Positions 1-64,000 are shown, counted from the stretch's first letter. The stretch is 64,000 bases of DNA from Taibaiella helva (GCF_003545695.1 NZ_QUZZ01000011.1:1-64000); one strand, 5' to 3'. Numbers and translations are program-made. Notes: generated by a model not told the origin, from the letters alone.

Positions 1-1000
1 ACTGTGTAGAGACGCCACCGTCGCCAAAGAACCAGGTGGGGCTGCTGTACAGTGTTCCATATGTATTGGATGTATTGGTGAAATGCGCTGTGCTGCCGGA
101 AACGGTGTGGGTAAAGTCGGCATTCAGGGAGTCGCAGGTAGTACTGCCGGTGATCTGGATCGTAAGAACGATGCTGTCGGTGCAGGTCTGTGTCATCGTC
201 ATTGAGTCCACCCACCTGTTGATCAGGGTAACCGGGTAGATGCCCGGTGCAGAATAGGTATGCGAAGGATTGTACTGGGTAGAAGTATTGCCATCGCCGA
301 AATACCAGGTAGCGCCATCGATGAACGCCTGGGTAATAGTGTTGGAAGTGTTGGTGAAGTTAACGGTATGGCCCGATACCGCAGCGGTAAAATGGGCGTG
401 CAGCGAGTCGCAGTTCAGTCCGGGGATATAAATGTTCTGGTTGTTGGTATAGGTGCAGCCGCTTCCGGTCGCCTGGAGGCTGAGGGTATAGCTGCCGGAA
501 GTGTAGGTGTGGGTTACGGGGCTGCCAGTTGCGGTATTACCATCGCCGAAGTTCCAGGAATACGTTATCCCTGGAGTGCCGGCAGGCGTATTGGCCGTAA
601 AGGTAAAAGAACCGCCACCGTTGTTGATGCTGGTAATCGTGGTGCCGCAGGCAGGATAGCCCACAGTTATCTGGTGCAGAACGGTATCGATGCAGGTATT
701 GGCCGGGTTAAGGCTGTCGTGCAGCTCGATACGGAGCATGGCATTGTAAGTTCCGGGAGCCGGATAGGTATGGGTAGTAGTGGTGTAAAAACCGTTTTGC
801 GTCGTGTTGTCGCCAAAGTACAGGGTATAATGCGGATTGCTACCCGGTGGTGTAGCCGGGCTGGTGTTCGTGAAGTTCACCTTAAGCAGGTCATTCCCCG
901 TTGGCGCTGCAGCCCAGCTGAACTGCGGATTACACTGCGCTTGCAGCAAAGCGGGGCTGAACCATGCCAGGCAAAACAGTGCCATAAAACATTTTTTCAT
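1..1000 (-). CDS. PKD-repeat secreted protein, partial (C-terminus outside window)
   Basis: The reading frame is open from an ATG at 998-1000 leftwards to the window edge, giving about 333 visible residues without a stop. It starts with a signal peptide (basic MKK, then a hydrophobic run ending near residue 22 in LLQAQ). At least four PKD-like units follow, each with the hallmark pattern W.FGDG.....HTY...G.Y.V (for example SWNFGDGN and WYFGDGN). PKD domains are beta-sandwich spacers in secreted or surface proteins. In Bacteroidota such proteins usually end in a T9SS sorting domain, but the end is not visible here. The long plus-strand frame over the same DNA is a shadow. Ligand and function are unknown. 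Confidence 0.85.
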   Translation of the reverse strand, partial: MKKCFMALFCLAWFSPALLQAQCNPQFSWAAAPTGNDLLKVNFTNTSPATPPGSNPHYTLYFGDNTTQNGFYTTTTHTYPAPGTYNAMLRIELHDSLNPANTCIDTVLHQITVGYPACGTTITSINNGGGSFTFTANTPAGTPGITYSWNFGDGNTATGSPVTHTYTSGSYTLSLQATGSGCTYTNNQNIYIPGLNCDSLHAHFTAAVSGHTVNFTNTSNTITQAFIDGATWYFGDGNTSTQYNPSHTYSAPGIYPVTLINRWVDSMTMTQTCTDSIVLTIQITGSTTCDSLNADFTHTVSGSTAHFTNTSNTYGTLYSSPTWFFGDGGVSTQ

Positions 1001-1219
1001 CTTGCTCTTTTTTTGTGATGGAAATTTTTGTCTGAAATAAGATGGCCCGGATATTGCAAAACCCTTACCGGAGCCTGTTTTTTTTCAATGAAAATCGGAC
1101 CATACAGCCCAAATATCCGGTGACAGGAAAATAGACTCCGGAAGGTCGGCCCCGCCGTGTTTGAGAAGGCTTATCCGGGTATAAATTTTACCCCTGACTG
1201 TCCCTCCGCAATGAATCAT

Positions 1220-1227
1220 TAACTTTG
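1220..1227 (+). promoter_or_regulatory. -7 promoter motif for pruA
   Basis: TAACTTTG matches the Bacteroidota -7 consensus TAnnTTTG, about 40 bases before the pruA ATG. No clear -33 TTTG partner is seen. Confidence 0.6.
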
Positions 1228-1265
1228 CGCTTTCTTTCTGTAATTTAAATTCTATTAATAATTAT

Positions 1266-2891
1266 ATGAACAACGGATATTTCTATTTCGCAGAACCAAA
1301 AAATGAACCGGTACGGAGCTATGCCCCGGGTTCGGCTGATGCGGAGCAACTCAAGAAAGCTGTCGCCGAACTGAAAGGCCAGCAACGCGATATTCCCATG
1401 TATATCAACGGCAAAGAAGTGCGTACGGGTAAGACCAAAGAGATACGCCCGCCGCATGAGACTGCGCACCTGCTGGGGCACTTTCACGAGGGAGATGCCA
1501 GCCACGTAAAAGACGCTATTGCCGCTGCGCTGGCCGCCCGTGAACAATGGGCCGCTACCAGCTGGGAACATCGTGCCGCCGTTTTCATGAAGGCTGCCGA
1601 GCTGCTGGCGACCAAATACCGTTTCCGCATGAATGCTGCGACCATGCTGGGACAAAGTAAAAATGCTTTCCAGGCCGAGATCGACAGTGCCTGCGAGCTG
1701 ATCGACTTCCTGCGGTTCAATGTCCATTTTCTCAGCGATATCTACAAGCAACAACCTATTTCGCCCGAAGGCTTCAACAACCGCATGGAATACCGTGCGC
1801 TGGAAGGGTTTGTGCTGGCGGTAACGCCTTTCAACTTTACCGCTATTGGCGGTAACCTGCCCACTGCGCCCGCCATGTGTGGTAATGTGGTGGTATGGAA
1901 ACCCGCCAATACACAGATCTATTCAGCGTCCGTGTTCATGGAGATACTGAAGGAAGCCGGTCTGCCCGATGGCGTGATCAACCTGGTGTACACCAGCGGC
2001 CCGGTAGTAGGCGAGATCTGCTTCGATCATCCCGATTTTGCCGGCGTGCACTTCACTGGTTCTACCGGCGTGTTCCAGGGTATGTGGAAGAGTATCGGCA
2101 ACAACATCGCCAAATACAAATCCTATCCCCGCATCGTAGGAGAGACCGGCGGTAAAGATTTCGTTTTCGTACACCCTACAGCCAATGTTGATGCCGTGGT
2201 GGCCAACCTGGTGCGTGGCGCTTTCGAATACCAGGGACAAAAGTGTTCCGCCGCTTCAAGAGCTTACCTGCCTTCCAACCTGGCCGAAGAGATCAAGAGC
2301 AAATTCATTGCAGAGCTGAAGACGCTGAAAATGGGTCCTGTAGACGATTTTACCAATTTCATCAATGCAGTGATCGATGAAAAATCCTTCGACAACCTGG
2401 CCAGGTATATTGACGGTGTGAAAGGCAGCAGCGAAGCTAAAATTATTCACGGCGGCAACTATGATAAGAGCAAGGGCTACTTTATCGAGCCTACTGTGAT
2501 CGAAACCACCAATCCTGATTATGTGACGATGTGCGAAGAGCTGTTTGGCCCTGTGCTGACCATTCACACCTACGATGAAGCACAGTGGGAGCAGCTGCTG
2601 GATAAGGTAGACCATACTTCCGGCTATGCGCTTACCGGGGCGATCTTTGCCCAGGACCGCGCAGTGATTGAGCTGCTGACAAAGAAGCTGGTCAATGCTG
2701 CCGGTAATTTCTACATCAATGATAAGCCTACCGGCGCTGTCGTGGGCCAGCAGCCTTTCGGCGGTGCGCGGGCTTCGGGAACCAACGATAAGGCCGGTTC
2801 CATCCTGAACCTCTTCCGCTGGCTGAGCGCCCGTACGATCAAGGAAACCTATGTGCCGGTAACCAACTACCGTTATCCTTTCCACCAGTAA
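1266..2891 (+). CDS. pruA: L-glutamate gamma-semialdehyde (1-pyrroline-5-carboxylate) dehydrogenase
   Basis: This 541-residue aldehyde dehydrogenase-fold protein oxidises glutamate semialdehyde to glutamate with NAD+, the second step of proline catabolism. The catalytic cysteine is Cys327 in GQKCSAASR and the general base is Glu293 in GETGGKD. The cofactor loop FTGSTGVF and the substrate motif TPFNFTAIGGN are also present. Length and motifs fit the stand-alone P5CDH family of eukaryotes and Bacteroidota rather than the bifunctional PutA. No proline dehydrogenase gene is adjacent, so the first step must be encoded elsewhere. The gene is monocistronic, with its own promoter upstream and a strong hairpin terminator downstream. 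The cytosol is the expected location. Confidence 0.95.
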   Translation: MNNGYFYFAEPKNEPVRSYAPGSADAEQLKKAVAELKGQQRDIPMYINGKEVRTGKTKEIRPPHETAHLLGHFHEGDASHVKDAIAAALAAREQWAATSWEHRAAVFMKAAELLATKYRFRMNAATMLGQSKNAFQAEIDSACELIDFLRFNVHFLSDIYKQQPISPEGFNNRMEYRALEGFVLAVTPFNFTAIGGNLPTAPAMCGNVVVWKPANTQIYSASVFMEILKEAGLPDGVINLVYTSGPVVGEICFDHPDFAGVHFTGSTGVFQGMWKSIGNNIAKYKSYPRIVGETGGKDFVFVHPTANVDAVVANLVRGAFEYQGQKCSAASRAYLPSNLAEEIKSKFIAELKTLKMGPVDDFTNFINAVIDEKSFDNLARYIDGVKGSSEAKIIHGGNYDKSKGYFIEPTVIETTNPDYVTMCEELFGPVLTIHTYDEAQWEQLLDKVDHTSGYALTGAIFAQDRAVIELLTKKLVNAAGNFYINDKPTGAVVGQQPFGGARASGTNDKAGSILNLFRWLSARTIKETYVPVTNYRYPFHQ

Positions 2892-2916
2892 AGGATCTTG
2901 GGATTCCGGATCTATA

Positions 2917-2959
2917 AAAGGCTGTCGGGTATTTTAGCTAAGTACCCGACAGCCTTTTT
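2917..2959 (+). terminator. Rho-independent terminator after pruA
   Basis: A perfect 15-bp stem (2917-2931 with 2943-2957) has an 11-base loop and is followed by T residues, 25 bases past the pruA stop. Confidence 0.85.
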
Positions 2960-3027
2960 CATCTGAAGGGCATTACTGCAGGTGATGTCAATCCGGCTTA
3001 CCGGCAGCCCCTATCGCTTACCCATGA

Positions 3028-3060
3028 AAAAGCCCTGTCATCGCAGATGACAGGGCTTTT
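3028..3060 (-). terminator. Bidirectional terminator, mainly for the small gene at 3078
   Basis: A perfect 15-bp inverted repeat (3028-3042 with 3046-3060) around a 3-base loop is A-rich on one side and T-rich on the other. It can therefore stop transcription from both sides. It lies 18 bases beyond the stop of the minus-strand gene. Confidence 0.8.
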
Positions 3061-3077
3061 GTGCCTGTAGCTTTACT

Positions 3078-3407
3078 TTAATGGGTGGCCAGCTTCTTGA
3101 TCATTTTATCGGATACAGGATCGGAATAAACGCCGAAAGCATTCATCAATATTCCCTTTACGCCATGGCTCTCCGAGGAGATTGCATAAACAACATTTTC
3201 ATCTCCGGGATCGGTTATTCCTTCAAAGCGAAAGACCTTGTCGATGGTGAATTCTTCAGGATTCAGCCTTTTCTGCCCGCCTTCGTAGCTGAGGCAATCG
3301 TTGTCGAGGTTGAAATCGTAAGTGTAGCCTATCTTCTCCAGCCAGGCAATGGCATCGGTTACCGTGGGGAAATCGGGATGCTGGTTTATTTCTGGTATCT
3401 CTGACAT
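3078..3407 (-). CDS. Small conserved Bacteroidota protein (often labelled PRPP synthetase)
   Basis: This soluble 109-residue protein has no signal peptide and no membrane helix. It matches, from memory, a Bacteroidota family of about 100 residues with the pattern GYTYDFNL.....L....L.PEEF.ID..FRFEG.....D..V.YAIS...G.KG.L..A.G.YSD. Members are widely deposited as phosphoribosylpyrophosphate synthetase, but at this length it lacks the PRPP-binding and ATP-binding parts of a real Prs enzyme, so that name looks wrong. Here the segment RFEGITDPGDENVVYAISS is clear. It lies head to tail with dps (39-base gap, same strand), so co-transcription is possible. Function is unknown. Confidence 0.75.
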   Translation of the reverse strand: MSEIPEINQHPDFPTVTDAIAWLEKIGYTYDFNLDNDCLSYEGGQKRLNPEEFTIDKVFRFEGITDPGDENVVYAISSESHGVKGILMNAFGVYSDPVSDKMIKKLATH

Positions 3408-3446
3408 AGCGGGTCGTTTTAGTGGTTCATATAAAGTACCGGTCGG

Positions 3447-3965
3447 TTATTTGGCGGTCGCGCGCAGCATCCAGGCCATTGTTTCGTGCTGCTCTACCAG
3501 GCCGGTTATGAAGTCGGCGCTGCCGGCGTCTTTATATTTTTCCTGGAATTTATCGATGTCGCTGCGCAGTCTGCGGATAATGGTCTCATGATCGTCAAGC
3601 AGCTGTTGCAGCATCTCGGCTGAGCTGGTGCCAAAATCTTCATTCTCCAGCAGGGAGGCTTCCTGCAGGAAGTGCTTCATGGAGCCCAGCGCATAATGGC
3701 CGATCTTGCGGATACGTTCCGCTACTTCATCCATGATCGTAGCCAGCTGGTTGTACTGCTTTTCAAAGAAGAGGTGCAGGTCGTGGAATTGCGCGCCTTC
3801 AACATTCCAGTGGAATTTACGGGTCTTGGTATACAGCAGGAATTCGTCGGATAATAGCTTGTTCAGCTCATCGGCCACCGCCTGTTTGTTACCCGCGCTG
3901 ATACCGATGTTGGCTTCGGTTAATGCAGCCTCATTTGTCTTTGATTTTGATGAAGTCTTTGCCAT
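3447..3965 (-). CDS. dps: Dps-family DNA-binding ferritin-like protein
   Basis: The 172-residue product belongs to the Dps/miniferritin family, which oxidises ferrous iron with peroxide, stores it in a 12-subunit shell and shields DNA under stress. The ferroxidase ligand pattern is visible: His in KFHWNVEGAQFHDLHLFFE, then D and E in DEVAERIRKIG. The N-terminal Lys/Ser-rich tail (AKTSSKSKTNE) fits the DNA-binding tail of some Dps proteins. I chose the ATG at 3965 rather than the upstream ATG at 4073 because a TAnnTTTG promoter box (4010-4017) lies between them and because the family begins here. It probably shares a transcript with the small gene at 3078. Confidence 0.92.
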   Translation of the reverse strand: MAKTSSKSKTNEAALTEANIGISAGNKQAVADELNKLLSDEFLLYTKTRKFHWNVEGAQFHDLHLFFEKQYNQLATIMDEVAERIRKIGHYALGSMKHFLQEASLLENEDFGTSSAEMLQQLLDDHETIIRRLRSDIDKFQEKYKDAGSADFITGLVEQHETMAWMLRATAK

Positions 3966-4009
3966 GTGTACTTTGATTTGTGTTGTGATTGTGTAGGATA
4001 ATGACAAAT

Positions 4010-4017
4010 CAAAATTA
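4010..4017 (-). promoter_or_regulatory. -7 promoter motif for dps
   Basis: On the minus strand this reads TAATTTTG, 45 bases before the chosen start. It argues against the longer upstream start at 4073. Confidence 0.55.
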
Positions 4018-4122
4018 AAAAGGTTTACAGGAAGTGAGCAGCCGCTAAAGCCTTTATTTTTAGCTGCTTTCATCGATAAAATCTATGCTGCGGAGCATGC
4101 CGCTGCCGGGGCTGTGCATACA

Positions 4123-4157
4123 AAAAGCGCTGCCCTTATCCTGAGGGCAGCGCTTTT
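4123..4157 (-). terminator. Terminator after the S46 peptidase gene
   Basis: A perfect 14-bp stem (4123-4136 with 4144-4157) has a 7-base loop and T-runs on either strand. It lies 19 bases past the stop codon at 4176. Confidence 0.8.
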
Positions 4158-4175
4158 GACAGGTATGGTATCGTT

Positions 4176-6329
4176 TTAATTCAGCTTCATTTCATTGATC
4201 AGGTTGCTGGCGCCGCCATATTTGTCGATCAGCCAAAGGACAAAGCGGATATCCACGACAATTGTTCTCTTGTATTTTTTGTCGAAGGCGATATCACCGC
4301 TCATCGCTTCCCAGTTGCCGTCGAAGGCCAGGCCCAGCAGCTCGCCGTTGCCATTGATCACAGGGCTGCCGCTATTGCCGCCGGTAATGTCGTTATTGGT
4401 GATGAAGCAGGTAACCAGCTCACCGTTGGCATTGGCATAACGACCGAAATCTTTGGTCTTGCAAAGGTCGAGAAAATTCTGGGGCAGGTCGAATTCATAA
4501 TCGCCGGGCTTGTACTTGTCCAGCAAACCGTCCAGGGTGGTATAGTAGTCGTAGGTAACCGCATCCTGGGGATGGTAGCCGCCCACCGTACCATAGGTAA
4601 TGCGCATGGTGGAGTTGGCATCCGGGTAGAACAGCTTGCCCTGGTTCTTCTGCATCAGCCCTTTGATGTATTGCTGGCTGAGGTTATCCTTGGTCTTGCC
4701 AAACTGCTCCTGGCGCGGTTTGTAGTTCTGCTCATAATTGTTTACAAAGCTGAGCGCGTATTGTACCGCAGGGTCGGCGTTCAGCTTCTCAAGGCTGGGG
4801 CCCGAGCAGAAGTTCTCAAACTTAACGTCGTCGAGCAGGAAAGTATTAAGGAAGGCGTAGTTAGCAAAGTCATTAAACGTTTTGGACCAGTCGCTGTTGC
4901 CGAATTGCTTGAAGATAAAACGCTGGTAGAAGTCGGGCAGCTGTCCATGAGGCACATCTTTGTAGAACAGCTCGGCTGTACGGGCCAGCATTTCCTGCTC
5001 TACTGCCGGCACAAACTCTTTCATGGCCTCTTTACGTGCTTTGCGCAGCTCGGCAACTTCCTTGCCAACCTCTTCCGCTTTTGTTTTTTTATCGGAAAGC
5101 AATTGGTTCAGCTTGTTGGTCTTGGCCGCCAGCTTGGCCAGCGCCGATCCCATGAAGCACTCGGCATAATAAACATTGTGCTTTGCATAGGGGCGATAGT
5201 CGCTGTACATGCGGGCATATTGGTTCATCAGGTCTTCATAATCCCTGTTGGTTGTTTTGGACCAGGCCGTGAAATCCTGTTCCTGGCGCTGTTTTTCGTC
5301 GATCACACGCAGACGCTTCAGCTGCTCGGTCTGGCCGATGAAATATTTCCAGTAGTTGGCAATACGGGCATAGTTCGACGCCAGCTTCAGGTTAACCGCG
5401 GGGTCCTTGCGCATATAGTTGCGCATAATGCCGAGGCGCATATCCCTGATCTTGACGATAGAAGGGTTCACCTCGTTGATGGCCATGTCCACACCATATG
5501 AAGTTTCATAACGGTTGGTACGGCCGGGGTAACCCATTACCATGGCGAAATCGTTTTCCTTTACGCCCTGGGTCGATACCGGGAGGTATTGTTTGGGTTT
5601 GTAGGGTATGTTTGTCTTGGCGTAAGGCGCCGGGTTGTTGTTCTTATCGGCATATACGCGGAACATGGAGAAATCGGCGGTATGGCGGGGCCACATCCAG
5701 TTGTCCGTATCGCCGCCGTATTTGCCCAGCGATTTGGGCGGCGTACCCACCATGCGTACGTCGTTGAATACCTGGTACACCAGCAGGATATACTGGTTGC
5801 CGTTGAAATAGGCCGTGACAGCCGATGCATAACGGCCGCCTTCATTGGCTTTCTTTTCCAGCTCTTCTTTCGCCTTGTCCATCGCTTTCTTTTTCTTTTC
5901 CTCTGAAGCCGCGTTTTCGCCGGCTTTCAGCACCTGTGCAGTCACATCTTCCATGCGCGCGAGGAATTTAACCGAAAGACCGGGAGCCGGGATCTCTTCA
6001 TCCAGGGTCTTGGCCCAGAAGCCATTTTCCAGGTAGTTGTTCTCCACGGTGCTCAGCTCGGCAATGCTGCCATAGCCGCAGTGGTGGTTGGTGATCAGCA
6101 GGCCGTTGGGAGAAATGATCTCGCCGGTGCACCCGCCGCCAAAATGTACGATAGCATCTTTGAGGCTGGAGTGATTGGCGCTGTACAGGTCTTCGGCCGT
6201 GAGCTTCAGGCCGAGGCGCTGCATCTCGTCATAGTTTTTCCCGATGAGCATGGGGATCCACATGCCTTCATCTGCACGGGCAGACAAAAGTGTGGTCATA
6301 GCGAATATGCTTAATAAAAGTTTTTTCAT
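4176..6329 (-). CDS. S46-family dipeptidyl-peptidase, DPP7-type
   Basis: This 717-residue secreted serine peptidase removes dipeptides from peptide N-termini in the periplasm. A signal peptide (MKKLLLSIFAMTTLLSARA) precedes the mature protein. The chymotrypsin-like catalytic residues are visible: His83 in LITNHHCGYG, Asp219 in HTADFS and Ser653 in GGNSGSPV. The S1-pocket residue that separates the two subfamilies (Arg673 in DPP11, Gly in DPP7) corresponds to Gly671 in FDGNWEAMSGD. This predicts hydrophobic or broad P1 preference rather than Asp/Glu. Residues 140-165 are a Lys/Glu-rich insert in the helical region. The gene is monocistronic, with a -7 box five bases upstream and a terminator downstream. 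Confidence 0.93.
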   Translation of the reverse strand: MKKLLLSIFAMTTLLSARADEGMWIPMLIGKNYDEMQRLGLKLTAEDLYSANHSSLKDAIVHFGGGCTGEIISPNGLLITNHHCGYGSIAELSTVENNYLENGFWAKTLDEEIPAPGLSVKFLARMEDVTAQVLKAGENAASEEKKKKAMDKAKEELEKKANEGGRYASAVTAYFNGNQYILLVYQVFNDVRMVGTPPKSLGKYGGDTDNWMWPRHTADFSMFRVYADKNNNPAPYAKTNIPYKPKQYLPVSTQGVKENDFAMVMGYPGRTNRYETSYGVDMAINEVNPSIVKIRDMRLGIMRNYMRKDPAVNLKLASNYARIANYWKYFIGQTEQLKRLRVIDEKQRQEQDFTAWSKTTNRDYEDLMNQYARMYSDYRPYAKHNVYYAECFMGSALAKLAAKTNKLNQLLSDKKTKAEEVGKEVAELRKARKEAMKEFVPAVEQEMLARTAELFYKDVPHGQLPDFYQRFIFKQFGNSDWSKTFNDFANYAFLNTFLLDDVKFENFCSGPSLEKLNADPAVQYALSFVNNYEQNYKPRQEQFGKTKDNLSQQYIKGLMQKNQGKLFYPDANSTMRITYGTVGGYHPQDAVTYDYYTTLDGLLDKYKPGDYEFDLPQNFLDLCKTKDFGRYANANGELVTCFITNNDITGGNSGSPVINGNGELLGLAFDGNWEAMSGDIAFDKKYKRTIVVDIRFVLWLIDKYGGASNLINEMKLN

Positions 6330-6334
6330 GCTCG

Positions 6335-6342
6335 CAAAAATA
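6335..6342 (-). promoter_or_regulatory. -7 motif before the S46 peptidase
   Basis: The minus strand reads TATTTTTG only five bases before the ATG. If used, the 5' leader would be almost absent, so the match may also be fortuitous. Confidence 0.4.
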
Positions 6343-6536
6343 TAAAATGTTCAGCGCTATTTCTCACCCCATTAGCGGGGAAAATGCAGGCGGAAATGAG
6401 ATCTGTTCCCTCCGGGGCGATCAGCTGCTGCACCGGGAAACCGGGCGGTTACGATTGTTGGATAATTCATTTAAGAATAATATCGCAGGTGTGCCGGTGT
6501 CGGGCTAATAGGATATACCTGCTGAAATTGTGCGTA

Positions 6537-6558
6537 GAGACGTTGCATGCAATGTCTC
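6537..6558. repeat. REP-like palindrome copy
   Basis: GAGACGTTGCA followed by TGCAATGTCTC forms an 11-bp inverted repeat with one G-T mismatch. It lies in the 344-base gap 6330-6673, which holds no gene. Core bases match the palindromes at 37.1-37.6 kb. Confidence 0.6.
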
Positions 6559-6608
6559 CGCCAGGAGAGAACGTAGGAGGTGTTGAATGAGGTAGATGCT
6601 GAAATGCC

Positions 6609-6639
6609 GGTAGAGATATAGCAATGCTACATCTCTACC
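6609..6639. repeat. Second palindrome in the same gap
   Basis: GGTAGAGAT (6609-6617) pairs perfectly with ATCTCTACC (6631-6639), with an inner AGC/GCT pair. It starts like the neighbouring repeat (GTAGAGA) but has a different core. Confidence 0.5.
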
Positions 6640-6673
6640 AGCAAAACGTATGGAGGTGTTTACAGCCCAATCA

Positions 6674-8101
6674 TCATTTGCAGTAATTCAGCAGGAAGTC
6701 GATCATCATGCGCATGCCATAGGCCGTGCCGCCGGCGGTGCGGTAATCTTTTCGTGCCGGGATATGAGATACTCCGGCGATATCGAAGTGCATCCAGGGA
6801 TAATCGGTGAAATGCTGCAGAAATTTACCGGCGGTGATAGCGCCGCCCGATGGGCCGCCGATATTCTTCAGGTCGGCAATATCGGATTTGATCATGTCAC
6901 CGTATTCATCCCACAGCGGATATTCTACCAGGCGCTCGTATTGGTTAAAGCCGCTTTGCTGCAGCTGTTGCTTTATGGTATCGGAAGCTGTGCCCATGGT
7001 CACCATACCGACATCGCCTATAGCAACGGATGCGGCGCCGGTAAGCGTAGCAAAGTCGAGCACCAGCTCAGGACGGTATTTCTTGGCATAGTGCAGCGCA
7101 TCAGCCAGCACCAGACGGCCTTCCGCATCGGTATTCAATACTTCTACAGTAGTGCCGCTGTACATAGTGATCACATCACCCGGCACATAAGCATTTTCCC
7201 CCGGGCGGTTTTCGGTGGCCGGTATCAATCCGACAAGATGCAGGGGAAGATCCAGCTGAGCTGCAGCGTAGAGCACGCCGGTCACCAGGGCAGCGCCGCT
7301 CATATCGCTCTTCATACGATCCATGGAATTGGGAGTAGGCTTGAGGCTGAGGCCGCCGGTGTCGTACACGATGCCTTTACCCACAAGCACGATCGGATTC
7401 TTGTTGATTACGCGGGTGGGGCGGTGTTCCATAATGGTAAAGGTCGGCGGCAGGATGCTGCCTCTGTTCACGGCCAGCAGACCGCCCATGCCAAGCTGTT
7501 CTATTTTGGCTTTGCCCAGCACATTCACACGGAAGCCGCCTTCTTTGCCGACGTTGGCAATCTCTTTGGACAGCTGCTCTGCTGTGAGGAAGCTGAGCGG
7601 TTCATTAACCAGGGTACGCACCAGGTAGGCCGCTTCACATATAGCCTGGAGCTGTTTCAGGTCTTTGAGCGTAATGCTTTGTTTTTCGAAGCCGATATCG
7701 GTAAGCGCATAGACGGTTTTGCGGGCGTCGGACTTGTATTTGAGGAACTGGTAAGAGGCGAGCGCCAGCCCTTCGGCCAGGAGATAGGCCGCCGCAGGTT
7801 CCATGCTGAGATTGGTAATGGTGATCTCTTTGGCTTTGCCTTTTTGCAACAGTAGCTGCAGTTCGGCGCCCTGCTTGCGCAGCAGCTCCCGGCTTTGATA
7901 GCTTTCTTTTCCTGCTGCTGCAAAAACAACATACAACTGATGATCAAACCGGTTGAACGAAACAATCTTTTGCTCGTTCCTGATCTGCTGTTCGAGGTAA
8001 GCCGCCTCCTCTTTGGAAAGCGCAATATTCCTGAACTGGCTGGCATTATCAATGATATAGATCAGCTGCCCCTTGGGACTCTTATGTATTCTGAAGAACA
8101 T
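6674..8101 (-). CDS. M17 leucyl aminopeptidase family protein
   Basis: This 475-residue cytosolic aminopeptidase of the two-zinc M17 (PepA) family releases N-terminal amino acids. The signature NTDAEGRLVLAD is intact, as are the metal and catalytic regions LVGKGIVYDTGG and KSDMSGAA. The first 150 residues form the variable N-terminal domain, which has no signal peptide. Length is normal for the family. A -7 box (TATTTTTG, 8128-8135 on the minus strand) lies 26 bases before the start. Next to the S46 peptidase it could complete breakdown of imported dipeptides, but that link is an inference from proximity. The 344-base gap between them carries repeats and no terminator that I could identify. 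Confidence 0.93.
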   Translation of the reverse strand: MFFRIHKSPKGQLIYIIDNASQFRNIALSKEEAAYLEQQIRNEQKIVSFNRFDHQLYVVFAAAGKESYQSRELLRKQGAELQLLLQKGKAKEITITNLSMEPAAAYLLAEGLALASYQFLKYKSDARKTVYALTDIGFEKQSITLKDLKQLQAICEAAYLVRTLVNEPLSFLTAEQLSKEIANVGKEGGFRVNVLGKAKIEQLGMGGLLAVNRGSILPPTFTIMEHRPTRVINKNPIVLVGKGIVYDTGGLSLKPTPNSMDRMKSDMSGAALVTGVLYAAAQLDLPLHLVGLIPATENRPGENAYVPGDVITMYSGTTVEVLNTDAEGRLVLADALHYAKKYRPELVLDFATLTGAASVAIGDVGMVTMGTASDTIKQQLQQSGFNQYERLVEYPLWDEYGDMIKSDIADLKNIGGPSGGAITAGKFLQHFTDYPWMHFDIAGVSHIPARKDYRTAGGTAYGMRMMIDFLLNYCK

Positions 8102-8127
8102 GGTTAGCTATTAATGATGATCAGCGA

Positions 8128-8135
8128 CAAAAATA
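8128..8135 (-). promoter_or_regulatory. -7 motif for the M17 aminopeptidase
   Basis: TATTTTTG on the minus strand lies 26 bases ahead of the ATG and fits TAnnTTTG. Confidence 0.5.
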
Positions 8136-8186
8136 GCAATTATCCTTCCAGTTTAGGCGATCAGGTCCGGGCTGCAGTGCCAGGCT

Positions 8187-8588
8187 TCAGCGTTCGAGGA
8201 TAGGGTCCGGAACAGCGAGTGCCAGCAGCTGTATAGCTTTCTTCTGAAAATCGATCAGCGCTTTTACTTCCTCTTTCAGCGACCGGATCTCCTGTAGCAG
8301 GATTTGTTCATTGTCCGCATTGCCTGCCTCCGCTGCAGGCATGCGGGGAGATAAATCTTCCCGGGGATTTTCCTGTGCAGGGACGCTTTGCAGCAGGGTA
8401 GCCAGGTCGGTCTGCAGGATGTCGGCGATAGCGGAAAGCAGTCGCACGTCCATGGATTTGTTGACGCCCCGCTCCATTTTAGCATAGGTCCGTTCATCCA
8501 TATACAGGCGCATAGCCATTTCTCTTTGCGTTATCCCTTTGAAGCGACGCAGCCTTTTAATATTCGTTCGGATATTGGCCAGGATCAT
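8187..8588 (-). CDS. XRE-family transcriptional regulator, module A
   Basis: The protein has 133 residues. Residues 5-62 form a Cro/CI-type helix-turn-helix (IRTNIKRLRRFKGITQREMA, then MDERTYAKMERG). A Pro/Ala-rich spacer follows, then an amphipathic helix (about 96-120, EIRSLKEEVKALIDFQKKAI) that could form a dimerising coiled coil. There is no ligand-binding or protease domain. It is paralogous to the regulator at 20347: same length, same helix-turn-helix wording (GITQREMA.(K/R)L...ERTY.K.ERG) and same C-terminal helix. Both sit on the minus strand ahead of a giant plus-strand surface-protein gene, so control of that gene is a reasonable inference. The 659-base gap between is AT-rich. Confidence 0.88.
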   Translation of the reverse strand: MILANIRTNIKRLRRFKGITQREMAMRLYMDERTYAKMERGVNKSMDVRLLSAIADILQTDLATLLQSVPAQENPREDLSPRMPAAEAGNADNEQILLQEIRSLKEEVKALIDFQKKAIQLLALAVPDPILER

Positions 8589-9004
8589 GTAGCAAATTTT
8601 CGAGATTAAATTTTAACAAATTTGTCTCCGTTTATGCCTTTGGTTGATTGGCTTGGTTGTGGTCGATTGGTGTTGCAAGATAGAGATATTTTTTAAAATT
8701 TTAATGCAAAACGTATGGATAAAAGGAGTGAAATCAGGGTTACCCCTGAGTTATTAAGAAGACTCATTATTTATAAAACAAAGCATTTTTTACCCATCGC
8801 AGGTTTCTCTTTAATGTTCTATAATTTTTTAAATTATTGTAAATCAATTATTTAAAATTCATATTCCATTTTTATTTTTAAACAATAGAAATTCTAAAAA
8901 ATCACTGCTGTGATTAAAATATTGTCTTTAGAGGGGGTACGAACGTGGGGGGCATTAGTGCTTTTTAAATAGTAATAAATAAAATGTAACTTTTTGTGCC
9001 CCTA

Positions 9005-9032
9005 AACCTACCCGAATACGTCCCCTTTCCGG
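9005..9032 (+). promoter_or_regulatory. Conserved upstream element with ACCTA dyad, module A
   Basis: AACCTACC, then ATACGTCC and a pyrimidine run, agree with 21143-21170 at 20 of 28 positions. ACCTA-N6-TACGT (9006-9021) forms a near-dyad with one mismatch. The element lies 41 bases before the -7 box, exactly as in module B, and covers the expected -33 region. It is a candidate operator or activator site. Confidence 0.5.
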
Positions 9033-9045
9033 TAGTACAAATGGA

Positions 9046-9053
9046 TACTTTTG
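9046..9053 (+). promoter_or_regulatory. -7 motif for giant gene A
   Basis: TACTTTTG is identical to the box before giant gene B (21184-21191). There is no good -33 TTTG at the usual spacing. Confidence 0.55.
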
Positions 9054-9099
9054 CTATCTGAAAATTTAACCTTAATTCCTAAATATTTTAACATTTGAA

Positions 9100-9231
9100 A
9101 TGGTGCAACCCGTTGCCTGCTCCGGCAATGCACCGGTAACCTGTATCCTCATGCGACGCCAATCCTATCTCCCGACCTGCCTGTTACCTGCCGCTTTCCA
9201 TGAACTGAACCAACTATCAACTCGCTTTTAA
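9100..9231 (+). CDS. Possible 43-residue leader peptide
   Basis: ATG to TAA open frame inside the 5' leader of giant gene A, ending 16 bases before its ATG. The product would start MVQPVACSGN and contains three cysteines, with no signal peptide or known motif. Module B has only 12-13 codon open frames in its leader, so conservation does not support it. It may be chance or a translated leader. Confidence 0.2.
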   Translation: MVQPVACSGNAPVTCILMRRQSYLPTCLLPAAFHELNQLSTRF

Positions 9232-9247
9232 TTCAATCCACACGTTT

Positions 9248-12200
9248 ATGACGCAAATTTTCCCAAAACAAAGACGTATGCTCCCCGAGGATAATCCGTG
9301 GCGGCATATGTTGTTCTTCTTGGTGGCCTTCGTCACCAATGCCATGAAAGGACGCCGCTTTCACCAGGAACGGCGCCGGATGCCGCTAAGGCCGGGTATG
9401 GCTGCAGCTGCAGCGCTGGCGATGCTGTTTCCCCTGCTAACGGCTATCCGGGCGGAGGCCTCGCACTTCCGCTACGGCAACATTACCTGGAGCCGGCCCG
9501 ATGCCGCTTCGCGCACGGTTACCTTTACGCTGACCCAATCTTACCGTATGTCCAACTGGACGGGTGTAAGTGTAGGCAGCACAATCAGCGACGGGGTCTT
9601 CCTGAGCTTCGGAGACAACAATTCGGAGCAGGTCAGTCTCAAAGTCAACTCGGTGAATGTTGCAGAAGACTATTTCATCGGTACGTTTACCACCACGCAC
9701 ACTTATTCTTCAAGCGGCAACTTCGAGGTGAGCTATTCCAACTGCTGCCGCCTGAGCACCTTGCAGAATAATGCTAATGGTAATTTCGGCCAGGTAACTT
9801 CGGTCAACCTGGGAACCAACAATCTCGGATCGCCTGTTTCCACCCTACCTCCTGTAGTAAGTGTTTCTACAGGTCTTTCCAATGCTACCTTCAATGTACC
9901 TGCTGCCGATCCTGATGGCGGCGCGCTGACTTATGCCTTGTCTGCTTCTGCCGACTTCGGCGGTGGCACCCAGGCGCCGGGCATCAGCATTGATGCGAAT
10001 ACCGGCACTGCCACTTTTAATACCGTAGGCAAAGCGGTAGGCACTTTATGGAGCGCTGCCTTTACAATTACCGATGCTACGGGTTCCAGGTCCGTGGTGG
10101 ATTTCCTGATCAAAGTTGTAGGCTCTTCCAACCCGCCCGTGTTCAATTATGCAGTAACTCCTTTGAATAATGCAGTGTACAATGTACACCCCGGCGATAA
10201 TATTGCTTTCACTGTTGCTGCTACCGATCCGGATGCAGGCGGCACCGTACTGCTCAACGGCGCCGGTCTGCCTACAGGCGCTTCCTTTAATCCCCCGGCT
10301 ACGCCCTCAGCAGCGCCCAGCACTAATTTCAGCTGGACGCCTACGGTAGCCCAGCTGGGTACTTATATATTGACCTTTGTCGCTACTGATAATGTGGGCG
10401 TACAGACCAGCACCACAGTGACGATACATGTTACTGCCGGTCCGCAGTTTATCACGCCCACGCCGCCAACAACGCCTGACAGGCTGCTGCTGACCGGGAC
10501 CACACTCAATGATGTCATTAAAGCGAGCAACCCCGATCCCTCTGTAAATACGAAGATTACTTCGGCCACAGTACCCGCCGGTGCTACGATCAGCCCATCG
10601 CTACCGACAGCCCTGAGCGGTACGCCGCAGGTAAGTGTCAGCTGGACGCCCATAGTAGGGCAGTGGGGCGACCATGCGTTCACCTTCGTTGCAGAAGACC
10701 AGAATAGCAATACCGCAACAAGAACCTATCATGTTGTCGCGAACACCAAACCCCAGTTCACATCGACGCCGGTTACCGCTGCGGTGGCTTGTGAGCCGTA
10801 CAGCTATACCATTACCGGTACAGATGTCGATCTGCCATATGGCGATGAGCTGGAATTTGAAGCGCATAGCGTTTTGCCTTCATGGCTTACCCTGACCAAT
10901 AATCCCGACGGAACCGCTACCCTGAGCGGTACGCCCGGCGCCGGCGATGTGGGTTCGTACAATATCGAACTGGTTGCCGCTGATATTTACCACCACTCCA
11001 GCACGCTTGTAGAGCAGCCTTTCACGATCGTTGTTGCTGCTGCAGCACCGGTTGCCGTAACCAATGGCGGTAATATTTGCTCAGGCAACAATGCCGTGTT
11101 CAACCTTACCGGACCTGCAGGTTATGTAGTGAACTACAATCTCAACGGGACCGGTGCGGCTTCAACAACGCTTTCGCCTTCAGGTACCGCTACGGTTACC
11201 GTTAACGGCGCCACCGCCAGCCAGGTGCTGAACCTGGCCTCCGTGGTAAACCCGGTAAACAGCTGTACCCGCAGCTTGAGCGGTTCTTCGTCTGTAACCA
11301 TCAACCCTGTGCCCACAGGCTCGGCTCCTGCCCAGGCAGTATGCTCCGGTGCAACAACCAGCGTTGCTCTTTCTGCATCCCTTCCCGGGTCAACTTATAC
11401 CTGGACTGCTGCCCTGCAATCCGGCAGCGCTACCGGTTTCAGCAATTGTGCTTCGGCTTGCGGCGATACGATCAGGCAAACCCTGGTCAACAGCGGTGCT
11501 GCGCCTGCTGTCGTACGCTACACGGTTACCCCTTCATCCGCACTGGGCTGCCCCGGCGCACCTTTTACGGTTGATGTAACGGTGAATCCGATCCCTGCAG
11601 GTACTGCTGTCGCGCAAACGATTTGTAGCGGCGCCGCGACCAACATCGCGCTGAACGCCGATGTAAGTGGTACGACCTTTTCCTGGACTGCCGCGTTGCA
11701 GTCCGGTGTGGTGACCGGCTTCAGCGATTGTAGCACGGGTTGCGGCAATACGATTGCCCAGGCGCTGACCAATGGCGGTACCGGTTCGGGTATCGTTCAC
11801 TATACCGTTACGCCTCAATTTGCCGGTTGTAGTGGTACACTCTTTACGGTAGATGCTACGGTTAACGCCATACCGGTGGCCCATGCCGGCGCCGATAGAG
11901 TGATCTGCAGTACGGGTGAAGCCCTGCAGGCAACGCCTGGTGTAGCGCCGCAAACCGGCGTATGGAGCATCATCAGTGGTCCGAGCACTGCCCCTGCGCA
12001 GTTTGCCGGCGTCAATGATGCGCAAACCGTATTTACACCGGCCATTGCCGGCGGCAGCTATACCCTGAAATGGACCCTGAGCAACAATGCCTGCGTCTCT
12101 TCTTCCGATACCGTGGTGATCACTTCGCTTGGTGCGGTACAAGGCACGATCACGGCATCAAGCAATGCTAATGTATGCAGCGGTCAGACCTCCAATATCA

Positions 12201-15200
12201 ACATCAGCGTAAATCCCGTATCGGGCGGTACGTTCAGCGGCACCTTCACCAATGGTAAGACCTTTGCCGGACTTACTCCTGCTGCGGGTATCATCAGCCC
12301 TTCGTACAGCTTCACCAACAGCAGCACCACGAACACGACGGAGTCCTTCGTGCTGGCTTCATTGGTATTCCATCCCAACAATGGTACCTTACCTACACCG
12401 GCTACCTGCAATGCTACGGCGCAAGCCATGGGCGGTCAGACGCTGGTTACCATTCAGCCCGTGGCTGACCTCGATGCCGTTGCTGCCGGTCCCGTTTGTA
12501 ACGGTGGTCAGGTAAGCATCGCCATCAGCAACCCCAACGCGGTTGGCGGTACTTATAACAGGACGGCGGTCTATAACGGTGCCGGGCATACAGCCGCCAC
12601 CAGCGTTTCCGGTATGAGCTACCTTAGTAATGAAAGCTTCATGGAGACCCTGACCAATAATACCAATGCCCCGGTTGATGTAGTGTATACTTTCACTCCT
12701 GTAAGCCCCGGTTCGCAAGGCTGTGTGGGCGCCATTAAAACTGTAACGGTTACGGTTAACCCAACACCCTCCATCGTTGCCGTTGCCGACCAGCAAGTAT
12801 GTAATGGCGCAGCTGCTAATGCGGTAAGCTTCAGCGGCGGTGTAAACGGCACCAGCTTCGAGTGGACCAACGATAATCCTGCTATAGGCCTGGCGGCCTC
12901 CGGTACCGGGAATGTCAGCGCCTTTAATGCCATTAATAACGGCATTGCTCCGGTTACGGCGCATATCCGCGTAACCACTAAAGCCAATGGCTGCACCGGC
13001 GTGGCAGATACTTTTGCCATTACGGTAAAGCCTACGCCTTCAGTACTCGCCACTGCCGATCAGAACAGCTGTAATGGCACTGCTACTGCAGCGGTAAGCT
13101 TCAGTGGCCCTGTAAGCAGTACTGTATTTAACTGGACCAATGACATGCCTTCTATAGGCCTGTCTGCATCCGGCTCTGGCAATATCGCTGCCTTCAACGG
13201 TATCAATAACGGTACGGCGCCAGTAGCCGCTGCGATCCGCGTGGTGCCTGTAGCAGACGGCTGTAACGGCGTTGCTGATACCTTTGCAATCACCATCAAG
13301 CCGACACCTTCTGTAATTGCTACCCAGGATGCTATTGTATGTAATGGCGCTGCCACAACATCGGTAAGCTTCAGCGGTCCCGTGGCCGGAAGCACTTTCC
13401 AATGGACCAATAGCGAGCCCTCTATCGGGCTGGCGGCATCAGGCAACGGTGCGATTGCTGCTTTTAATGCGATCAATAACGGTACTGTTCCGCTGACGGC
13501 TCATATCCGTGTTGTGCCGTCGGCTGATGGCTGTACCGGTGCAGCCGATACCTTTACGATTACCGTGAATCCTACGCCTGGCGTGGCAGCTACAGCTGAC
13601 CAGGCGGTCTGCAATGGCGCCGCTACCACAGTGGTTCCCTTTGCCGGTACTGTAGCCGGCACTACATTCAAATGGACGAACGACAATGCCGCTATCGGTC
13701 TTGCCGCTTCCGGTACCGGTACAATTGCTGCCTTCAATGGTATCAATAGCGGTACAGCCCCGGTAACCGCGTATATCCGTGTGCTGCCTGAAACCAATGG
13801 TTGCACCGGCACTGCCGATACGTTTGCGATCACGGTTAAACCTACCCCAAATGTTGCCGCTATAGCCGATCAATCGATCTGTAACAGCGTGGCGACAGCT
13901 GCGGTGCTCTTTAATGGCCCCGTTGCTGGTACCGTATTTCACTGGAGCAGCGACAATGCAGCTATCGGCCTTGCCGCCAGCGGGACCGGCGATATCGCCT
14001 CTTTTAATGCTATCAACAATGGCACAGCACTGGAGCAGACCCGTATCATCATTACACCAGTAGCGGATGGCTGCGATGGCCCGGCCGATACATTTGTGAT
14101 CGCAGTGAAGCCTACGCCTGTCGTAGCAGCTACTGCCGACCGGCCGGTGTGCAACGGTTCTTCAGCGGCCTTCTCCTTTAACGGTGCTGTGCCCGGAACC
14201 CTTTTCAGCTGGACCAATGACAATCCCTCCATCGGCCTTGCTGGCGGCGGATCCGGTGATATTGCTGCTTTCAATGCGGTCAATAATAGTACAACTGCAG
14301 TAACCGCTAACATTCGCGTTGTACCAGAAGCGAACGGCTGTACCGGCGCTGCCGATACTTTCGCGATCACTGTTCAACTTTCGCCCTCTTTCACTTTCAA
14401 TGTGAACGGTCAGGCTATGGCTAACGGTGGTACGGATACCATCTGCCAGGCAACCAGTACGACTTTTGCGATCAGCGGCGCTGCACCGGGGCATACATTC
14501 TCCATGTTGTTCAATGGTGCTGCCTATGCTACTGGAACAATAGATGCAAACGGTGGCTTTACGCATACCTTCATTTCCGGAGGTACGCCAACCAATACCA
14601 CTGCCGGCACCTATGAGCTTACCCTTACCGATAATGTGACTCATTGCACGGCAACAAAGACCTACCACATCTATGTCAATCCTAAACCGGCCGACTCCTT
14701 TGTCGTGAATGGCACGGTGCTGGCTGCCGGTCAGACCTCAACCTATTGCGAAGGCTCCGGCATTACCTTGGCTGTAGCCGGCGATGCCGGTCATACCTAT
14801 GTGATCAGCAAAGGCGGTAATAGCATTGCTTCAGGTAACGTGAACGGCCCGGCCTACGCGATCAACGCAGCAGCGATGAGCGACGCCGGTATCTATACCG
14901 TGGCGCTGACCAATACTGCTACTGGCTGTACCGCTTCACGTACCTACGAGCTGGCGATCAACCCGCTGCCACAGTATACGCTTACAGTGAACAATGCGGC
15001 ACTGGCCGACAATGCCACCACAACGCATTGCGCAGGTACCGCGGTGACCCTGGCGCTCACGGGAGATGCTTCTTCGACCTATACCCTGAGCTACGATGGT
15101 ACGCCGATAGCCAACGGTCACCTTGGCGATCCTGCTTATACTTTCACAGCAGCGACGACCGATGCCGGTAACTATAAGCTAGCGGTAACGACTGCTGCAG

Positions 15201-18200
15201 GATGTACGGGCAATTCCGCCTATACTATGGCGATCAATACTGCTCCGGAATTTGTCAGCATACCCAATGACCAGTTGGCGCAAACGCTTACTGGTACCTG
15301 CGCTGCACCAGTAAACTATGGCGCTCCTGTAGCAGATGGCGATCCTGTTCCTACGATGACTTATACGCTGAGCGGCGCCACAACCGGCTCCGGCAGCGGC
15401 GATGCCAGCGGCCTCGTGTTCAGCAAAGGTGTCACTACTGTAATGCTGACAGCACAGAACCTTTGCGGCAGCAGGGACAGCAGCTTCACCGTAAATGTGG
15501 AAGACGTGGAGCTCCCGGCATTTACTGCCTGCCCGGGCAACCTGACGGCGTTCTCCGCTGCCAACGATTGCGGCAACGACGTAGCGACAACCGTCCCGGC
15601 TTATACCGATAACTGCAACTTCGGTGCCAATCCCTTAAGCTGGACCATGACCGGCGCTACACTGGCTTCCGGTGCAGGCGCTATCGGTACCCACCACTTC
15701 AATGTAGGGGTAACGAATGTGCTGTATACCGTAACCGATGCTTCCGGTAACCAGAATACCTGCGGCTATACCGTAACAGTGGCAGACAATGTATTCCCGG
15801 TCATTTCCTGTTCGGGCAATATCGTGCAGGGCAATGATGCGGGTGTCTGCGGCGCCGTAGTGAATTTCAATGCGCCTGTGGCACAAGACAACTGCTCCGG
15901 CTATACCGTAGCCCAGACAGCAGGTCTGCCCGCCGGATCGCTGTTCCCGATGGGCGTTACGACCAATACCTTCGTCGTGACAGATGCTGCCGGTAATACC
16001 GCTTCCTGCTCCTTCACCGTAACTGTGAACGATGTACAGGCGCCTGTACTTACTACTCCGGCAGCACAAACTCTCAATGTAGGCGCCGGTAATAATTGCC
16101 AGGTGAATATGCCCGACTACAGGAGCCTGTTCCTGGTCAATGAAAATTGCGGTGGCAACGTGACCCTCGAGCAGCTGGCTCCGAACCAGCCCGGATCCCT
16201 GGTGATCGGCTACGGTGGTACCCGCTCGATTAAGGTGAAGGCAACTGATATCGCCGGTAACGCGCGTGTGGACAGTTTTACGCTGAACCTGACTGATGCG
16301 ACGGCTCCTGTTATAGTATGCAAGAATATCACCGTGAATCTGGATGCTGCGGGTAGCGCTACGATCACCCCCGCTATGATCGACAACAACAGTCATGATA
16401 ATTGCTCTGCCATTACGCTGTCTGCCAGCAAACTGAGCTTCGACTGTTCCAATATAGGCCAGAATGCGGTGATCCTTACCGCTACCGACGCTTCCGGTAA
16501 CAGCGCAAGTTGTACGGCTACTGTTACTGTTGCAGATGTCACCGCTCCTGCTTTGAGCTGCTGGTCCGATACTACTATGGAAAAAGGACCATTGTGCACC
16601 ACGGAGATCCCGGATATGACCTACAGGGTAACGGCTACAGATGCCTGCGGCCTGGCTACGGTAACCCAGAGCCCTGTCGCGGGTACCATTATCGCTGCTT
16701 TTACACAATCGGTTCCAGTAACGCTTACGGTTACTGATATTCATGGTAATGCAGCGCAATGTTCTTTTAATGTAAACTTTGCTGATCACGGCAAACCGGC
16801 TATCGTTAGCTTCCCTGCGGATATCGTGGTGAACAACGGCGCCGACAGCTGCGGCAAGCGTGTAAGCTGGACCGCTCCTATAGCTACCGACAACTGCGGT
16901 GTGTTGGGTGCCGCAAGCTTTACGAGCACGCATACGCCCGGTTCTGTGTTCCCTGTGGGAACGACCAAGGTAACTTATACCGCAACCGACCAGGCGGGCA
17001 ATGATTCCGTCCGTTCCTTCACTGTGACCGTGACCGACGCGCAGGCGCCGAAGATCGCTGGCTGTCCTGCAACGATCCAGGTAGGCACCGATGCGCATGC
17101 AACAAGCTGCAGCGCTACCGTGACCTGGACTGAGCCTACGGCTACAGATAACTGTACGCCTTCTGGCAGCCTGGTATGGACGAAAAGCCATCACCCCGGC
17201 GATGTATTCCCTGTCGGTACGACTACGGTAACGTACACCGCCACCGACGAGCATGGCAATACCAGCACAGCTTGTTCTTTTGATGTTGTAGTGACGGATC
17301 AAACAGCTCCGGTGCTGGATGGATGTCCTTCTGCACTGACCGTGTATACCGGCGCTAACGCCGCCGGCTGTGAGGCTACTGCTACCTGGACCGAGCCTAC
17401 GGCTACGGACAATTGTACGCCTTCAGGCAACCTGGTATGGACGAAGAGCCATCATCCCGGTGACGTATTCCCTGCGGGCATTACAACGGTAACTTACACT
17501 GCTACCGATGCTGCGGGCAATACCAGCGCGACCTGCTCTTTTGATGTAGCGGTGATCGACAATACGGTTCCGACGCTGAGCAATTGCCCGGCCACCGTAC
17601 AGGTGAGTACCGGTAACAGCACGACGCCTTGCGCGGCCGTTGCTACCTGGATAGAACCCATTGCTACCGACAACTGCACATCTTCAGGTAACCTGGTGTG
17701 GACGAAGAGCCATCAGCCCGGCGATGTATTCCCTGTGGGTATGACCCAGGTAAGCTATACGGCAACAGACGCCGCAGGTAATGTAAGCGCCACCTGCACT
17801 TTCAATGTAGTGGTTACCGACAATACTGCACCGGTGCTTACCGGCTGTCCTGCTTCAGTACAGGTGAATACCGGCGCCGGTGCGACCGGATGTGATGCAG
17901 TAGCTACCTGGACAGAACCTGCTGCTACCGACAACTGCACCCCGGCGGCTAACCTGGTATGGACAAAGAGCCATCAGCCCGGCGATGTTTTTCCTGTGGG
18001 CACGACTACGGTAACCTATACCGCTACCGATGCTGCAGGCAACGTAAGCGCCGCCTGTACTTTCGATGTAACCGTTACCGACAATACCGCACCGGTATTC
18101 AGCAACTGCCCTACATCGATGAGCAATATAGCGACCAACAGCAACGGCTGCACCGCAGAGATCGCGACAGCAGCACCTGCTGTAACCGATAACTGCAATA

Positions 18201-19069
18201 TGAGCGCCCTGACCTGGACGCTGTCCGGCGCTACCAGCGCGGCTTCTCCCACGACCGGTATGAATTACCTGGGCACACACACCTTTGCGACAGGCACCAC
18301 CACGGTAACCTATACCGCAACCGATGCGGCGGGCAATACCCAGACCTGCTCCTATACCGTTGAAGTAGTGAATCACCTTGCCGGCTATATCAGCGGAACA
18401 TCGACTGTAGCGCAGAATGTGAATACCACTTCCAACATCATGTTTGCTGCAAGCGGTGGTAAAGCGCCATATACATTCACCTATTCTGTGAATAATGGTC
18501 CTGCGCAGACGATCAGCACCACCGGTACCAATACGGTAACGACCGTGCCGCAGTCCAATGCTGTGCTGGGTGCTTATGCGTACACGCTGTTGAGCGTGCA
18601 GGATGCCAACGGCTGCACCGGTACGCTGCAAACGGATAACAAGGATACGATCACGGTTGTAGTTGCCGTGCCCAGGGCTAACCTGGCGCCGACGATCACC
18701 ATACCGGTACCGTCCTTTACCAGCAGCAACACTATCCGTGCTTATACCATCAACCTGTTCAATGTAGCGGCTGCGCCCACTTCGGGAACCATCACGCTCT
18801 ACGTGCTGAAACCCACGGGCAGCGGCTCTTCCATGACCTTCAGCAACAGCGGCTGGACCGTAACGGAAGCGCCAATGTACTATATCCTGGAATCCCAGGC
18901 AGTGATCAACGGCAATTTCGGGTTCTCATCGATCCCCGGTACCATACAGCTTGCACCTGGTGTAGCCAACGGCACTTACAGCGTACAGGTGATCGTAGCG
19001 CCCGGCTCCGGCGGAGATAATTCCCCGGAAAACAATGCGGCGAGCGGTATCCTGAACAAGACCAATTAA
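9248..19069 (+). CDS. Giant Ig/PKD/HYR-repeat surface protein, module A
   Basis: The 3273-residue secreted protein has a long basic N-terminus, then a signal-peptide core (about 51-65) cleaved near AEA at 70. An internal ATG at residue 45 is an alternative start. From about 70 comes a SHFRYGNITW domain known from other surface proteins, then putative Ig domains to about 600. Next are PKD-like and Ig units, with six near-identical 90-residue units at 1172-1710 (CNG....FSG.V.GT.F.WTND). HYR domains fill about 2080-3045, including four exact-length 87-residue units at 2600-2947 (TATDNCTP, YTATDAAGN). The last 130 residues resemble the end of the protein at 21516. No YPNP-type T9SS CTD is seen. 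An adhesive or structural surface role is inferred. Confidence 0.9.
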   Translation: MTQIFPKQRRMLPEDNPWRHMLFFLVAFVTNAMKGRRFHQERRRMPLRPGMAAAAALAMLFPLLTAIRAEASHFRYGNITWSRPDAASRTVTFTLTQSYRMSNWTGVSVGSTISDGVFLSFGDNNSEQVSLKVNSVNVAEDYFIGTFTTTHTYSSSGNFEVSYSNCCRLSTLQNNANGNFGQVTSVNLGTNNLGSPVSTLPPVVSVSTGLSNATFNVPAADPDGGALTYALSASADFGGGTQAPGISIDANTGTATFNTVGKAVGTLWSAAFTITDATGSRSVVDFLIKVVGSSNPPVFNYAVTPLNNAVYNVHPGDNIAFTVAATDPDAGGTVLLNGAGLPTGASFNPPATPSAAPSTNFSWTPTVAQLGTYILTFVATDNVGVQTSTTVTIHVTAGPQFITPTPPTTPDRLLLTGTTLNDVIKASNPDPSVNTKITSATVPAGATISPSLPTALSGTPQVSVSWTPIVGQWGDHAFTFVAEDQNSNTATRTYHVVANTKPQFTSTPVTAAVACEPYSYTITGTDVDLPYGDELEFEAHSVLPSWLTLTNNPDGTATLSGTPGAGDVGSYNIELVAADIYHHSSTLVEQPFTIVVAAAAPVAVTNGGNICSGNNAVFNLTGPAGYVVNYNLNGTGAASTTLSPSGTATVTVNGATASQVLNLASVVNPVNSCTRSLSGSSSVTINPVPTGSAPAQAVCSGATTSVALSASLPGSTYTWTAALQSGSATGFSNCASACGDTIRQTLVNSGAAPAVVRYTVTPSSALGCPGAPFTVDVTVNPIPAGTAVAQTICSGAATNIALNADVSGTTFSWTAALQSGVVTGFSDCSTGCGNTIAQALTNGGTGSGIVHYTVTPQFAGCSGTLFTVDATVNAIPVAHAGADRVICSTGEALQATPGVAPQTGVWSIISGPSTAPAQFAGVNDAQTVFTPAIAGGSYTLKWTLSNNACVSSSDTVVITSLGAVQGTITASSNANVCSGQTSNINISVNPVSGGTFSGTFTNGKTFAGLTPAAGIISPSYSFTNSSTTNTTESFVLASLVFHPNNGTLPTPATCNATAQAMGGQTLVTIQPVADLDAVAAGPVCNGGQVSIAISNPNAVGGTYNRTAVYNGAGHTAATSVSGMSYLSNESFMETLTNNTNAPVDVVYTFTPVSPGSQGCVGAIKTVTVTVNPTPSIVAVADQQVCNGAAANAVSFSGGVNGTSFEWTNDNPAIGLAASGTGNVSAFNAINNGIAPVTAHIRVTTKANGCTGVADTFAITVKPTPSVLATADQNSCNGTATAAVSFSGPVSSTVFNWTNDMPSIGLSASGSGNIAAFNGINNGTAPVAAAIRVVPVADGCNGVADTFAITIKPTPSVIATQDAIVCNGAATTSVSFSGPVAGSTFQWTNSEPSIGLAASGNGAIAAFNAINNGTVPLTAHIRVVPSADGCTGAADTFTITVNPTPGVAATADQAVCNGAATTVVPFAGTVAGTTFKWTNDNAAIGLAASGTGTIAAFNGINSGTAPVTAYIRVLPETNGCTGTADTFAITVKPTPNVAAIADQSICNSVATAAVLFNGPVAGTVFHWSSDNAAIGLAASGTGDIASFNAINNGTALEQTRIIITPVADGCDGPADTFVIAVKPTPVVAATADRPVCNGSSAAFSFNGAVPGTLFSWTNDNPSIGLAGGGSGDIAAFNAVNNSTTAVTANIRVVPEANGCTGAADTFAITVQLSPSFTFNVNGQAMANGGTDTICQATSTTFAISGAAPGHTFSMLFNGAAYATGTIDANGGFTHTFISGGTPTNTTAGTYELTLTDNVTHCTATKTYHIYVNPKPADSFVVNGTVLAAGQTSTYCEGSGITLAVAGDAGHTYVISKGGNSIASGNVNGPAYAINAAAMSDAGIYTVALTNTATGCTASRTYELAINPLPQYTLTVNNAALADNATTTHCAGTAVTLALTGDASSTYTLSYDGTPIANGHLGDPAYTFTAATTDAGNYKLAVTTAAGCTGNSAYTMAINTAPEFVSIPNDQLAQTLTGTCAAPVNYGAPVADGDPVPTMTYTLSGATTGSGSGDASGLVFSKGVTTVMLTAQNLCGSRDSSFTVNVEDVELPAFTACPGNLTAFSAANDCGNDVATTVPAYTDNCNFGANPLSWTMTGATLASGAGAIGTHHFNVGVTNVLYTVTDASGNQNTCGYTVTVADNVFPVISCSGNIVQGNDAGVCGAVVNFNAPVAQDNCSGYTVAQTAGLPAGSLFPMGVTTNTFVVTDAAGNTASCSFTVTVNDVQAPVLTTPAAQTLNVGAGNNCQVNMPDYRSLFLVNENCGGNVTLEQLAPNQPGSLVIGYGGTRSIKVKATDIAGNARVDSFTLNLTDATAPVIVCKNITVNLDAAGSATITPAMIDNNSHDNCSAITLSASKLSFDCSNIGQNAVILTATDASGNSASCTATVTVADVTAPALSCWSDTTMEKGPLCTTEIPDMTYRVTATDACGLATVTQSPVAGTIIAAFTQSVPVTLTVTDIHGNAAQCSFNVNFADHGKPAIVSFPADIVVNNGADSCGKRVSWTAPIATDNCGVLGAASFTSTHTPGSVFPVGTTKVTYTATDQAGNDSVRSFTVTVTDAQAPKIAGCPATIQVGTDAHATSCSATVTWTEPTATDNCTPSGSLVWTKSHHPGDVFPVGTTTVTYTATDEHGNTSTACSFDVVVTDQTAPVLDGCPSALTVYTGANAAGCEATATWTEPTATDNCTPSGNLVWTKSHHPGDVFPAGITTVTYTATDAAGNTSATCSFDVAVIDNTVPTLSNCPATVQVSTGNSTTPCAAVATWIEPIATDNCTSSGNLVWTKSHQPGDVFPVGMTQVSYTATDAAGNVSATCTFNVVVTDNTAPVLTGCPASVQVNTGAGATGCDAVATWTEPAATDNCTPAANLVWTKSHQPGDVFPVGTTTVTYTATDAAGNVSAACTFDVTVTDNTAPVFSNCPTSMSNIATNSNGCTAEIATAAPAVTDNCNMSALTWTLSGATSAASPTTGMNYLGTHTFATGTTTVTYTATDAAGNTQTCSYTVEVVNHLAGYISGTSTVAQNVNTTSNIMFAASGGKAPYTFTYSVNNGPAQTISTTGTNTVTTVPQSNAVLGAYAYTLLSVQDANGCTGTLQTDNKDTITVVVAVPRANLAPTITIPVPSFTSSNTIRAYTINLFNVAAAPTSGTITLYVLKPTGSGSSMTFSNSGWTVTEAPMYYILESQAVINGNFGFSSIPGTIQLAPGVANGTYSVQVIVAPGSGGDNSPENNAASGILNKTN
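12761..14377 (+). repeat. Six tandem 270-base repeats (PKD-like units)
   Basis: Units start at 12761, 13031, 13301, 13571, 13841 and 14111. The first five are exactly 270 bases and the last is 267. Each encodes PTP..A..D..VCNG followed by WTNDNPAIGLAASG-like residues. Similarity at DNA level makes slippage or recombination between units possible. Confidence 0.85.
17045..18088 (+). repeat. Four tandem 261-base HYR repeats
   Basis: Unit starts at 17045, 17306, 17567 and 17828 are each exactly 261 bases apart. All share LVWTKSH(H/Q)PGDVFP and YTATDAAGN. More diverged HYR units flank the block on both sides. Confidence 0.85.
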
Positions 19070-19076
19070 CCAGCTT

Positions 19077-19108
19077 ACCGGCCCGGCTGTAACCTGCAGC
19101 CGGGCGGT
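19077..19108 (+). other. GC-rich intercistronic hairpin, module A
   Basis: ACCG plus CCCGGCTG (19077-19089) pairs with CAGCCGGG plus CGGT (19097-19108), leaving one bulged base. It lies between the giant gene stop and the next ATG and has no T-run. It may lower read-through or protect the upstream mRNA. Module B has a similar hairpin at 26308-26336. Confidence 0.6.
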
Positions 19109-19145
19109 CAGGCAAGTATTATTCAGCGTATTCAAACCAACGATT

Positions 19146-20180
19146 ATGAAATCACTATTCGGTAAAATAATCTGCGCAGGCGCACTGTTATGTTCCTTGC
19201 CAGATACGGGATTTGCGCAAACCATTCCGCAGGCAGATCTCTTCCTTACCGGCGGTCCCAATATGGGGACTTATCCGGGATATGTGTCGCCAGGTACTTA
19301 TGATGTTACTTTTTCCAATGCTACCGGCGTGCTGCTGCTGCCGCACGCTTTCGCTATTTCACTGGCGCTGCCTTCCGGCTTCGAATTTGCGGAGAGCTAC
19401 CCGGGATGCCCTACCGACTGGAATTATACCCGTACCAGCGCCACCTCTGTGTTGCTGGAGCCCACCGCTGCTGTAGCCGGCTTCCCGCCTGTAAGCATCG
19501 TCAGTTTCTCGGTACCTTTTAAGACCACCGCTGCAGTAAGCAACCAGACTTACCAGGGCCAGATCTTCCAGTACATTCCTATGTACATCGATCCCAACCA
19601 GGGTAACAACAGTCCCACCGGAACGGTAAGCGTGGCCGGTGTGCCGCTTCCCGTGGCTTTTGGATCCATGAGCGCCAACACTAAAGGATGCGAGGTGAGC
19701 ATTGACTGGACAACACTCAATGAGCTGCGCAATGATTACTTCAGCGTAGAACGCAGCGGCGATGGTGTACGCTTTGCATCCATTGCTAAAGTAAAATCGC
19801 AAGGCAGTGGTTCTGAAGAGCGCGCATATCATTACTCCGATGTCCATCCGCTTAAGGGTAAGAATTACTATCGCGTGGTGCAGCACGATGCCGACGGTAA
19901 GACGACCACAACTCCGGTTGCCAATGCAGCCGTGGAGTGCGGCCAGCCGCTCATCGACCTGTTCCCCAACCCGGCAACAGATGTGGTGAAGGTACGGGGT
20001 ATGCAGGGCGACAATACCGTGAGGGTATTTAATGCACTGGGCCAGGTCATCATAGAAGAAGCAACAGACGAAGCGATTCACCCGGTGAACACTTCAGGAC
20101 TGGCTGCAGGCACTTATCATCTGCAAGTGATCAAGGGAACACAGATCATCTTCAACGGCAAGTTTGTAAAGGCGGAGTAA
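19146..20180 (+). CDS. T9SS-sorted partner protein, module A
   Basis: The 344-residue protein has a signal peptide (MKSLFGK to about GFA|Q at 25). A beta-rich N-terminal domain follows (about 25-165, with PGTYDVTFSNATG). Next is the VSIDWTTLNE...YFSVERSGDG...YYRVVQHD domain typical of Bacteroidota proteins just before a sorting domain. The type A T9SS C-terminal domain runs from about 272 (LIDLFPNPATDVVKV) to the end (GTYHLQVIKGTQIIFNGKF). Such proteins cross the outer membrane by type IX secretion and are usually anchored through A-LPS after CTD cleavage. It is paralogous to the protein at 26378. It lies 76 bases after the giant gene on the same strand, with a terminator behind it, so the two probably form one operon. 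Confidence 0.88.
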   Translation: MKSLFGKIICAGALLCSLPDTGFAQTIPQADLFLTGGPNMGTYPGYVSPGTYDVTFSNATGVLLLPHAFAISLALPSGFEFAESYPGCPTDWNYTRTSATSVLLEPTAAVAGFPPVSIVSFSVPFKTTAAVSNQTYQGQIFQYIPMYIDPNQGNNSPTGTVSVAGVPLPVAFGSMSANTKGCEVSIDWTTLNELRNDYFSVERSGDGVRFASIAKVKSQGSGSEERAYHYSDVHPLKGKNYYRVVQHDADGKTTTTPVANAAVECGQPLIDLFPNPATDVVKVRGMQGDNTVRVFNALGQVIIEEATDEAIHPVNTSGLAAGTYHLQVIKGTQIIFNGKFVKAE

Positions 20181-20200
20181 ACATCCTCTTTGTCTGCATA

Positions 20201-20236
20201 AACGGGTTGCTTCATCAGAGGCAGCCCGTTTTTTTC
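20201..20236 (+). terminator. Terminator closing module A
   Basis: A 10-bp stem with one mismatch (20201-20210 with 20221-20230) is followed by a run of T, 21 bases past the stop codon. Confidence 0.8.
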
Positions 20237-20296
20237 GCTTAATCTAATCGTGATGCATAAGGGAAAATGCTTGCCGGGTAAGGATTTCGGGAAAAT

Positions 20297-20326
20297 GAAA
20301 AACGGTTGCCGCAGCAACCGTTTTTC
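20297..20326 (-). terminator. Terminator after the module B regulator
   Basis: A perfect 13-bp stem (20297-20309 with 20314-20326) with a 4-base loop and A/T flanks lies 20 bases past the stop of the minus-strand XRE gene. Confidence 0.8.
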
Positions 20327-20346
20327 GTAAAGACCAGGTTCGTCCT

Positions 20347-20739
20347 TCAGGCACTTTTCAGGTGTTTCAGCGTCTCTTTCTGGCAGAGGATCAGCTCCCG
20401 GATCTCATCTTTCAGCTTGCTGATCTCAACGGCGATGTCTGCCGGCCTTGAAGCGTTGTCTATGCCGCAGGCGTGGTTCTCCTGCAAAGCGGTAGCAGGG
20501 TCGAGTGCTACCTGTTCGGCAGCCAGCGTTTCTGGATCTTTAAGCAAATTACAGATCTTGGTATGCAGGATGTCGGCAATGGATGCGACGAAACGGATAT
20601 CCATTGATTTTTGTTCGCCTCTTTCGATCTTGGAATAAGTACGCTCCTCGATAAAAAGTTTGGCGGCCATTTCTCTCTGGGTAATGCCTGCAGATTTTCT
20701 AAGTTTTTTGATGTTGCATCGGATAGCATTTAATTCCAT
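20347..20739 (-). CDS. XRE-family transcriptional regulator, module B
   Basis: The 130-residue protein has a Cro/CI helix-turn-helix at residues 5-62 (IRCNIKKLRKSAGITQREMA, then IEERTYSKIERG). A variable middle and a C-terminal amphipathic helix follow (about 100-125, EISKLKDEIRELILCQKETL). It is clearly paralogous to the regulator at 8187 and holds the same position: minus strand, upstream of a giant plus-strand surface gene. Its own hairpin terminator separates it from module A. The 776-base gap to the giant gene contains several perfect dyads that could be binding sites. Control of the neighbouring giant gene is inferred from position and from the duplicated layout. Confidence 0.88.
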   Translation of the reverse strand: MELNAIRCNIKKLRKSAGITQREMAAKLFIEERTYSKIERGEQKSMDIRFVASIADILHTKICNLLKDPETLAAEQVALDPATALQENHACGIDNASRPADIAVEISKLKDEIRELILCQKETLKHLKSA

Positions 20740-21041
20740 AAAACGGGGGTTTTCAGGGGTGGGTTAATAGGTGGTTTACGGTTCTTTTGTTAAAAAAACA
20801 GAACAGGGCGGTTCATTTTTTCAACATAAAGTTAGGAATTGTAAAAATATAAATGTCTATTTTTTTCTCCTTTTTAATGATCTAAGTCTTTTTACGTAGT
20901 TATACGCAATTTTGATTTTGAGTTGAAAAATATTCGGTTGGCGATTTTTTTATGAGGTATAAATACCATTATTTACGAGAATAAATCCTTTTTGAATTGA
21001 TTTTTATGCATTTAAATATGTTTTTCTTCTTTTGAAATGCA

Positions 21042-21067
21042 AAACTTAAATATTTATATTTAAGTTT
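21042..21067. promoter_or_regulatory. Perfect 12-bp AT-rich dyad
   Basis: AAACTTAAATAT and ATATTTAAGTTT flank a 2-base centre, about 120 bases before the module B -7 box. It is a candidate protein-binding dyad. The AT richness raises the chance of coincidence. Confidence 0.4.
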
Positions 21068-21088
21068 AATTTGAATTATACTCTATGT

Positions 21089-21105
21089 AAAATACCAGGT
21101 ATTTT
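21089..21105. promoter_or_regulatory. Perfect 8-bp dyad AAAATACC-A-GGTATTTT
   Basis: A symmetric 17-base site lies 38 bases upstream of the conserved element. The GGTAT half-site recurs at 20956-20967. It is a possible operator for the neighbouring XRE regulator. Confidence 0.45.
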
Positions 21106-21142
21106 CCCGCTTCTTTATCATATTAGCATAATTTGATAGTAT

Positions 21143-21170
21143 AACCTACCTTGATAGGTCCTTTTTTCTG
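21143..21170 (+). promoter_or_regulatory. Conserved upstream element with ACCTA dyad, module B
   Basis: AACCTACC, ATAGGTCC and a T-run agree with 9005-9032 at 20 of 28 positions. ACCTA-N6-TAGGT (21144-21159) is a perfect dyad. Distance to the -7 box is 41 bases, as in module A. Confidence 0.5.
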
Positions 21171-21183
21171 AAAATTTTAGCGC

Positions 21184-21191
21184 TACTTTTG
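21184..21191 (+). promoter_or_regulatory. -7 motif for giant gene B
   Basis: TACTTTTG fits TAnnTTTG and is identical to the module A box. No -33 TTTG is found at the normal distance. Confidence 0.55.
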
Positions 21192-21515
21192 TGTTAAAAT
21201 TTTCTCATCTATTTCTTCCCCCTTTTCAATGTCGGGCGAAAGTTATATAGGGAGAAAACCGACCCTTTAAACCCGATAAACCGATTTAGCCTATGAACGA
21301 CCTGTCACCATTTTTCTTGCTCATGGTATAGCATTCTGACCCCATAGCTATATCCTCTCAGATGAAATAGTTTTCATCCGGATCGTCTCCGAAGCCCGCT
21401 TCTGTGACCGGCACCTCGATGCCCTCAACGTAACCGGAGCAACGGCCTTGTCCCTTACATAACGGTTCATGTAGAATTACCCAGCTATCTTTTATAAACC
21501 CTTAAACAATTACCA

Positions 21516-24500
21516 ATGATTAAGCTAAACGCAAAGGGAGATACTTCTCCCAGGATGATGCAGGCCCACCAGGGCAAGGATCAGGCCCCTGTCTATACGA
21601 ACAGGCGGTTTGCGCCGGCCCTGCAGGCGATCAGGCGGCTCGCCGCCCACCGGGGATCACCATTTTCCCGGGTAACGAGAACGTTGGCGCTGACTGTGCT
21701 GGCCGTACTGGCTTATGCTACAGCGGGAGCGCAGGTGTACACCAATGACTTCGACGGCTCATCGATTATCAGCAGCAATATAAGTGCCTCCGTCTGGACA
21801 GGCGGCGCGACGGGAACCAGCCTCTGCGGCGCTAATGGCCTGGTGAGCCCCGGCTCGGGCACCTCGTACAATTTTTCCATCACGCTTACGGTAGCTCCGG
21901 GCTACCAGATGCAGATCACGAGCATTTCAGCCGATATGCGGCGTTCATCGGTTCCCGGCTACAGCAATGCGCAGGTAAAGATCGGCGCAAGCAACTATGG
22001 AACCCCGGCTGTCCCTGGCTTTCTCGGCTGTGTGAACCCCGGCGGCGTGTCCACGGTATCGGGCCTTACCGGAGCGCAAACGATCAGTTTTTCCGGTACC
22101 AAGCCCAACTCGGAATCTGTCTCGCTGGATAATGTACAGATCCAGGGAACGATTACCTGCATCAGCCCTTCTGCCTTCAATGTCAGCAATCCTACACCTT
22201 CGGCCTGCGGCTCGGCAGCAATCAGCTTGTCCGGCAGCCAGGCCGGCGTGAACTACCAGCTTTATGTAAGCACTATGGCGGCGCCTTCCCCGGCTGCTGT
22301 AGGAGCACCGGTACCCGGTACCGGCGCTGCGCTCAGCTGGTCCGGTATGTTGCCCGGTACCTATGCTGTAGTGGGCAGCACCGGATCTTGTCAGACCAAT
22401 ATGACCGGTTCGGCCATTGTAAAGGAAGATCCTTCTGTATACACTGTTTCAGGAAGCGGCAATATTTGCCTGAACCCTCCCGGCGGCACGATGCCTATCG
22501 CTTTGAGCGGCAGCCAGATCGGTGTCAATTATCAATTGTATAATGGCGCGTCTCCGGTAAGCCCTGCCCAGATACAGGCCGGTAATGGCGCTACGCTTAC
22601 CTTTACCGCCAGCGCTGCCGGTACCTATACGGTGAAAGCCGAGCCCAGCGCAACAGTGTGCGGACCGGTGGTAATGACCGGTAATGCTGTTGTTACAGTA
22701 AGCCAGCCGGTCGCTTCTATCAACGGGAACAATGGTGAATTCTGCTCCGGCGGCGGTAACGGCGTCTGGACCATCAGCGGTACGCCCCTGGCGGTGGTTT
22801 CCTATACCGTGACCGGCGGCGCTCCCGGTACGCCTTATTCCAATACTGTGAATGTGCAACCCGATGGTACCGCTACGATCACCGTTAATGGCATTACGGC
22901 CAATACCGTTGTTACGCTCAATTCGGTGCAAAACACTACCGGCTCCAATGGCTGTACCCAGAACATTACCGGCCAGAGCAGCACCCTGGTGGTACGCCCG
23001 GCACTGAGCGCTTCTATTGCGGCTTCTGAAGCGGTATGCGAAGGCGATAACTTCAGCAATATTACCGTGACTTCCAATACCGGTACTGCTTATGCCCGTA
23101 CCGTGTACTACAGCCGCCGCGTCAATTCCGGCTCCTACAGCAGCCAGCCTTCGCTGAGCTTCCCTATGGGTGTGACTTCTGTGAATGTAAGCGTATCCGG
23201 TATCAACCCTTCTGTGCTGGGTACCGACTATACGTACAGGCTCGACTCTATACGGTATGATGCACCGCCAAATTGTACGGTGCCGCTGAACCAGACCATT
23301 ACAAAGACGGTTAAGCCGAGGCCTGTTTTCAGCTTCGAGATGAACGGTGTCGTGCTGCATGCCGGCGCTTCGGATACAATCTGCATGCAACCCCTGAGCG
23401 GCATGATCCAGTTCAACATAGCCAATACCACTCCCGGCTTTACTTACAGCGTGAGTCGTAACAGCGCGCCTTTCGGCAGCAGCGGTACAGTAAACAATAA
23501 TGGTACCGGGCTGGTGCAAAGCATCAACTTCTCTCCCGCCGGTACTTACCAGGTAACGGTGAACAACCCGAACAACGGCTGTTCAAAAACGCTGACTTAT
23601 ACCGTGATAGAATTGCCCCGTCCGCCGATCGCTTATTATGTAAACGGGCAGCTGGTAACTAACGGCAGCACCATACAACTTTGCTCCGGCCAGACTGGCG
23701 TAAGGGATTCGCTGGTATCGGCTGCCGGTGCTACCTTCAGCATTACCGGTTCCTCCCTGTTTAACGCTTCCGGCAGCATTCCCGGCCCAGGCGCTTATGT
23801 CAGCACGCAATCCGCTCCAAGCGTGAGCAGCGTAACCACTTACAGCGCTACCATTACGTTGAGCGCTAATCCGCTCCTGGCTTCCGGCTGCGATTCCTCT
23901 ATCAGCTTTAATGTGCAGGTTAATCCGCTGCCTGCGCTGGCCGGCAATGTTTATTACAACAACCAGCTGGTGACAGCAGAAAGCACCGTTGAAATGTGCG
24001 AAGATGCCAGTCCCGCGATCCGCATTACCGGTACGCCCGGCTATACTGTCGAGATCCACTACAACAAGGGCACCAGCCTGGGCTCCTTTACCCAGCTGCA
24101 AACCGGCGTGATCGGAACCAATGGTGAATATGTATGGAACAGCGCCAACGGAACTTTCGGCAACGACTGGAGCGCCGGCTTCGATCAATATTGCTCCAGC
24201 CCGACCCGTATGTTCTATCATATCGAAGTGAAGAACCCCAATACCTGGTGCAGCAACACCTTCGACTTTAAAGCGAAGATCAACCAGAAGCCAAGCATCC
24301 GCGTAGGCTATGCTTACAACAACAACACGACCAGCATGTCTTCTTTCGGTAGCACCGGTACCGCAATCAATGCGCCTACCGATACCGTAAGCGTATGCTA
24401 TAATGCCGGTTCCAGTGATCTTAAATTCTTCTTCAACTGGGATGCTGCGCACAACATCAGCAATTTCGACGAAGTGTGCGGCAGCGGCACCACTAATACG

Positions 24501-26297
24501 ATCCTGTTCGAGCTGCGTAAAGGCGGCGTGAGCGGTACATTGGTACATTCCGGAAGCCTGACGGCAAGCGGTGTGAACAGCACGGTCCAGATGCCGGTAA
24601 CTGCCGGAAGCTCGGGCCTGTACACCCTGATCGTGCGGAACTCCGACAATGGTATGATGTCTGGCGTGGTATGTGATTCTATCCGTTCTTTCTGGGTGAA
24701 AGCCAATGCTGCCCCGGTATATACCTTTATCGAGACCAATACGGTAGCGACTCCCGGTGCGGATATTACCGCTCCCATTACCGGCGCCACTGCTTCTTCA
24801 GCGAATCCCGTGAAATTCTGCGAAGGCTATCCCAAATCTGTGACCATCTCCGGAGCCGTAGGACAAACCTACTGGATCACCCGCATTTCCGGTCCCGGCG
24901 CTGCCCAGAATTTTGGCAGCTCCGGCAGCCCGCTGGCACTGGCCCCGGGCGGCGCTACGCACCAGTTCAACAGCCTGGCTGTTGGCGTGCATCACTACCT
25001 GCTGACTGTTATGTCGGCCCCGGGTGCCTGCCCTGCTTATCGTTCTTTCCAGGTGCAGATCACCGAGATGCCCAAGCCTGTGCTGAAGGTGAATGGCGTA
25101 ATCATTGCCCCGGGATCTACGCACAATTTCTGCCAGGAAGAAGAGACCCATTATACGATCACAGGCATACCCACCGGTATCCCGTATCAGTTCTTCCAGG
25201 GCAACACCATGATCGCCAGCGGCATTTCTGCCAGCGTGGAATCATCTGTGATTACCCTGGTAAGCCAGCCTAACCTTGCCGGCCCCTATACGATCAAGGT
25301 GAACAATACTGCTACTTCATCCTGCGACTCGTCTTACAGCTTCAACATCACGGTAACCGATCGTCCGGACATTACGATCGATTCTGTGAAGCATGTAATG
25401 GTATGTAACGGGGACAATTCCGGTGTGCTGTATTACCACTATGTGGCCCTGGGCAGCTCGACTGTAAATACCAAGCTGTTCCGTAACGGTACACAGGTGC
25501 TGAATTCTACCAGCGCTAACCAGGCGCTTGCCCTGTCTACGACTAACCTGTATGCCGGCAATTACCTGCTGGTGATCGCCAGCAATGGCTGCGCCGACAG
25601 CGCCGGGTTTACCATTACAGAACCGGCTACTCCGGTGCTCCTCCAGGTAACCGGTACCGATACCGCCTGCGGTGTCGCGCTCGGATCCGTAACCTTCTCG
25701 GTACAAGGTGGCAGTCCTTCGTATGCTGTGAAGATATTCGTAGGTGCCACTACCACGATCGCACAGCAGACCGTACTGCCCAATGCGGATACCGGCTATA
25801 CATTTGCAGGACTCTCCCCCGGTGCGTATACCATACAGGTTACCGATGCGCTGGGTTGTGTGAAGACAGCAACCTTTACCATCAACAACTGCAGCGCACC
25901 TGATATCGTGCCTGTAGCCAATATGGCCAGCAACAACTATTCTCTCGCCGGTACGACAGCGCTGCCCATACAGCTGCGCCTGTACAACATCGGACAGGTG
26001 AACAGCAATGGCTCCATATCTGCAGGTTTCCTGTTGCCGGCAGGCTTCAGCATTTCCAATACCGGCCTTACCCCGGGATGGACCGTAAGCACTTCCGGTC
26101 CTGTAACGATCCTGACCTCTGCTACAGCTGTCGTGCCTTCGGGAGCAAGCCCGCTGGTGGTTACCGGTAACCTGATCCTTACCGGCTCTACCTCCAAAGG
26201 TATCTATGGTGTAGTGATCCAGGTTGCCCCCGGAAGCGGCGGTGAATCGAACAGTTCCAACAATACCACCAATACGATCATCAATGTGATCGACTAG
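21516..26297 (+). CDS. Large Ig/SprB-like-repeat surface protein, module B
   Basis: The 1593-residue secreted protein begins with about 57 mostly basic residues before the hydrophobic core TLALTVLAVLAYATAGA. The only Met codons ahead of the core are 1, 14 and 15, so the long N-region appears real. Residues 75-210 form a discoidin-like or jelly-roll-like beta domain (YTNDFDGSS...SVSLDNVQIQGT). Repeated Ig-like units of roughly 80-110 residues follow to about 1280. Residues 1285-1455 hold SprB-like repeats (LLQVTGTDTACG, SFSVQGGSPSYAV, LSPGAYTIQVTDALGC). The last 135 residues resemble the end of the 3273-residue protein (QVAPGSGGESNSSNN). No type A or type B T9SS domain is evident. A cell-surface adhesive role is inferred. 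Confidence 0.88.
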   Translation: MIKLNAKGDTSPRMMQAHQGKDQAPVYTNRRFAPALQAIRRLAAHRGSPFSRVTRTLALTVLAVLAYATAGAQVYTNDFDGSSIISSNISASVWTGGATGTSLCGANGLVSPGSGTSYNFSITLTVAPGYQMQITSISADMRRSSVPGYSNAQVKIGASNYGTPAVPGFLGCVNPGGVSTVSGLTGAQTISFSGTKPNSESVSLDNVQIQGTITCISPSAFNVSNPTPSACGSAAISLSGSQAGVNYQLYVSTMAAPSPAAVGAPVPGTGAALSWSGMLPGTYAVVGSTGSCQTNMTGSAIVKEDPSVYTVSGSGNICLNPPGGTMPIALSGSQIGVNYQLYNGASPVSPAQIQAGNGATLTFTASAAGTYTVKAEPSATVCGPVVMTGNAVVTVSQPVASINGNNGEFCSGGGNGVWTISGTPLAVVSYTVTGGAPGTPYSNTVNVQPDGTATITVNGITANTVVTLNSVQNTTGSNGCTQNITGQSSTLVVRPALSASIAASEAVCEGDNFSNITVTSNTGTAYARTVYYSRRVNSGSYSSQPSLSFPMGVTSVNVSVSGINPSVLGTDYTYRLDSIRYDAPPNCTVPLNQTITKTVKPRPVFSFEMNGVVLHAGASDTICMQPLSGMIQFNIANTTPGFTYSVSRNSAPFGSSGTVNNNGTGLVQSINFSPAGTYQVTVNNPNNGCSKTLTYTVIELPRPPIAYYVNGQLVTNGSTIQLCSGQTGVRDSLVSAAGATFSITGSSLFNASGSIPGPGAYVSTQSAPSVSSVTTYSATITLSANPLLASGCDSSISFNVQVNPLPALAGNVYYNNQLVTAESTVEMCEDASPAIRITGTPGYTVEIHYNKGTSLGSFTQLQTGVIGTNGEYVWNSANGTFGNDWSAGFDQYCSSPTRMFYHIEVKNPNTWCSNTFDFKAKINQKPSIRVGYAYNNNTTSMSSFGSTGTAINAPTDTVSVCYNAGSSDLKFFFNWDAAHNISNFDEVCGSGTTNTILFELRKGGVSGTLVHSGSLTASGVNSTVQMPVTAGSSGLYTLIVRNSDNGMMSGVVCDSIRSFWVKANAAPVYTFIETNTVATPGADITAPITGATASSANPVKFCEGYPKSVTISGAVGQTYWITRISGPGAAQNFGSSGSPLALAPGGATHQFNSLAVGVHHYLLTVMSAPGACPAYRSFQVQITEMPKPVLKVNGVIIAPGSTHNFCQEEETHYTITGIPTGIPYQFFQGNTMIASGISASVESSVITLVSQPNLAGPYTIKVNNTATSSCDSSYSFNITVTDRPDITIDSVKHVMVCNGDNSGVLYYHYVALGSSTVNTKLFRNGTQVLNSTSANQALALSTTNLYAGNYLLVIASNGCADSAGFTITEPATPVLLQVTGTDTACGVALGSVTFSVQGGSPSYAVKIFVGATTTIAQQTVLPNADTGYTFAGLSPGAYTIQVTDALGCVKTATFTINNCSAPDIVPVANMASNNYSLAGTTALPIQLRLYNIGQVNSNGSISAGFLLPAGFSISNTGLTPGWTVSTSGPVTILTSATAVVPSGASPLVVTGNLILTGSTSKGIYGVVIQVAPGSGGESNSSNNTTNTIINVID

Positions 26298-26307
26298 GAT
26301 GGATTTT

Positions 26308-26336
26308 GTCCGGGCGGCGCTTGCCGCTGCCCGGAC
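26308..26336 (+). other. GC-rich intercistronic hairpin, module B
   Basis: GTCCGGGC (26308-26315) pairs with GCCCGGAC (26329-26336), with an inner GGC/GCC pair. It lies between the giant gene stop and the partner ATG and is followed by an A-rich, not T-rich, tract. It parallels 19077-19108. Confidence 0.6.
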
Positions 26337-26377
26337 ATTTAAAAAAATTACCCGGTTTTACCCCAAAAACAATTCCT

Positions 26378-27445
26378 ATGAAAAACATATTCAAAACCAT
26401 TTTGGCCTCCCATATGGTGCTGGCAGCCGGTTTGCTTGCAACAGAAAGCAAGGCGCAGCCCATAGCCGCTTCACTGACGGGCGGATTGTCGGGAGCCCCA
26501 GCCTTTTTCAATGCCGGGAACTTTACCGGTTTTGTTGTCCCGGGCACATTTGATCTTACTTTCGGTAATGCCTCGGCGCCCCTGCTGCCGGCCGGCAGCC
26601 TGGAGATCAAAGCTGTGCTGCCTGTGGGCATGAGCTTCGATGCCTATACACCGCCTTCGGGATGGAGCTATACGATCATCGATCCTCAGAATGCAGTGCT
26701 GGCCAATACGGCCGACATCGGCTACGGGCTTTTTCCGCCGACGAATAGCAACAGCACTGCAGTGTTTCATATCCCGGTCAAGACTACAGCCTCTTTTGCC
26801 AACAGGACCTATGTAGCCTTTATCCAGGGAACAGGACCTTTCCATACAACCCCCATTCCTGTTGCAGGCATCAATTCGGCCCAGGGAACTGTATCGGTAG
26901 CGAACAACCCGCTACCTGTGTTGTTCACTTCGTTCACAGTAACAAAAAAAGAAGGCTGCGCTGCGGAGCTGAACTGGGAAACGGCGATGGAAAAGAACAA
27001 CGATCATTTTGATGTAGAACGCAGCGCCGACGGTACCAAGTTCTCAATGATCGGTACCGTAAAAGGATCCGGCAACAGTTCAGAGCTGAAACAGTATACT
27101 TATCTTGACGAGCATCCCTTACAAGGACATAACCTGTACCGTATACGGCAGGTGGATCTCGATAAGAAATCGGATGTTTCCAGGACAGAAGGCGTCAAGC
27201 TGGATTGTCTTGTTGAAGGAATAGCAGTATATCCCAATCCTACTACCGGTATTATCTATATCAAGGGTTTGAGCGACAAGGGCACAGCTACCATACTGAA
27301 CGCTGTGGGTCAGAAAGTGATGGAACGCGACCTGGAGAACAGCATTGAGGGTATGAATATCTCCTCGCTGACCAACGGTATTTACCAGCTGCAGGTCTTC
27401 AACAGCGATAAAGTGATCTTTACGACCAAGGTGATCAAGAAATAA
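26378..27445 (+). CDS. T9SS-sorted partner protein, module B
   Basis: I chose the ATG at 26378 because it starts a clean signal peptide (MKNIFKTILASHMVLAAGLLATESKA). The longer frame from a TTG at 26306 would run through the hairpin. The protein has 355 residues: a beta-rich N-terminal domain (PGTFDLTFGNASAPLLPAG, matching PGTYDVTFSNATG in the module A partner), then AELNWETAMEKNNDHFDVERSADG and NLYRIRQVDLD. A type A T9SS domain follows from about residue 280 (IAVYPNPTTGIIYIKGL) to GIYQLQVFNSDKVIFTTKV. It is paralogous to the 344-residue protein at 19146 throughout. Type IX secretion and surface anchoring are expected. It probably shares a transcript with the giant gene (81-base gap). Confidence 0.88.
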   Translation: MKNIFKTILASHMVLAAGLLATESKAQPIAASLTGGLSGAPAFFNAGNFTGFVVPGTFDLTFGNASAPLLPAGSLEIKAVLPVGMSFDAYTPPSGWSYTIIDPQNAVLANTADIGYGLFPPTNSNSTAVFHIPVKTTASFANRTYVAFIQGTGPFHTTPIPVAGINSAQGTVSVANNPLPVLFTSFTVTKKEGCAAELNWETAMEKNNDHFDVERSADGTKFSMIGTVKGSGNSSELKQYTYLDEHPLQGHNLYRIRQVDLDKKSDVSRTEGVKLDCLVEGIAVYPNPTTGIIYIKGLSDKGTATILNAVGQKVMERDLENSIEGMNISSLTNGIYQLQVFNSDKVIFTTKVIKK

Positions 27446-27472
27446 TGCTGCCGTTAATGATGTGTGCTGCAT

Positions 27473-27505
27473 AAGGCTGTCCTCAAGTGACCGGGGACAG
27501 CCTTT
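27473..27505 (+). terminator. Hairpin after the module B partner gene
   Basis: A 10-bp stem (27473-27482 with 27495-27504) is followed by a short T-run. It may be a terminator or may only partly stop transcription ahead of the barrel gene. Confidence 0.6.
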
Positions 27506-27543
27506 GCCTTCCTTGTATCTGTTTTCCCTTTAAACCCTGAACC

Positions 27544-28257
27544 ATGTTATCCTTATCTATTTCTACCGGGAGGCTGTTGCGGTGCATATTGCTGGGCGCC
27601 GGTCTGGCTTATATGCCTGCCGGAACGATACATAGCCAGCCGGAACCGGCGACGGAGCAGCTGGGTGTTTCCCTTGGCGGCGGCTATGCTTTCGGCCATA
27701 CCGACTTTGCCTGGACCAATACGATCCCTTCGCCCGTGTTTGGCGTTGGCCTGCATTATTTCTCTCTTTCTTTTCTGCAGATCGGCCTGGATGGCCAGGT
27801 GGGCTGGCTGAAGGGCGGCAAGTCCGGGGAAGCCGAATCGGCACAGACAGGCTTTAAAGACCGCTTTACGGTTTTGTGTCTTTCCTTCCGTTTCTTCCCC
27901 GGTGCGCTGGCCGATAACCCGGGCAGAGACAAGGTGCTGCAGGCGCTTTCGGGTATTTATGCCGGCAGCGGATTGGGTTACCTGCACAATGATGGCAAAG
28001 CGAATCCTATGCCACTGGCCATTTACGGCTCGAAGAACAATTATAAAAACAGTACTTTGTATATTCCCTTAGAACTGGGTGTCAATATTCCCCTGGCCCG
28101 GCAAAAAAAGAATCTATTCCTTCTGAACCTCAATTTCCGGGCCGGTTTGTGCTTGTCTGATGAAGTTGACGGCTATGTCCCTACTGTGACGGCGAACCAG
28201 CATAATGATGCATTCAGCACCTTGACGGCGGGGGTTATTTATAAGTTTGGCTTATAA
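27544..28257 (+). CDS. Outer-membrane beta-barrel protein
   Basis: The 237-residue protein has a signal peptide (about 1-32, ending IHSQ) and alternating hydrophobic/polar strands rich in Gly and aromatics (SLGGGYAFGHTDFAW, FGVGLHYFSLSFLQIGLDG). It ends in the C-terminal strand LTAGVIYKFGL, typical of outer-membrane barrels. The length suggests about eight to ten strands. It lies 98 bases after the module B partner gene on the same strand. In gliding Bacteroidota the adhesin SprB is followed by the barrel SprF, but this protein is shorter than PorP/SprF (usually over 300 residues) and I cannot assign it to that family. Module A has no equivalent. Confidence 0.75.
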   Translation: MLSLSISTGRLLRCILLGAGLAYMPAGTIHSQPEPATEQLGVSLGGGYAFGHTDFAWTNTIPSPVFGVGLHYFSLSFLQIGLDGQVGWLKGGKSGEAESAQTGFKDRFTVLCLSFRFFPGALADNPGRDKVLQALSGIYAGSGLGYLHNDGKANPMPLAIYGSKNNYKNSTLYIPLELGVNIPLARQKKNLFLLNLNFRAGLCLSDEVDGYVPTVTANQHNDAFSTLTAGVIYKFGL

Positions 28258-28297
28258 AAACGTTTACAGAAGAAAAGGGTCAGAATGGGGTATAGGT

Positions 28298-28326
28298 AAA
28301 GGCTGTCTCTTCGTGAGGCAGTCTTT
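28298..28326. terminator. Terminator between converging genes
   Basis: AAAGGCTGTCTC (28298-28309) pairs with GAGGCAGTCTTT (28315-28326) through two G-T pairs. It lies between the barrel gene (plus) and the gene ending at 28345 (minus) and could serve either. Confidence 0.65.
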
Positions 28327-28344
28327 ATACTTTTTATACCGGTC

Positions 28345-29295
28345 TTATTTTTTGCGGATCTTAATGAGGGCGTTTTTGCCGATGGTATTATGGGCGATAA
28401 TGTTGTAAGTGGTACCGGCATCATCCAGCTGCAGGTTGGCGGTATTGGGCGGGTCGCCGCCCTCATTGATGGCCATGATGCTGATGATGTTGAGCTCGTT
28501 GCCCCCTAAAGGTAGCTCCAGCCGCTTCTTCTGTTTGGTCAGCACATAGTCTTTCAGCACTTCGGCGCCATTGAACAGGATCGTGATACGGTCGTTGTCT
28601 TCGTTGTTGCCGTCCCATACGTCAAGGATCACTTTGTCCGATTGCCAGAGCAAAGTTTTGTCCTTTCCCTCTGTAATGTTATCCGGCTGCTTAGGTGCGG
28701 CTGGCTTACTGTTGACCGCTGCTGCAACGGGCGAGGCTTTGCGTACCGTATCGTAGATCACCCGGCGTGCCGGTTTAGGTCTTGTAGCTACCGGTTGCTG
28801 CGCTGCCGGCGTATCTGCCTGCGGGGAAGCCTGTGCCGTTGGATTAAAGAGATGCTCGATCTCGGCCGGCGCCATGAAGGTAATGCTGCCGCGGCTGCAA
28901 TCGGCGCCCTGGCCGGCAGTCATTGTATTGAGCGGACCGGAGAGGGTTTTCTCCTTATCATTATACTCCAGCATCGCTTCGACCAGGCAGATCAGGGCCT
29001 GGCTTTTGAAATTGTGATTGTAGACGATATACATTTCCTTTAGCAGGACAGCCTTCCTGGAAGCATATACTTCCGCAGTCACATAGGCTTTTACATCATG
29101 CTGCTCGTCAAGGTAAGTATAGGCATAGCCACTGAGCAGGTTGCGCACCGAATCCTTCAGTTCCAGCCGGTAGGTGAACGATTCTCCTCCCTGTACACCC
29201 ATAAAGCCTTTGAGCTGATATTGATGCTGAGCAGCAGCCTTAGCGCCGCAGCAGGCCAGGAACAAGAGGAAGAGGCAGGAGAGGGATCGTGACAT
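28345..29295 (-). CDS. Secreted protein of unknown function
   Basis: The 316-residue protein has a signal peptide (hydrophobic 4-16, likely cut after AKAAA near 22). Residues 25-150 form a beta-rich domain with no family I recognise. Residues 150-210 are a Pro/Ala/Lys-rich linker. The C-terminal part (about 215-316) has the pattern VILDVWDGNNEDNDRITILFNGAEVL...LPLGGNELNIISIMAINEGGDPPNTA. I recall this from other Bacteroidota secreted proteins, where it looks like a beta-sandwich module. It is the last gene of an apparent operon with lysS and a VOC protein (gaps of 18 and 12 bases). Its role is unknown. Confidence 0.7.
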   Translation of the reverse strand: MSRSLSCLFLLFLACCGAKAAAQHQYQLKGFMGVQGGESFTYRLELKDSVRNLLSGYAYTYLDEQHDVKAYVTAEVYASRKAVLLKEMYIVYNHNFKSQALICLVEAMLEYNDKEKTLSGPLNTMTAGQGADCSRGSITFMAPAEIEHLFNPTAQASPQADTPAAQQPVATRPKPARRVIYDTVRKASPVAAAVNSKPAAPKQPDNITEGKDKTLLWQSDKVILDVWDGNNEDNDRITILFNGAEVLKDYVLTKQKKRLELPLGGNELNIISIMAINEGGDPPNTANLQLDDAGTTYNIIAHNTIGKNALIKIRKK

Positions 29296-29307
29296 GTAAG
29301 AATGGAT

Positions 29308-29676
29308 TTAGGATGATTGCTCCGGAGCGGCAAACAGCAGCTTGTTACCAAAAGGATCGATCAGCTCCATGATCTGCCCGCCCCAGGGCGCGTCTTCCAG
29401 GCCGGGATTGTAATAGCGGTAAGCTTTGCTGCCGAGAAGGCGCTGGAAGGCAGCCCAATCGCCGCTGTATTCAATGTACACCTTGGCGCCGGGGCAGGCG
29501 TCGCCGTAATGCTCGGTCAGGTGAAAAACAAGGTCATCCATCGAAACCTGCATATAGAGCGGGCTATCGGGCCCGAACCTATGCTCCCAGTCCACGGTAA
29601 AGCCCAGCCAGCCGACATAGAATTCAAGGGCTTTGGCAATATCGAAGATGCGGAATACCGGTCTGATGGATGACAT
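29308..29676 (-). CDS. Glyoxalase/VOC superfamily protein
   Basis: This 122-residue protein is one VOC fold with two beta-alpha-beta-beta-beta halves: FRIFDIAKALEFYVGWLGFTVDWEHRF, and later GGQIMELIDPFGNKLLFA. The ending PFGNKL is typical of the glyoxalase/bleomycin-resistance superfamily. Members include lyases, dioxygenases and antibiotic-binding proteins, and this sequence does not settle which. Candidate metal or ligand residues are His54 in LVFHLTEHYG and Glu near 107 in IMELIDP. It starts 18 bases after lysS on the same strand, which suggests co-transcription. Confidence 0.82.
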   Translation of the reverse strand: MSSIRPVFRIFDIAKALEFYVGWLGFTVDWEHRFGPDSPLYMQVSMDDLVFHLTEHYGDACPGAKVYIEYSGDWAAFQRLLGSKAYRYYNPGLEDAPWGGQIMELIDPFGNKLLFAAPEQSS

Positions 29677-29694
29677 AAAAACAGTTTGATCTGA

Positions 29695-31218
29695 TCAGGC
29701 GCTTACTTTTTCGGGGCGCATCTGCGGGAAGAACAGCACATCCTGTATGGAAGGCTGGCCGGTGAGCAGCATGGCCAGGCGGTCGATACCGAAGCCGATG
29801 CCTGCAGTGGGCGGCATGCCGTATTCCAGCGCGCGCAGGAAGTCGTGATCGATGAACATGGCCTCGTCATCGCCGCGTTCCATCAAAGTCAGCTGGTCTT
29901 CGAAGCGCTGGCGCTGGTCGATCGGGTCGTTCAGCTCGGAGTAGGCGTTGGCAATCTCCTTACCATTTACCATCAGCTCGAAACGTTCTACCAGACCGGC
30001 TTTGCTGCGGTGCTTCTTGGTCAGCGGGCTCATCTCTACCGGATAGTCGATAATGAAAGTAGGCTGGATATAGTTCGCTTCGCATTTTTCACCGAAGATC
30101 TCGTCGATCAGCTTACCACGGCCCATGCTGGGGGCAACGGGGATATTGAGCTGGCGGCATACGTCGCGCAGCCCTTCTTCGTCCATATGGGTGATGTCGA
30201 AGCCGGTGTGCTCTTTTATCGCATCGTAAATGCTTACGCGGGCATAGGGCGCTTTGAAGTTGATCTCTTTGTCGCCTACTTTTACAATTGTCGTTTCGTT
30301 GGTCGCCAGGGCTGTTTTTTCCAGCAAGTGCTCCGTGGTTTCCATCATCCAGTAATAGTCCTTGTAGGCTACATAGAACTCCAGCACGGTAAACTCGGGA
30401 TTGTGCGTTCGGTCCATGCCCTCATTCCGGAAGTTGCGGCTGAATTCATATACCCAGTCAAAGCCGCCCACGATAAGGCGTTTCAGGTACAGCTCATTGG
30501 CGATACGCAGGTACAGCGGAATATCCAGCGCATTATGATGCGTAATGAAAGGCCGCGCAGCTGCACCACCCGGGATGCTTTGCAGCACCGGCGTATCCAC
30601 TTCCAGTGCGCCCTGCTGGTTCAGGAATTCACGGATCGCGTTCTTCATTTTGGTGATCTTCACAAAAGTCTCTTTCACACCTTCCGTTACGATAAGATCG
30701 GCATAGCGCTGGCGGTAACGGAATTCGGGATCGCTTACGGCATCGAAGGTGCCTCCGTCTTCCGTTCTCTTAACAACCGGCAGCGGCTTTAAAGATTTGG
30801 AGAGCAGGGTAATGGTCTGCGTATGTATAGACGTCTCGCCTGTTTTAGTAATGAACACATAACCGGTAGCGCCGATGATATCGCCGAAATCCAGGCCATG
30901 CTTCACCAGCGTATCCCACATGGATTTATCTTCTCCCGGGTACAGCTCGTCGCGTTTTACATAAAGCTGTATGATGCCTTTGCTGTCCTGTATTTTTATA
31001 AAGAATACTTTTCCCTTGTCGTTGATGCTTACAATCCTTCCAGCTACGCATACCTTACTGTATGCCTCCTGTTGCTCTTCAGTAAATCCGGCCTTGATGT
31101 CGGCGGAGTAGTGGGATACCGGGTAGAGCGCCGCAGGATAGGGATCGATACCCGCTTCCTGCAGCCTGGCGAGTTTCTCTCTGCGTACAATTTCCTGTTC
31201 GCTAAGTGTAGTCTGCAT
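29695..31218 (-). CDS. lysS: Lysyl-tRNA synthetase, class II
   Basis: The 507-residue enzyme charges tRNA-Lys in the cytosol. It has an N-terminal OB-fold anticodon-binding domain (about 60-160). The class II catalytic core carries motif 2 (FRNEGMDRTHNPEFTVLEFY) and motif 3 (GIGFGIDRLAMLL). The frame stays open upstream to 31398, but I chose the ATG at 31218 (MQTTLSEQE). A TACTTTTG promoter box lies at 31251-31258 and family members start here. The extra upstream 60 codons overlap the promoter and a terminator for the preceding gene. It heads an apparent operon with the VOC protein and a secreted protein. Confidence 0.95.
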   Translation of the reverse strand: MQTTLSEQEIVRREKLARLQEAGIDPYPAALYPVSHYSADIKAGFTEEQQEAYSKVCVAGRIVSINDKGKVFFIKIQDSKGIIQLYVKRDELYPGEDKSMWDTLVKHGLDFGDIIGATGYVFITKTGETSIHTQTITLLSKSLKPLPVVKRTEDGGTFDAVSDPEFRYRQRYADLIVTEGVKETFVKITKMKNAIREFLNQQGALEVDTPVLQSIPGGAAARPFITHHNALDIPLYLRIANELYLKRLIVGGFDWVYEFSRNFRNEGMDRTHNPEFTVLEFYVAYKDYYWMMETTEHLLEKTALATNETTIVKVGDKEINFKAPYARVSIYDAIKEHTGFDITHMDEEGLRDVCRQLNIPVAPSMGRGKLIDEIFGEKCEANYIQPTFIIDYPVEMSPLTKKHRSKAGLVERFELMVNGKEIANAYSELNDPIDQRQRFEDQLTLMERGDDEAMFIDHDFLRALEYGMPPTAGIGFGIDRLAMLLTGQPSIQDVLFFPQMRPEKVSA

Positions 31219-31250
31219 ATCAGTTGTTAAAAAGGTTTTTAAATCGGTTG

Positions 31251-31258
31251 CAAAAGTA
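31251..31258 (-). promoter_or_regulatory. -7 promoter motif for lysS
   Basis: TACTTTTG on the minus strand lies 32 bases before the chosen ATG, matching TAnnTTTG. It fixes the start at 31218. Confidence 0.65.
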
Positions 31259-31329
31259 CATAATAATAAAGCGATATACAGCACCAGGTGAAAAATGCGC
31301 GAAGAGGCTTCCTTGCTGGCAAAAAGAAA

Positions 31330-31351
31330 GCGCCTGCCATAAAGCAGGCGC
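31330..31351 (-). terminator. Terminator after the anti-sigma gene at 31427
   Basis: GCGCCTGC (31330-31337) pairs perfectly with GCAGGCGC (31344-31351). On the minus strand it is followed by the T-rich TTTCTTTTT. Confidence 0.8.
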
Positions 31352-31426
31352 CAAGCATAGTTGAGGGAAAGCCTGCCGGAAGGATGTATTGCAAACATTA
31401 TGGCCGGAAAGCAGTATACCTCTTGC

Positions 31427-32659
31427 TCAGTTCACCGGTATGTTGTACTTGAACTGTACCTGTACGTAACGCCGGTTGACGTATTTTGAATTGTCATTCC
31501 GAAGTAGGTTGTTCAGGCCCTCGCGGAACACAAGCCCTGCCTGTATATTCGGTGTAATCGAAAATTCACTCTTGGCCGTAAGACCCACATCCATATTCGG
31601 GAACAGTTTGGAGCTCACGTTTTCCGGCTGCACGATCTCGTCGTTCCGGTTCAGCATACGCTGGAAGTCGCCGCCAACGCTCAGGGCCACATGCTTCTCT
31701 ACCTGGTAGCCTATCGAGGGATTGAACTGTACGTAGTAGAGCTTTTGTATCGGGTTGAGCGCAGGCGAGGCCAGCGTAGTCTCATTATTGAAAGCAGTAG
31801 GCCTGGCGGCGATCTTCCCGTTCTCTGTCATGGGAGGGCCATTGTTGGCTACGACATTGTTGGCATTGTTGTTGTACATCATCGCCACTGTACCGTCTAC
31901 AAACAGGTTGCCTGCGATCTTGTGCCGCACGCTTACGCCTGCAGTATAGCCGGTATTGAGGTTCCCGTAGTTAACACCGCCACCGAGGGAAATGCTGGTC
32001 TTCCTTTCGTGCTTGGTATAGTCGTTCAGGGCTACGGAAGGATCGGCATGATAAGTATATTCTTTGCTCTCTTTTACCTTGTTGCTTGTTGCAGGGTTGA
32101 GGAAAAGGTTCCCGTTTGTTTTTTCTTTCAGCGGTGCTGTGGGTTCCGGTTCCCTGGTAACAGCAACCTGCTCCCTGACCTTGGGGTTGTTATCCGGAAC
32201 GGGTACTACAGGCGCGGGTGAATGGGAATTGAGATCGGGTAAAACGCCTTGCTCTTCCTGCGCCAGGTTCCGGTCATTGGTCCCGGCCGCTTTATCCGCC
32301 GCAGGTGTACCCTTATCCTTACCGGGCAATCCGGGCTTTGTTACAGGCTCCCGGGAAGCCGTATTGTTTTCCGGAGCTGTTGTTCCGGCTGGCGGCTGCT
32401 GATGGGCAACGGAAGGCTGCGCCGGCTTGTCGTCCGGACCATTGAGCAGCTGTATCATAAACACGGTAGCCAGGGCCAGGGCAACGGCTGCGGCGATGCC
32501 GGTAGCGATTACCCATTGTTTCTTGCCTTTCCCGGCCGATGCCGGGGTAAGGGTAGGCGGCAGCAGCTGGGCCAGCCTGTCCCAATGTGCCGGGTTGTAC
32601 TCTAGTTCTTCGTTCCGAAGTTTTTTTAAGAGCAACTCATCAAATTCGTTTTTGCTCAT
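31427..32659 (-). CDS. Membrane anti-sigma-like protein with C-terminal outer-membrane barrel (pair 1)
   Basis: The 410-residue protein has no signal peptide. A short cytosolic part (1-48) contains L(L/K)KLRNEELE and HWDRLAQLL, followed by one transmembrane helix (49-72). A Pro/Thr/Ala-rich, disordered-looking linker runs to about 200. The beta-rich C-terminal half reads like an outer-membrane barrel (TSISLGGGVNYGNLNTGYTAGV, ending VQVQFKYNIP). The start overlaps the upstream ECF sigma gene by 20 bases. The same layout and the N-terminal pattern LRN.E...W...LL recur at 50844. This fits dual membrane-spanning anti-sigma factors described in Bacteroides thetaiotaomicron. I infer that it holds the sigma factor inactive until an envelope signal arrives. 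Confidence 0.78.
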   Translation of the reverse strand: MSKNEFDELLLKKLRNEELEYNPAHWDRLAQLLPPTLTPASAGKGKKQWVIATGIAAAVALALATVFMIQLLNGPDDKPAQPSVAHQQPPAGTTAPENNTASREPVTKPGLPGKDKGTPAADKAAGTNDRNLAQEEQGVLPDLNSHSPAPVVPVPDNNPKVREQVAVTREPEPTAPLKEKTNGNLFLNPATSNKVKESKEYTYHADPSVALNDYTKHERKTSISLGGGVNYGNLNTGYTAGVSVRHKIAGNLFVDGTVAMMYNNNANNVVANNGPPMTENGKIAARPTAFNNETTLASPALNPIQKLYYVQFNPSIGYQVEKHVALSVGGDFQRMLNRNDEIVQPENVSSKLFPNMDVGLTAKSEFSITPNIQAGLVFREGLNNLLRNDNSKYVNRRYVQVQFKYNIPVN

Positions 32660-33224
32660 AATACTTTATTTCTGTCAACTGATTGGCTTTAATTTTTTGC
32701 TGAAGGGTCTTGCGGGCGTTATTAACGTGCCATTGCGAGGTGCCTTCGCTCATGTCCAGTATCTTACCGATCTCCTTATGGCTGTATCCTTCAAAAACAA
32801 AAAGGTTGAAGACGGTACGGCTCATCGGTGGCAAGGTCTGTATAATGCCCAGCAGGTCCTTCACCGCGATCTTGTCCAGGGCATTGTTGTTAATGCTGAA
32901 GGTAGCCGAGTCGCCGATCTCCTGCGGAAAATGCAGCTGCATGGCATTCTTCAGGTACTTGCTTTTCAGGTAATCCAGGCAGGTATTCACCACGATACGC
33001 CGCATCCAGCCTTCAAAGGAACCTTTGCCGCTGTAGTCGCCCATGTGATTGAATATTTTCAAAAAGCCATCCTGCAGCAGCTGTTCCGCATCGTGCATGT
33101 CCTTTGCATACCGGGCACACAATTTCAGGAACAAGCTGTAGTATTTTTTGTACAGATGCTCCTGAAGCGAACGGTCGTTGCGCCTGCAGCCTTCTATGAT
33201 ATCCTGCTCAGTATATTCCGGCAT
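32640..33224 (-). CDS. ECF RNA polymerase sigma factor (pair 1)
   Basis: The 194-residue sigma70-family protein of the extracytoplasmic-function type has only regions 2 and 4. Region 2 is about 20-95 (LYKKYYSLFLKLCARYAKDM, FLKIFNHMGDYSGKGSFEGW, WMRRIVVNTCLDYL). Region 4 is about 135-182 (LPPMSRTVFNLFVFEGYSHK, EIGKILDMSEGTSQWHVNNA). It recruits RNA polymerase to a dedicated promoter set. The gene overlaps the following anti-sigma-like gene by 20 bases, which implies translational coupling. The paralogue at 50259 shares region 4 wording (SEGTS.WHV..AR..L). No TAnnTTTG box was found upstream, so it may be read from another promoter or self-activated. Confidence 0.92.
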   Translation of the reverse strand: MPEYTEQDIIEGCRRNDRSLQEHLYKKYYSLFLKLCARYAKDMHDAEQLLQDGFLKIFNHMGDYSGKGSFEGWMRRIVVNTCLDYLKSKYLKNAMQLHFPQEIGDSATFSINNNALDKIAVKDLLGIIQTLPPMSRTVFNLFVFEGYSHKEIGKILDMSEGTSQWHVNNARKTLQQKIKANQLTEIKYYEQKRI

Positions 33225-33539
33225 GTAGTTCTGCGCTGTTCTATAGTCCTGTTTTTTCGGGTTGCGGATCGCTCCGTCAATGTTTGTCTTAAGATCTGTT
33301 CCTGGTCTTCCTGGTTCGTGTTTGTCCTTTCTCTTTTCCCTGGTATCGCTTTTTCCTATTCGTCGTTGCCCGGCACCAGGTGCCGGGTTTCTGCCGCAAC
33401 AGGTAATGCTGTTGCAGCGTTTCTCAGGATACTTAACGGAATCGGGGGCCGTATTCGTTTACCAAAGGCAGAATTTAACGTGATTCAACTGAACAAGCTG
33501 TAATCCGATAGACGTTGTTCCGGCCGAAAACCTTGGGTG
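33225..33539 (-). other. Gene-free leader of the ECF sigma gene with GC-rich hairpin
   Basis: No gene is evident in these 315 bases. The notable element is a perfect 9-bp GC-rich inverted repeat around one base at 33369-33387 (CCCGGCACC / GGTGCCGGG). It could be a terminator remnant for the preceding gene or a structured 5' leader of the sigma gene. Confidence 0.4.
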
Positions 33540-34505
33540 CTAATCCCTGATGTGGAAAAGGATACCGCCGCCGCCGGCAAGCCACAAACTGCCGTCGGGT
33601 CCCAATGTCATACACTTAATATCTTTGTCTGTAAATCTTTCAAATTCAGACCAGTGTTCTCCGCCGTCCTTTGTTTTCAGCAGCAGGCCGTTGTCGCCGG
33701 CCGCGTACCCGGTATGGCTATCCCTGAAGCAGACCGATCTTAGCCGGTACTTTTTCAGCAGGGGATTATCGCCGTTGCGCTGCTTCTTCCAGCTCCGGCC
33801 ACCATCGGCGGTATGGATGATCGTCCCATTGTAGCCCACAGCCCATACCTGGTCCGGGTCTATACAGGCAAGCTCCCTGAAAAAATCGCCTCTTATGTCC
33901 TGCAGTTGCCAGGAGCTGCCGCCATCTGTCGTTTTAAGCACGGCGCCATAACCGCAGGCGTAACCGGTCTGGCTGCCGGCAAAGCGGATATCGGACAGCT
34001 GAAAGGCAAAGGTGTCGACCAGGCTTAGGTTGGCCGCGGTGTCGATCTTAAAAATGCGTCCCGCCCTGTAGCCCTCGCCCGAGACGATAAAGCCCTGATC
34101 GGGGCCGTTAAAAGCAATCCGCTGAAACCATTCCCAGGCGGGGCTTTGTATGAGCTGCCAGTCGTTGCCTTCCTTACTGCAGCGGTAGATCTTGCCATCG
34201 TATCCTACACCGTAAATGTCCTTACCGTTGGTGGCGAGCCCGTACACCGCCTTGCTGTCGGGGCCGGTAAACGTAAAGGGCTGCCAGCTGTTGCCGCCAT
34301 CGGTGGTGCGCAGCAGCACGGAGGAAAAATATTTTTCACCGCCGGCGATAAATCCCAGGGTATCATTGATAAAAAGGATATGATTCAGATCATCTTCGGT
34401 ATTGGTGGTCAGCTGTTGGGTACCGCTAGGGACCAGGAGGTCCTTTTTGCAGGCGCAAAAAATAAGACAAAGCAATAGAAAGAAGAGGCGGTAATCAGGC
34501 TTCAT
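33540..34505 (-). CDS. YCF48/BNR-repeat lipoprotein
   Basis: I chose the ATG at 34505, giving MKPDYRLFFLLLCLIFCACK with a lipoprotein-like signal (Cys after FCA). An ATG six codons upstream is possible. The 321-residue protein is made of repeated bladed units with TTDGG.SW or TKDGGEHW motifs: LLRTTDGGNSWQ, VLKTTDGGSSWQ, IIHTADGGRSWK and LLKTKDGGEHWS. This is the pattern of BNR/Asp-box beta-propellers such as YCF48. The YCF48 group assists photosystem II assembly in phototrophs. In heterotrophic Bacteroidota these are envelope proteins of unknown role, so no photosynthetic function is implied. It lies upstream of the ECF sigma gene on the same strand. Confidence 0.8.
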   Translation of the reverse strand: MKPDYRLFFLLLCLIFCACKKDLLVPSGTQQLTTNTEDDLNHILFINDTLGFIAGGEKYFSSVLLRTTDGGNSWQPFTFTGPDSKAVYGLATNGKDIYGVGYDGKIYRCSKEGNDWQLIQSPAWEWFQRIAFNGPDQGFIVSGEGYRAGRIFKIDTAANLSLVDTFAFQLSDIRFAGSQTGYACGYGAVLKTTDGGSSWQLQDIRGDFFRELACIDPDQVWAVGYNGTIIHTADGGRSWKKQRNGDNPLLKKYRLRSVCFRDSHTGYAAGDNGLLLKTKDGGEHWSEFERFTDKDIKCMTLGPDGSLWLAGGGGILFHIRD

Positions 34506-34587
34506 GTCGTCGGTCAAGATCATTTTTATGAGCGAAGGCGTTGTGCATTTTCAGGTTGAGCATAAAAGCTATCAAAATATTGGGTAC

Positions 34588-35160
34588 CTAGCAGAGCCAG
34601 GCAACAATGCGGTAAGCCAGGAAAAAATCCATGCCGCAATACAGGAATAGCTGCAGCCAGCACCGCAGGGTAACTGCGGCGAAGCATGCTGCATAGCTAT
34701 ACAAGGCCATTTGCCGGTGCCGTAAAATTCGGTTTTTCCCCGCATAATATAAAGCCATATAAGTAACCGTAAACCAAAAAATACCCAGCACCGCAAAGCC
34801 ATAGCGGCTTACAGGCCCGCCTGTAGCGGCGGCGGTTAATGCCAGCAGGATATAGATCCGTCCCATGCGGCGGTGAAACCGGGGATATTTCCTGCGCCAG
34901 GCCTCCGAAAACTGCACCCAGCCACAAAGCAGTGCCAGTCCGCCGGTAATAATATGTGTGTAAAAGTTGATATTCCAGAGCTTGTCGGTGAGCAGGTTTT
35001 CATCTTTGAGCGATAGAAAGGACTGTTTGAGGTCGAAGAAAAAATACAGAGCAGGGTATAACCCGACGATGATCGCCAGAAGAATGAGCAACAGCTTCGT
35101 TATTTTACGCAGAAGAGAAAAGCGCAATCTCAGCAGTTTTTGATTTTTGGATAAGGACAA
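34588..35160 (-). CDS. DUF2306-type integral membrane protein
   Basis: This membrane protein of about 180-190 residues has roughly five hydrophobic helices, near 20-42, 70-86, 100-115, 118-137 and 150-172. The central HRRMGRIYILLALTAA and the RHRQMALYSYA segment are typical of DUF2306 proteins, whose histidines may bind haem. That is family lore, not shown here. There is no ATG near the N-terminus. The first possible start is a TTG at 35160, but a TAGCTTTG box at 35158-35165 overlaps it, so translation more likely begins at the TTG at 35127. It is divergent from dnaX. Confidence 0.7.
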   Translation of the reverse strand: MSLSKNQKLLRLRFSLLRKITKLLLILLAIIVGLYPALYFFFDLKQSFLSLKDENLLTDKLWNINFYTHIITGGLALLCGWVQFSEAWRRKYPRFHRRMGRIYILLALTAAATGGPVSRYGFAVLGIFWFTVTYMALYYAGKNRILRHRQMALYSYAACFAAVTLRCWLQLFLYCGMDFFLAYRIVAWLC

Positions 35161-35165
35161 AGCTA
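35158..35165 (-). promoter_or_regulatory. -7 motif overlapping the DUF2306 start
   Basis: TAGCTTTG on the minus strand fits TAnnTTTG. Its position means the TTG at 35160 cannot be in the transcript if this promoter is used. Confidence 0.4.
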
Positions 35166-35234
35166 AGCCGATAGCGCATTGCTTGTACTTTTTACTTTTT
35201 TTGCCGTCTCCATCAAATTTCAGAACTTGCGTCC

Positions 35235-37094
35235 ATGTCGGAACAGTACATTGTGTCAGCGCGTAAGTACCGGCCCCAGACTTTCGATACGGTCGTGGGC
35301 CAGCAACACATTACCACCACGCTTAAAAACGCCATCCGCACCCAGCACCTGGCCCATGCTTACCTGTTCTGCGGACCGCGCGGGGTGGGGAAGACTACCT
35401 GCGCCCGTATCCTGGCCCGCACCATCAACTGCGAAAACCCGACACCGGATATGGAGGCCTGCGGCGAATGCAGCACTTGCCTCTCCTTCCGCGACAATAC
35501 CTCTTTCAATATTTTCGAGCTGGATGCGGCGAGCAATAACTCGGTCGACGATATCCGCTCGCTTACCGAGCAGGTGCGCTACGCACCGCAGCACGGCAAA
35601 TACAAGATCTATATCATCGATGAGGTGCACATGCTCAGCACTGCGGCTTTCAATGCCTTTCTGAAGACGCTGGAAGAGCCGCCTCCCTATGCGATCTTTA
35701 TCCTGGCTACTACCGAAAAGCATAAGATCCTGCCCACGATCCTTTCCCGTTGCCAGATATTCGACTTCAAACGGATACAAACCGAAGACATCGTAGGGCA
35801 CCTGGCCAATATCTGTATCAAGGAAAATGTAGCTGCTCAGAACACCGCCCTGCACATCATTGCGCAGAAAAGCGAAGGTTGTATGCGCGACGCTCTGTCG
35901 ATGATGGACCGTATCGCCGGCTTTACCAACGGTCAGCTGACCTATGCACAAACAGTAGAGCACCTGAATATTCTCGATGCGGATATTTATTTTAAGCTGG
36001 GCGATATCCTGCTGAGCAAAGACATCGGCGGGGCGCTGCTCCTGCTGGACAATATCCTGCAACGTGGCTTTGAAGGCGATGTGATCCTCAACGGCTTTGC
36101 CGAACATTTCCGGAACCTGCTGCTGAGCAAGGATATGCGGATGGCTCAGTTGCTGGATGTACCTGAAGATCACCGCCGGCTGTATTTCGAGAAAGCGCAG
36201 ATGATCCCGTCCAGCTACATTCTTTCGGGACTAAGCCTGCTGAACGAAGCCGAGCTGGGCTTCCGTACAGCGCTCAATAAGCGGCTGCATCTCGAGCTCT
36301 GTCTCATACGGCTATGCTACCTGAACGATGTGCTCGATACAGCGGAACTGAACGGTTCCGATCTAAAAAAAAAACCTGATGAATCAATAGCGCCGGCTGC
36401 TGCTCCGGTGCAAACGGTTGTACAACCGGTATCCGTGACACCAGTTGCGGCGCCAGCATCAGCGGTACAAGCGGTAGCAGCACCGCCTCCTGCGATGGCG
36501 GCGCCGGCACAACCTTCCCATACACCGCCTCCTCCGCTACCGGTTGCTGAGCGGCCAGCTGTGCTTCAACCAGCATCACCACCACCGGTACAGAAGGTTG
36601 CCGCAGTGGCGCCGCCTGTGCTGCAATCCAAAAAGCCTAAGCTGGGATTGGGCATCCTGCAGCAGATCCAGCAGGAAAGTGAGCAGCAGCAGGAGCATGC
36701 AGGCGAGCGGATGGTGCTCGACCAGGAAAGCGCCGCCGCGCTGTTCCAGGATTTTCGCAATTACATACGCGTTGAGCTAAAGCAAATTCCCCTGGCCGCC
36801 CAGTTGGATATGATGAGCATCAATCTCATCTCGGCCAGCGAGCTGCAGCTGGTATGTGTGTCGGAGATCAATATGATCTATGCCCAGAACCAGCGCGAAG
36901 CCTTCATGGACTTCGGAAAACAGAAGACCCGTATCCCGGATCTCAGGGTGATGGTGCAGCTCGACGCTTCGGCCCGGAAAGAGGAGCCTAAAGAAAGGGT
37001 GCTGACCAAGCTGGAAGTTTATGAAATGATGGCGGCACAAAACCCTGCTCTTCGCCTGCTGCGTGAAAGCCTGAACCTCCAGGTGGATTTTTAA
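35235..37094 (+). CDS. dnaX: DNA polymerase III subunit gamma/tau
   Basis: The 619-residue clamp-loader ATPase loads the sliding clamp and organises the replisome. The AAA+ domain has Walker A GPRGVGKTT (47-55), a cysteine-rich zinc module (CENPTPDMEACGECSTC), Walker B IYIIDEVHML and the sensor 1 segment ILATTEKHKI. The lid and collar follow to about 370. A Pro/Ala/Val-rich linker (about 385-470) leads into a C-terminal tau-like domain (about 485-619). A run of nine A residues at 36365-36373 lies at the end of the collar. In some bacteria such slippery runs give a short gamma form by frameshifting, which would be possible here. The gene is divergent from the DUF2306 gene. A near-consensus -7 (TACTTTTT) lies about 40 bases upstream. 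Confidence 0.95.
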   Translation: MSEQYIVSARKYRPQTFDTVVGQQHITTTLKNAIRTQHLAHAYLFCGPRGVGKTTCARILARTINCENPTPDMEACGECSTCLSFRDNTSFNIFELDAASNNSVDDIRSLTEQVRYAPQHGKYKIYIIDEVHMLSTAAFNAFLKTLEEPPPYAIFILATTEKHKILPTILSRCQIFDFKRIQTEDIVGHLANICIKENVAAQNTALHIIAQKSEGCMRDALSMMDRIAGFTNGQLTYAQTVEHLNILDADIYFKLGDILLSKDIGGALLLLDNILQRGFEGDVILNGFAEHFRNLLLSKDMRMAQLLDVPEDHRRLYFEKAQMIPSSYILSGLSLLNEAELGFRTALNKRLHLELCLIRLCYLNDVLDTAELNGSDLKKKPDESIAPAAAPVQTVVQPVSVTPVAAPASAVQAVAAPPPAMAAPAQPSHTPPPPLPVAERPAVLQPASPPPVQKVAAVAPPVLQSKKPKLGLGILQQIQQESEQQQEHAGERMVLDQESAAALFQDFRNYIRVELKQIPLAAQLDMMSINLISASELQLVCVSEINMIYAQNQREAFMDFGKQKTRIPDLRVMVQLDASARKEEPKERVLTKLEVYEMMAAQNPALRLLRESLNLQVDF

Positions 37095-37157
37095 ATACCG
37101 TTTACCTATTATCGTCCTATACGGGGCTTGCCCCTGTGTATAAGCAATGTTGCTTTG

Positions 37158-37184
37158 TACAGACGTTGCAATGCAACGTCTGTA
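37158..37184. repeat. REP-like palindrome copy 1
   Basis: TACAGACGTTGCA and its exact reverse complement flank a single A. Confidence 0.85.
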
Positions 37185-37257
37185 TGGTTAGGTAAAACCT
37201 ATGCACTACAATGCCTGTACAATGAGATATGATAGGCACTCACAAGATTCTGGCAAT

Positions 37258-37287
37258 CCTGTAGAAACATTACAATGTCTGTACAGG
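37258..37287. repeat. REP-like palindrome copy 2, degenerate
   Basis: CCTGTA pairs with TACAGG and ACATT with AATGT, with three mismatched bases on each arm between them. Confidence 0.5.
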
Positions 37288-37374
37288 TACATTCGGGTAT
37301 AAGCATCGCATTGACCTCACATACCTATTGCGCTAAGCTATCCCCCTATAAAGCATGGCGTGAAATGTCATTTT

Positions 37375-37403
37375 GTACAGACGTTGCATTGCAACGTCTG
37401 TAC
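37375..37403. repeat. REP-like palindrome copy 3
   Basis: GTACAGACGTTGCA and its exact reverse complement flank a single T. This is the same arm as copy 1, extended by one base. Confidence 0.85.
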
Positions 37404-37547
37404 ACTGAGGCAATAGGGCCCATGTAATCAATTTCTCCGTGTGAGATAGTGGTACATCAGGTATAGATGTATTCCAGCAATAGCTGTTGCTTGGTAAGTC
37501 TTACGTTCCAGTTGCGGATTGTGCATCAGGTGTATGGCTATTAATCA

Positions 37548-37574
37548 TACAGGCATTGCCCTGCAACGCCTGTA
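37548..37574. repeat. REP-like palindrome copy 4, partly degenerate
   Basis: TACAGGCATTGC pairs with GCAACGCCTGTA with one G-T mismatch around a 3-base centre. Confidence 0.6.
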
Positions 37575-37680
37575 CGTTGAGGTAAGTTTATACATGGCAA
37601 CATCTGTGCACTTAGGTTGTGGCCTTATGTAATATAAGCGCTGTACGGTGGGGTATAAGCTGTAGGAATCACGAAGGGGA

Positions 37681-38316
37681 TTAACCAGCGATCGCATTGG
37701 GATCAAAATCAGCATTCAGCTCTTCGATATAGCCCAGCATGTCTTTGCGGCCGGTGAATTTTACGGTGGAAGTAATAAAGGTGCGGGGTATATATTCCCA
37801 TTCCTCCTTCATGCGGTTCACAAAGGCTTTGGCATTCCTGGCTGTTTCCGACTGTGTATTTTTATCGGCCTTGGTAAATACAATATTGAAAGGGATGCCC
37901 CATTCGCCCAGCTGGGCCAGGAATTCAAGATCGATCTTCTGCGGGCTAAGCCTGCTGTCGATCAGCACAAACACCGTTTGCAGGTTGATCCTTTGCTGGA
38001 AGTAGTCGGCAAGCATTTTCTGCCAGGCTGCCCGCTGTGCCTGCGAGCGCTTGGCGAAGCCGTAGCCGGGCAGGTCGACCAGGTACCAGGGGGTGTCTGC
38101 ATTGCGTTCGCCATTGATCAGGAAATGGTTGATCAGCGTGGTTTTGCCCGGCGTCTTGGACACCTTGGCCAGCTTGGCGTTATTGGTCAGCATATTGATC
38201 AGCGACGACTTGCCCACGTTGGAGCGGCCGATAAAAGCATATTCGGGCTTATCGGGCTGGGGGCATTGCGATACCTTGGCGCTGCTGACCAGGTAAGTGG
38301 CATTGTGAATCTCCAT
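37681..38316 (-). CDS. engB: Ribosome biogenesis GTPase EngB (YihA/YsxC)
   Basis: The 211-residue GTPase is required for late large-subunit assembly. G1 is GRSNVGKSS (30-38). Switch region and G2 show SKTPGKTTLINHF, G3 is DLPGYG, G4 is TKAD and G5 lies near TSTVKFTG. Length and motif spacing are typical. It lies eight bases after pdxA on the same strand, so the two are probably co-transcribed. No terminator was found after it, only the palindrome block, which may act in its place. Confidence 0.95.
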   Translation of the reverse strand: MEIHNATYLVSSAKVSQCPQPDKPEYAFIGRSNVGKSSLINMLTNNAKLAKVSKTPGKTTLINHFLINGERNADTPWYLVDLPGYGFAKRSQAQRAAWQKMLADYFQQRINLQTVFVLIDSRLSPQKIDLEFLAQLGEWGIPFNIVFTKADKNTQSETARNAKAFVNRMKEEWEYIPRTFITSTVKFTGRKDMLGYIEELNADFDPNAIAG

Positions 38317-38324
38317 ATCTTTTT

Positions 38325-39377
38325 CTAGCGCTCTTTGGCCAGCCTTTGCCTTTGCAGGGGATTGGCCGTGTACGTATCGTACGATGCTCTTTGTTTGAGG
38401 ATGTCAATCGCCTGGTAAATCGCCTCCCGCATCGAATCGGGCGAGGCCAGATTTTTACCGGCAATATCAAAAGCCGTGCCATGGTCGGGCGATGTTCTTA
38501 CCACCGGCAGACCGCAGGTATAGTTAACCCCTTCGCCGTTGTTCAGCGATTTGAAGGGGATCAGGCCCTGATCGTGGTACATGGCGATTACGGCGTCGAA
38601 CTGCTTGTAATGATGATGGGCAAAGAAGCCGTCGGCGCTGTAGGGGCCGAAGGCCAGCAGGCCGCTGTTCTGCAGGCTGTCGATGGCCGGTTTGATCACC
38701 GTCTGCTCTTCGGTACCGATAAGGCCGTCGTCGCCGGCATGGGGGTTCAGGCCCAGGAAAGCGATCTTCGGTTTGGCGATACCAAAATCCTTGATCAGCG
38801 CCTCTTTCAGGATCTGTGTTTTACGGATGATCAGGTCGGTCGTCAGGGTTTTGGCTACATCGGCTACAGGTATATGCTCGGTCACCAGGCCAACACGGAA
38901 GTCGCCGTTATAGAGCAGCATCACCACATCTTTGGCCTCAAATTTCTCTTTGAAAAAAGGCGTATGCCCGGTATAATTGAAGTCGGGAACCTGGGTATTC
39001 TTTTTATGGATCGGCGCTGTTACGATCGCGTCGATCTGCCCGTCTTTCAGGCATTGCGCAGCTACCAGGAGGGAGCGTACTGCGTACTTGCCACCTTCAG
39101 CCGTCAGCTCGCCCGGCGCTATGGCTACCTCTTCCTCCCAGCAGTTGAATACGTTCACCTGTTTGGGATTGAGACCCTCGAAGCTCTTGGTGCTGGCAAA
39201 GTTGAACTGGTGATCGGTAGGCACCAGCTTGCGGTAAAAGTTGATCGCTTTATTGGAAGCAAAAATAACCGGGGTGCACAGGTCGAGCATCCGGTTATCG
39301 GAGAATATTTTGATGATCAGCTCCAGGCCTACACCATTCAGGTCGCCTGTGGTGATACCGATAATAGGTTTTTCCAT
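38325..39377 (-). CDS. pdxA: 4-hydroxythreonine-4-phosphate dehydrogenase
   Basis: The 350-residue enzyme oxidises 4-phosphohydroxy-threonine in the DXP-dependent pyridoxal phosphate pathway. I chose the ATG at 39377 (MEKPIIGITTGDLNGVGLEL) because family members begin with this strand. The frame runs 14 codons further upstream without a plausible start context. Metal-ligand histidines appear in the segments TAPIHKKNTQ and MYHDQGLIPFK, and the C-terminal RTSPDHGTAFDIAG motif is intact. It is the first gene of a pair with engB and divergent from the PLP-enzyme gene at 39562. PdxA makes the precursor of the cofactor that enzyme uses, which may be coincidental. Confidence 0.95.
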   Translation of the reverse strand: MEKPIIGITTGDLNGVGLELIIKIFSDNRMLDLCTPVIFASNKAINFYRKLVPTDHQFNFASTKSFEGLNPKQVNVFNCWEEEVAIAPGELTAEGGKYAVRSLLVAAQCLKDGQIDAIVTAPIHKKNTQVPDFNYTGHTPFFKEKFEAKDVVMLLYNGDFRVGLVTEHIPVADVAKTLTTDLIIRKTQILKEALIKDFGIAKPKIAFLGLNPHAGDDGLIGTEEQTVIKPAIDSLQNSGLLAFGPYSADGFFAHHHYKQFDAVIAMYHDQGLIPFKSLNNGEGVNYTCGLPVVRTSPDHGTAFDIAGKNLASPDSMREAIYQAIDILKQRASYDTYTANPLQRQRLAKER

Positions 39378-39506
39378 AATCACGTATACAAAGGAGTAAA
39401 TGCCGGAGCACACCGGCAACAGGGCCGCAAATTACGCAATGATATCCAATTTTTCAGGAACAGGCCCAGACCGGGCCCGGGGCGGGGTAACCGCAATGCC
39501 GTTTCC

Positions 39507-39535
39507 TTGGCGCTTTCTTAATTTTTGTACCTTTG
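39507..39535 (+). promoter_or_regulatory. Promoter of the cystathionine beta-synthase-type gene
   Basis: TTGG at 39507-39510 and TACCTTTG at 39528-39535 are separated by 17 bases, close to the Bacteroidota TTTG-N19-TAnnTTTG pattern. It lies 26 bases before the chosen ATG. Confidence 0.65.
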
Positions 39536-39561
39536 CGGCTCAAATTTTACTTATCCTATTT

Positions 39562-40935
39562 ATGACTGCCGACAAAAAAGTGTACGACAATATCCTGGAA
39601 ACGATCGGGAATACCCCATTGATCAAGCTGCATAAAACCGTGGCAGATCTGCCTTGCCCCGTATATGCTAAAGTGGAGTTCTTCAACCCCGGCAATTCCA
39701 TCAAGGACCGTATGGCTTTAAAAATGCTGGAAGTAGCGGAGCGGGACGGCAGGATCAAACCCGGCGGCACCATTATCGAAGGTACTTCGGGCAATACCGG
39801 TATGGGATTGGCGCTGGCCGCTATCCAGAAGGGCTACCGTTGCATCTTTACCACAACCGACAAGCAATCCAAAGAGAAGGTCGATATCCTGAAGGCTTTT
39901 GGCGCCGAGGTGATCGTTTGCCCTACCAATGTAGAACCCGAAGATCCAAAATCTTATTATTCAGTATCCAAAAGGCTGGCGACGGAAGTGCCCAACAGCT
40001 GGTATGTAAATCAATACGACAACCTGGCCAACCGCCTGGCGCACTACGAGCAGACCGGTCCCGAAATATGGGAGCAGACGGAAGGTAAGATCACGCACCT
40101 GGTGGTGGCTACCGGTACCGGCGGTACGATTACCGGCACCGGCAAATACCTGAAAGAAAAGAACCCCGATATACAGGTGTGGGCCATCGACAGCTACGGT
40201 TCGCTGCTCACCAAGTGGTTCAACACAGGCGAGATCGATATGAAGGAAGTGCATCCTTATATTACGGAAGGTATCGGCGAAGATTTTGTGCCGGAGAACT
40301 ACGACCGGGATTGCATTGACTATTTTGAAAAAGTAACGGACAAGGATGGCGCTGTGATGGCCCGCCGTATTGCCAAGGAAGAAGGCATTTTTGTCGGCTA
40401 CTCAGCAGGTTCGGCCCTTTCCGGCCTGAAGCAGCTGAAGAGCAAGCTGACCAAGGACGACCTGGTGGTGGTGATCTTCCACGATCATGGCAGCCGCTAT
40501 GTCGGTAAGGTCTATAATGATGAATGGATGCTGGATCGCGGTTTCCTCGATGTGAATACTGTCCAGGACCTTATCGGGGGCCTCGGCCGCCGTCGCCTGG
40601 TGACCATTGATGCCGGGGAAACCGTTCAGAAAGCTATGGACCTCATGCACCAGTACGACATCGAGCAGATCCCTGTGAAGAAAGGTGGCGATATTACAGG
40701 ATCTGTATCCCAGCACGGGCTGTTCAAGAAGCTGATGCAGGACATTAACCTGAAGGAGCAGACCGTAGAAACGGTACAGGAAGCGCCTATTCCCCTGGTG
40801 GCCATGGATACGCCGCTCGAACGCCTCACCAGCTACATCAGCAAGGAGAACGGTGGTGTACTGGCTAAAGATGAAAGTGGTGACTATCATATCATTACGA
40901 AATACGACGTGCTGAATGCATTGTCCAAAGGATAA
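39562..40935 (+). CDS. PLP-dependent cystathionine beta-synthase / cysteine synthase family with CBS domains
   Basis: The 457-residue protein starts at the ATG at 39562 (MTADKKVYDN). A longer frame from 39400 crosses the promoter and is rejected. The fold-type II PLP domain (about 1-325) has the Schiff-base lysine in NPGNSIKDRMA, the TSGNTGMG substrate loop and the phosphate-binding GTGGTITG. Two CBS domains follow (about 340-457). This layout matches bacterial cystathionine beta-synthase, which joins serine or acetylserine to homocysteine, or hydrogen sulfide to O-acetylserine. Sequence alone does not settle substrate choice. The CBS pair may bind adenosyl ligands. Confidence 0.9.
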   Translation: MTADKKVYDNILETIGNTPLIKLHKTVADLPCPVYAKVEFFNPGNSIKDRMALKMLEVAERDGRIKPGGTIIEGTSGNTGMGLALAAIQKGYRCIFTTTDKQSKEKVDILKAFGAEVIVCPTNVEPEDPKSYYSVSKRLATEVPNSWYVNQYDNLANRLAHYEQTGPEIWEQTEGKITHLVVATGTGGTITGTGKYLKEKNPDIQVWAIDSYGSLLTKWFNTGEIDMKEVHPYITEGIGEDFVPENYDRDCIDYFEKVTDKDGAVMARRIAKEEGIFVGYSAGSALSGLKQLKSKLTKDDLVVVIFHDHGSRYVGKVYNDEWMLDRGFLDVNTVQDLIGGLGRRRLVTIDAGETVQKAMDLMHQYDIEQIPVKKGGDITGSVSQHGLFKKLMQDINLKEQTVETVQEAPIPLVAMDTPLERLTSYISKENGGVLAKDESGDYHIITKYDVLNALSKG

Positions 40936-40962
40936 TCGGATCGGGCTATTTTTAAATTTAAG

Positions 40963-40993
40963 TTTGGCTAATTAATAAAAAGACGTACCTTTG
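40963..40993 (+). promoter_or_regulatory. Promoter of rpsO
   Basis: TTTG at 40963-40966, 19 bases, then TACCTTTG at 40986-40993 gives a full match to the Bacteroidota -33/-7 consensus. Confidence 0.85.
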
Positions 40994-41038
40994 CGCTCCG
41001 ATTTTGTGAGGTACAATAAAAATACAATTCATTAAAAA

Positions 41039-41317
41039 ATGGCTAACGCAACCATCGACGCTAAAAAGGCAAATATTTTCAAAACTTACGGTGGATCTGA
41101 AAAGAATACAGGTTCTGTAGAAGCTCAGATCGCTCTGCTGACCGAGCGCATCCTGCACATTTCAGCACACGTTAAGAACGGTAACAAGAAAGACCATTCT
41201 TCAAACCTGAGCCTGATCAAAATGGTAGGACAGCGTAAACGCCTGCTCACCTACCTGAGCCGCACTAACCTGCAAGGCTACCGTGAGCTGATCGCCAAAT
41301 TAGGCCTGCGTAAATAA
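41039..41317 (+). CDS. rpsO: 30S ribosomal protein S15
   Basis: The 92-residue primary 16S rRNA-binding protein of the small subunit carries the S15 signature regions [38 protein letters not shown] and the C-terminal [12 protein letters not shown]. It has its own consensus promoter and a strong terminator. In many bacteria rpsO sits directly before pnp. Here two small genes and the terminator separate them, so the old pairing survives only as proximity. Confidence 0.97.
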
Positions 41318-41339
41318 TTATACTATGGTTTTCCATATC

Positions 41340-41378
41340 ACTATTCCCAACCGAACCAGCGTTGGGAATAGTTTTTTG
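41340..41378 (+). terminator. Terminator after rpsO
   Basis: A perfect 12-bp stem (41340-41351 with 41361-41372) is followed by six T, 23 bases past the rpsO stop. Confidence 0.9.
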
Positions 41379-41490
41379 CGTTTATAGGCAGCTTGATCTT
41401 TCTCTTCTCCCTGGCGCCATCGGTAGCATCCTGATAGTAGCCCAAGAAAGTATGGGTTTAATTGGTATCTTGCCGCTCTTATTTTAAGGT

Positions 41491-41886
41491 ATGAGACTGT
41501 TCGTATTCCTGTTTATGCTGCTCTTATGCTCCGGTTGCCAGTCGGCGTTGGACGATATGATCAGCCTGCAGCTGAGGAAAGAAGCGGAGCAGCTCAACAA
41601 AAGAGGTCCGAAAGAAGTGTCCGATGGCGTGCGTATGGACAGTGTATCGACCAAAGGCAAGAGCATTAAATTCAGCTATACCCTGGTGCGTATAGGCAAA
41701 GGCGATGTAGACCCGGCAAGCTTTTACCGCAAATTGAAAAAGGAGCTGACCGATGTTGCCGACACCCTGCCCGCCATGCAGTTTTACCGGAAGAATAAAG
41801 TGAAGGTCAGCTACGCTTACTATTATAAAGACGGTCAGCCGCTGAGCACAATAGTGATAAAGCCGGGTAGTGACGGGCATCAATAA
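41491..41886 (+). CDS. Small putative lipoprotein
   Basis: The 131-residue protein has a lipoprotein signal (MRLFVFLFMLLLCSGC, lipobox CSGC, Cys16). The mature part is Lys-rich and mixed alpha/beta (KSIKFSYTLVRIGKGDVDPA, KVKVSYAYYYKDGQPLSTI). I recognise no family. It lies between the rpsO terminator and another small membrane gene. Codon use and composition do not stand out from the neighbours. The envelope is the expected location. Confidence 0.7.
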   Translation: MRLFVFLFMLLLCSGCQSALDDMISLQLRKEAEQLNKRGPKEVSDGVRMDSVSTKGKSIKFSYTLVRIGKGDVDPASFYRKLKKELTDVADTLPAMQFYRKNKVKVSYAYYYKDGQPLSTIVIKPGSDGHQ

Positions 41887-41938
41887 GCTGGGATCAAAGG
41901 CTGCTGTGAACGTTTTTCATTCTGAAATAATACCCTTC

Positions 41939-42124
41939 ATGATCAAAAAATATGGAATGCTGATATGGCGCATCATTGGAATGGCTGTAGCAGCAGTTGC
42001 CCTGGGATACTTTATCAATGAGAGAAACACGGGGATGGTTATCCTGTTCACGATCTTGCTGGCGATCAACTTGGCTTTTACTGTCGTATTGATAAAAAAG
42101 CAAAGGATGCAGAACAGAAACTAA
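41939..42124 (+). CDS. Small two-helix membrane protein
   Basis: I chose the ATG at 41939 (MIKKYGMLIWRIIGMAV), giving 61 residues. The longer frame from 41870 overlaps the preceding gene and adds a segment unlike a membrane protein. Two hydrophobic helices (about 8-24 and 32-53) are separated by NERNTG, and the protein ends in a basic tail (KKQRMQNRN). No family is recognised. It could be co-transcribed with the lipoprotein gene 52 bases upstream. Confidence 0.5.
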   Translation: MIKKYGMLIWRIIGMAVAAVALGYFINERNTGMVILFTILLAINLAFTVVLIKKQRMQNRN

Positions 42125-42224
42125 ATGAAGAATAAGAAATCAATATAAATACCGTCCTTTTATACCCGGGGCAAAAGGACAAAACGCTGAAACAAAGCCC
42201 CAGATGACAAATAAATAGCAAATT

Positions 42225-44480
42225 ATGATGCTGAAACCAATTTCCGTGTCGTTCAAGCTGGACGATGGACGTGAAGTTACAATCGAAACGGGCAAGCTGG
42301 CCCGTCAGGCCAATGGCTCCGTTACCGTACGTTGTGGCGATGCCATCCTGCTGGCAACAGTAGTAGCGGCCACCGAACCCAAGCCCGGACAGTCTTTTTT
42401 TCCGCTGACTGTCGACTACCAGGAAAAATTCGCTGCTGCGGGCCGTATTCCGGGCTCCTTCTTCAAACGTGAAGGCCGCATCAGCGATTATGAAGTATTG
42501 ATCTCCCGCCTGATCGACCGCGCCCTGCGCCCCCTGTTCCCGGAAAATTATTTCTGCGAAGTTCAGGTGATCGTTAACCTGATCTCCAACGATCCCGAAG
42601 TGCAGCCCGATGCGCTGGCCTGCCTGGCTGCTTCTGCTGCTCTGGCCGTTTCTGATGTGCCCATCCAGGAAATCATTTCCGAGGTGCGCGTAAGCCGTGT
42701 CAATGGTGAGTTTGTGATCAACCCTACCACTACACAAATGAAGTCTTCCGATATGGATTTCATCATCGCTGCTACCGAAAAGAACATCATGATGGTGGAA
42801 GGTGAAGCGAAAGAATGCCAGGAAGAAGATATGATCGTTGCCATCGAAAAAGCACATGAAGCGATCCGCGTACAGGTGAAAGCCCAGGAAGAGCTGCGTG
42901 CCAAAGCAGGCGTAACCACCAAAAGGGAAGTGCCTGCGCTGTATGAGAATGATGAAGTGAAAAATAAAGTAGAAGCTTTTGCCGCAGCCCGCATTCTGGA
43001 GATCTCCCGCAGCGGTACCAGCAAGCACGAGCGTGGCAGCGCCTATAAGGCTGTGAAAGAAGAGCTGATGGCCACTTTCACCGAAGAAACGCCTGAAGAG
43101 GACCTTGCCCTGGCCAAGCGCATCTTCGAAGACCTGATGTACTATACCGTACGCAATATGATCCTGGATGAAGGCCGCCGCCTGGATGGCCGTCGCCTGG
43201 ATGAAGTGCGTCCGCTGGAGATGGAAGTGGATTACCTGCCCGCTCCGCATGGCTCTGCCCTGTTTACCCGCGGTGAAACGCAATCGCTGTCCACCGTTAC
43301 CCTGGGTACCAAGGATGATGAAATGCTGATCGAAACGGCCGGTACTTCCGAGTACAGGACCTTTTACCTGCATTACAATTTCCCGCCTTTCTCTACCGGC
43401 GAGGTGAAGCCGCAGCGCGGTCCCAGCCGTCGTGAAGTAGGGCACGGTAACCTGGCCAAGCGTTCGCTGGAAATGATGATGCCCAAGGATTATCCGTATA
43501 CCGTACGTATCGTATCCGATATTCTCGAATCCAACGGTTCTTCCTCTATGGCTACCGTATGTGCCGGCTCCCTGGCGCTGATGGATGCCGGTGTGCTGTA
43601 TCCCAAGCACGTAGGTGGTGTGGCCATGGGCCTCATCAGCCGTGCTGCTGATGGCAAATGGGCTGTGCTGACCGATATCCTGGGCGATGAAGATCACCTG
43701 GGCGATATGGACTTCAAAGTAACCGGTACCCGTGAAGGTATCTGCGGTATCCAGATGGATATCAAAGTGGATGGCCTCAGCATGGATGTTATGCGCAGCG
43801 CGCTGGAACAAGCCAAGCGCGGCCGCCTGCATATCCTCGATGCCATGTATGCCTGCATCCCTGAGCATCGTGCCGACCTGAAGCCCCAGGCGCCGCGTAT
43901 CGAGCAGATCATCATCGACCGCGAGTTCATTGGTGCGGTGATCGGACCAGGCGGTAAGATCATCCAGGAGATCCAGCGCGAAACCGGTACAGAGATCAAT
44001 ATCGAAGAAGTAGGCGAAACCGGCGTGGTGAAGATCTTCTCCAACAACGGTGAAAGCCTGGCCAAGGCGCTGAGCTGGATCAAAGGTATCGTTGCCGTTC
44101 CCGAGATCGGCGAAACTTACGATTCCGTAGTGAAATCAGTAATGCCTTATGGCGCTTTTGTTGAGTTCATGCCCGGCAAACAAGGCCTGCTGCATATCTC
44201 AGAGGTAAGCTGGAAGCGCCTGGAAAGTCTCGACGGCGTACTGAGCGAAGGCGATAACATCAAGATCAAGCTGGTAGGGCTCGATCCCAAGACCGGTAAA
44301 TTCCGACTGAGCCGCAAGGTGCTGATGGAAAAACCCGAAGGTTACGTAGAGCAGCCCGAAAGAGGGGAAAGGCCCGAAAGAGGCGAGCGCCGCGAGCGTC
44401 CGGAACGCCGTGACGGTGAGCGTCGCGAACGTCCTGAGCGCCGCCCGAAAGAAGAAAAGAACGCTGAAGGAGAAGCTTAA
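42225..44480 (+). CDS. pnp: Polyribonucleotide nucleotidyltransferase (PNPase)
   Basis: The 751-residue phosphorolytic 3'-to-5' exoribonuclease of mRNA turnover begins with the first RNase PH-like domain (about 1-215), containing ETGKLARQANGSV and RPLFPENYF. An alpha-helical domain follows. The second RNase PH-like domain (about 310-550) has FPPFSTGEVKPQRGPSRREV and SDILESNGSSSMATVC. Then come a KH domain (GPGGKIIQEIQRETGTEI) and an S1 domain (about 625-695, GAFVEFMPGKQGLLHISE). The last 50 residues are an Arg/Glu-rich tail with RPERGER-type repeats, probably disordered and possibly RNA- or protein-binding. A hairpin terminator follows. Confidence 0.96.
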   Translation: MMLKPISVSFKLDDGREVTIETGKLARQANGSVTVRCGDAILLATVVAATEPKPGQSFFPLTVDYQEKFAAAGRIPGSFFKREGRISDYEVLISRLIDRALRPLFPENYFCEVQVIVNLISNDPEVQPDALACLAASAALAVSDVPIQEIISEVRVSRVNGEFVINPTTTQMKSSDMDFIIAATEKNIMMVEGEAKECQEEDMIVAIEKAHEAIRVQVKAQEELRAKAGVTTKREVPALYENDEVKNKVEAFAAARILEISRSGTSKHERGSAYKAVKEELMATFTEETPEEDLALAKRIFEDLMYYTVRNMILDEGRRLDGRRLDEVRPLEMEVDYLPAPHGSALFTRGETQSLSTVTLGTKDDEMLIETAGTSEYRTFYLHYNFPPFSTGEVKPQRGPSRREVGHGNLAKRSLEMMMPKDYPYTVRIVSDILESNGSSSMATVCAGSLALMDAGVLYPKHVGGVAMGLISRAADGKWAVLTDILGDEDHLGDMDFKVTGTREGICGIQMDIKVDGLSMDVMRSALEQAKRGRLHILDAMYACIPEHRADLKPQAPRIEQIIIDREFIGAVIGPGGKIIQEIQRETGTEINIEEVGETGVVKIFSNNGESLAKALSWIKGIVAVPEIGETYDSVVKSVMPYGAFVEFMPGKQGLLHISEVSWKRLESLDGVLSEGDNIKIKLVGLDPKTGKFRLSRKVLMEKPEGYVEQPERGERPERGERRERPERRDGERRERPERRPKEEKNAEGEA

Positions 44481-44503
44481 GCCTCCCTTGTAACGGAATA
44501 TTC

Positions 44504-44540
44504 AATGCCGCTGTCGAAACAGACAGCGGCATTATTTGTT
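44504..44540 (+). terminator. Terminator after pnp
   Basis: A perfect 12-bp stem (44504-44515 with 44522-44533) is followed by a T-rich tract. Confidence 0.85.
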
Positions 44541-44768
44541 TGGATTAACCCGAAACGATCAAAAGCTTTGTGCCCGACCCTTATTGCCTTTTCCGGCAAG
44601 GCGATGTGCTATCGATCTACTACCTTAATATTCGAAGGAATACCTGGCTTACGAACTGCGAAGGTATAGACCACGGATGGGATCAGGCCGGCGGAAAATT
44701 GTTAAAAACAGCCTTTGGCGGGAACTTATTTACATAGATAATGTTTTTAAGCAAACAAAACGACGTTT

Positions 44769-45050
44769 ATGCAGCCACTGGAAAAACTGAGGATGATGGA
44801 AAAAATAGGGCGGGAGCTGGATGACCTGGCCAATAGCCAGACTGCGGTGCTGAAGAAGATTTCCCAGATCGAAGCCGACAACATCAACCTGAACAATAAG
44901 GGCCTGGAAGAAAAGCTGATGGAGATCTTCGAGCACATCAGCGAAAACCAGGATCTCGTTACCGGCCTCGCCACTTCTTTTGCTGCCGAGACAGATCAGT
45001 TCAGAACCGATAATAGGCTGGACGAAGTTCCTGACCTGGAAGGCCAGTAA
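44769..45050 (+). CDS. Small helical protein of unknown function
   Basis: The 93-residue acidic protein has no signal peptide or membrane helix. Residues 5-60 are strongly helical with heptad-like spacing (LRMMEKIGRELDDLANSQTA, VLKKISQIEADNINLNNKGL), so it probably forms a coiled coil. No family is recognised. The 288-base gap before it (44481-44768) contains the pnp terminator and otherwise nothing that I can identify. The frame ends before a convergent membrane gene. Its reality rests on good codon use and a helical, non-repetitive product. Confidence 0.55.
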   Translation: MQPLEKLRMMEKIGRELDDLANSQTAVLKKISQIEADNINLNNKGLEEKLMEIFEHISENQDLVTGLATSFAAETDQFRTDNRLDEVPDLEGQ

Positions 45051-45108
45051 AAAACACCTTGTATTGCGGAGGCTTATTGGTAACAACAGGCCTCTGTAAT
45101 TTTTTGTC

Positions 45109-45636
45109 CTAGTTACGAATGGAATCCTTCTCATACAATACCTCATCCGGCTGCTCCAGCGTTGCCTGCTCTTCAAATGAAGGCTGCAAATGCCGGATTA
45201 GCGCGGCTGAAGAAGGGCGCAGGCTTATTAACGCAATGATCACGGCCCCGGTAATGGCGAGGTAATAATAATTCCCGCTGAGCAGGAACAGCACAATAGC
45301 GACCAGCGAAGGCGCCTCCGTGATCCCATACCGCAGGATGCAGGCGCTGCGGTAGCCGCCATATTTTTCTGCAGAGGCCGGCAACATTTTCAGATGGGCT
45401 GCCTTTTGCCTGAAAAGGAAACCACCAGCCAGTACAGCGCCCGCTGCTACCACTGGTACAATATACAGCAAGCTTTTGCTGATCTCAGGAGAAAAGGAAA
45501 CAGGCTCAATAGCATTGTTTGTTTTGAGGAAAAGGGCAATCACAGCAAAGATCACCTGCCCCGAGATCAAAGCAAAATGCAGGATGCTTAGCGACCTGAT
45601 ATAAGACCCGGTACTCACTTTCATGTCGTGCGCCAT
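45109..45636 (-). CDS. Integral membrane protein of unknown function
   Basis: The 175-residue protein has four predicted transmembrane helices, near 15-37, 53-73, 106-122 and 125-143, and a charged C-terminal tail (FEEQATLEQPDEVLYEKDS). The layout resembles a Bacteroidota membrane family I know only as hypothetical. A -7 box (TATATTTG, 45648-45655 on the minus strand) lies just upstream of the ATG. It converges with the small helical gene and diverges from the serine hydrolase gene. Confidence 0.7.
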   Translation of the reverse strand: MAHDMKVSTGSYIRSLSILHFALISGQVIFAVIALFLKTNNAIEPVSFSPEISKSLLYIVPVVAAGAVLAGGFLFRQKAAHLKMLPASAEKYGGYRSACILRYGITEAPSLVAIVLFLLSGNYYYLAITGAVIIALISLRPSSAALIRHLQPSFEEQATLEQPDEVLYEKDSIRN

Positions 45637-45647
45637 TTTTTTAATAA

Positions 45648-45655
45648 CAAATATA
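45648..45655 (-). promoter_or_regulatory. -7 motif for the four-helix membrane protein
   Basis: TATATTTG on the minus strand lies 11 bases before the ATG and is preceded by TTTGT. Confidence 0.5.
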
Positions 45656-45758
45656 ACAAAGAGCAGGTCGTACCTTAAGCGCGATGTTCAATTTGCTAAG
45701 GTCTGGTAAATCATCAATTCTTTTATACCAAACCGGATCAACCCCTGACGGTTTCTCC

Positions 45759-45766
45759 TACATTTG
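45759..45766 (+). promoter_or_regulatory. -7 motif for the serine hydrolase
   Basis: TACATTTG matches TAnnTTTG, 48 bases before the ATG. Confidence 0.55.
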
Positions 45767-45814
45767 TGTTTCGACGGCGCCCGGTGCTGATGGCCGCCTT
45801 CTTAAACAATCAAA

Positions 45815-47623
45815 ATGAAAAAATATTACGCGCTATTGCTCGGCCTTAGCTTGTACTTTGCAGCCCATGCACAGGACAGGCAACCTACAGACAAACGGCT
45901 GTCCGGCATCGACCCTGCATTGTCAAAGCTGCTTAAAGACTGGCATGTGGCCGGCTTTGCCGTCGCCGTAGTGGAGAAGGACAAGGTGATCTACAGCAAA
46001 GGTTTCGGTTACCGGGACTATGAGCATAAGAAGCCGGTAACGGCCAACACGCTTTTTGCAATAGGTTCTTCCTCCAAAGCCTTTACCTGCGGGCTCGTAG
46101 GGCTATTGCAAAAGGACGGTAAAGTATTGCTCGACAACAAGATCAGGGATTATCTGCCCGATCTGCATTTTTACAACGACAATATGGATGCCAATATCAC
46201 GGTCCGGGATATGATGTGTCATCGTACCGGGCTGTCGCGCCACGATTATTCCTGGTATTTCTTCAATACCCGGAGGCGGGACAGTATGCTGTACCGTGTC
46301 CGTTATATGGAGCCCACGGCCGGTATCCGGGAGAAATGGCAATACAACAACTTTATGTTCCTGGGCCAGGGCGTGCTGGTCGAGAAGCTTACGGGACGCA
46401 GCTGGGAAGACAATATCTGGGAAAAATTCTTCGGTCCGCTGGAAATGAAGCGCTCCAACCTTTCGATCGATCTCTTGCAACAAGATGCCGAGGCATCGCT
46501 GGGTTATAAAGTGGTTAACGATAGCCTGATCAGGAAGACCGGTTACTACGACATCTCCGGCATGGGCCCTGCAGGCAGCATCAACAGCACTGCAACGGAT
46601 ATGGCGCACTGGGTCATGATGTGGATCAACGGCGGAAGCTATAAAGGCAAGGAAGTGCTGCCACCCTTTTATATTTCCGATGCTATTTCCGCACAAATGG
46701 CAATGGACGGCCTGCCCGACCGTGCACATCCCGATATGCACAGCGACAGCTACGGCCTGGGATGGTTTCTCGATTCCTACCGCGGGCATTACCAGGTAGA
46801 GCATGGCGGCAATATCGACGGTTTCTCGGCCAATATTTCCTTTTTCCCCACCGACAGCATAGGGATCGTTATCCTGACCAACCAAAACGGCTCTCCCGTA
46901 CCGGCCATTGCGCGCAGACTGATCGCCGACAAGCTGCTGGGATTGAAATACGTGGATTGGAGCAAAGAGCGGCTGGATGCATTGGCCAAAGCAAAAAAGC
47001 AGCGGAAGAAAGCTGAGCAGGCAACGGAAGCGCAGAAACGACCCCAGGCCGGCCCGTCCCATCCGCTCAAGGATTACGAAGGCATTTACAACAATCCGGA
47101 AGCCGGGGATATCGTAGTGTCCTTATCGCACGATACCTTATGGGGAACGACCTGCCGGCAACGCTTTTATCTGCGTCACTACGGATATGATATTTTTGAG
47201 CTGAGGTGGATCGACAACACCGACGGTACGGCAGATACATCCGGCAATGTTGTCCGTGTGATCTTCCGCTATAATGAGACCGGGAATATTTCCTTGATGG
47301 AAGCGCCTTTTGAAGGCGGTGTGAAGCCGATCGAATTCCTGTACCGGCCGGCAGCCAAAGCAGTAACGGCCGATGAGCTGACACAGTATACCGGCAATTA
47401 CGAGCTTGCAGGGATCACGATCAAAGTATACACCAAAGGAGATATCCTTTATTTCTCAGTGCCGGGACAACCCGACTACGAAACCGTTCCTACCGGCAGC
47501 CATACTTTTGTGCTGAAAAGCCTTGACGGCTACAGCGTACAGTTTGAGCCGGGCGACAACGGGGCCATCACAAGTGTGAAGATCATGCAGCCGAATGGTA
47601 CCTTTAAGGCGAAGAAAAAATGA
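45815..47623 (+). CDS. Serine hydrolase of the class C beta-lactamase (S12) family
   Basis: The 602-residue secreted protein has a signal peptide (MKKYYALLLGLSLYFAAHAQ). The beta-lactamase/DD-peptidase fold carries all three motifs: Ser85-x-x-Lys88 in GSSSKAFT, Tyr-x-Asn in WQYNNFM, and His-x-Gly in VEHGGNIDG. A Lys/Ala-rich hinge (about 390-415) leads to a C-terminal beta domain of the DUF3471 type (LKDYEGIYNNPEAGDI) and a second similar segment (LTQYTGNYELAG). Family members are peptidases, esterases or penicillin-binding-like enzymes. Beta-lactam resistance cannot be inferred from sequence. The periplasm or outer envelope is expected. Confidence 0.9.
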   Translation: MKKYYALLLGLSLYFAAHAQDRQPTDKRLSGIDPALSKLLKDWHVAGFAVAVVEKDKVIYSKGFGYRDYEHKKPVTANTLFAIGSSSKAFTCGLVGLLQKDGKVLLDNKIRDYLPDLHFYNDNMDANITVRDMMCHRTGLSRHDYSWYFFNTRRRDSMLYRVRYMEPTAGIREKWQYNNFMFLGQGVLVEKLTGRSWEDNIWEKFFGPLEMKRSNLSIDLLQQDAEASLGYKVVNDSLIRKTGYYDISGMGPAGSINSTATDMAHWVMMWINGGSYKGKEVLPPFYISDAISAQMAMDGLPDRAHPDMHSDSYGLGWFLDSYRGHYQVEHGGNIDGFSANISFFPTDSIGIVILTNQNGSPVPAIARRLIADKLLGLKYVDWSKERLDALAKAKKQRKKAEQATEAQKRPQAGPSHPLKDYEGIYNNPEAGDIVVSLSHDTLWGTTCRQRFYLRHYGYDIFELRWIDNTDGTADTSGNVVRVIFRYNETGNISLMEAPFEGGVKPIEFLYRPAAKAVTADELTQYTGNYELAGITIKVYTKGDILYFSVPGQPDYETVPTGSHTFVLKSLDGYSVQFEPGDNGAITSVKIMQPNGTFKAKKK

Positions 47624-47696
47624 GTTCTGTCTTTGATGTCTGGACACGATACGGCATGCCTTAATTTTACAGCCGGCTTTCAAAACAAATTGCTTT

Positions 47697-48191
47697 ATGA
47701 ACGACGGCATGACCGCACACCTGCTACGGGTAACGCCGCAGGAGCTATTTACCTATCTCGAAGACAGCGTGCAGCTGGCCGGACGGGTGCGTAGCGCCGC
47801 CAAAGATGAGTGGCGCTACGACATCGATAAATCCTGGGATGGCATCATTTACCTGCTTACGGGTCAAAATTCGTCTTCGGGCCATCCGCTGGCAAAACTT
47901 TTCTTCAGCGAACAGCTTATCGACAAAGACCAGGACCTGGGTACCGGTCCGGCTCACTATCTTCTGCCCGCGCAGGTGCAGGAGCTGCATGCCGCTTTGG
48001 GTGGTATTCAGCCCGGTGCTCTTAAGGAGCGCTTCGATGCCGCCGCTATGACGGCCGCAGGTGTTTATCCCGGCAACGCCTGGCAGGAAGAGGGCACTGA
48101 TGATTACCTGGCTGAATATTTTGAGCTGGTGCAGGAAGTACTGGCCACAGCCGCCGCCCGGGGAGAGGCTTTGATCACTTTCATTCAATAA
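47697..48191 (+). CDS. DUF1877 (YfbM-like) protein
   Basis: The 164-residue cytosolic protein fits the DUF1877/YfbM family. Family features include an early hydrophobic strand (HLLRVTPQELFTYL), the central DIDKSWDGIIYLLTG and GTGPAHYLLPAQVQELHAAL. Structures of YfbM-type proteins exist, but no activity is established. It lies between a serine hydrolase and an M1 peptidase, 73 and 66 bases apart. The peptidase has its own promoter box. Confidence 0.82.
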   Translation: MNDGMTAHLLRVTPQELFTYLEDSVQLAGRVRSAAKDEWRYDIDKSWDGIIYLLTGQNSSSGHPLAKLFFSEQLIDKDQDLGTGPAHYLLPAQVQELHAALGGIQPGALKERFDAAAMTAAGVYPGNAWQEEGTDDYLAEYFELVQEVLATAAARGEALITFIQ

Positions 48192-48215
48192 GCAGCTATT
48201 AAAGCAGGATACGTT

Positions 48216-48223
48216 TATATTTG
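48216..48223 (+). promoter_or_regulatory. -7 motif for the M1 peptidase
   Basis: TATATTTG fits TAnnTTTG, 34 bases before the ATG. Confidence 0.55.
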
Positions 48224-48257
48224 CAGGAAGCGCTTTTAGCAGGCGCCCGGCATATTC

Positions 48258-50135
48258 ATGAACAAATACTCCTTTATTTTTTTGCTGGCGGCCCTGGGCA
48301 TGCTGGCCTCCTGTCAATCCGGTACTGAAACACAGGGATCGGGTAAGCAAAATACGGTCACTCCGGATGAAAAGGACTGGCATACCTATTCCAATGCCGA
48401 TAGCGTGAAAGTAACCCACCTGGCGCTCGATATCGCTGTTGACTTTGATCAGAAAAAGATCAAAGGAAGTGCTCATTGGGACTTTCAGTTCCTTAAAAGC
48501 AGCAACAGCATTGTGTTTGATACCTGGGACCTTAGCATCGATAGCGTGGTCCTGGATGATGGCACTAAGGCCGCTTTTGTACTGGGCGCCAAAGATTCCG
48601 TGCTGGGCAGCCCTTTGCGTGTACCGGTAAACGGCAGCAATAAAGCCCTGACGATCTACTACAGCACCGGTCCGCACCCCATAGCCCTGCAATGGCTTGA
48701 TCCGGCACAGACCTTCGGTAAAAAATATCCTTTCCTCTATACGCAAAGCGAATCGATCTATGCCCGCAGCTGGATACCTTGCCAGGATGGGCCCGGCATC
48801 CGCTATACTTATGATGCCAAAGTGAAGGTGCCAGCCGGGCTGATGGCCCTGATGAGCGCGCAAAACCCGCAGCAAAAATCTGCCGACGGCAGCTACAGCT
48901 TTAAAATGGAGCAGCCGGTGCCGGCTTACCTGATGGCGCTGGCAGTAGGTGATATAGGCTTTTCCGCCGTCGATCAACGTACCGGCGTCTATGCCGAACC
49001 GGTTGTTTTACCCAGGGCACGCAAGGAACTCGAGGACATCGGCACCATGGTGCAGACGGCCGAAAAGCTTTACGGTCCCTATCGCTGGGGACGCTATGAT
49101 GTGCTGATACTGCCTTCCGGCTTCCCCATAGGCGGTATGGAAAACCCGAGGCTTACCTTCAGCACGCCCACGATACTGGCGGGGGATAAATCGCTGGTCA
49201 ACCTCATCGCGCACGAGCTGGCGCATAGCTGGAGCGGTAATCTGGTAACCAATGCCACCTGGAACGATTTCTGGCTCAACGAAGGCTTTACCGTATATTT
49301 CGAACGGAGGATCACCGAAGCGACCTATGGCAAAGACTATGTGGATATGCTGTGGGAGCTGGGCTTCCAGGACATGAAGGCCGGCGTGGAAGAGCTGGGC
49401 GCACAGAGCAGAGATACCTGGCTGAAGCTCGACCTTAAAGGCCGTGATCCGGATATTGGGCTTACCGATATCGCTTATGAGAAAGGTGCAGCCTTCCTCT
49501 TCCTGGTCGAGCAGACCGTGGGCCGCGACAATATGGACCGCTTTCTGAGAGCCTATTTCGACAGCCATGCCTTTAAAACCATACAGACCGAGCAGTTCCT
49601 GACCTACCTGGACGAGCACCTGCTGAAGGGGCATCCCGATTGGAAGAAAAAGATCAATATCAACGCCTGGGTATATGCCCCGGGTATACCGGCCAACTGC
49701 CCGCATGCCGGAGACCTCCGTTTCAAAAAAGCAGGAGCAGAAAGCGACGCCTTTGCCGCCGGTACGCCTGCTGCGCAGCTGAAAACCCAGGGCTGGAGCA
49801 CTTACGAATGGATGCATTTTCTGCGCCACCTGCCCGGAGGACTGACCACTGAACGGATGAAGGACCTGGACCAGGCCTTCCATCTGACACAGAGCGGCAA
49901 CAGCGAGATCGCCGACCTGTGGTTTCTGCAGTCGATCCGTAATCATTATGAGCCGGCATACCCCGCTATGAAGCAGTTTCTCTATGTAACCGGCCGGCAG
50001 AAATTCCTGGAGCCGCTTTATAAGGCCATGATGGCGACGCCCGACGGCCAGGTCATGGCCCGGGAGATCTACAGTAAGGCCCGGCCTAACTATCATCCTT
50101 TGGCGCAGAAAACAATTGATGAGCTATTGAAATAA
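48258..50135 (+). CDS. M1-family zinc metallopeptidase, lipoprotein
   Basis: The 625-residue aminopeptidase N-like enzyme is anchored in the envelope by a lipoprotein signal (FLLAALGMLASC, lipobox LASC). The substrate-binding GGMENPRLTF exopeptidase motif precedes the zinc site HELAHSWSGN, with the third ligand Glu in NEGFTVYFE 18 residues later. The C-terminal region (about 470-625) is helical, like leukotriene-A4-hydrolase-type M1 enzymes. It should trim N-terminal residues from peptides in the periplasm or at the surface, in line with the S46 enzyme elsewhere in the window. The gene has its own promoter. Confidence 0.93.
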   Translation: MNKYSFIFLLAALGMLASCQSGTETQGSGKQNTVTPDEKDWHTYSNADSVKVTHLALDIAVDFDQKKIKGSAHWDFQFLKSSNSIVFDTWDLSIDSVVLDDGTKAAFVLGAKDSVLGSPLRVPVNGSNKALTIYYSTGPHPIALQWLDPAQTFGKKYPFLYTQSESIYARSWIPCQDGPGIRYTYDAKVKVPAGLMALMSAQNPQQKSADGSYSFKMEQPVPAYLMALAVGDIGFSAVDQRTGVYAEPVVLPRARKELEDIGTMVQTAEKLYGPYRWGRYDVLILPSGFPIGGMENPRLTFSTPTILAGDKSLVNLIAHELAHSWSGNLVTNATWNDFWLNEGFTVYFERRITEATYGKDYVDMLWELGFQDMKAGVEELGAQSRDTWLKLDLKGRDPDIGLTDIAYEKGAAFLFLVEQTVGRDNMDRFLRAYFDSHAFKTIQTEQFLTYLDEHLLKGHPDWKKKININAWVYAPGIPANCPHAGDLRFKKAGAESDAFAAGTPAAQLKTQGWSTYEWMHFLRHLPGGLTTERMKDLDQAFHLTQSGNSEIADLWFLQSIRNHYEPAYPAMKQFLYVTGRQKFLEPLYKAMMATPDGQVMAREIYSKARPNYHPLAQKTIDELLK

Positions 50136-50258
50136 ATCACTCTTTTTTCTTAAATTTAAAGTTGTAGGGAATCAGTTCTGCCGATCGTTCCCGACCCAAC
50201 CATTTGGCCCGTAAAAGGGTCTTTAAGGTCGAGGACGAATAAAAAAACCTGTAAAATA

Positions 50259-50837
50259 TTGTCCGTAGCATTGGTATATAATAATGTATCTGTAAAAACC
50301 GATGAACTCCAAGAGCTTATCTATGGGTGTGCCCGTAATGAGCGGGGGGCTCAAGCGAAGCTTTACCATCTCTTCTATCCCCGGATGATGAGCATGGTGC
50401 GTCGCTATTTTCCCGAGCAGATGCAGGCGGAAGAGATACTCAACAACGGATTTCTCAGGGCATTCCAGAAAATCGAGTCTTATTCTTTCAAAGGCTCATT
50501 TGAAGGCTGGCTGCGGCGGATCGTTTTCCATGCCGTAGCCGATTATGCTTCATCCAATACCAAATACAAGGAGAATGTGCTGCTGATCGAAAAGGATGAG
50601 TTTGTTCATAAAGATCATGCCGGAAGGCTTTACTATAACGACCTGATCAACCTGATCCACGAGTTGCCGGAAGCGACCAGGACGGTATTCAACATGTTCG
50701 TATTGGACGATCTCCCGCATAAGCAGATATCCAAGATATTAGGCATCAGCGAGGGAACCTCCAAATGGCATGTTTCGGAAGCCCGCCGGATGCTGAAGGA
50801 AAAAGTAGAAAAATTGAATTTACATATAAAAAAATAA
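50259..50837 (+). CDS. ECF RNA polymerase sigma factor (pair 2), TTG start
   Basis: The 192-residue ECF sigma factor has region 2 (LYHLFYPRMMSMVRRYF, FEGWLRRIVFHAVADYA) and region 4 (LPEATRTVFNMFVLDDLPHK, KILGISEGTSKWHVSEARRM). It is paralogous to the protein at 32640. There is no ATG ahead of region 2. The frame is open upstream, and the TTG at 50259 is the best start by length. No TAnnTTTG box was found in front, so expression may depend on another sigma factor or on itself. The anti-sigma-like gene begins six bases after its stop. Confidence 0.88.
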   Translation: MSVALVYNNVSVKTDELQELIYGCARNERGAQAKLYHLFYPRMMSMVRRYFPEQMQAEEILNNGFLRAFQKIESYSFKGSFEGWLRRIVFHAVADYASSNTKYKENVLLIEKDEFVHKDHAGRLYYNDLINLIHELPEATRTVFNMFVLDDLPHKQISKILGISEGTSKWHVSEARRMLKEKVEKLNLHIKK

Positions 50838-50843
50838 CCCGGT

Positions 50844-52757
50844 ATGGATAACCAGAAAGATTTCATCCATATTGACAATTTGTTCAAGCAGTTGCGCAAC
50901 AGTGAGGAACCCGAACGTACGGGCTCATGGCTGCACATGAAAGAGCTCCTGGATAAGGAAATGCCATTGGGTACTACCTTGTCCGCAGGCCGGTCTTTCA
51001 GGCGCTTCCTTATCCCTGTGCTGGCGGTTATGCTGGCTGCAGGTGGCGGCGCTACTTATTACAAATTGAGTGAATCCGGCAGAAAACCGGCAGCTGCATC
51101 TATTGCAGCCAGCCCTGCTGCCAGCAACGAGTCTGCAGGCACCGACGCTACACGTAACCTGGTTGCATCAGGCAGCAGGAACGCGGCTGCCCCGAAGGAG
51201 GAGACACCAGCCTCTTCCGGAACCACCGATGCAGGTTCGGAGAACGAAAATAATCAGTCTGCCCGGAATAGAGCTGCCTCTGCCCATCCCCGTACTGTAC
51301 GCGGCGGCAGTGCAGCAGCAGGTTCTGGCAACCGCAGGCATCCCGGAACAGGTTCCGCTACGACAGCCAACCCGGTTCAGAATACAGCTCCGATAGCCGC
51401 CACACCTGGCATTGCCGCTAACCGTAAGCAAAACGCCGCCGCAGCGCAGGAAAAGGAAAATACCCAAAAAGAGATGCGTCTTGCTGCCGGTGAAAAAACA
51501 CAATTGAAAGAAGAGCAGCGGGTGATCGAGCAGATTAAGCCGGTACAGAAAAATACACCTGTAGCTGCGGCAGGTACGAACGAACGCAGCCGCGGGACAA
51601 ACAATTACGCAGCAGGCAATACAGGCATCAGGCAACTGCCCCTGGCCCTCGGCAACAAAAGGATCGTGAAGGATAGCGAAGGCAATCTCTATAAAGAAGA
51701 ACGGGATACTTTCAAACGCATTGACCTGGTTGAAAGACTGGTGGCATCCGGCAACCGGAGCAAAAACGGGCCGGCCTACAAAACAACAATGGATACTGTT
51801 GCTGTTACAAAGGTAGAAAAGGTACGCTACGTGGCATTGGATCATCTGGAGCTCATCAGTCTGCGGAAGCTGGGCATTGAAGCCAGCGCAAAGAAGATCG
51901 TGCCGGCAGCAGGTCTTAAAGAACGCACCTTATCCAAGAAGGAGATCGTAAGCCTTGTACCGCTGAACCAGTATAAGGTAGCCAGCCGCCGTATCGATCC
52001 GGGTAAGTTCAACCAGCTGATCCAAAACACCTCGCAGGGTATTTCCAATTATTTCGATGGCTCTCATAATTTCTATGCTGCAGTACTCGTAGGTGGAAAT
52101 GCGTCTTTCGGCAACCCCGGCGCTTTCGGTATGCAGGTAGGTATAGCTGGGCTTTACTCCCTCAGCGAACGGCTTACCCTGGCAGCAGAGCTGAAATACG
52201 TGAACCACTACTTCAGCAATTACAGCATAGAAGACCGTTCGGTGACATTTGAAAATGTCAGCAGCCAGCAGGTAGGTACCGGATGGCTGTTCTCGGGCCA
52301 GCAGAATACAACCACCTCTGCTTACAAGATCAACGGTTTCGGCGCCCTGGAGATGCCGGTAACCCTGAGCTATAACCTGGGTCGCCTGTCGATCTTCGCA
52401 GGGCTGAATATGGCATATGCCTTCCCGATCAAATGGAGCAAAGAGAATACTTTCAACACCACCAGCGTGCAGGAGACACAAAGCCAGAACCAGAATCCCT
52501 TCCGTGAGGCTTTCTTCAAAGTCGATGAGCAGAAGGATTTTAATTCCCGTTTCGGCCTGGGTTACCTGTGGGGCATGAGCTACGATGTATCCCGCAAAAT
52601 ATCGCTGGATGCCCGTATCAGCCAGATCGTATGGGACAATGGCAGCGGAAATACCGATGCGATCAACAGGATGTTCCGCATCCCTACCATGCAGGTTTCG
52701 ATCGGCTATTTCTTCGGCCGGAAAGACAAAGTGATCTACATTATGGATAAGCGATAA
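50844..52757 (+). CDS. Membrane anti-sigma-like protein with C-terminal outer-membrane barrel (pair 2)
   Basis: The 637-residue protein has a cytosolic segment (1-52) with LFKQLRNSEEPE and WLHMKELL. One transmembrane helix follows (54-72). A very long Ala/Ser/Asn/Gly-rich, apparently disordered linker (about 73-330) leads to a more ordered part with basic repeats. A beta-rich C-terminal domain (about 403-637, FYAAVLVGGNASFG, then LTLAAELKYVNHYFSNY, FRIPTMQVSIGYFFGRK) looks like an outer-membrane barrel. The protein at 31427 has the same plan with a shorter linker. The linker is long enough to cross the periplasm if extended. It is inferred to sequester the ECF sigma encoded six bases upstream. 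Confidence 0.78.
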   Translation: MDNQKDFIHIDNLFKQLRNSEEPERTGSWLHMKELLDKEMPLGTTLSAGRSFRRFLIPVLAVMLAAGGGATYYKLSESGRKPAAASIAASPAASNESAGTDATRNLVASGSRNAAAPKEETPASSGTTDAGSENENNQSARNRAASAHPRTVRGGSAAAGSGNRRHPGTGSATTANPVQNTAPIAATPGIAANRKQNAAAAQEKENTQKEMRLAAGEKTQLKEEQRVIEQIKPVQKNTPVAAAGTNERSRGTNNYAAGNTGIRQLPLALGNKRIVKDSEGNLYKEERDTFKRIDLVERLVASGNRSKNGPAYKTTMDTVAVTKVEKVRYVALDHLELISLRKLGIEASAKKIVPAAGLKERTLSKKEIVSLVPLNQYKVASRRIDPGKFNQLIQNTSQGISNYFDGSHNFYAAVLVGGNASFGNPGAFGMQVGIAGLYSLSERLTLAAELKYVNHYFSNYSIEDRSVTFENVSSQQVGTGWLFSGQQNTTTSAYKINGFGALEMPVTLSYNLGRLSIFAGLNMAYAFPIKWSKENTFNTTSVQETQSQNQNPFREAFFKVDEQKDFNSRFGLGYLWGMSYDVSRKISLDARISQIVWDNGSGNTDAINRMFRIPTMQVSIGYFFGRKDKVIYIMDKR

Positions 52758-52776
52758 GCTGTCCCTGTTGATACCT

Positions 52777-52815
52777 GAAAACGGCTGCTCCTGTAAAAGG
52801 GCAGCCGTTTTCCTT
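52777..52815 (+). terminator. Terminator after sigma/anti-sigma pair 2
   Basis: A perfect 12-bp stem (52777-52788 with 52801-52812) carries an A-rich left arm and a T-rich right end. Confidence 0.85.
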
Positions 52816-52865
52816 TTGGGCCGGGATGGCTTGTGTGCTGAGGTTTGCCTGCCGGGGAGCAGGCA

Positions 52866-52897
52866 GAAAAAAATACCGGATCATTGACGATCCGGTA
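52866..52897 (-). terminator. Terminator after the clpP pair
   Basis: TACCGGATC (52874-52882) pairs with GATCCGGTA (52889-52897). On the minus strand a run of seven or more T follows. It lies 30 bases past the stop at 52928. Confidence 0.85.
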
Positions 52898-52927
52898 CTT
52901 CTTTAATTTACAGTGGAAAAAGACCTG

Positions 52928-53581
52928 TTACAGCTTATCGACCAGCTTGTCCACAATACCATAGGCAATGGCTTCATTGGCATCCATCCAATAGTCGCGT
53001 TCCAGGTCGAGCAGCACTTTTTCATAAGGCTGACCGCAATTGTCGGCCAGGATCCTGGCGCTCATTTCCTTGGCTTTCTGGATCTGCCGCGCGTGGATCT
53101 CCAGGTCGGCCGATACGCCCTGGAAATAGCCGCCGAGGCTAGGCTGATGGATCATCACCTCGCCATGGGGGAAGATATAACGTTTACCCTTTTTGCCGCC
53201 GGACAACAGTATGGAGCCCATACTGGCAGCAAGGCCCATGCAAATGGTGGATACCGGCGATTTGATCATCTGCATCACATCATAGATCACGAAGCCGCTG
53301 GTCACTACGCCACCAGGGCTGTTGATATAGAACTTGATCTCCTGGCCGGGCTTATCGGCGTCCAGCAGCAGCAGCTTATTGACCACATCTTTGGCCGATT
53401 TGTCTTCTACAGGCCCCCACAGGTACACGGTACGGTTCTTGAAGAACATTTCTTCCTGCTTCTTTACCGTAAGGCTGCCCGGGATCTGTTTGTCCACTAC
53501 CGGTTGTTCCGGTTCTTCGTCTTCTTCATCATCCTCGCTTTTATACCGCAGGCCCAGCTGAGCCAGATTATATTGATTCAT
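52928..53581 (-). CDS. clpP: ATP-dependent Clp protease proteolytic subunit, copy 2
   Basis: The 217-residue serine peptidase subunit of the Clp barrel shows all of the catalytic triad: Ser in CMGLAASMGS, His in VMIHQPS and Asp in LERDYWMDANEA. The head domain YINSPGG motif is present. The N-terminus carries an acidic stretch (SEDDEEDEEPEQP) that normal ClpP lacks, before the core begins near residue 40. It follows the other clpP gene by 37 bases on the same strand. Two different subunits may form a mixed or paired double ring, as in several other phyla. Confidence 0.9.
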   Translation of the reverse strand: MNQYNLAQLGLRYKSEDDEEDEEPEQPVVDKQIPGSLTVKKQEEMFFKNRTVYLWGPVEDKSAKDVVNKLLLLDADKPGQEIKFYINSPGGVVTSGFVIYDVMQMIKSPVSTICMGLAASMGSILLSGGKKGKRYIFPHGEVMIHQPSLGGYFQGVSADLEIHARQIQKAKEMSARILADNCGQPYEKVLLDLERDYWMDANEAIAYGIVDKLVDKL

Positions 53582-53618
53582 ATTTTTTGATTGGATTTTT
53601 TTTGAAATGAAGGATTGC

Positions 53619-54311
53619 TTATTTCTTTTTCTTGGGATTGGCAGCCAGCACTTCGTCTACGATACCATATTCTTTGGCTTCTTCGGCCAGCATCCAGAAA
53701 TCACGATCGCTGTCCTTGGCTACTTTTTCAAGGGTTTGACCGGTATGCTCGCTGATGATGGAATACAGATTTTGCTTTACGCGCTGTATTTCTTTCACCG
53801 TGATGCTGATATCGGTGGCCTGGCCGCCGATAGCGCTGCTGGGCTGGTGCATCATGATACGGGCATGGCGCAGCGCAGTGCGTTTACCATTGGTCCCGGC
53901 GCACATCAGTACAGCGGCCATGCTGGCTGCAATACCGGTGCAGATGGTAGCGATGTCCGGGTTTACGATCTGCATCGTGTCATAGATACCCAGGCCGGCA
54001 TAGACGCTGCCGCCGGGGCTGTTGATGTACATCTGTACATCACGGGTGCGGTCGGTGCTCTCCAGGAATAGCAGCTGCGCCGTTACAATATTGGCTACGT
54101 AATCGTTAATGGGCTCGCCCAGGAAAATAATGCGGTCCATCATGAGCCGGCTGAACACGTCCATGGAAGCAACATTCAGGGGACGCTCCTCGATGATATA
54201 GGGCGTCAGGGCCGTCGGTTGCGCGCTGATATGTGCGGCATAGCTATCAAAAGTATTGCTGCTGATGCCCCGATGTTTAACCGCATATTTGCGAAACTCG
54301 TTATGATCCAT
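53619..54311 (-). CDS. clpP: ATP-dependent Clp protease proteolytic subunit, copy 1
   Basis: The 230-residue ClpP has catalytic Ser in CTGIAASMAAVLM, His in IMMHQPSSAIGG and Asp in DSDRDFWMLAEEA. The interface motif INSPGGSVYAGLGIYD is present. Core spacing is typical, with an N-terminal segment of about 35 residues before the handle and a Lys-rich end (NPKKKK). It degrades unfolded proteins handed over by ClpX or ClpC-type unfoldases. It is the first gene of a two-gene clpP operon. The 268-base gap upstream holds no clear promoter box and nothing else that I could identify. Confidence 0.93.
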   Translation of the reverse strand: MDHNEFRKYAVKHRGISSNTFDSYAAHISAQPTALTPYIIEERPLNVASMDVFSRLMMDRIIFLGEPINDYVANIVTAQLLFLESTDRTRDVQMYINSPGGSVYAGLGIYDTMQIVNPDIATICTGIAASMAAVLMCAGTNGKRTALRHARIMMHQPSSAIGGQATDISITVKEIQRVKQNLYSIISEHTGQTLEKVAKDSDRDFWMLAEEAKEYGIVDEVLAANPKKKK

Positions 54312-54579
54312 TGTTGATGAATTAAATTTTACAGTGAAAGATAAATTTAGGCCTTTTCTCTCCTAAAAAACAAAAAGCCTCTATTGGCAAGGGTAACAAA
54401 TATCAATCCAATCGGGGAAAATGCCAAATCGTCATCTTTAGCAGGACATTGTGGGCCTGCCTGGCCAATTATGATCCCCTTTTGACACAGTAATGCTCCC
54501 GCAGATGACGCCAATGCAGGAAAAGGCGTTTTGTTGGAACCGGCAGCAGATCTGATCTGCCTGTGGAGCGGATTCCGGC

Positions 54580-55044
54580 TTAGGGTGTTACGCCAAATTG
54601 TTTCAGGTGATGCAGCGCATGCTTGTGCAGCAACTGTACCCACATGGCGTAGTCCAGCTCACCAAAGAAAGGGTTGATCAGCGTTTTACCCGGCTCCTGT
54701 TCGTAAACCTTAAAGAAATGATCGATCTCCTGCTGCAGCGCGGCAAGTGCGGCAGGCATGTCCGCATGCGCTACCGGCAGCGGCTCTGCGGGCATCAGCT
54801 TGTTCTCTGTGTTTTCCCGGAATGGTTTTTCGCTCAGGAGGAAAGCCCTGAACTGGGGCAGGTGTTCGGCTGGTGACAATACTTCCTGGTGCCGGATCCT
54901 GCCGCTCGCCCATCCAAAGCCTTCTCGGGCCAGGTGCTCCGTCATCTGCTGCAGGTCCATTTTTCCCCAGGCCGGTTTTTGATCGGCGGGTATGGCTGAA
55001 AGGTGCTTGACCAGGTCATTTTTCAGGAAAGGTGCTTTGTTCAT
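54580..55044 (-). CDS. DUF1569/DinB-like protein
   Basis: The 154-residue protein is mostly helical. The pattern KMDLQQMTEHLAREGFGWAS near the N-terminus, and HKHALHHLKQFG at the C-terminus, place a His in helix 2 and two near the end. These are the three-histidine metal site of DinB-like four-helix bundles, here of the DUF1569 type. Family members include thiol-dependent enzymes, but the substrate cannot be read from this sequence. It is transcribed away from tsaB, with about 120 bases between them. Confidence 0.75.
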   Translation of the reverse strand: MNKAPFLKNDLVKHLSAIPADQKPAWGKMDLQQMTEHLAREGFGWASGRIRHQEVLSPAEHLPQFRAFLLSEKPFRENTENKLMPAEPLPVAHADMPAALAALQQEIDHFFKVYEQEPGKTLINPFFGELDYAMWVQLLHKHALHHLKQFGVTP

Positions 55045-55139
55045 TGGAAGGAAGGTTTTATGTCGTAGGCTGCTGTCCGTAGCCTTGTCGCTTCGTCGCC
55101 GCGATAGGGAAGAATAGTGTTTGCTACCCGCAAATGTAA

Positions 55140-55147
55140 TACTTTTG
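55140..55147 (+). promoter_or_regulatory. -7 promoter motif for tsaB
   Basis: TACTTTTG, with TTTG 16 bases upstream at 55120-55123, lies 18 bases before the ATG. Confidence 0.6.
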
Positions 55148-55164
55148 CACTCTGAATTTCGAAC

Positions 55165-55806
55165 ATGCCCAACCTACTTTTTATCGACACTTCCGGAAAG
55201 ACCGCTACAGTGGCTTTATCCCCCGGTAACCGGCCTGCGCTCGTGCGCCGCATTGCCGATGCCCGGGAACAGGCTGCTGTGCTCAACCTGGTGATCGCAG
55301 AAGTACTGGACGCTGCCCGCATGGCCCTCCACGACCTGGATGCGATCGCGGTCTGCGCCGGCCCAGGCTCTTATACCGGCCTCAGGGTAGGGATGAGCAC
55401 AGCCAAGGGCCTGGCCTATGCGCTGGACAAGCCTCTGCTGCTGTTTAACCAGCTGGACCTGCTTGCCGGACAGTATAAAGAACAGGGTGCGTTGATGATC
55501 GCCCTCAAAGCAAGGGCCGGCGAATACTTCTATGCCCGCTACCGCAACGATGGCAGCATTGCAGAAGAACCTGCGCACCGCTTCGCTGCGGAGATCGGCG
55601 TACCGGAAACAGCGCTGCTGCTAACCGACGACCCCGTGCTTTTTCCCGATAGCCCCCGTCTGCAGCTGGTTATGGAGGAAGGTGCAGACATGGATTCCTG
55701 GATCGTACAGGCAAAAGACCGTTTTGCTAAAGGTAGTTTTGACGATCTGGCTTATTCCGAGCCCTTCTACCTGAAAGCCGCTTATACGACGCAAAGCAAG
55801 AAATAA
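55165..55806 (+). CDS. tsaB: tRNA threonylcarbamoyladenosine biosynthesis protein TsaB
   Basis: The 213-residue ASKHA-fold partner of TsaD helps make t6A at position 37 of ANN-reading tRNAs. N-terminal LLFIDTSGKTATVAL and AVCAGPGSYTGLRVGMSTAK are the family signature. Length is within the TsaB range. TsaB itself lacks a full active site and acts as a scaffold with TsaD and TsaE, which are not in the window. The thioesterase and PH-domain genes follow on the same strand within 55 bases each, so a short operon is possible. Confidence 0.93.
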   Translation: MPNLLFIDTSGKTATVALSPGNRPALVRRIADAREQAAVLNLVIAEVLDAARMALHDLDAIAVCAGPGSYTGLRVGMSTAKGLAYALDKPLLLFNQLDLLAGQYKEQGALMIALKARAGEYFYARYRNDGSIAEEPAHRFAAEIGVPETALLLTDDPVLFPDSPRLQLVMEEGADMDSWIVQAKDRFAKGSFDDLAYSEPFYLKAAYTTQSKK

Positions 55807-55860
55807 CGATAATACTGTGGTGCAAGCCGCTATCCCTTTACTTTAATTTTTCAACGAAAC

Positions 55861-56376
55861 ATGTTACACCCTGCCAAGCCTGCCCGCGAATCCTTCACAA
55901 TGATGAGCGAGCTGGTGCTGCCCGGAGAAACCAATACCCTGGCCAATCTTATGGGCGGAAAGCTGATGTACTGGATGGACATCGCTGCCGGCATTGCCGC
56001 GCAAAAACACTGCAATACCGTAGCCGTAACCGCTTCGGTCGATAATATCTCTTTTGCCAATCCCATCAAGCTGGGCGATGTGGTCACCATAGAGTCGAAG
56101 GTGACCCGTGCGTTCAACAGCTCCATGGAAGTCTATATCAAAGTATGGGGCGAAGACCTGAAAGCCCGGCACAAGTACCTGTCCAACGAAGCCTATTTTA
56201 CTTTTGTATCGCTGGGCGCCAACGGCCGACCTTATACCGTACCGGAGCTGGTACCCGAAACGGATACCGAGAAGGAAATGTACAATGGCGCCTTGCGCCG
56301 CCGCCAGCTGCGCCTGATCCTGGGAGGCAAAATGAAGCCGGAAGAGGCCGGAGAGCTGAAGGCCCTGTTCCTGTGA
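55861..56376 (+). CDS. Acyl-CoA thioesterase, hotdog fold
   Basis: The 171-residue protein is a single hotdog domain of the acyl-CoA hydrolase (YciA/BFIT) type. NTLANLMGGKLMYWMDIAAGIAA contains the central helix and catalytic Asp, and SVDNISFANPIKLGDVVTIES matches the conserved second half. It hydrolyses acyl-CoA esters to free acid and CoA in the cytosol. Chain-length preference is not predictable. The gene lies 54 bases after tsaB, with no terminator between. Confidence 0.88.
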   Translation: MLHPAKPARESFTMMSELVLPGETNTLANLMGGKLMYWMDIAAGIAAQKHCNTVAVTASVDNISFANPIKLGDVVTIESKVTRAFNSSMEVYIKVWGEDLKARHKYLSNEAYFTFVSLGANGRPYTVPELVPETDTEKEMYNGALRRRQLRLILGGKMKPEEAGELKALFL

Positions 56377-56431
56377 AAGCATTTGGGATATCCTGCGCTA
56401 AAAAAGTACATTTGAGATCAAAACAGATGAC

Positions 56432-56941
56432 ATGAGCCAGATCAGCCAAAACAGACTTGACCTGCATAATACCGGCGAACAGATCGTGTGGAAGGGAAAA
56501 TCCTCGCAGCTGCTCAACACGAAATATTATGTGCTGGCCTTGCTGGTAACCGCCGTCAGCATATGGGCCGCCGTACATTTCAGTAATAATTATTTGCTGT
56601 TGGGCTGTCTTGCAGCGGTCATTTATGCCTTGTGCTATTTCCTGATCCTGAGCTCGGCCAGCTATACGCTTACCAACCAGCGGATCATCAGGAGGGCAGG
56701 GGTGCTCAATCGCAGCACCTACGAGATCGAGCTCTATCGCGTGAAAGATGTGCACCTGTTCGAACCCCTGCAGCTGCGGCTTTTCGGCCTGGGTAATATC
56801 TCGCTTATTTCTTCGCAGCGCAGCACGCAGCTGTTTGCGATCAAAGCCGTAAGCCAGGCCGCGGAGCTCAGGGAGCAGCTGCGGCACCTGGTCGAGGCGC
56901 GGAGGAATGAAAAGGGCGTAGGCGAGTACGATACCAATTAA
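56432..56941 (+). CDS. Membrane protein with bacterial PH domain (bPH2)
   Basis: The 169-residue protein has two transmembrane helices (about 31-46 and 50-70) forming a hairpin. A YdbS/YdbT-type bacterial PH domain follows (about 75-155) with YTLTNQRIIRRAGVLNRSTY, EIELYRVKDVHLFEPLQLRL and GNISLIS. Such proteins stay at the inner membrane and have no confirmed activity. The C-terminus is charged and short. It ends at a perfect palindromic terminator shared with guaA. Confidence 0.85.
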   Translation: MSQISQNRLDLHNTGEQIVWKGKSSQLLNTKYYVLALLVTAVSIWAAVHFSNNYLLLGCLAAVIYALCYFLILSSASYTLTNQRIIRRAGVLNRSTYEIELYRVKDVHLFEPLQLRLFGLGNISLISSQRSTQLFAIKAVSQAAELREQLRHLVEARRNEKGVGEYDTN

Positions 56942-56981
56942 AACAGAAAAGCCAAGTTTTAAAACTTGGCTTTTCTGTTTT
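56940..56981. terminator. Bidirectional terminator, perfect 42-base palindrome
   Basis: 21-base arms (56940-56960 and 56961-56981) are exact reverse complements with A- and T-rich ends. It sits between the converging PH-domain gene and guaA and begins inside the PH gene's stop codon region. Confidence 0.9.
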
Positions 56982-56985
56982 AAGC

Positions 56986-58518
56986 TTATTCCCACTCGAT
57001 GGTGGCCGGAGGCTTGCTGCTGATATCGTATACCACGCGGTTGATGCCTCTTACATGATTGATAATGTCGTTCGATGCTTTGGCCAGGAATTCGTAAGGC
57101 AGGTGAGCCCAGTCAGCCGTCATGCCGTCGACTGAAGTCACAGCGCGGAGGGCTACTGTAAATTCATAGGTACGTTCATCGCCCATCACCCCTACACTCT
57201 GTACCGGCAGCAGTATCGCGCCTGCCTGCCATACACGGTCGTATTCGCCGGTATCGCGCAGCAGCTGCGTATAGATGGCATCGGCTTCCTGCAGCAGCGT
57301 TACCTTTTCGGGAGTGATCGCACCCAGTATCCTGATGGCCAGGCCCGGTCCGGGGAAAGGATGGCGTTTGAGGAAAATATCGTCGAGCTGCAATTCCTTA
57401 CCGGCGCGGCGCACCTCATCTTTGAAGAGGAAGCGCAGCGGCTCGACCAGCTCCATTTTCATCACATCGGGCAGGCCGCCTACATTGTGATGCGACTTGA
57501 TCGTTACCGACGGACCATTGACGGATACGGACTCGATCACATCGGGGTAGATCGTTCCTTGTCCCAGGAACTGCACATCGCTGAGCAATGTTGCTTCTTC
57601 CTGGAAGATATCGATGAACAGCTTGCCAATGATCTTGCGTTTGCCTTCGGGATCGCTTACCCCGGCCAGCTCGCCGTAAAAGCGTTCTTTCGCATCGACG
57701 CCTTTTACATTCAGGCCGAGATGCTTGTAACCCTCCATTACCTGCTCAAATTCGTTCTTGCGCAGCAGGCCGTTGTCTACAAAAATGCAGAACAGGCGGT
57801 CGCCGATCGCCTTATGGATCAGGGTTGCCGCTACCGTGGAATCCACACCGCCGCTGAGCGCCATCACTACCTTACCGTTGCCTACTTTCGCTTTGATAGC
57901 AGCAACAGATTCTTCTACAAAGGCGGCGGGCGTAAAGCTCTGGTCGCAGCCACATACATCCACGACAAAATTCTTGATGATCTGCCGGCCCTCGGTGCTG
58001 TGCGTCACCTCCGGGTGGAATTGGATACCGTATACCGGGTTAGGGTAGCCGGAAGCTTTATAAGCGGCCACCGGTATGCTTTGGGTAGTCGCCAGCAGCT
58101 GAAAGCCTTCCGGTAATTCCATTACGGAATCGCTGTGGCTCATCCACACCTGGGTTTCTTCCGTTACAGTATCAAACAGCGTTTCCTTGGCCGTAAAGTG
58201 AAGGTGGGCGCGACCATATTCCCGGCTGTTGGATTTAGCGACCACGCCGCCGTTTTGCTGGGCAATAAGCTGCGCGCCGTAACAGACACCCAAAACCGGA
58301 ACGGACTGCGCCAGTACCGAAATGTCAGGTTTGGGCGCATTGGGCTCGTTTACCGAGAAAGGGCTTCCGGAAAGGATGATCCCTTTTACGTCGGGTGTGA
58401 TCGCTACGGGTTTCAGGCAGGGTACGATCTCGCAATAGATATTCAATTCCCTTACGCCGCGGGCGATCAGCTGGGTGTACTGGGAACCGAAATCGAGAAT
58501 GAGGATTTTTTCAGTCAT
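56986..58518 (-). CDS. guaA: GMP synthase, glutamine-hydrolysing
   Basis: The 510-residue enzyme converts XMP to GMP. The N-terminal glutaminase has the nucleophile Cys in [12 protein letters not shown] and the His/Glu pair in [10 protein letters not shown]. The ATP-pyrophosphatase P-loop is [11 protein letters not shown]. The C-terminal dimerisation domain ends in the typical [13 protein letters not shown]. Length is normal. It follows the DUF3467 gene by 43 bases on the same strand and may be co-transcribed with it. It ends at the palindromic terminator. Confidence 0.97.
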
Positions 58519-58561
58519 TATGCTTGGGTAATATCTTTACGGTATGATTAAGCCCGGTGGC

Positions 58562-58876
58562 TCAGGCTTCGGCAGCAGGTCCTCCGAAAGTGAAAGGCAG
58601 GCTGCTCTGCTCCTGGTCTTTGATCACGCCGTTCTGGCTCTCGTAGCGCTTTACATTATCGATCAGGGCGCGCATCAGCTTCTTGGCATGCTGCGGGGTC
58701 ATCACCACTCTTGATTTTACTTTGGCTTTGGGCAGGCCGGGCATTACATTAACAAAATCGATTACGAATTCTGCGAAAGAGTGGGTAATGATCGCCAGGT
58801 TGGCGTAAGTACCATCTGCTACTTCTTCTGTAAGCTCGATATTGATCTGCTGTTGATCCTGATTCTGGTTGTCCAT
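58562..58876 (-). CDS. DUF3467 protein
   Basis: The 104-residue cytosolic protein is of the DUF3467 family. YANLAIITHSFAEFVIDFVN and AKVKSRVVMTPQHAKKLMRAL are the conserved strand-helix blocks, flanked by a Gln/Asn-rich start and a short disordered end. Its function is unknown. It has a consensus -7 box (TACCTTTG, 58914-58921 on the minus strand) and lies directly ahead of guaA. Confidence 0.88.
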   Translation of the reverse strand: MDNQNQDQQQINIELTEEVADGTYANLAIITHSFAEFVIDFVNVMPGLPKAKVKSRVVMTPQHAKKLMRALIDNVKRYESQNGVIKDQEQSSLPFTFGGPAAEA

Positions 58877-58913
58877 TATTTAAATCTGTATTATTTTTCT
58901 GGTTGAAGAGGTG

Positions 58914-58921
58914 CAAAGGTA
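58914..58921 (-). promoter_or_regulatory. -7 motif for DUF3467-guaA
   Basis: TACCTTTG on the minus strand lies 37 bases before the DUF3467 ATG and matches TAnnTTTG. Confidence 0.65.
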
Positions 58922-59162
58922 ATTGAATAATGCGGAGAAATAAAGCCCTGCTTTCCCAAAGGAAAGGAGCGCGTTTTTTTATCGCTTTACCCCTCACTTC
59001 TTTGCTTTTTCTCCGTCTTCCCATTTGGGAAATCTTGGGTAGAAAAGCATCCTGCATATTGATGTAGTTTCTTGTCTTAATGGGGTTTTTGAAACAAAAT
59101 TTCTTAGTATAGCTTAAGGAAAGTACAAATTTTCACATTCTCCTGAATAAATTAAATAATAG

Positions 59163-61565
59163 ATGAAATCAAAATTACTTTTAGCTTCCCTGCTGGCTTG
59201 GTCAAGCTATGCTGCGCAGGCAGCTTACGTACCCTTGCCAATCACTACAGGATTGACAGCTGATGTAATCGCCAATGGTGTGGGTACGGTGGTGGCTACC
59301 ACATCTGCCGATGTGGACGGCGCCAATTTCAGCTTTATGGCTATTGGCTGGCAGCAAACGGCGAGCAGCACGCCGGTTTCGTTCGGCCTGCCTGCCGGCG
59401 GTGTGATCAACAGCGCTGCTACATCAGGCCTTTCTTTCAATATAGGGCCTACTGCCACACCCTATACCGGGAACAACTCGTTGCGGATCGCAACCAATGG
59501 TAGTTCCGGGACACTGGTCTTTGCCAGCAATCCTACAGCAAGCAACCTGTATATCCTGGCTACTTCCGGTAGCGGTAACAGCTATTTTACCGGCCAGATC
59601 AACTTTACCGATGCAACCAATCAGCCGATCTCTACCGCGATTGTGGTACCCGACTGGTTCAGCTCAACACTGCAGCCGGTGGCGGCCTCAGGCTTCGGCA
59701 GGGTGGGCTATCTTTCTAATCTTACGGAGAACCCTTTTGGCAATCCTCGCCTGTACCAGATTGCCATACCCATTAATACGGCCAATCAGACCAAGCAGAT
59801 CGCCAGTGTTCAGATCACCAAAGCATCTGCCAGCGCCGCAGGATCTGTGCTGAACGTGTTTGCCGTGAGCGTGGAAACGGTGGTTACCTGCGCTGCGCCG
59901 ACCAGCCCTACAGCAACTTCGATTACGCCCACCTCGGCAGTGCTCGACTGGGCCCAGACCGGGACACCCGGCCAGTGGCAGATCAAGTACGGTCCTACCG
60001 GCTTTCCTGTAGCTACCGGCGGCACTTCCATTTTTACCAGCACCAAGCCCTATACCTTAAATCCGCCGCTGACTCCTTCAACCGGCTACTCGTATTTTGT
60101 CAGGGCGGTATGTGGTCCCAACGACACCAGCCTCTGGTCGCCGGTAACAAATTTTACCACTACCTGTAATGCGCCCCCGATCCTCACCAAAACGGATAGC
60201 TTCAGCTGCGGCCCCGGCGCAGTAACGCTTGCAGCTACTACTACTGCAGGCAACAGCATCAAGTGGTATGCCAACCTTACCGGCGGTACCACATTGGCAA
60301 CAGGCAACACCTATACTACAGCCTCCATTTCTGCTACCACAACTTATTACATCGCTGCGGCCAGCGGTACCTGTGAAACCAGTCCGCGACAGGCGGTAGT
60401 AGCGACCATACGGCCCATTCCTACCGTGAATATCGGTAACGATACAACCATATGTCCTGGTGTTACCTACACGCTGAATGCTACCACTACCGGTGCTACC
60501 TATGCCTGGAATACCGGGGCAACGACACCTACTATCAACGTAAACACCGCCGGCACTTACTCCGTAGCGGTAACCGTAAACAGCTGCAGCGGCTCTGATG
60601 CCCGCACCATTACTGCCGGTATCGTGCCTGTGAATGTGCTTCCGGCAACGACCGACCTCTGCTCGGGCAGCACTGCGACCCTCAACGCCGGCAATGCAGG
60701 CAGCACCTTCCTGTGGACGCCCGGCAGCAATACGACGCAAACGATTAATGTAACTGCCGGCGGTACTTATTCCGCGCAGATCAAAAGCGTGAACGGCTGC
60801 GTGATCAACAGTTCCACGAATGTGATCATCCGTCCCTTGCCGGTACCCGCCCTGGGCAACGACACCAGCATCTGCGAAGGCGCCCAGATTACGCTTGACG
60901 CCGGCAATGCAGGCTATACCTATCTCTGGAATACAGCTGCGGCGACCCAGATGATCAATATTACCGACTCGGGTACCTATACGGTAACCGTGACCACGCC
61001 TTATAATTGCGTGAATACCGAAGACAAGCATATTGCCTATCTGCCTTCGCCCCGCGTGGAAGGGTTCAATTTCATCCCTATGTTCTACGAGGATCTGGGT
61101 AAAGTGAAATTCACGCCCCTGCATCCAACCGATGTAGCCACCTACGAATGGAATTTTGGCGACGGCTCGCCTACAGTGACCCAAATGACACCGACACATG
61201 TCTATGCAGCCACTGGGGCTTACACTGTAACCCTGAAAGTATTTAACAACTGCAGCGATTACAGCATCAGCCAGCAGATCCATGTAGATCTGGCTACCGG
61301 CCTTGCTACCCTGGGTAAAGAGGAGGCTGAAGTGCTGCTCTATCCCAATCCTTCCCGCGATCAGCTGTCGATCAGCAATAAGAGTGCCGTGAAGATGCAG
61401 GAAGTGGCCGTGTTCAACACCCTGGGCGCCTTAGTGTACCGGCATAAAGCCGATAGCGATAAGCAGCACCGGCTGTCCGTGTCGGGAATGGCCAATGGCA
61501 TATATTCGGTGCGTATCCTGACTGATAAAGGATTCGTGATCCGGAAATTTGAAGTGCTTCGCTAA
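59163..61565 (+). CDS. T9SS-sorted surface protein with FnIII, Ig-like and PKD domains
   Basis: The 800-residue protein has a signal peptide (MKSKLLLASLLAWSSYAAQA). Residues 22-240 form a beta-rich N-terminal domain. A fibronectin type III-like domain (about 241-335, PTSPTATSITPTSAVLDWAQ) follows. Ig-like units with C..G....L run to about 625. A PKD domain has YEWNFGDGSPTV and HVYAATGAYTV (about 630-715). The end (about 725-800) is a type A T9SS domain: VLLYPNPSRDQLSISN, then GIYSVRILTDKGFVIRKFEV. It is exported by type IX secretion. It carries its own CTD, unlike the two giant proteins. The 286 bases before it hold the DUF3467 promoter and no clear box for this gene. Confidence 0.88.
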   Translation: MKSKLLLASLLAWSSYAAQAAYVPLPITTGLTADVIANGVGTVVATTSADVDGANFSFMAIGWQQTASSTPVSFGLPAGGVINSAATSGLSFNIGPTATPYTGNNSLRIATNGSSGTLVFASNPTASNLYILATSGSGNSYFTGQINFTDATNQPISTAIVVPDWFSSTLQPVAASGFGRVGYLSNLTENPFGNPRLYQIAIPINTANQTKQIASVQITKASASAAGSVLNVFAVSVETVVTCAAPTSPTATSITPTSAVLDWAQTGTPGQWQIKYGPTGFPVATGGTSIFTSTKPYTLNPPLTPSTGYSYFVRAVCGPNDTSLWSPVTNFTTTCNAPPILTKTDSFSCGPGAVTLAATTTAGNSIKWYANLTGGTTLATGNTYTTASISATTTYYIAAASGTCETSPRQAVVATIRPIPTVNIGNDTTICPGVTYTLNATTTGATYAWNTGATTPTINVNTAGTYSVAVTVNSCSGSDARTITAGIVPVNVLPATTDLCSGSTATLNAGNAGSTFLWTPGSNTTQTINVTAGGTYSAQIKSVNGCVINSSTNVIIRPLPVPALGNDTSICEGAQITLDAGNAGYTYLWNTAAATQMINITDSGTYTVTVTTPYNCVNTEDKHIAYLPSPRVEGFNFIPMFYEDLGKVKFTPLHPTDVATYEWNFGDGSPTVTQMTPTHVYAATGAYTVTLKVFNNCSDYSISQQIHVDLATGLATLGKEEAEVLLYPNPSRDQLSISNKSAVKMQEVAVFNTLGALVYRHKADSDKQHRLSVSGMANGIYSVRILTDKGFVIRKFEVLR

Positions 61566-61584
61566 CAAAAAGCAATATCCCCTC

Positions 61585-61618
61585 AAGGCTGCAGGTGTTC
61601 CCTGCAGCCTTTTTTTTG
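61585..61618 (+). terminator. Terminator after the 800-residue surface protein gene
   Basis: A perfect 11-bp stem (61585-61595 with 61601-61611) is followed by at least seven T. Confidence 0.9.
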
Positions 61619-61704
61619 TTGATAAAGAATTCATATACCGCTATTTGACCGGATCGATAAATTTGGAAATTGGTTTACCTTAGATTACTTTAAAAAAGAC
61701 AAGT

Positions 61705-62475
61705 ATGAAGGAAAAAGAAGAGATTGTCGAGAACTGGCTGCCGCGATATACAGGCCTGGAGCTCGATCAGTTCGGGAAGTACATCCTGCTCTGCAATTTC
61801 TATAAGTACGTAGAGCTGTTTGCGTCCATGCACGATGTACCGATTGTGGGGCTGGACAAGCCTATGCCCTGCGCCACTGCAGATGGGATCACTATCATTA
61901 ATTTCGGCATGGGAAGCCCTGGTGCGGCGACCATTATGGACCTGTTGTCGGCCATTCATCCCAATGCCGTCCTGTTCCTGGGCAAATGTGGCGGTCTGAA
62001 AAAGAAGAACAAAGTAGGCGACCTTATCCTGCCGATCGCGGCAATAAGGGGGGAAGGGACCAGCAACGACTATTTTCCTGCCGAAGTGCCCGCCCTGCCT
62101 GCGTTTGCGCTACAGAAAGCGATCTCCACCACCATTCGGGACTATGCCCGCGATTACTGGACCGGGACCTGCTATACCACCAACAGAAGGGTATGGGAGC
62201 ACGATGAAGAATTCAAGCTTTACCTGAAGCGGATACGCGCCATGGCTATCGATATGGAAACCGCAACGATCTTCATCACCGGCTTTGCCAATAAGATACC
62301 GACCGGCGCCTTATTGCTAGTGTCGGATCAGCCGATGATCCCGGAAGGGGTGAAGACTTCTAAGGGAGACGCCAAAGTCACCAAGCTCTTTGCCGAGCTG
62401 CACCTGAAGATCGGTATCGATTCGCTGAAGCAGCTCATCAACAATGGGCTCACGGTAAAGCACCTGCATTTTTAG
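61705..62475 (+). CDS. amn: AMP nucleosidase
   Basis: The 256-residue member of the nucleoside phosphorylase superfamily hydrolyses AMP to adenine and ribose 5-phosphate. GMGSPGAATIMDLLSAI and LFLGKCGGLKKKNKVGDLIL give the phosphate/ribose site. The segment AIDMETATIF is the Met-Glu base-binding motif, and LLLVSDQPMIPEG is conserved in the short AMP nucleosidases of Bacteroidota. It lacks the N-terminal regulatory domain of the E. coli enzyme. Its stop codon overlaps that of the convergent mqnD gene (62472-62475). Confidence 0.92.
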   Translation: MKEKEEIVENWLPRYTGLELDQFGKYILLCNFYKYVELFASMHDVPIVGLDKPMPCATADGITIINFGMGSPGAATIMDLLSAIHPNAVLFLGKCGGLKKKNKVGDLILPIAAIRGEGTSNDYFPAEVPALPAFALQKAISTTIRDYARDYWTGTCYTTNRRVWEHDEEFKLYLKRIRAMAIDMETATIFITGFANKIPTGALLLVSDQPMIPEGVKTSKGDAKVTKLFAELHLKIGIDSLKQLINNGLTVKHLHF

Positions 62476-63341
62476 CCCAGGTACACACCAGGGCCCGAAG
62501 CCTGTATCAGGCCGTTCTCACGGGCTTTGGCAAACAAGGTATCAACAGCCCGGCGCCCTTCAGCGCCAAGCGAATCGGAGTATTCGTTTACATAGAGGTT
62601 GATATGCCTGCGCATCACCTCTTCCTCCATTTCCTGCGCATGGCGGGTCACAAAGTCCGAGAGCGCAGGATAGCTTTTCCAGCTGTATTGCAGGCTTTTC
62701 CTGATCAGCTGTTCCACCTGCAGCGCCGTTTCCATAGGCACATCCCTGCGGATACAAATGCCGCCCAGCGGGATGGCCGATCCGCTGGTCTGCTCCCACC
62801 AATCGCCCATATCGATCAGCTTTTCCAGGCCGCGCTGCTGGTAGGTAAAGCGGCTCTCATGGATCACCAGGCCGCAATCAAACTCACCCTTCAGCACCTT
62901 GTCCTCGATCTCGCTGAACAAAACCTCCGTTTTATCTTTAGCGCCGGGAAAGGCCAGGGAAAACAGCAGGTTGGCAGTAGTATGCTTACCGGGAATAGCA
63001 ATACGGGCTGTGGAAAGGAATGCAGCCAGGTCTGTTACCGGCGCAGCGCCTGCCTTTCGGATCACGAGCGGGCCCACACCTCTTCCCAATGCGCTGCCGC
63101 TGTCGAGCAGGGCATAGCGGTCGCTTACCTGCAGCAAGGTGTTGTAGCTGAGCTTGGTGATCGCCAGCCAGCCTTCAAAGGCCCATTGGTTCAGCGTTTC
63201 CACATCTTCGAGCACATAGTCGAATTGCAGCGCGCCGGTATCCATTTTCCGGTTCACCATCGCATCGAAAATAAAAGTATCGTTGGGGCAGGGGCTGAAG
63301 CCTAGGCTCAGCGTTTGCAGCGTAGTCGGACTTGTTGTCAT
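62472..63341 (-). CDS. mqnD: 1,4-dihydroxy-6-naphthoate synthase
   Basis: The 289-residue MqnD converts cyclic dehypoxanthine futalosine to dihydroxynaphthoate in the futalosine route to menaquinone. The early SLGFSPCPNDTFIFDAM is diagnostic, with LSYNTLLQVSDRYALLDSGSALGRG after it. I chose the ATG at 63341 (MTTSPTTLQT) because a TACCTTTG box at 63360-63367 lies just upstream. A longer start at 63371 would precede the box. No other mqn gene is in the window. It is convergent with amn, with overlapping stops. Confidence 0.93.
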   Translation of the reverse strand: MTTSPTTLQTLSLGFSPCPNDTFIFDAMVNRKMDTGALQFDYVLEDVETLNQWAFEGWLAITKLSYNTLLQVSDRYALLDSGSALGRGVGPLVIRKAGAAPVTDLAAFLSTARIAIPGKHTTANLLFSLAFPGAKDKTEVLFSEIEDKVLKGEFDCGLVIHESRFTYQQRGLEKLIDMGDWWEQTSGSAIPLGGICIRRDVPMETALQVEQLIRKSLQYSWKSYPALSDFVTRHAQEMEEEVMRRHINLYVNEYSDSLGAEGRRAVDTLFAKARENGLIQASGPGVYLG

Positions 63342-63359
63342 AACCAGGAGAAAGAGCTG

Positions 63360-63367
63360 CAAAGGTA
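63360..63367 (-). promoter_or_regulatory. -7 motif for mqnD
   Basis: TACCTTTG on the minus strand lies 18 bases before the chosen ATG. Confidence 0.6.
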
Positions 63368-63414
63368 GCAATTTCCAGGGCAGCGCAGGGCTTTAATATT
63401 CCGGTAATAAAGGT

Positions 63415-63422
63415 TACTTTTG
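63415..63422 (+). promoter_or_regulatory. -7 motif for cmk
   Basis: TACTTTTG lies 65 bases before the cmk ATG. Confidence 0.55.
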
Positions 63423-63487
63423 CAGAGGCAGAAGGATCAAGATCCCCTGACCGGCATAAGGTGCTGCCCCAAACAAACCGGAGAATT

Positions 63488-64000
63488 ATGAAGATCATTA
63501 TTGCGATAGACGGTTATTCTTCCTGTGGAAAAAGCACGCTGGCCAAAGAGCTGGCTGAGCAGATGCACTATGCCTACATCGATACCGGCGCCATGTACCG
63601 TGCCATTACCCTCTATTTCCTGCGCGAAAATGTTTCCCTGAAGCATAAGGAGGAGATCGAAGCAGCGCTGAAGAACATCAACCTGCATTTTGAGCTGAAT
63701 CCCGAAACCCGCGGTTCCGAAATGTACCTTAACGATGAGAATGTCGCCCGCAATATCCGGGATATGATCGTGGCCGATAAGGTAAGCGAAGTGGCTGCTA
63801 TCAAAGAAGTACGGCATTTTGCCGTAGAGCAGCAGCAAAAGATGGGCAAGCATAAAGGCCTGGTGATGGACGGCCGTGATATCGGCACCGTAGTGTTCCC
63901 CGATGCAGAGCTGAAAATATTCATGACCGCCGACCCGGAGATCCGCGTCAAACGCCGCTTTCAGGAATTGTATCCCACCAATCCCCTGATCACCCTCGAT
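63488..64000 (+). CDS. cmk: Cytidylate kinase, partial (C-terminus outside window)
   Basis: The frame runs from the ATG at 63488 to the window edge, giving 171 residues of a protein normally near 225-235. The nucleoside monophosphate kinase P-loop is GYSSCGKSTLA. IDTGAMYRAITLYFL is the CMP-binding signature, and MDGRDIGTVVFPDAELKIFM is the conserved NMP region. The enzyme phosphorylates CMP and dCMP with ATP. The gene is divergent from mqnD. Confidence 0.95.
   Translation, partial: MKIIIAIDGYSSCGKSTLAKELAEQMHYAYIDTGAMYRAITLYFLRENVSLKHKEEIEAALKNINLHFELNPETRGSEMYLNDENVARNIRDMIVADKVSEVAAIKEVRHFAVEQQQKMGKHKGLVMDGRDIGTVVFPDAELKIFMTADPEIRVKRRFQELYPTNPLITLD

What the first reader, a model, noticed from the sequence alone, without database searches (positions are those of the whole stretch)
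8187..28257. Two paralogous XRE / giant surface protein / T9SS-tagged partner modules in tandem
Directly visible: the same order and orientation occurs twice. A 130-133-residue XRE regulator lies on the minus strand. A 660-780-base AT-rich gap follows, then a giant secreted repeat protein on the plus strand, then a 344-355-residue protein with a T9SS CTD. Regulators and partner proteins are clearly homologous between modules, and the giant proteins share their end domain. Inference: a self-contained regulated surface-display system that arose by duplication and then diverged in repeat content. I know of no named system with this three-part layout.
Basis: partly seen in the sequence, partly recalled or inferred. 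Interest (0 to 1): 0.8.

Follow-up and report, generated by a model that had tools for sequence, protein, structure and literature searches.

The report
Split cargo for type IX secretion
Two neighbouring gene sets in a soil bacterium (Taibaiella) each make a giant surface-type protein that lacks the usual export tag, plus a small neighbour that carries the tag; the same two-gene arrangement recurs in related bacteria, suggesting that the small protein ferries or anchors the giant one.

Summary
In detail: two tandem XRE(-)/giant(+)/partner(+) modules lie between an M17 aminopeptidase gene and lysS. T. koreensis has both; another Taibaiella genome has one at the same site, so tandem duplication is well supported. 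The interpretation needs changing. The XRE is not part of the conserved unit: it flanks the pair only in Taibaiella, and a third triad in the same genome uses an unrelated XRE. What is conserved is the giant-partner pair. Giants lack every known T9SS sorting domain (types A, B, C) and end, within 0-1 residue of the stop, in an unnamed CARDB/CLIPPER-like domain. The next gene encodes an N-terminal beta domain, an FN3-like domain and a type A CTD: 26 of 30 loci, 8 of 9 Chitinophagaceae genera assessed. Evolutionary distances of the giant's terminal domain track the partner's N domain (r 0.81) far better than the same partner's CTD (0.29). One relative has the terminal domain fused directly to a CTD. 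Best explanation, not proven: a split T9SS cargo in which the partner supplies the CTD in trans. A pseudo-complex structure prediction was inconclusive. New variant of a known kind.

The parts
8187..8588 (-). module 1 XRE regulator (133 aa): HTH_3 domain plus C-terminal coiled-coil-like tail; Taibaiella-specific accessory
   Evidence: tail judged by eye from the sequence
8589..9247 (.). module 1 divergent AT-rich intergenic region; TACTTTTG (Bacteroidota -7-like) at 9046-9053 inside a block conserved with T. koreensis
9248..19069 (+). module 1 giant (3273 aa): signal peptide after a ~50 aa extension, integrin-beta-like N domain, PKD/HYR repeats; no T9SS CTD
   Evidence: signal peptide judged by eye
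18659..19066 (+). module 1 giant's terminal CARDB/CLIPPER-like domain, ending at the stop codon
19070..19145 (+). giant-partner spacer with strong hairpin (-30.1 kcal/mol, z -3.6)
19146..20180 (+). module 1 partner (344 aa): signal peptide, N beta domain, FN3-like domain, T9SS type A CTD
20347..20739 (-). module 2 XRE regulator (130 aa)
20740..21515 (.). module 2 divergent AT-rich intergenic region; TACTTTTG at 21184-21191; conserved 12-aa upstream ORF at 21293-21331
21516..26297 (+). module 2 giant (1593 aa), no T9SS CTD
25881..26294 (+). module 2 giant's terminal domain, ending at the stop codon
26298..26377 (+). giant-partner spacer with strong hairpin (-29 kcal/mol, z -3.5)
26378..27445 (+). 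module 2 partner (355 aa), T9SS type A CTD
27544..28257 (+). outer-membrane beta-barrel protein (237 aa) after module 2; present in T. koreensis, absent in G149, so not part of the core

Best explanation
The conserved unit is a two-gene split T9SS cargo. The giant repeat protein goes to the periplasm by its signal peptide, folds, and docks through its C-terminal CARDB/CLIPPER-like domain onto the N-terminal beta domain of the small partner made from the next gene. The partner's type A CTD then takes the complex through the SprA/PorV translocon, or tethers the giant to a surface-anchored partner, so the giant is displayed without a CTD of its own. In Taibaiella a divergent XRE protein has been added as a probable regulator, and one locus was tandemly duplicated. 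Shown: missing CTD on the giant, strict terminal position of the domain, recurrent adjacency, type A CTD on the partner, correlated evolution of the two domains, a fused relative, SprA in the genome. Inferred: physical docking, export in trans, regulation by XRE.
For: (1) Giants have no sorting domain of type A, B or C: none over the libraries in the two window giants, in six further giants, or in any of 21 terminal domains, though models of these types are in the libraries. (2) 31 of 32 distinct terminal domains end 0-1 residue before the stop. (3) In Chitinophagaceae 26 of 30 loci have a gene with a type A CTD directly downstream on the same strand, gap 11-196 bp. (4) Control: of 30 CTD genes of the own genome, none was seen followed by another CTD gene (14 had a same-strand downstream gene in view), and only the four partners follow a terminal-domain protein. 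(5) Terminal-domain distances correlate with partner N-domain distances (r 0.81-0.83) but weakly with the same partner's CTD (0.29) or FN3-like part (0.46); without close relatives 0.60-0.65 against 0.09-0.23; partial r 0.75-0.82, permutation p 2e-4. (6) L135 (G281, 930 aa) carries the terminal domain followed directly by a type A CTD, TIGR04183 43 bits. (7) SprA is present, 2472 bits. (8) T9SS passes large folded cargo (established knowledge; translocon structure in PMC10994853).
Against: No experiment, and no interface was predicted: the AlphaFold pseudo-complex (read-through fusion of the own-genome C3 pair) gave good domains but pTM 0.39, so docking has no structural support. The mirror-tree signal could also come from linkage, since the two domains are neighbours in DNA while the CTD may be exchanged with other cargo genes. 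Four Chitinophagaceae loci do not fit: G278 partner without CTD, G083 and G162 partners with dockerin-like ends, one G214 locus without partner. Outside the family only 2 of 8 loci pair with a CTD gene. Homology of the partner N domain to the terminal domain is only suggestive (hhalign probability 27-39%).
Confidence: 0.55

Rival explanations
1. The giant's terminal domain is itself a new type of T9SS sorting signal, read directly by the translocon or a shuttle; the partner is a separate cargo or an outer anchor.
For: Strictly C-terminal position like known CTDs; Ig-like beta-sandwich, and type A CTDs are also Ig-like (PMC12618676); orphan copies without adjacent partner in G579 and G630.
Against: Does not explain why 26 of 30 loci keep a CTD gene next door, nor the correlation with the partner's N domain rather than its CTD; one relative has both the domain and a type A CTD in one chain, redundant if the domain were itself a signal.
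Confidence: 0.2
2. Two independent cell-envelope proteins in one operon: the partner is exported by T9SS, the giant stays in the periplasm or leaves another way; no physical contact.
For: No interface predicted; functional neighbours often share operons.
Against: Correlated evolution of two particular domains; recurrence of the same adjacency in eight genera with otherwise different giants and upstream regions.
Confidence: 0.15
3. One reading: an XRE-regulated, self-contained three-gene surface-display system.
For: Triad in the window twice, in T. koreensis, in G149, and with an unrelated XRE at C3 of the own genome and C18 of T. koreensis; conserved promoter-like blocks in the divergent region.
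Against: XRE not seen beside the pair outside Taibaiella and at three Taibaiella loci (own C34, two in G103); XRE homologues also stand alone.
Confidence: 0.1

Closest known systems
T9SS type A cargo (TIGR04183 / PF18962)
   Same: Partner has a signal peptide and a type A CTD; repeat adhesin-like architecture is typical of T9SS cargo.
   Different: The large chain has no CTD; the CTD sits on a separate small protein.
Type B cargo with cognate PorP/SprF shuttle (SprB-SprF; PMC12618676)
   Same: Giant adhesin followed directly by the gene of a dedicated delivery partner; orphan giants might share a partner.
   Different: There the giant carries a type B CTD and the partner is an outer-membrane barrel; here the giant has no CTD and the partner is itself a type A cargo.
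Cohesin-dockerin attachment to an anchored protein
   Same: Non-covalent docking of a large protein's end domain onto an anchored receptor is the proposed logic; partners with dockerin-like ends occur in G083 and G162.
   Different: The docking domain here is a beta-sandwich (CARDB/CLIPPER-like), not a dockerin.
CARDB domain / CLIPPER (DUF11) domain of fibrillar adhesins (PMC12617251)
   Same: Fold: TM-score by target 0.80 (3idu) and 0.75 (9ifr).
   Different: No CARDB, DUF11 or other convincing Pfam/NCBIfam match for the 21 members; strictly C-terminal instead of a stalk repeat.

Membership tests
T9SS cargo (giant) | C-terminal sorting domain of type A, B or C | tested here: not met
   No TIGR04183, TIGR04131/PF13585 or NF033708 match in eight giants and 21 terminal domains
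T9SS cargo (giant) | N-terminal Sec signal peptide | tested here: inconclusive
   Hydrophobic stretch and AxA-like end seen (m2 ...LAVLAYATAGAQ), after a ~50 aa extension; no predictor was run
T9SS type A cargo (partner) | TIGR04183/PF18962 at the C-terminus above cut-off | tested here: met
   Both window partners; 26 of 28 partners scanned in all
T9SS type A cargo (partner) | Translocon component SprA in the genome | tested here: met
   TIGR04189 2472 bits at G000:C11
Type B cargo + SprF pair | Type B CTD (TIGR04131/PF13585) on the giant | tested here: not met
Type B cargo + SprF pair | PorP/SprF-family barrel downstream | tested here: not met
   Downstream 237 aa barrel matches OMP_b-brl only, no PorP/SprF model, and is absent in G149
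CARDB / CLIPPER domain family | Sequence match to PF07705 or DUF11 | tested here: not met
   No such match among 21 members at E<=1; fold similarity only. The C34 giant (L079) has one weak CARDB hit, below cut-off
Split T9SS cargo (proposed) | Physical complex of giant and partner | tested here: inconclusive
   Pseudo-complex pTM 0.39; mirror-tree positive
Split T9SS cargo (proposed) | Giant's surface exposure depends on the partner's CTD | not testable with these tools
   Needs deletion and fractionation
XRE-giant-partner triad | XRE linked to the pair across genera | tested here: not met

The most novel reading that the evidence does not exclude
A class of T9SS cargo without any sorting domain is exported in trans: a dedicated C-terminal docking domain binds the N domain of a CTD-bearing adaptor from the next gene, so giant adhesins invisible to CTD-based prediction are T9SS cargo.
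Probability: 0.45. Interest if true: 0.78.

Novelty: new variant of a known kind. Interest (0 to 1): 0.62.

Why it matters
T9SS cargo lists are built by searching for CTDs. If a CTD can be supplied in trans, large surface proteins of many Bacteroidota have been missed, and piggyback export becomes testable: the operons, the candidate docking domain and its candidate receptor domain are named here. The terminal domain is a strictly C-terminal family without a Pfam or NCBIfam model in the copies searched.

Tried and rejected
(a) XRE as part of the core: rejected by family, genus and upstream surveys. (b) Named relatives by one genome-contig scan: only T. koreensis returned. (c) First models from Taibaiella sequences alone found almost nothing outside the genus; adding the diverse pairs (A8, A10) was needed. 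(d) AlphaFold pseudo-complex by reading through the stop codons of the own-genome C3 pair (an artificial single chain, used only because the tool folds one chain): no confident interface. (e) Homology of partner N domain and terminal domain by hhalign: collinear but weak, 27-39%. (f) Rfam and tRNA scans of the window: nothing. (g) Literature: eight searches of the open-access library found no description of CTD-less T9SS cargo carried by a CTD partner; subscription papers are mostly not held. (h) The spacer hairpins are not classic terminators (no T-run); they may set giant:partner stoichiometry, untested. (i) The domain-to-stop 'tail' figures printed were wrong (a weak first domain was taken instead of the best) and were recomputed.

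Full report
OBSERVATION. The window comes from a Taibaiella genome: G001, in the same genus, is T. koreensis by its named contig (contig of 846,093 bases). XRE of 133 and 130 aa on the minus strand; intergenic gaps of 659 and 776 bases at 34% G+C; giants of 3273 and 1593 aa; partners of 344 and 355 aa with a type A CTD. Regulators are 44%, partners 39% and giant ends 30% identical between modules. T. koreensis has the same double module; genome G149 has one module at the same site between the M17 aminopeptidase and lysS genes (gene names from the sequences, my knowledge). Tandem duplication is therefore well supported. Trees separate m1 and m2 clearly for partner and terminal domain (99-100%), less strongly for XRE, but place G149 differently and weakly, so the timing of the duplication relative to G149 is open.

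WHAT IS CONSERVED. The giants have no T9SS sorting domain. In the own genome two further loci have a CTD-less secreted protein followed at once by a small CTD protein: C3 (L078, with an unrelated divergent XRE) and C34 (L079, no XRE). Models built from such pairs found the giant's terminal domain in 20 of 296 Chitinophagaceae genomes (10 of 103 genera) and in a few other families of the class. Across everything fetched, 31 of 32 distinct copies end 0-1 residue before the stop codon. I assessed 30 Chitinophagaceae loci from 9 genera: in 26, from 8 genera, the next gene on the same strand, gap 11-196 bp, encodes a protein with a type A CTD. The four exceptions are G278 (adjacent partner-like protein, no CTD found), G083 and G162 (partner with a dockerin-like end; Dockerin_1 just above cut-off in G162) and one G214 locus with no partner. 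Outside the family, 2 of 8 loci pair with a CTD gene; G579 has four giants with similar ends and one adjacent partner, which could be shared. As a control, none of 30 CTD genes of the own genome was seen followed by another CTD gene (14 had a same-strand downstream gene in view), and only the four partners were preceded by a terminal-domain protein.

THE DOMAINS. The terminal domain is predicted at pLDDT 95.8 and resembles CARDB (3idu, TM by target 0.80) and CLIPPER/DUF11 (9ifr, 0.75) (CLIPPER is described in PMC12617251). None of 21 members has a convincing Pfam, NCBIfam or PDB sequence match. The partner is a signal peptide, a beta domain of similar size (142-167 against 129-157 aa) and similar strand pattern in the model, an FN3-like domain and a type A CTD. 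Profile comparison of the two beta domains is collinear but weak.

MECHANISM. Three lines point to the terminal domain and the partner's N domain acting together. First, adjacency. Second, correlated evolution: terminal-domain distances track N-domain distances (r 0.81-0.83) and not the CTD (0.29) or FN3-like part (0.46) of the same partner; with close relatives removed the figures are 0.60-0.65 against 0.09-0.23; partial correlation 0.75-0.82, permutation p 2e-4. Linkage of neighbouring DNA, with exchange of CTDs among cargo genes, could give part of this. Third, in G281 a 930 aa protein has the terminal domain followed directly by a type A CTD in one chain, so the split form may replace a covalent link by a non-covalent one. 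The simplest reading is docking: the partner lends its CTD. The genome has SprA. Physical docking was not shown; an AlphaFold run on an artificial read-through chain of the C3 pair gave pTM 0.39. The type B system (giant plus downstream SprF shuttle; PMC12618676, PMC10202324) shows that dedicated delivery partners encoded next to giant adhesins exist, but there the giant carries its own CTD.

REGULATION. TACTTTTG, a Bacteroidota -7-like motif (consensus from my own knowledge), lies in both divergent regions (9046-9053, 21184-21191), in T. koreensis and in G149, within blocks conserved with T. koreensis. That XRE acts there is inference. Upstream neighbours differ in other genera: AraC-type (G163, G215), Crp/Fnr-type (G032) or no obvious regulator (types judged by eye). 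The 76-86 base giant-partner spacers at the syntenic locus carry strong hairpins (z -3.5 to -6.5), absent in the 36-base C3 spacer.

CAVEATS. ORFs were called mechanically; partner adjacency in some loci was judged on 1.5 kb of downstream sequence. My CTD model was built from some of the same partners, so the NCBIfam results are the independent test: 26 of 28 partners scanned are above cut-off. The upstream survey listed ORFs of at least 70-90 aa only. The literature check covers open-access papers only.

Noticed in passing
window 21293-21331: A 12-codon upstream ORF (MNDLSPFFLLMV*) in the module 2 leader, nearly identical in T. koreensis (MNDLSPFFFFMV*), followed by a short inverted repeat; leader-peptide-like.
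   Followed up: partly
window 19070-19145 and 26298-26377; L059:8299-8381; L060:12201-12282; L061:6436-6521: Strong G+C-rich hairpins in the giant-partner spacers without a T-run; appear to be kept by compensatory changes between the two species (judged by eye).
   Followed up: partly
L089:9346-11517 and 8046-9170 (own genome C11): A second kind of pair: a CTD-less 723 aa protein whose end looks dockerin-like by eye (no Pfam hit), followed by a 374 aa protein with a type A CTD.
   Followed up: partly
L141:2669-5248 and 1630-2613 (G533): Possible relay: giant with terminal domain, then an 859 aa protein with a dockerin-like end (by eye), then a 327 aa protein with a weak cohesin match (below cut-off) and a type B CTD.
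   Followed up: partly
L165, L168, L171, L172 (G579): Four giants with similar terminal domains but only one adjacent CTD partner; a shared partner is possible.
   Followed up: no
window 9248-9900: Giant 1 begins with an integrin-beta-like N domain (PF24907, SIBA-E_N); both giants have a ~50 aa extension before the signal peptide.
   Followed up: no
window 17123-18096: A 261-base tandem repeat (HYR units), 3.7 copies at 75% matches, in giant 1.
   Followed up: no
L053:10219-10608 (G149), L056:14181-14519 (G103): Homologues of the module XREs that stand away from any giant-partner pair.
   Followed up: partly
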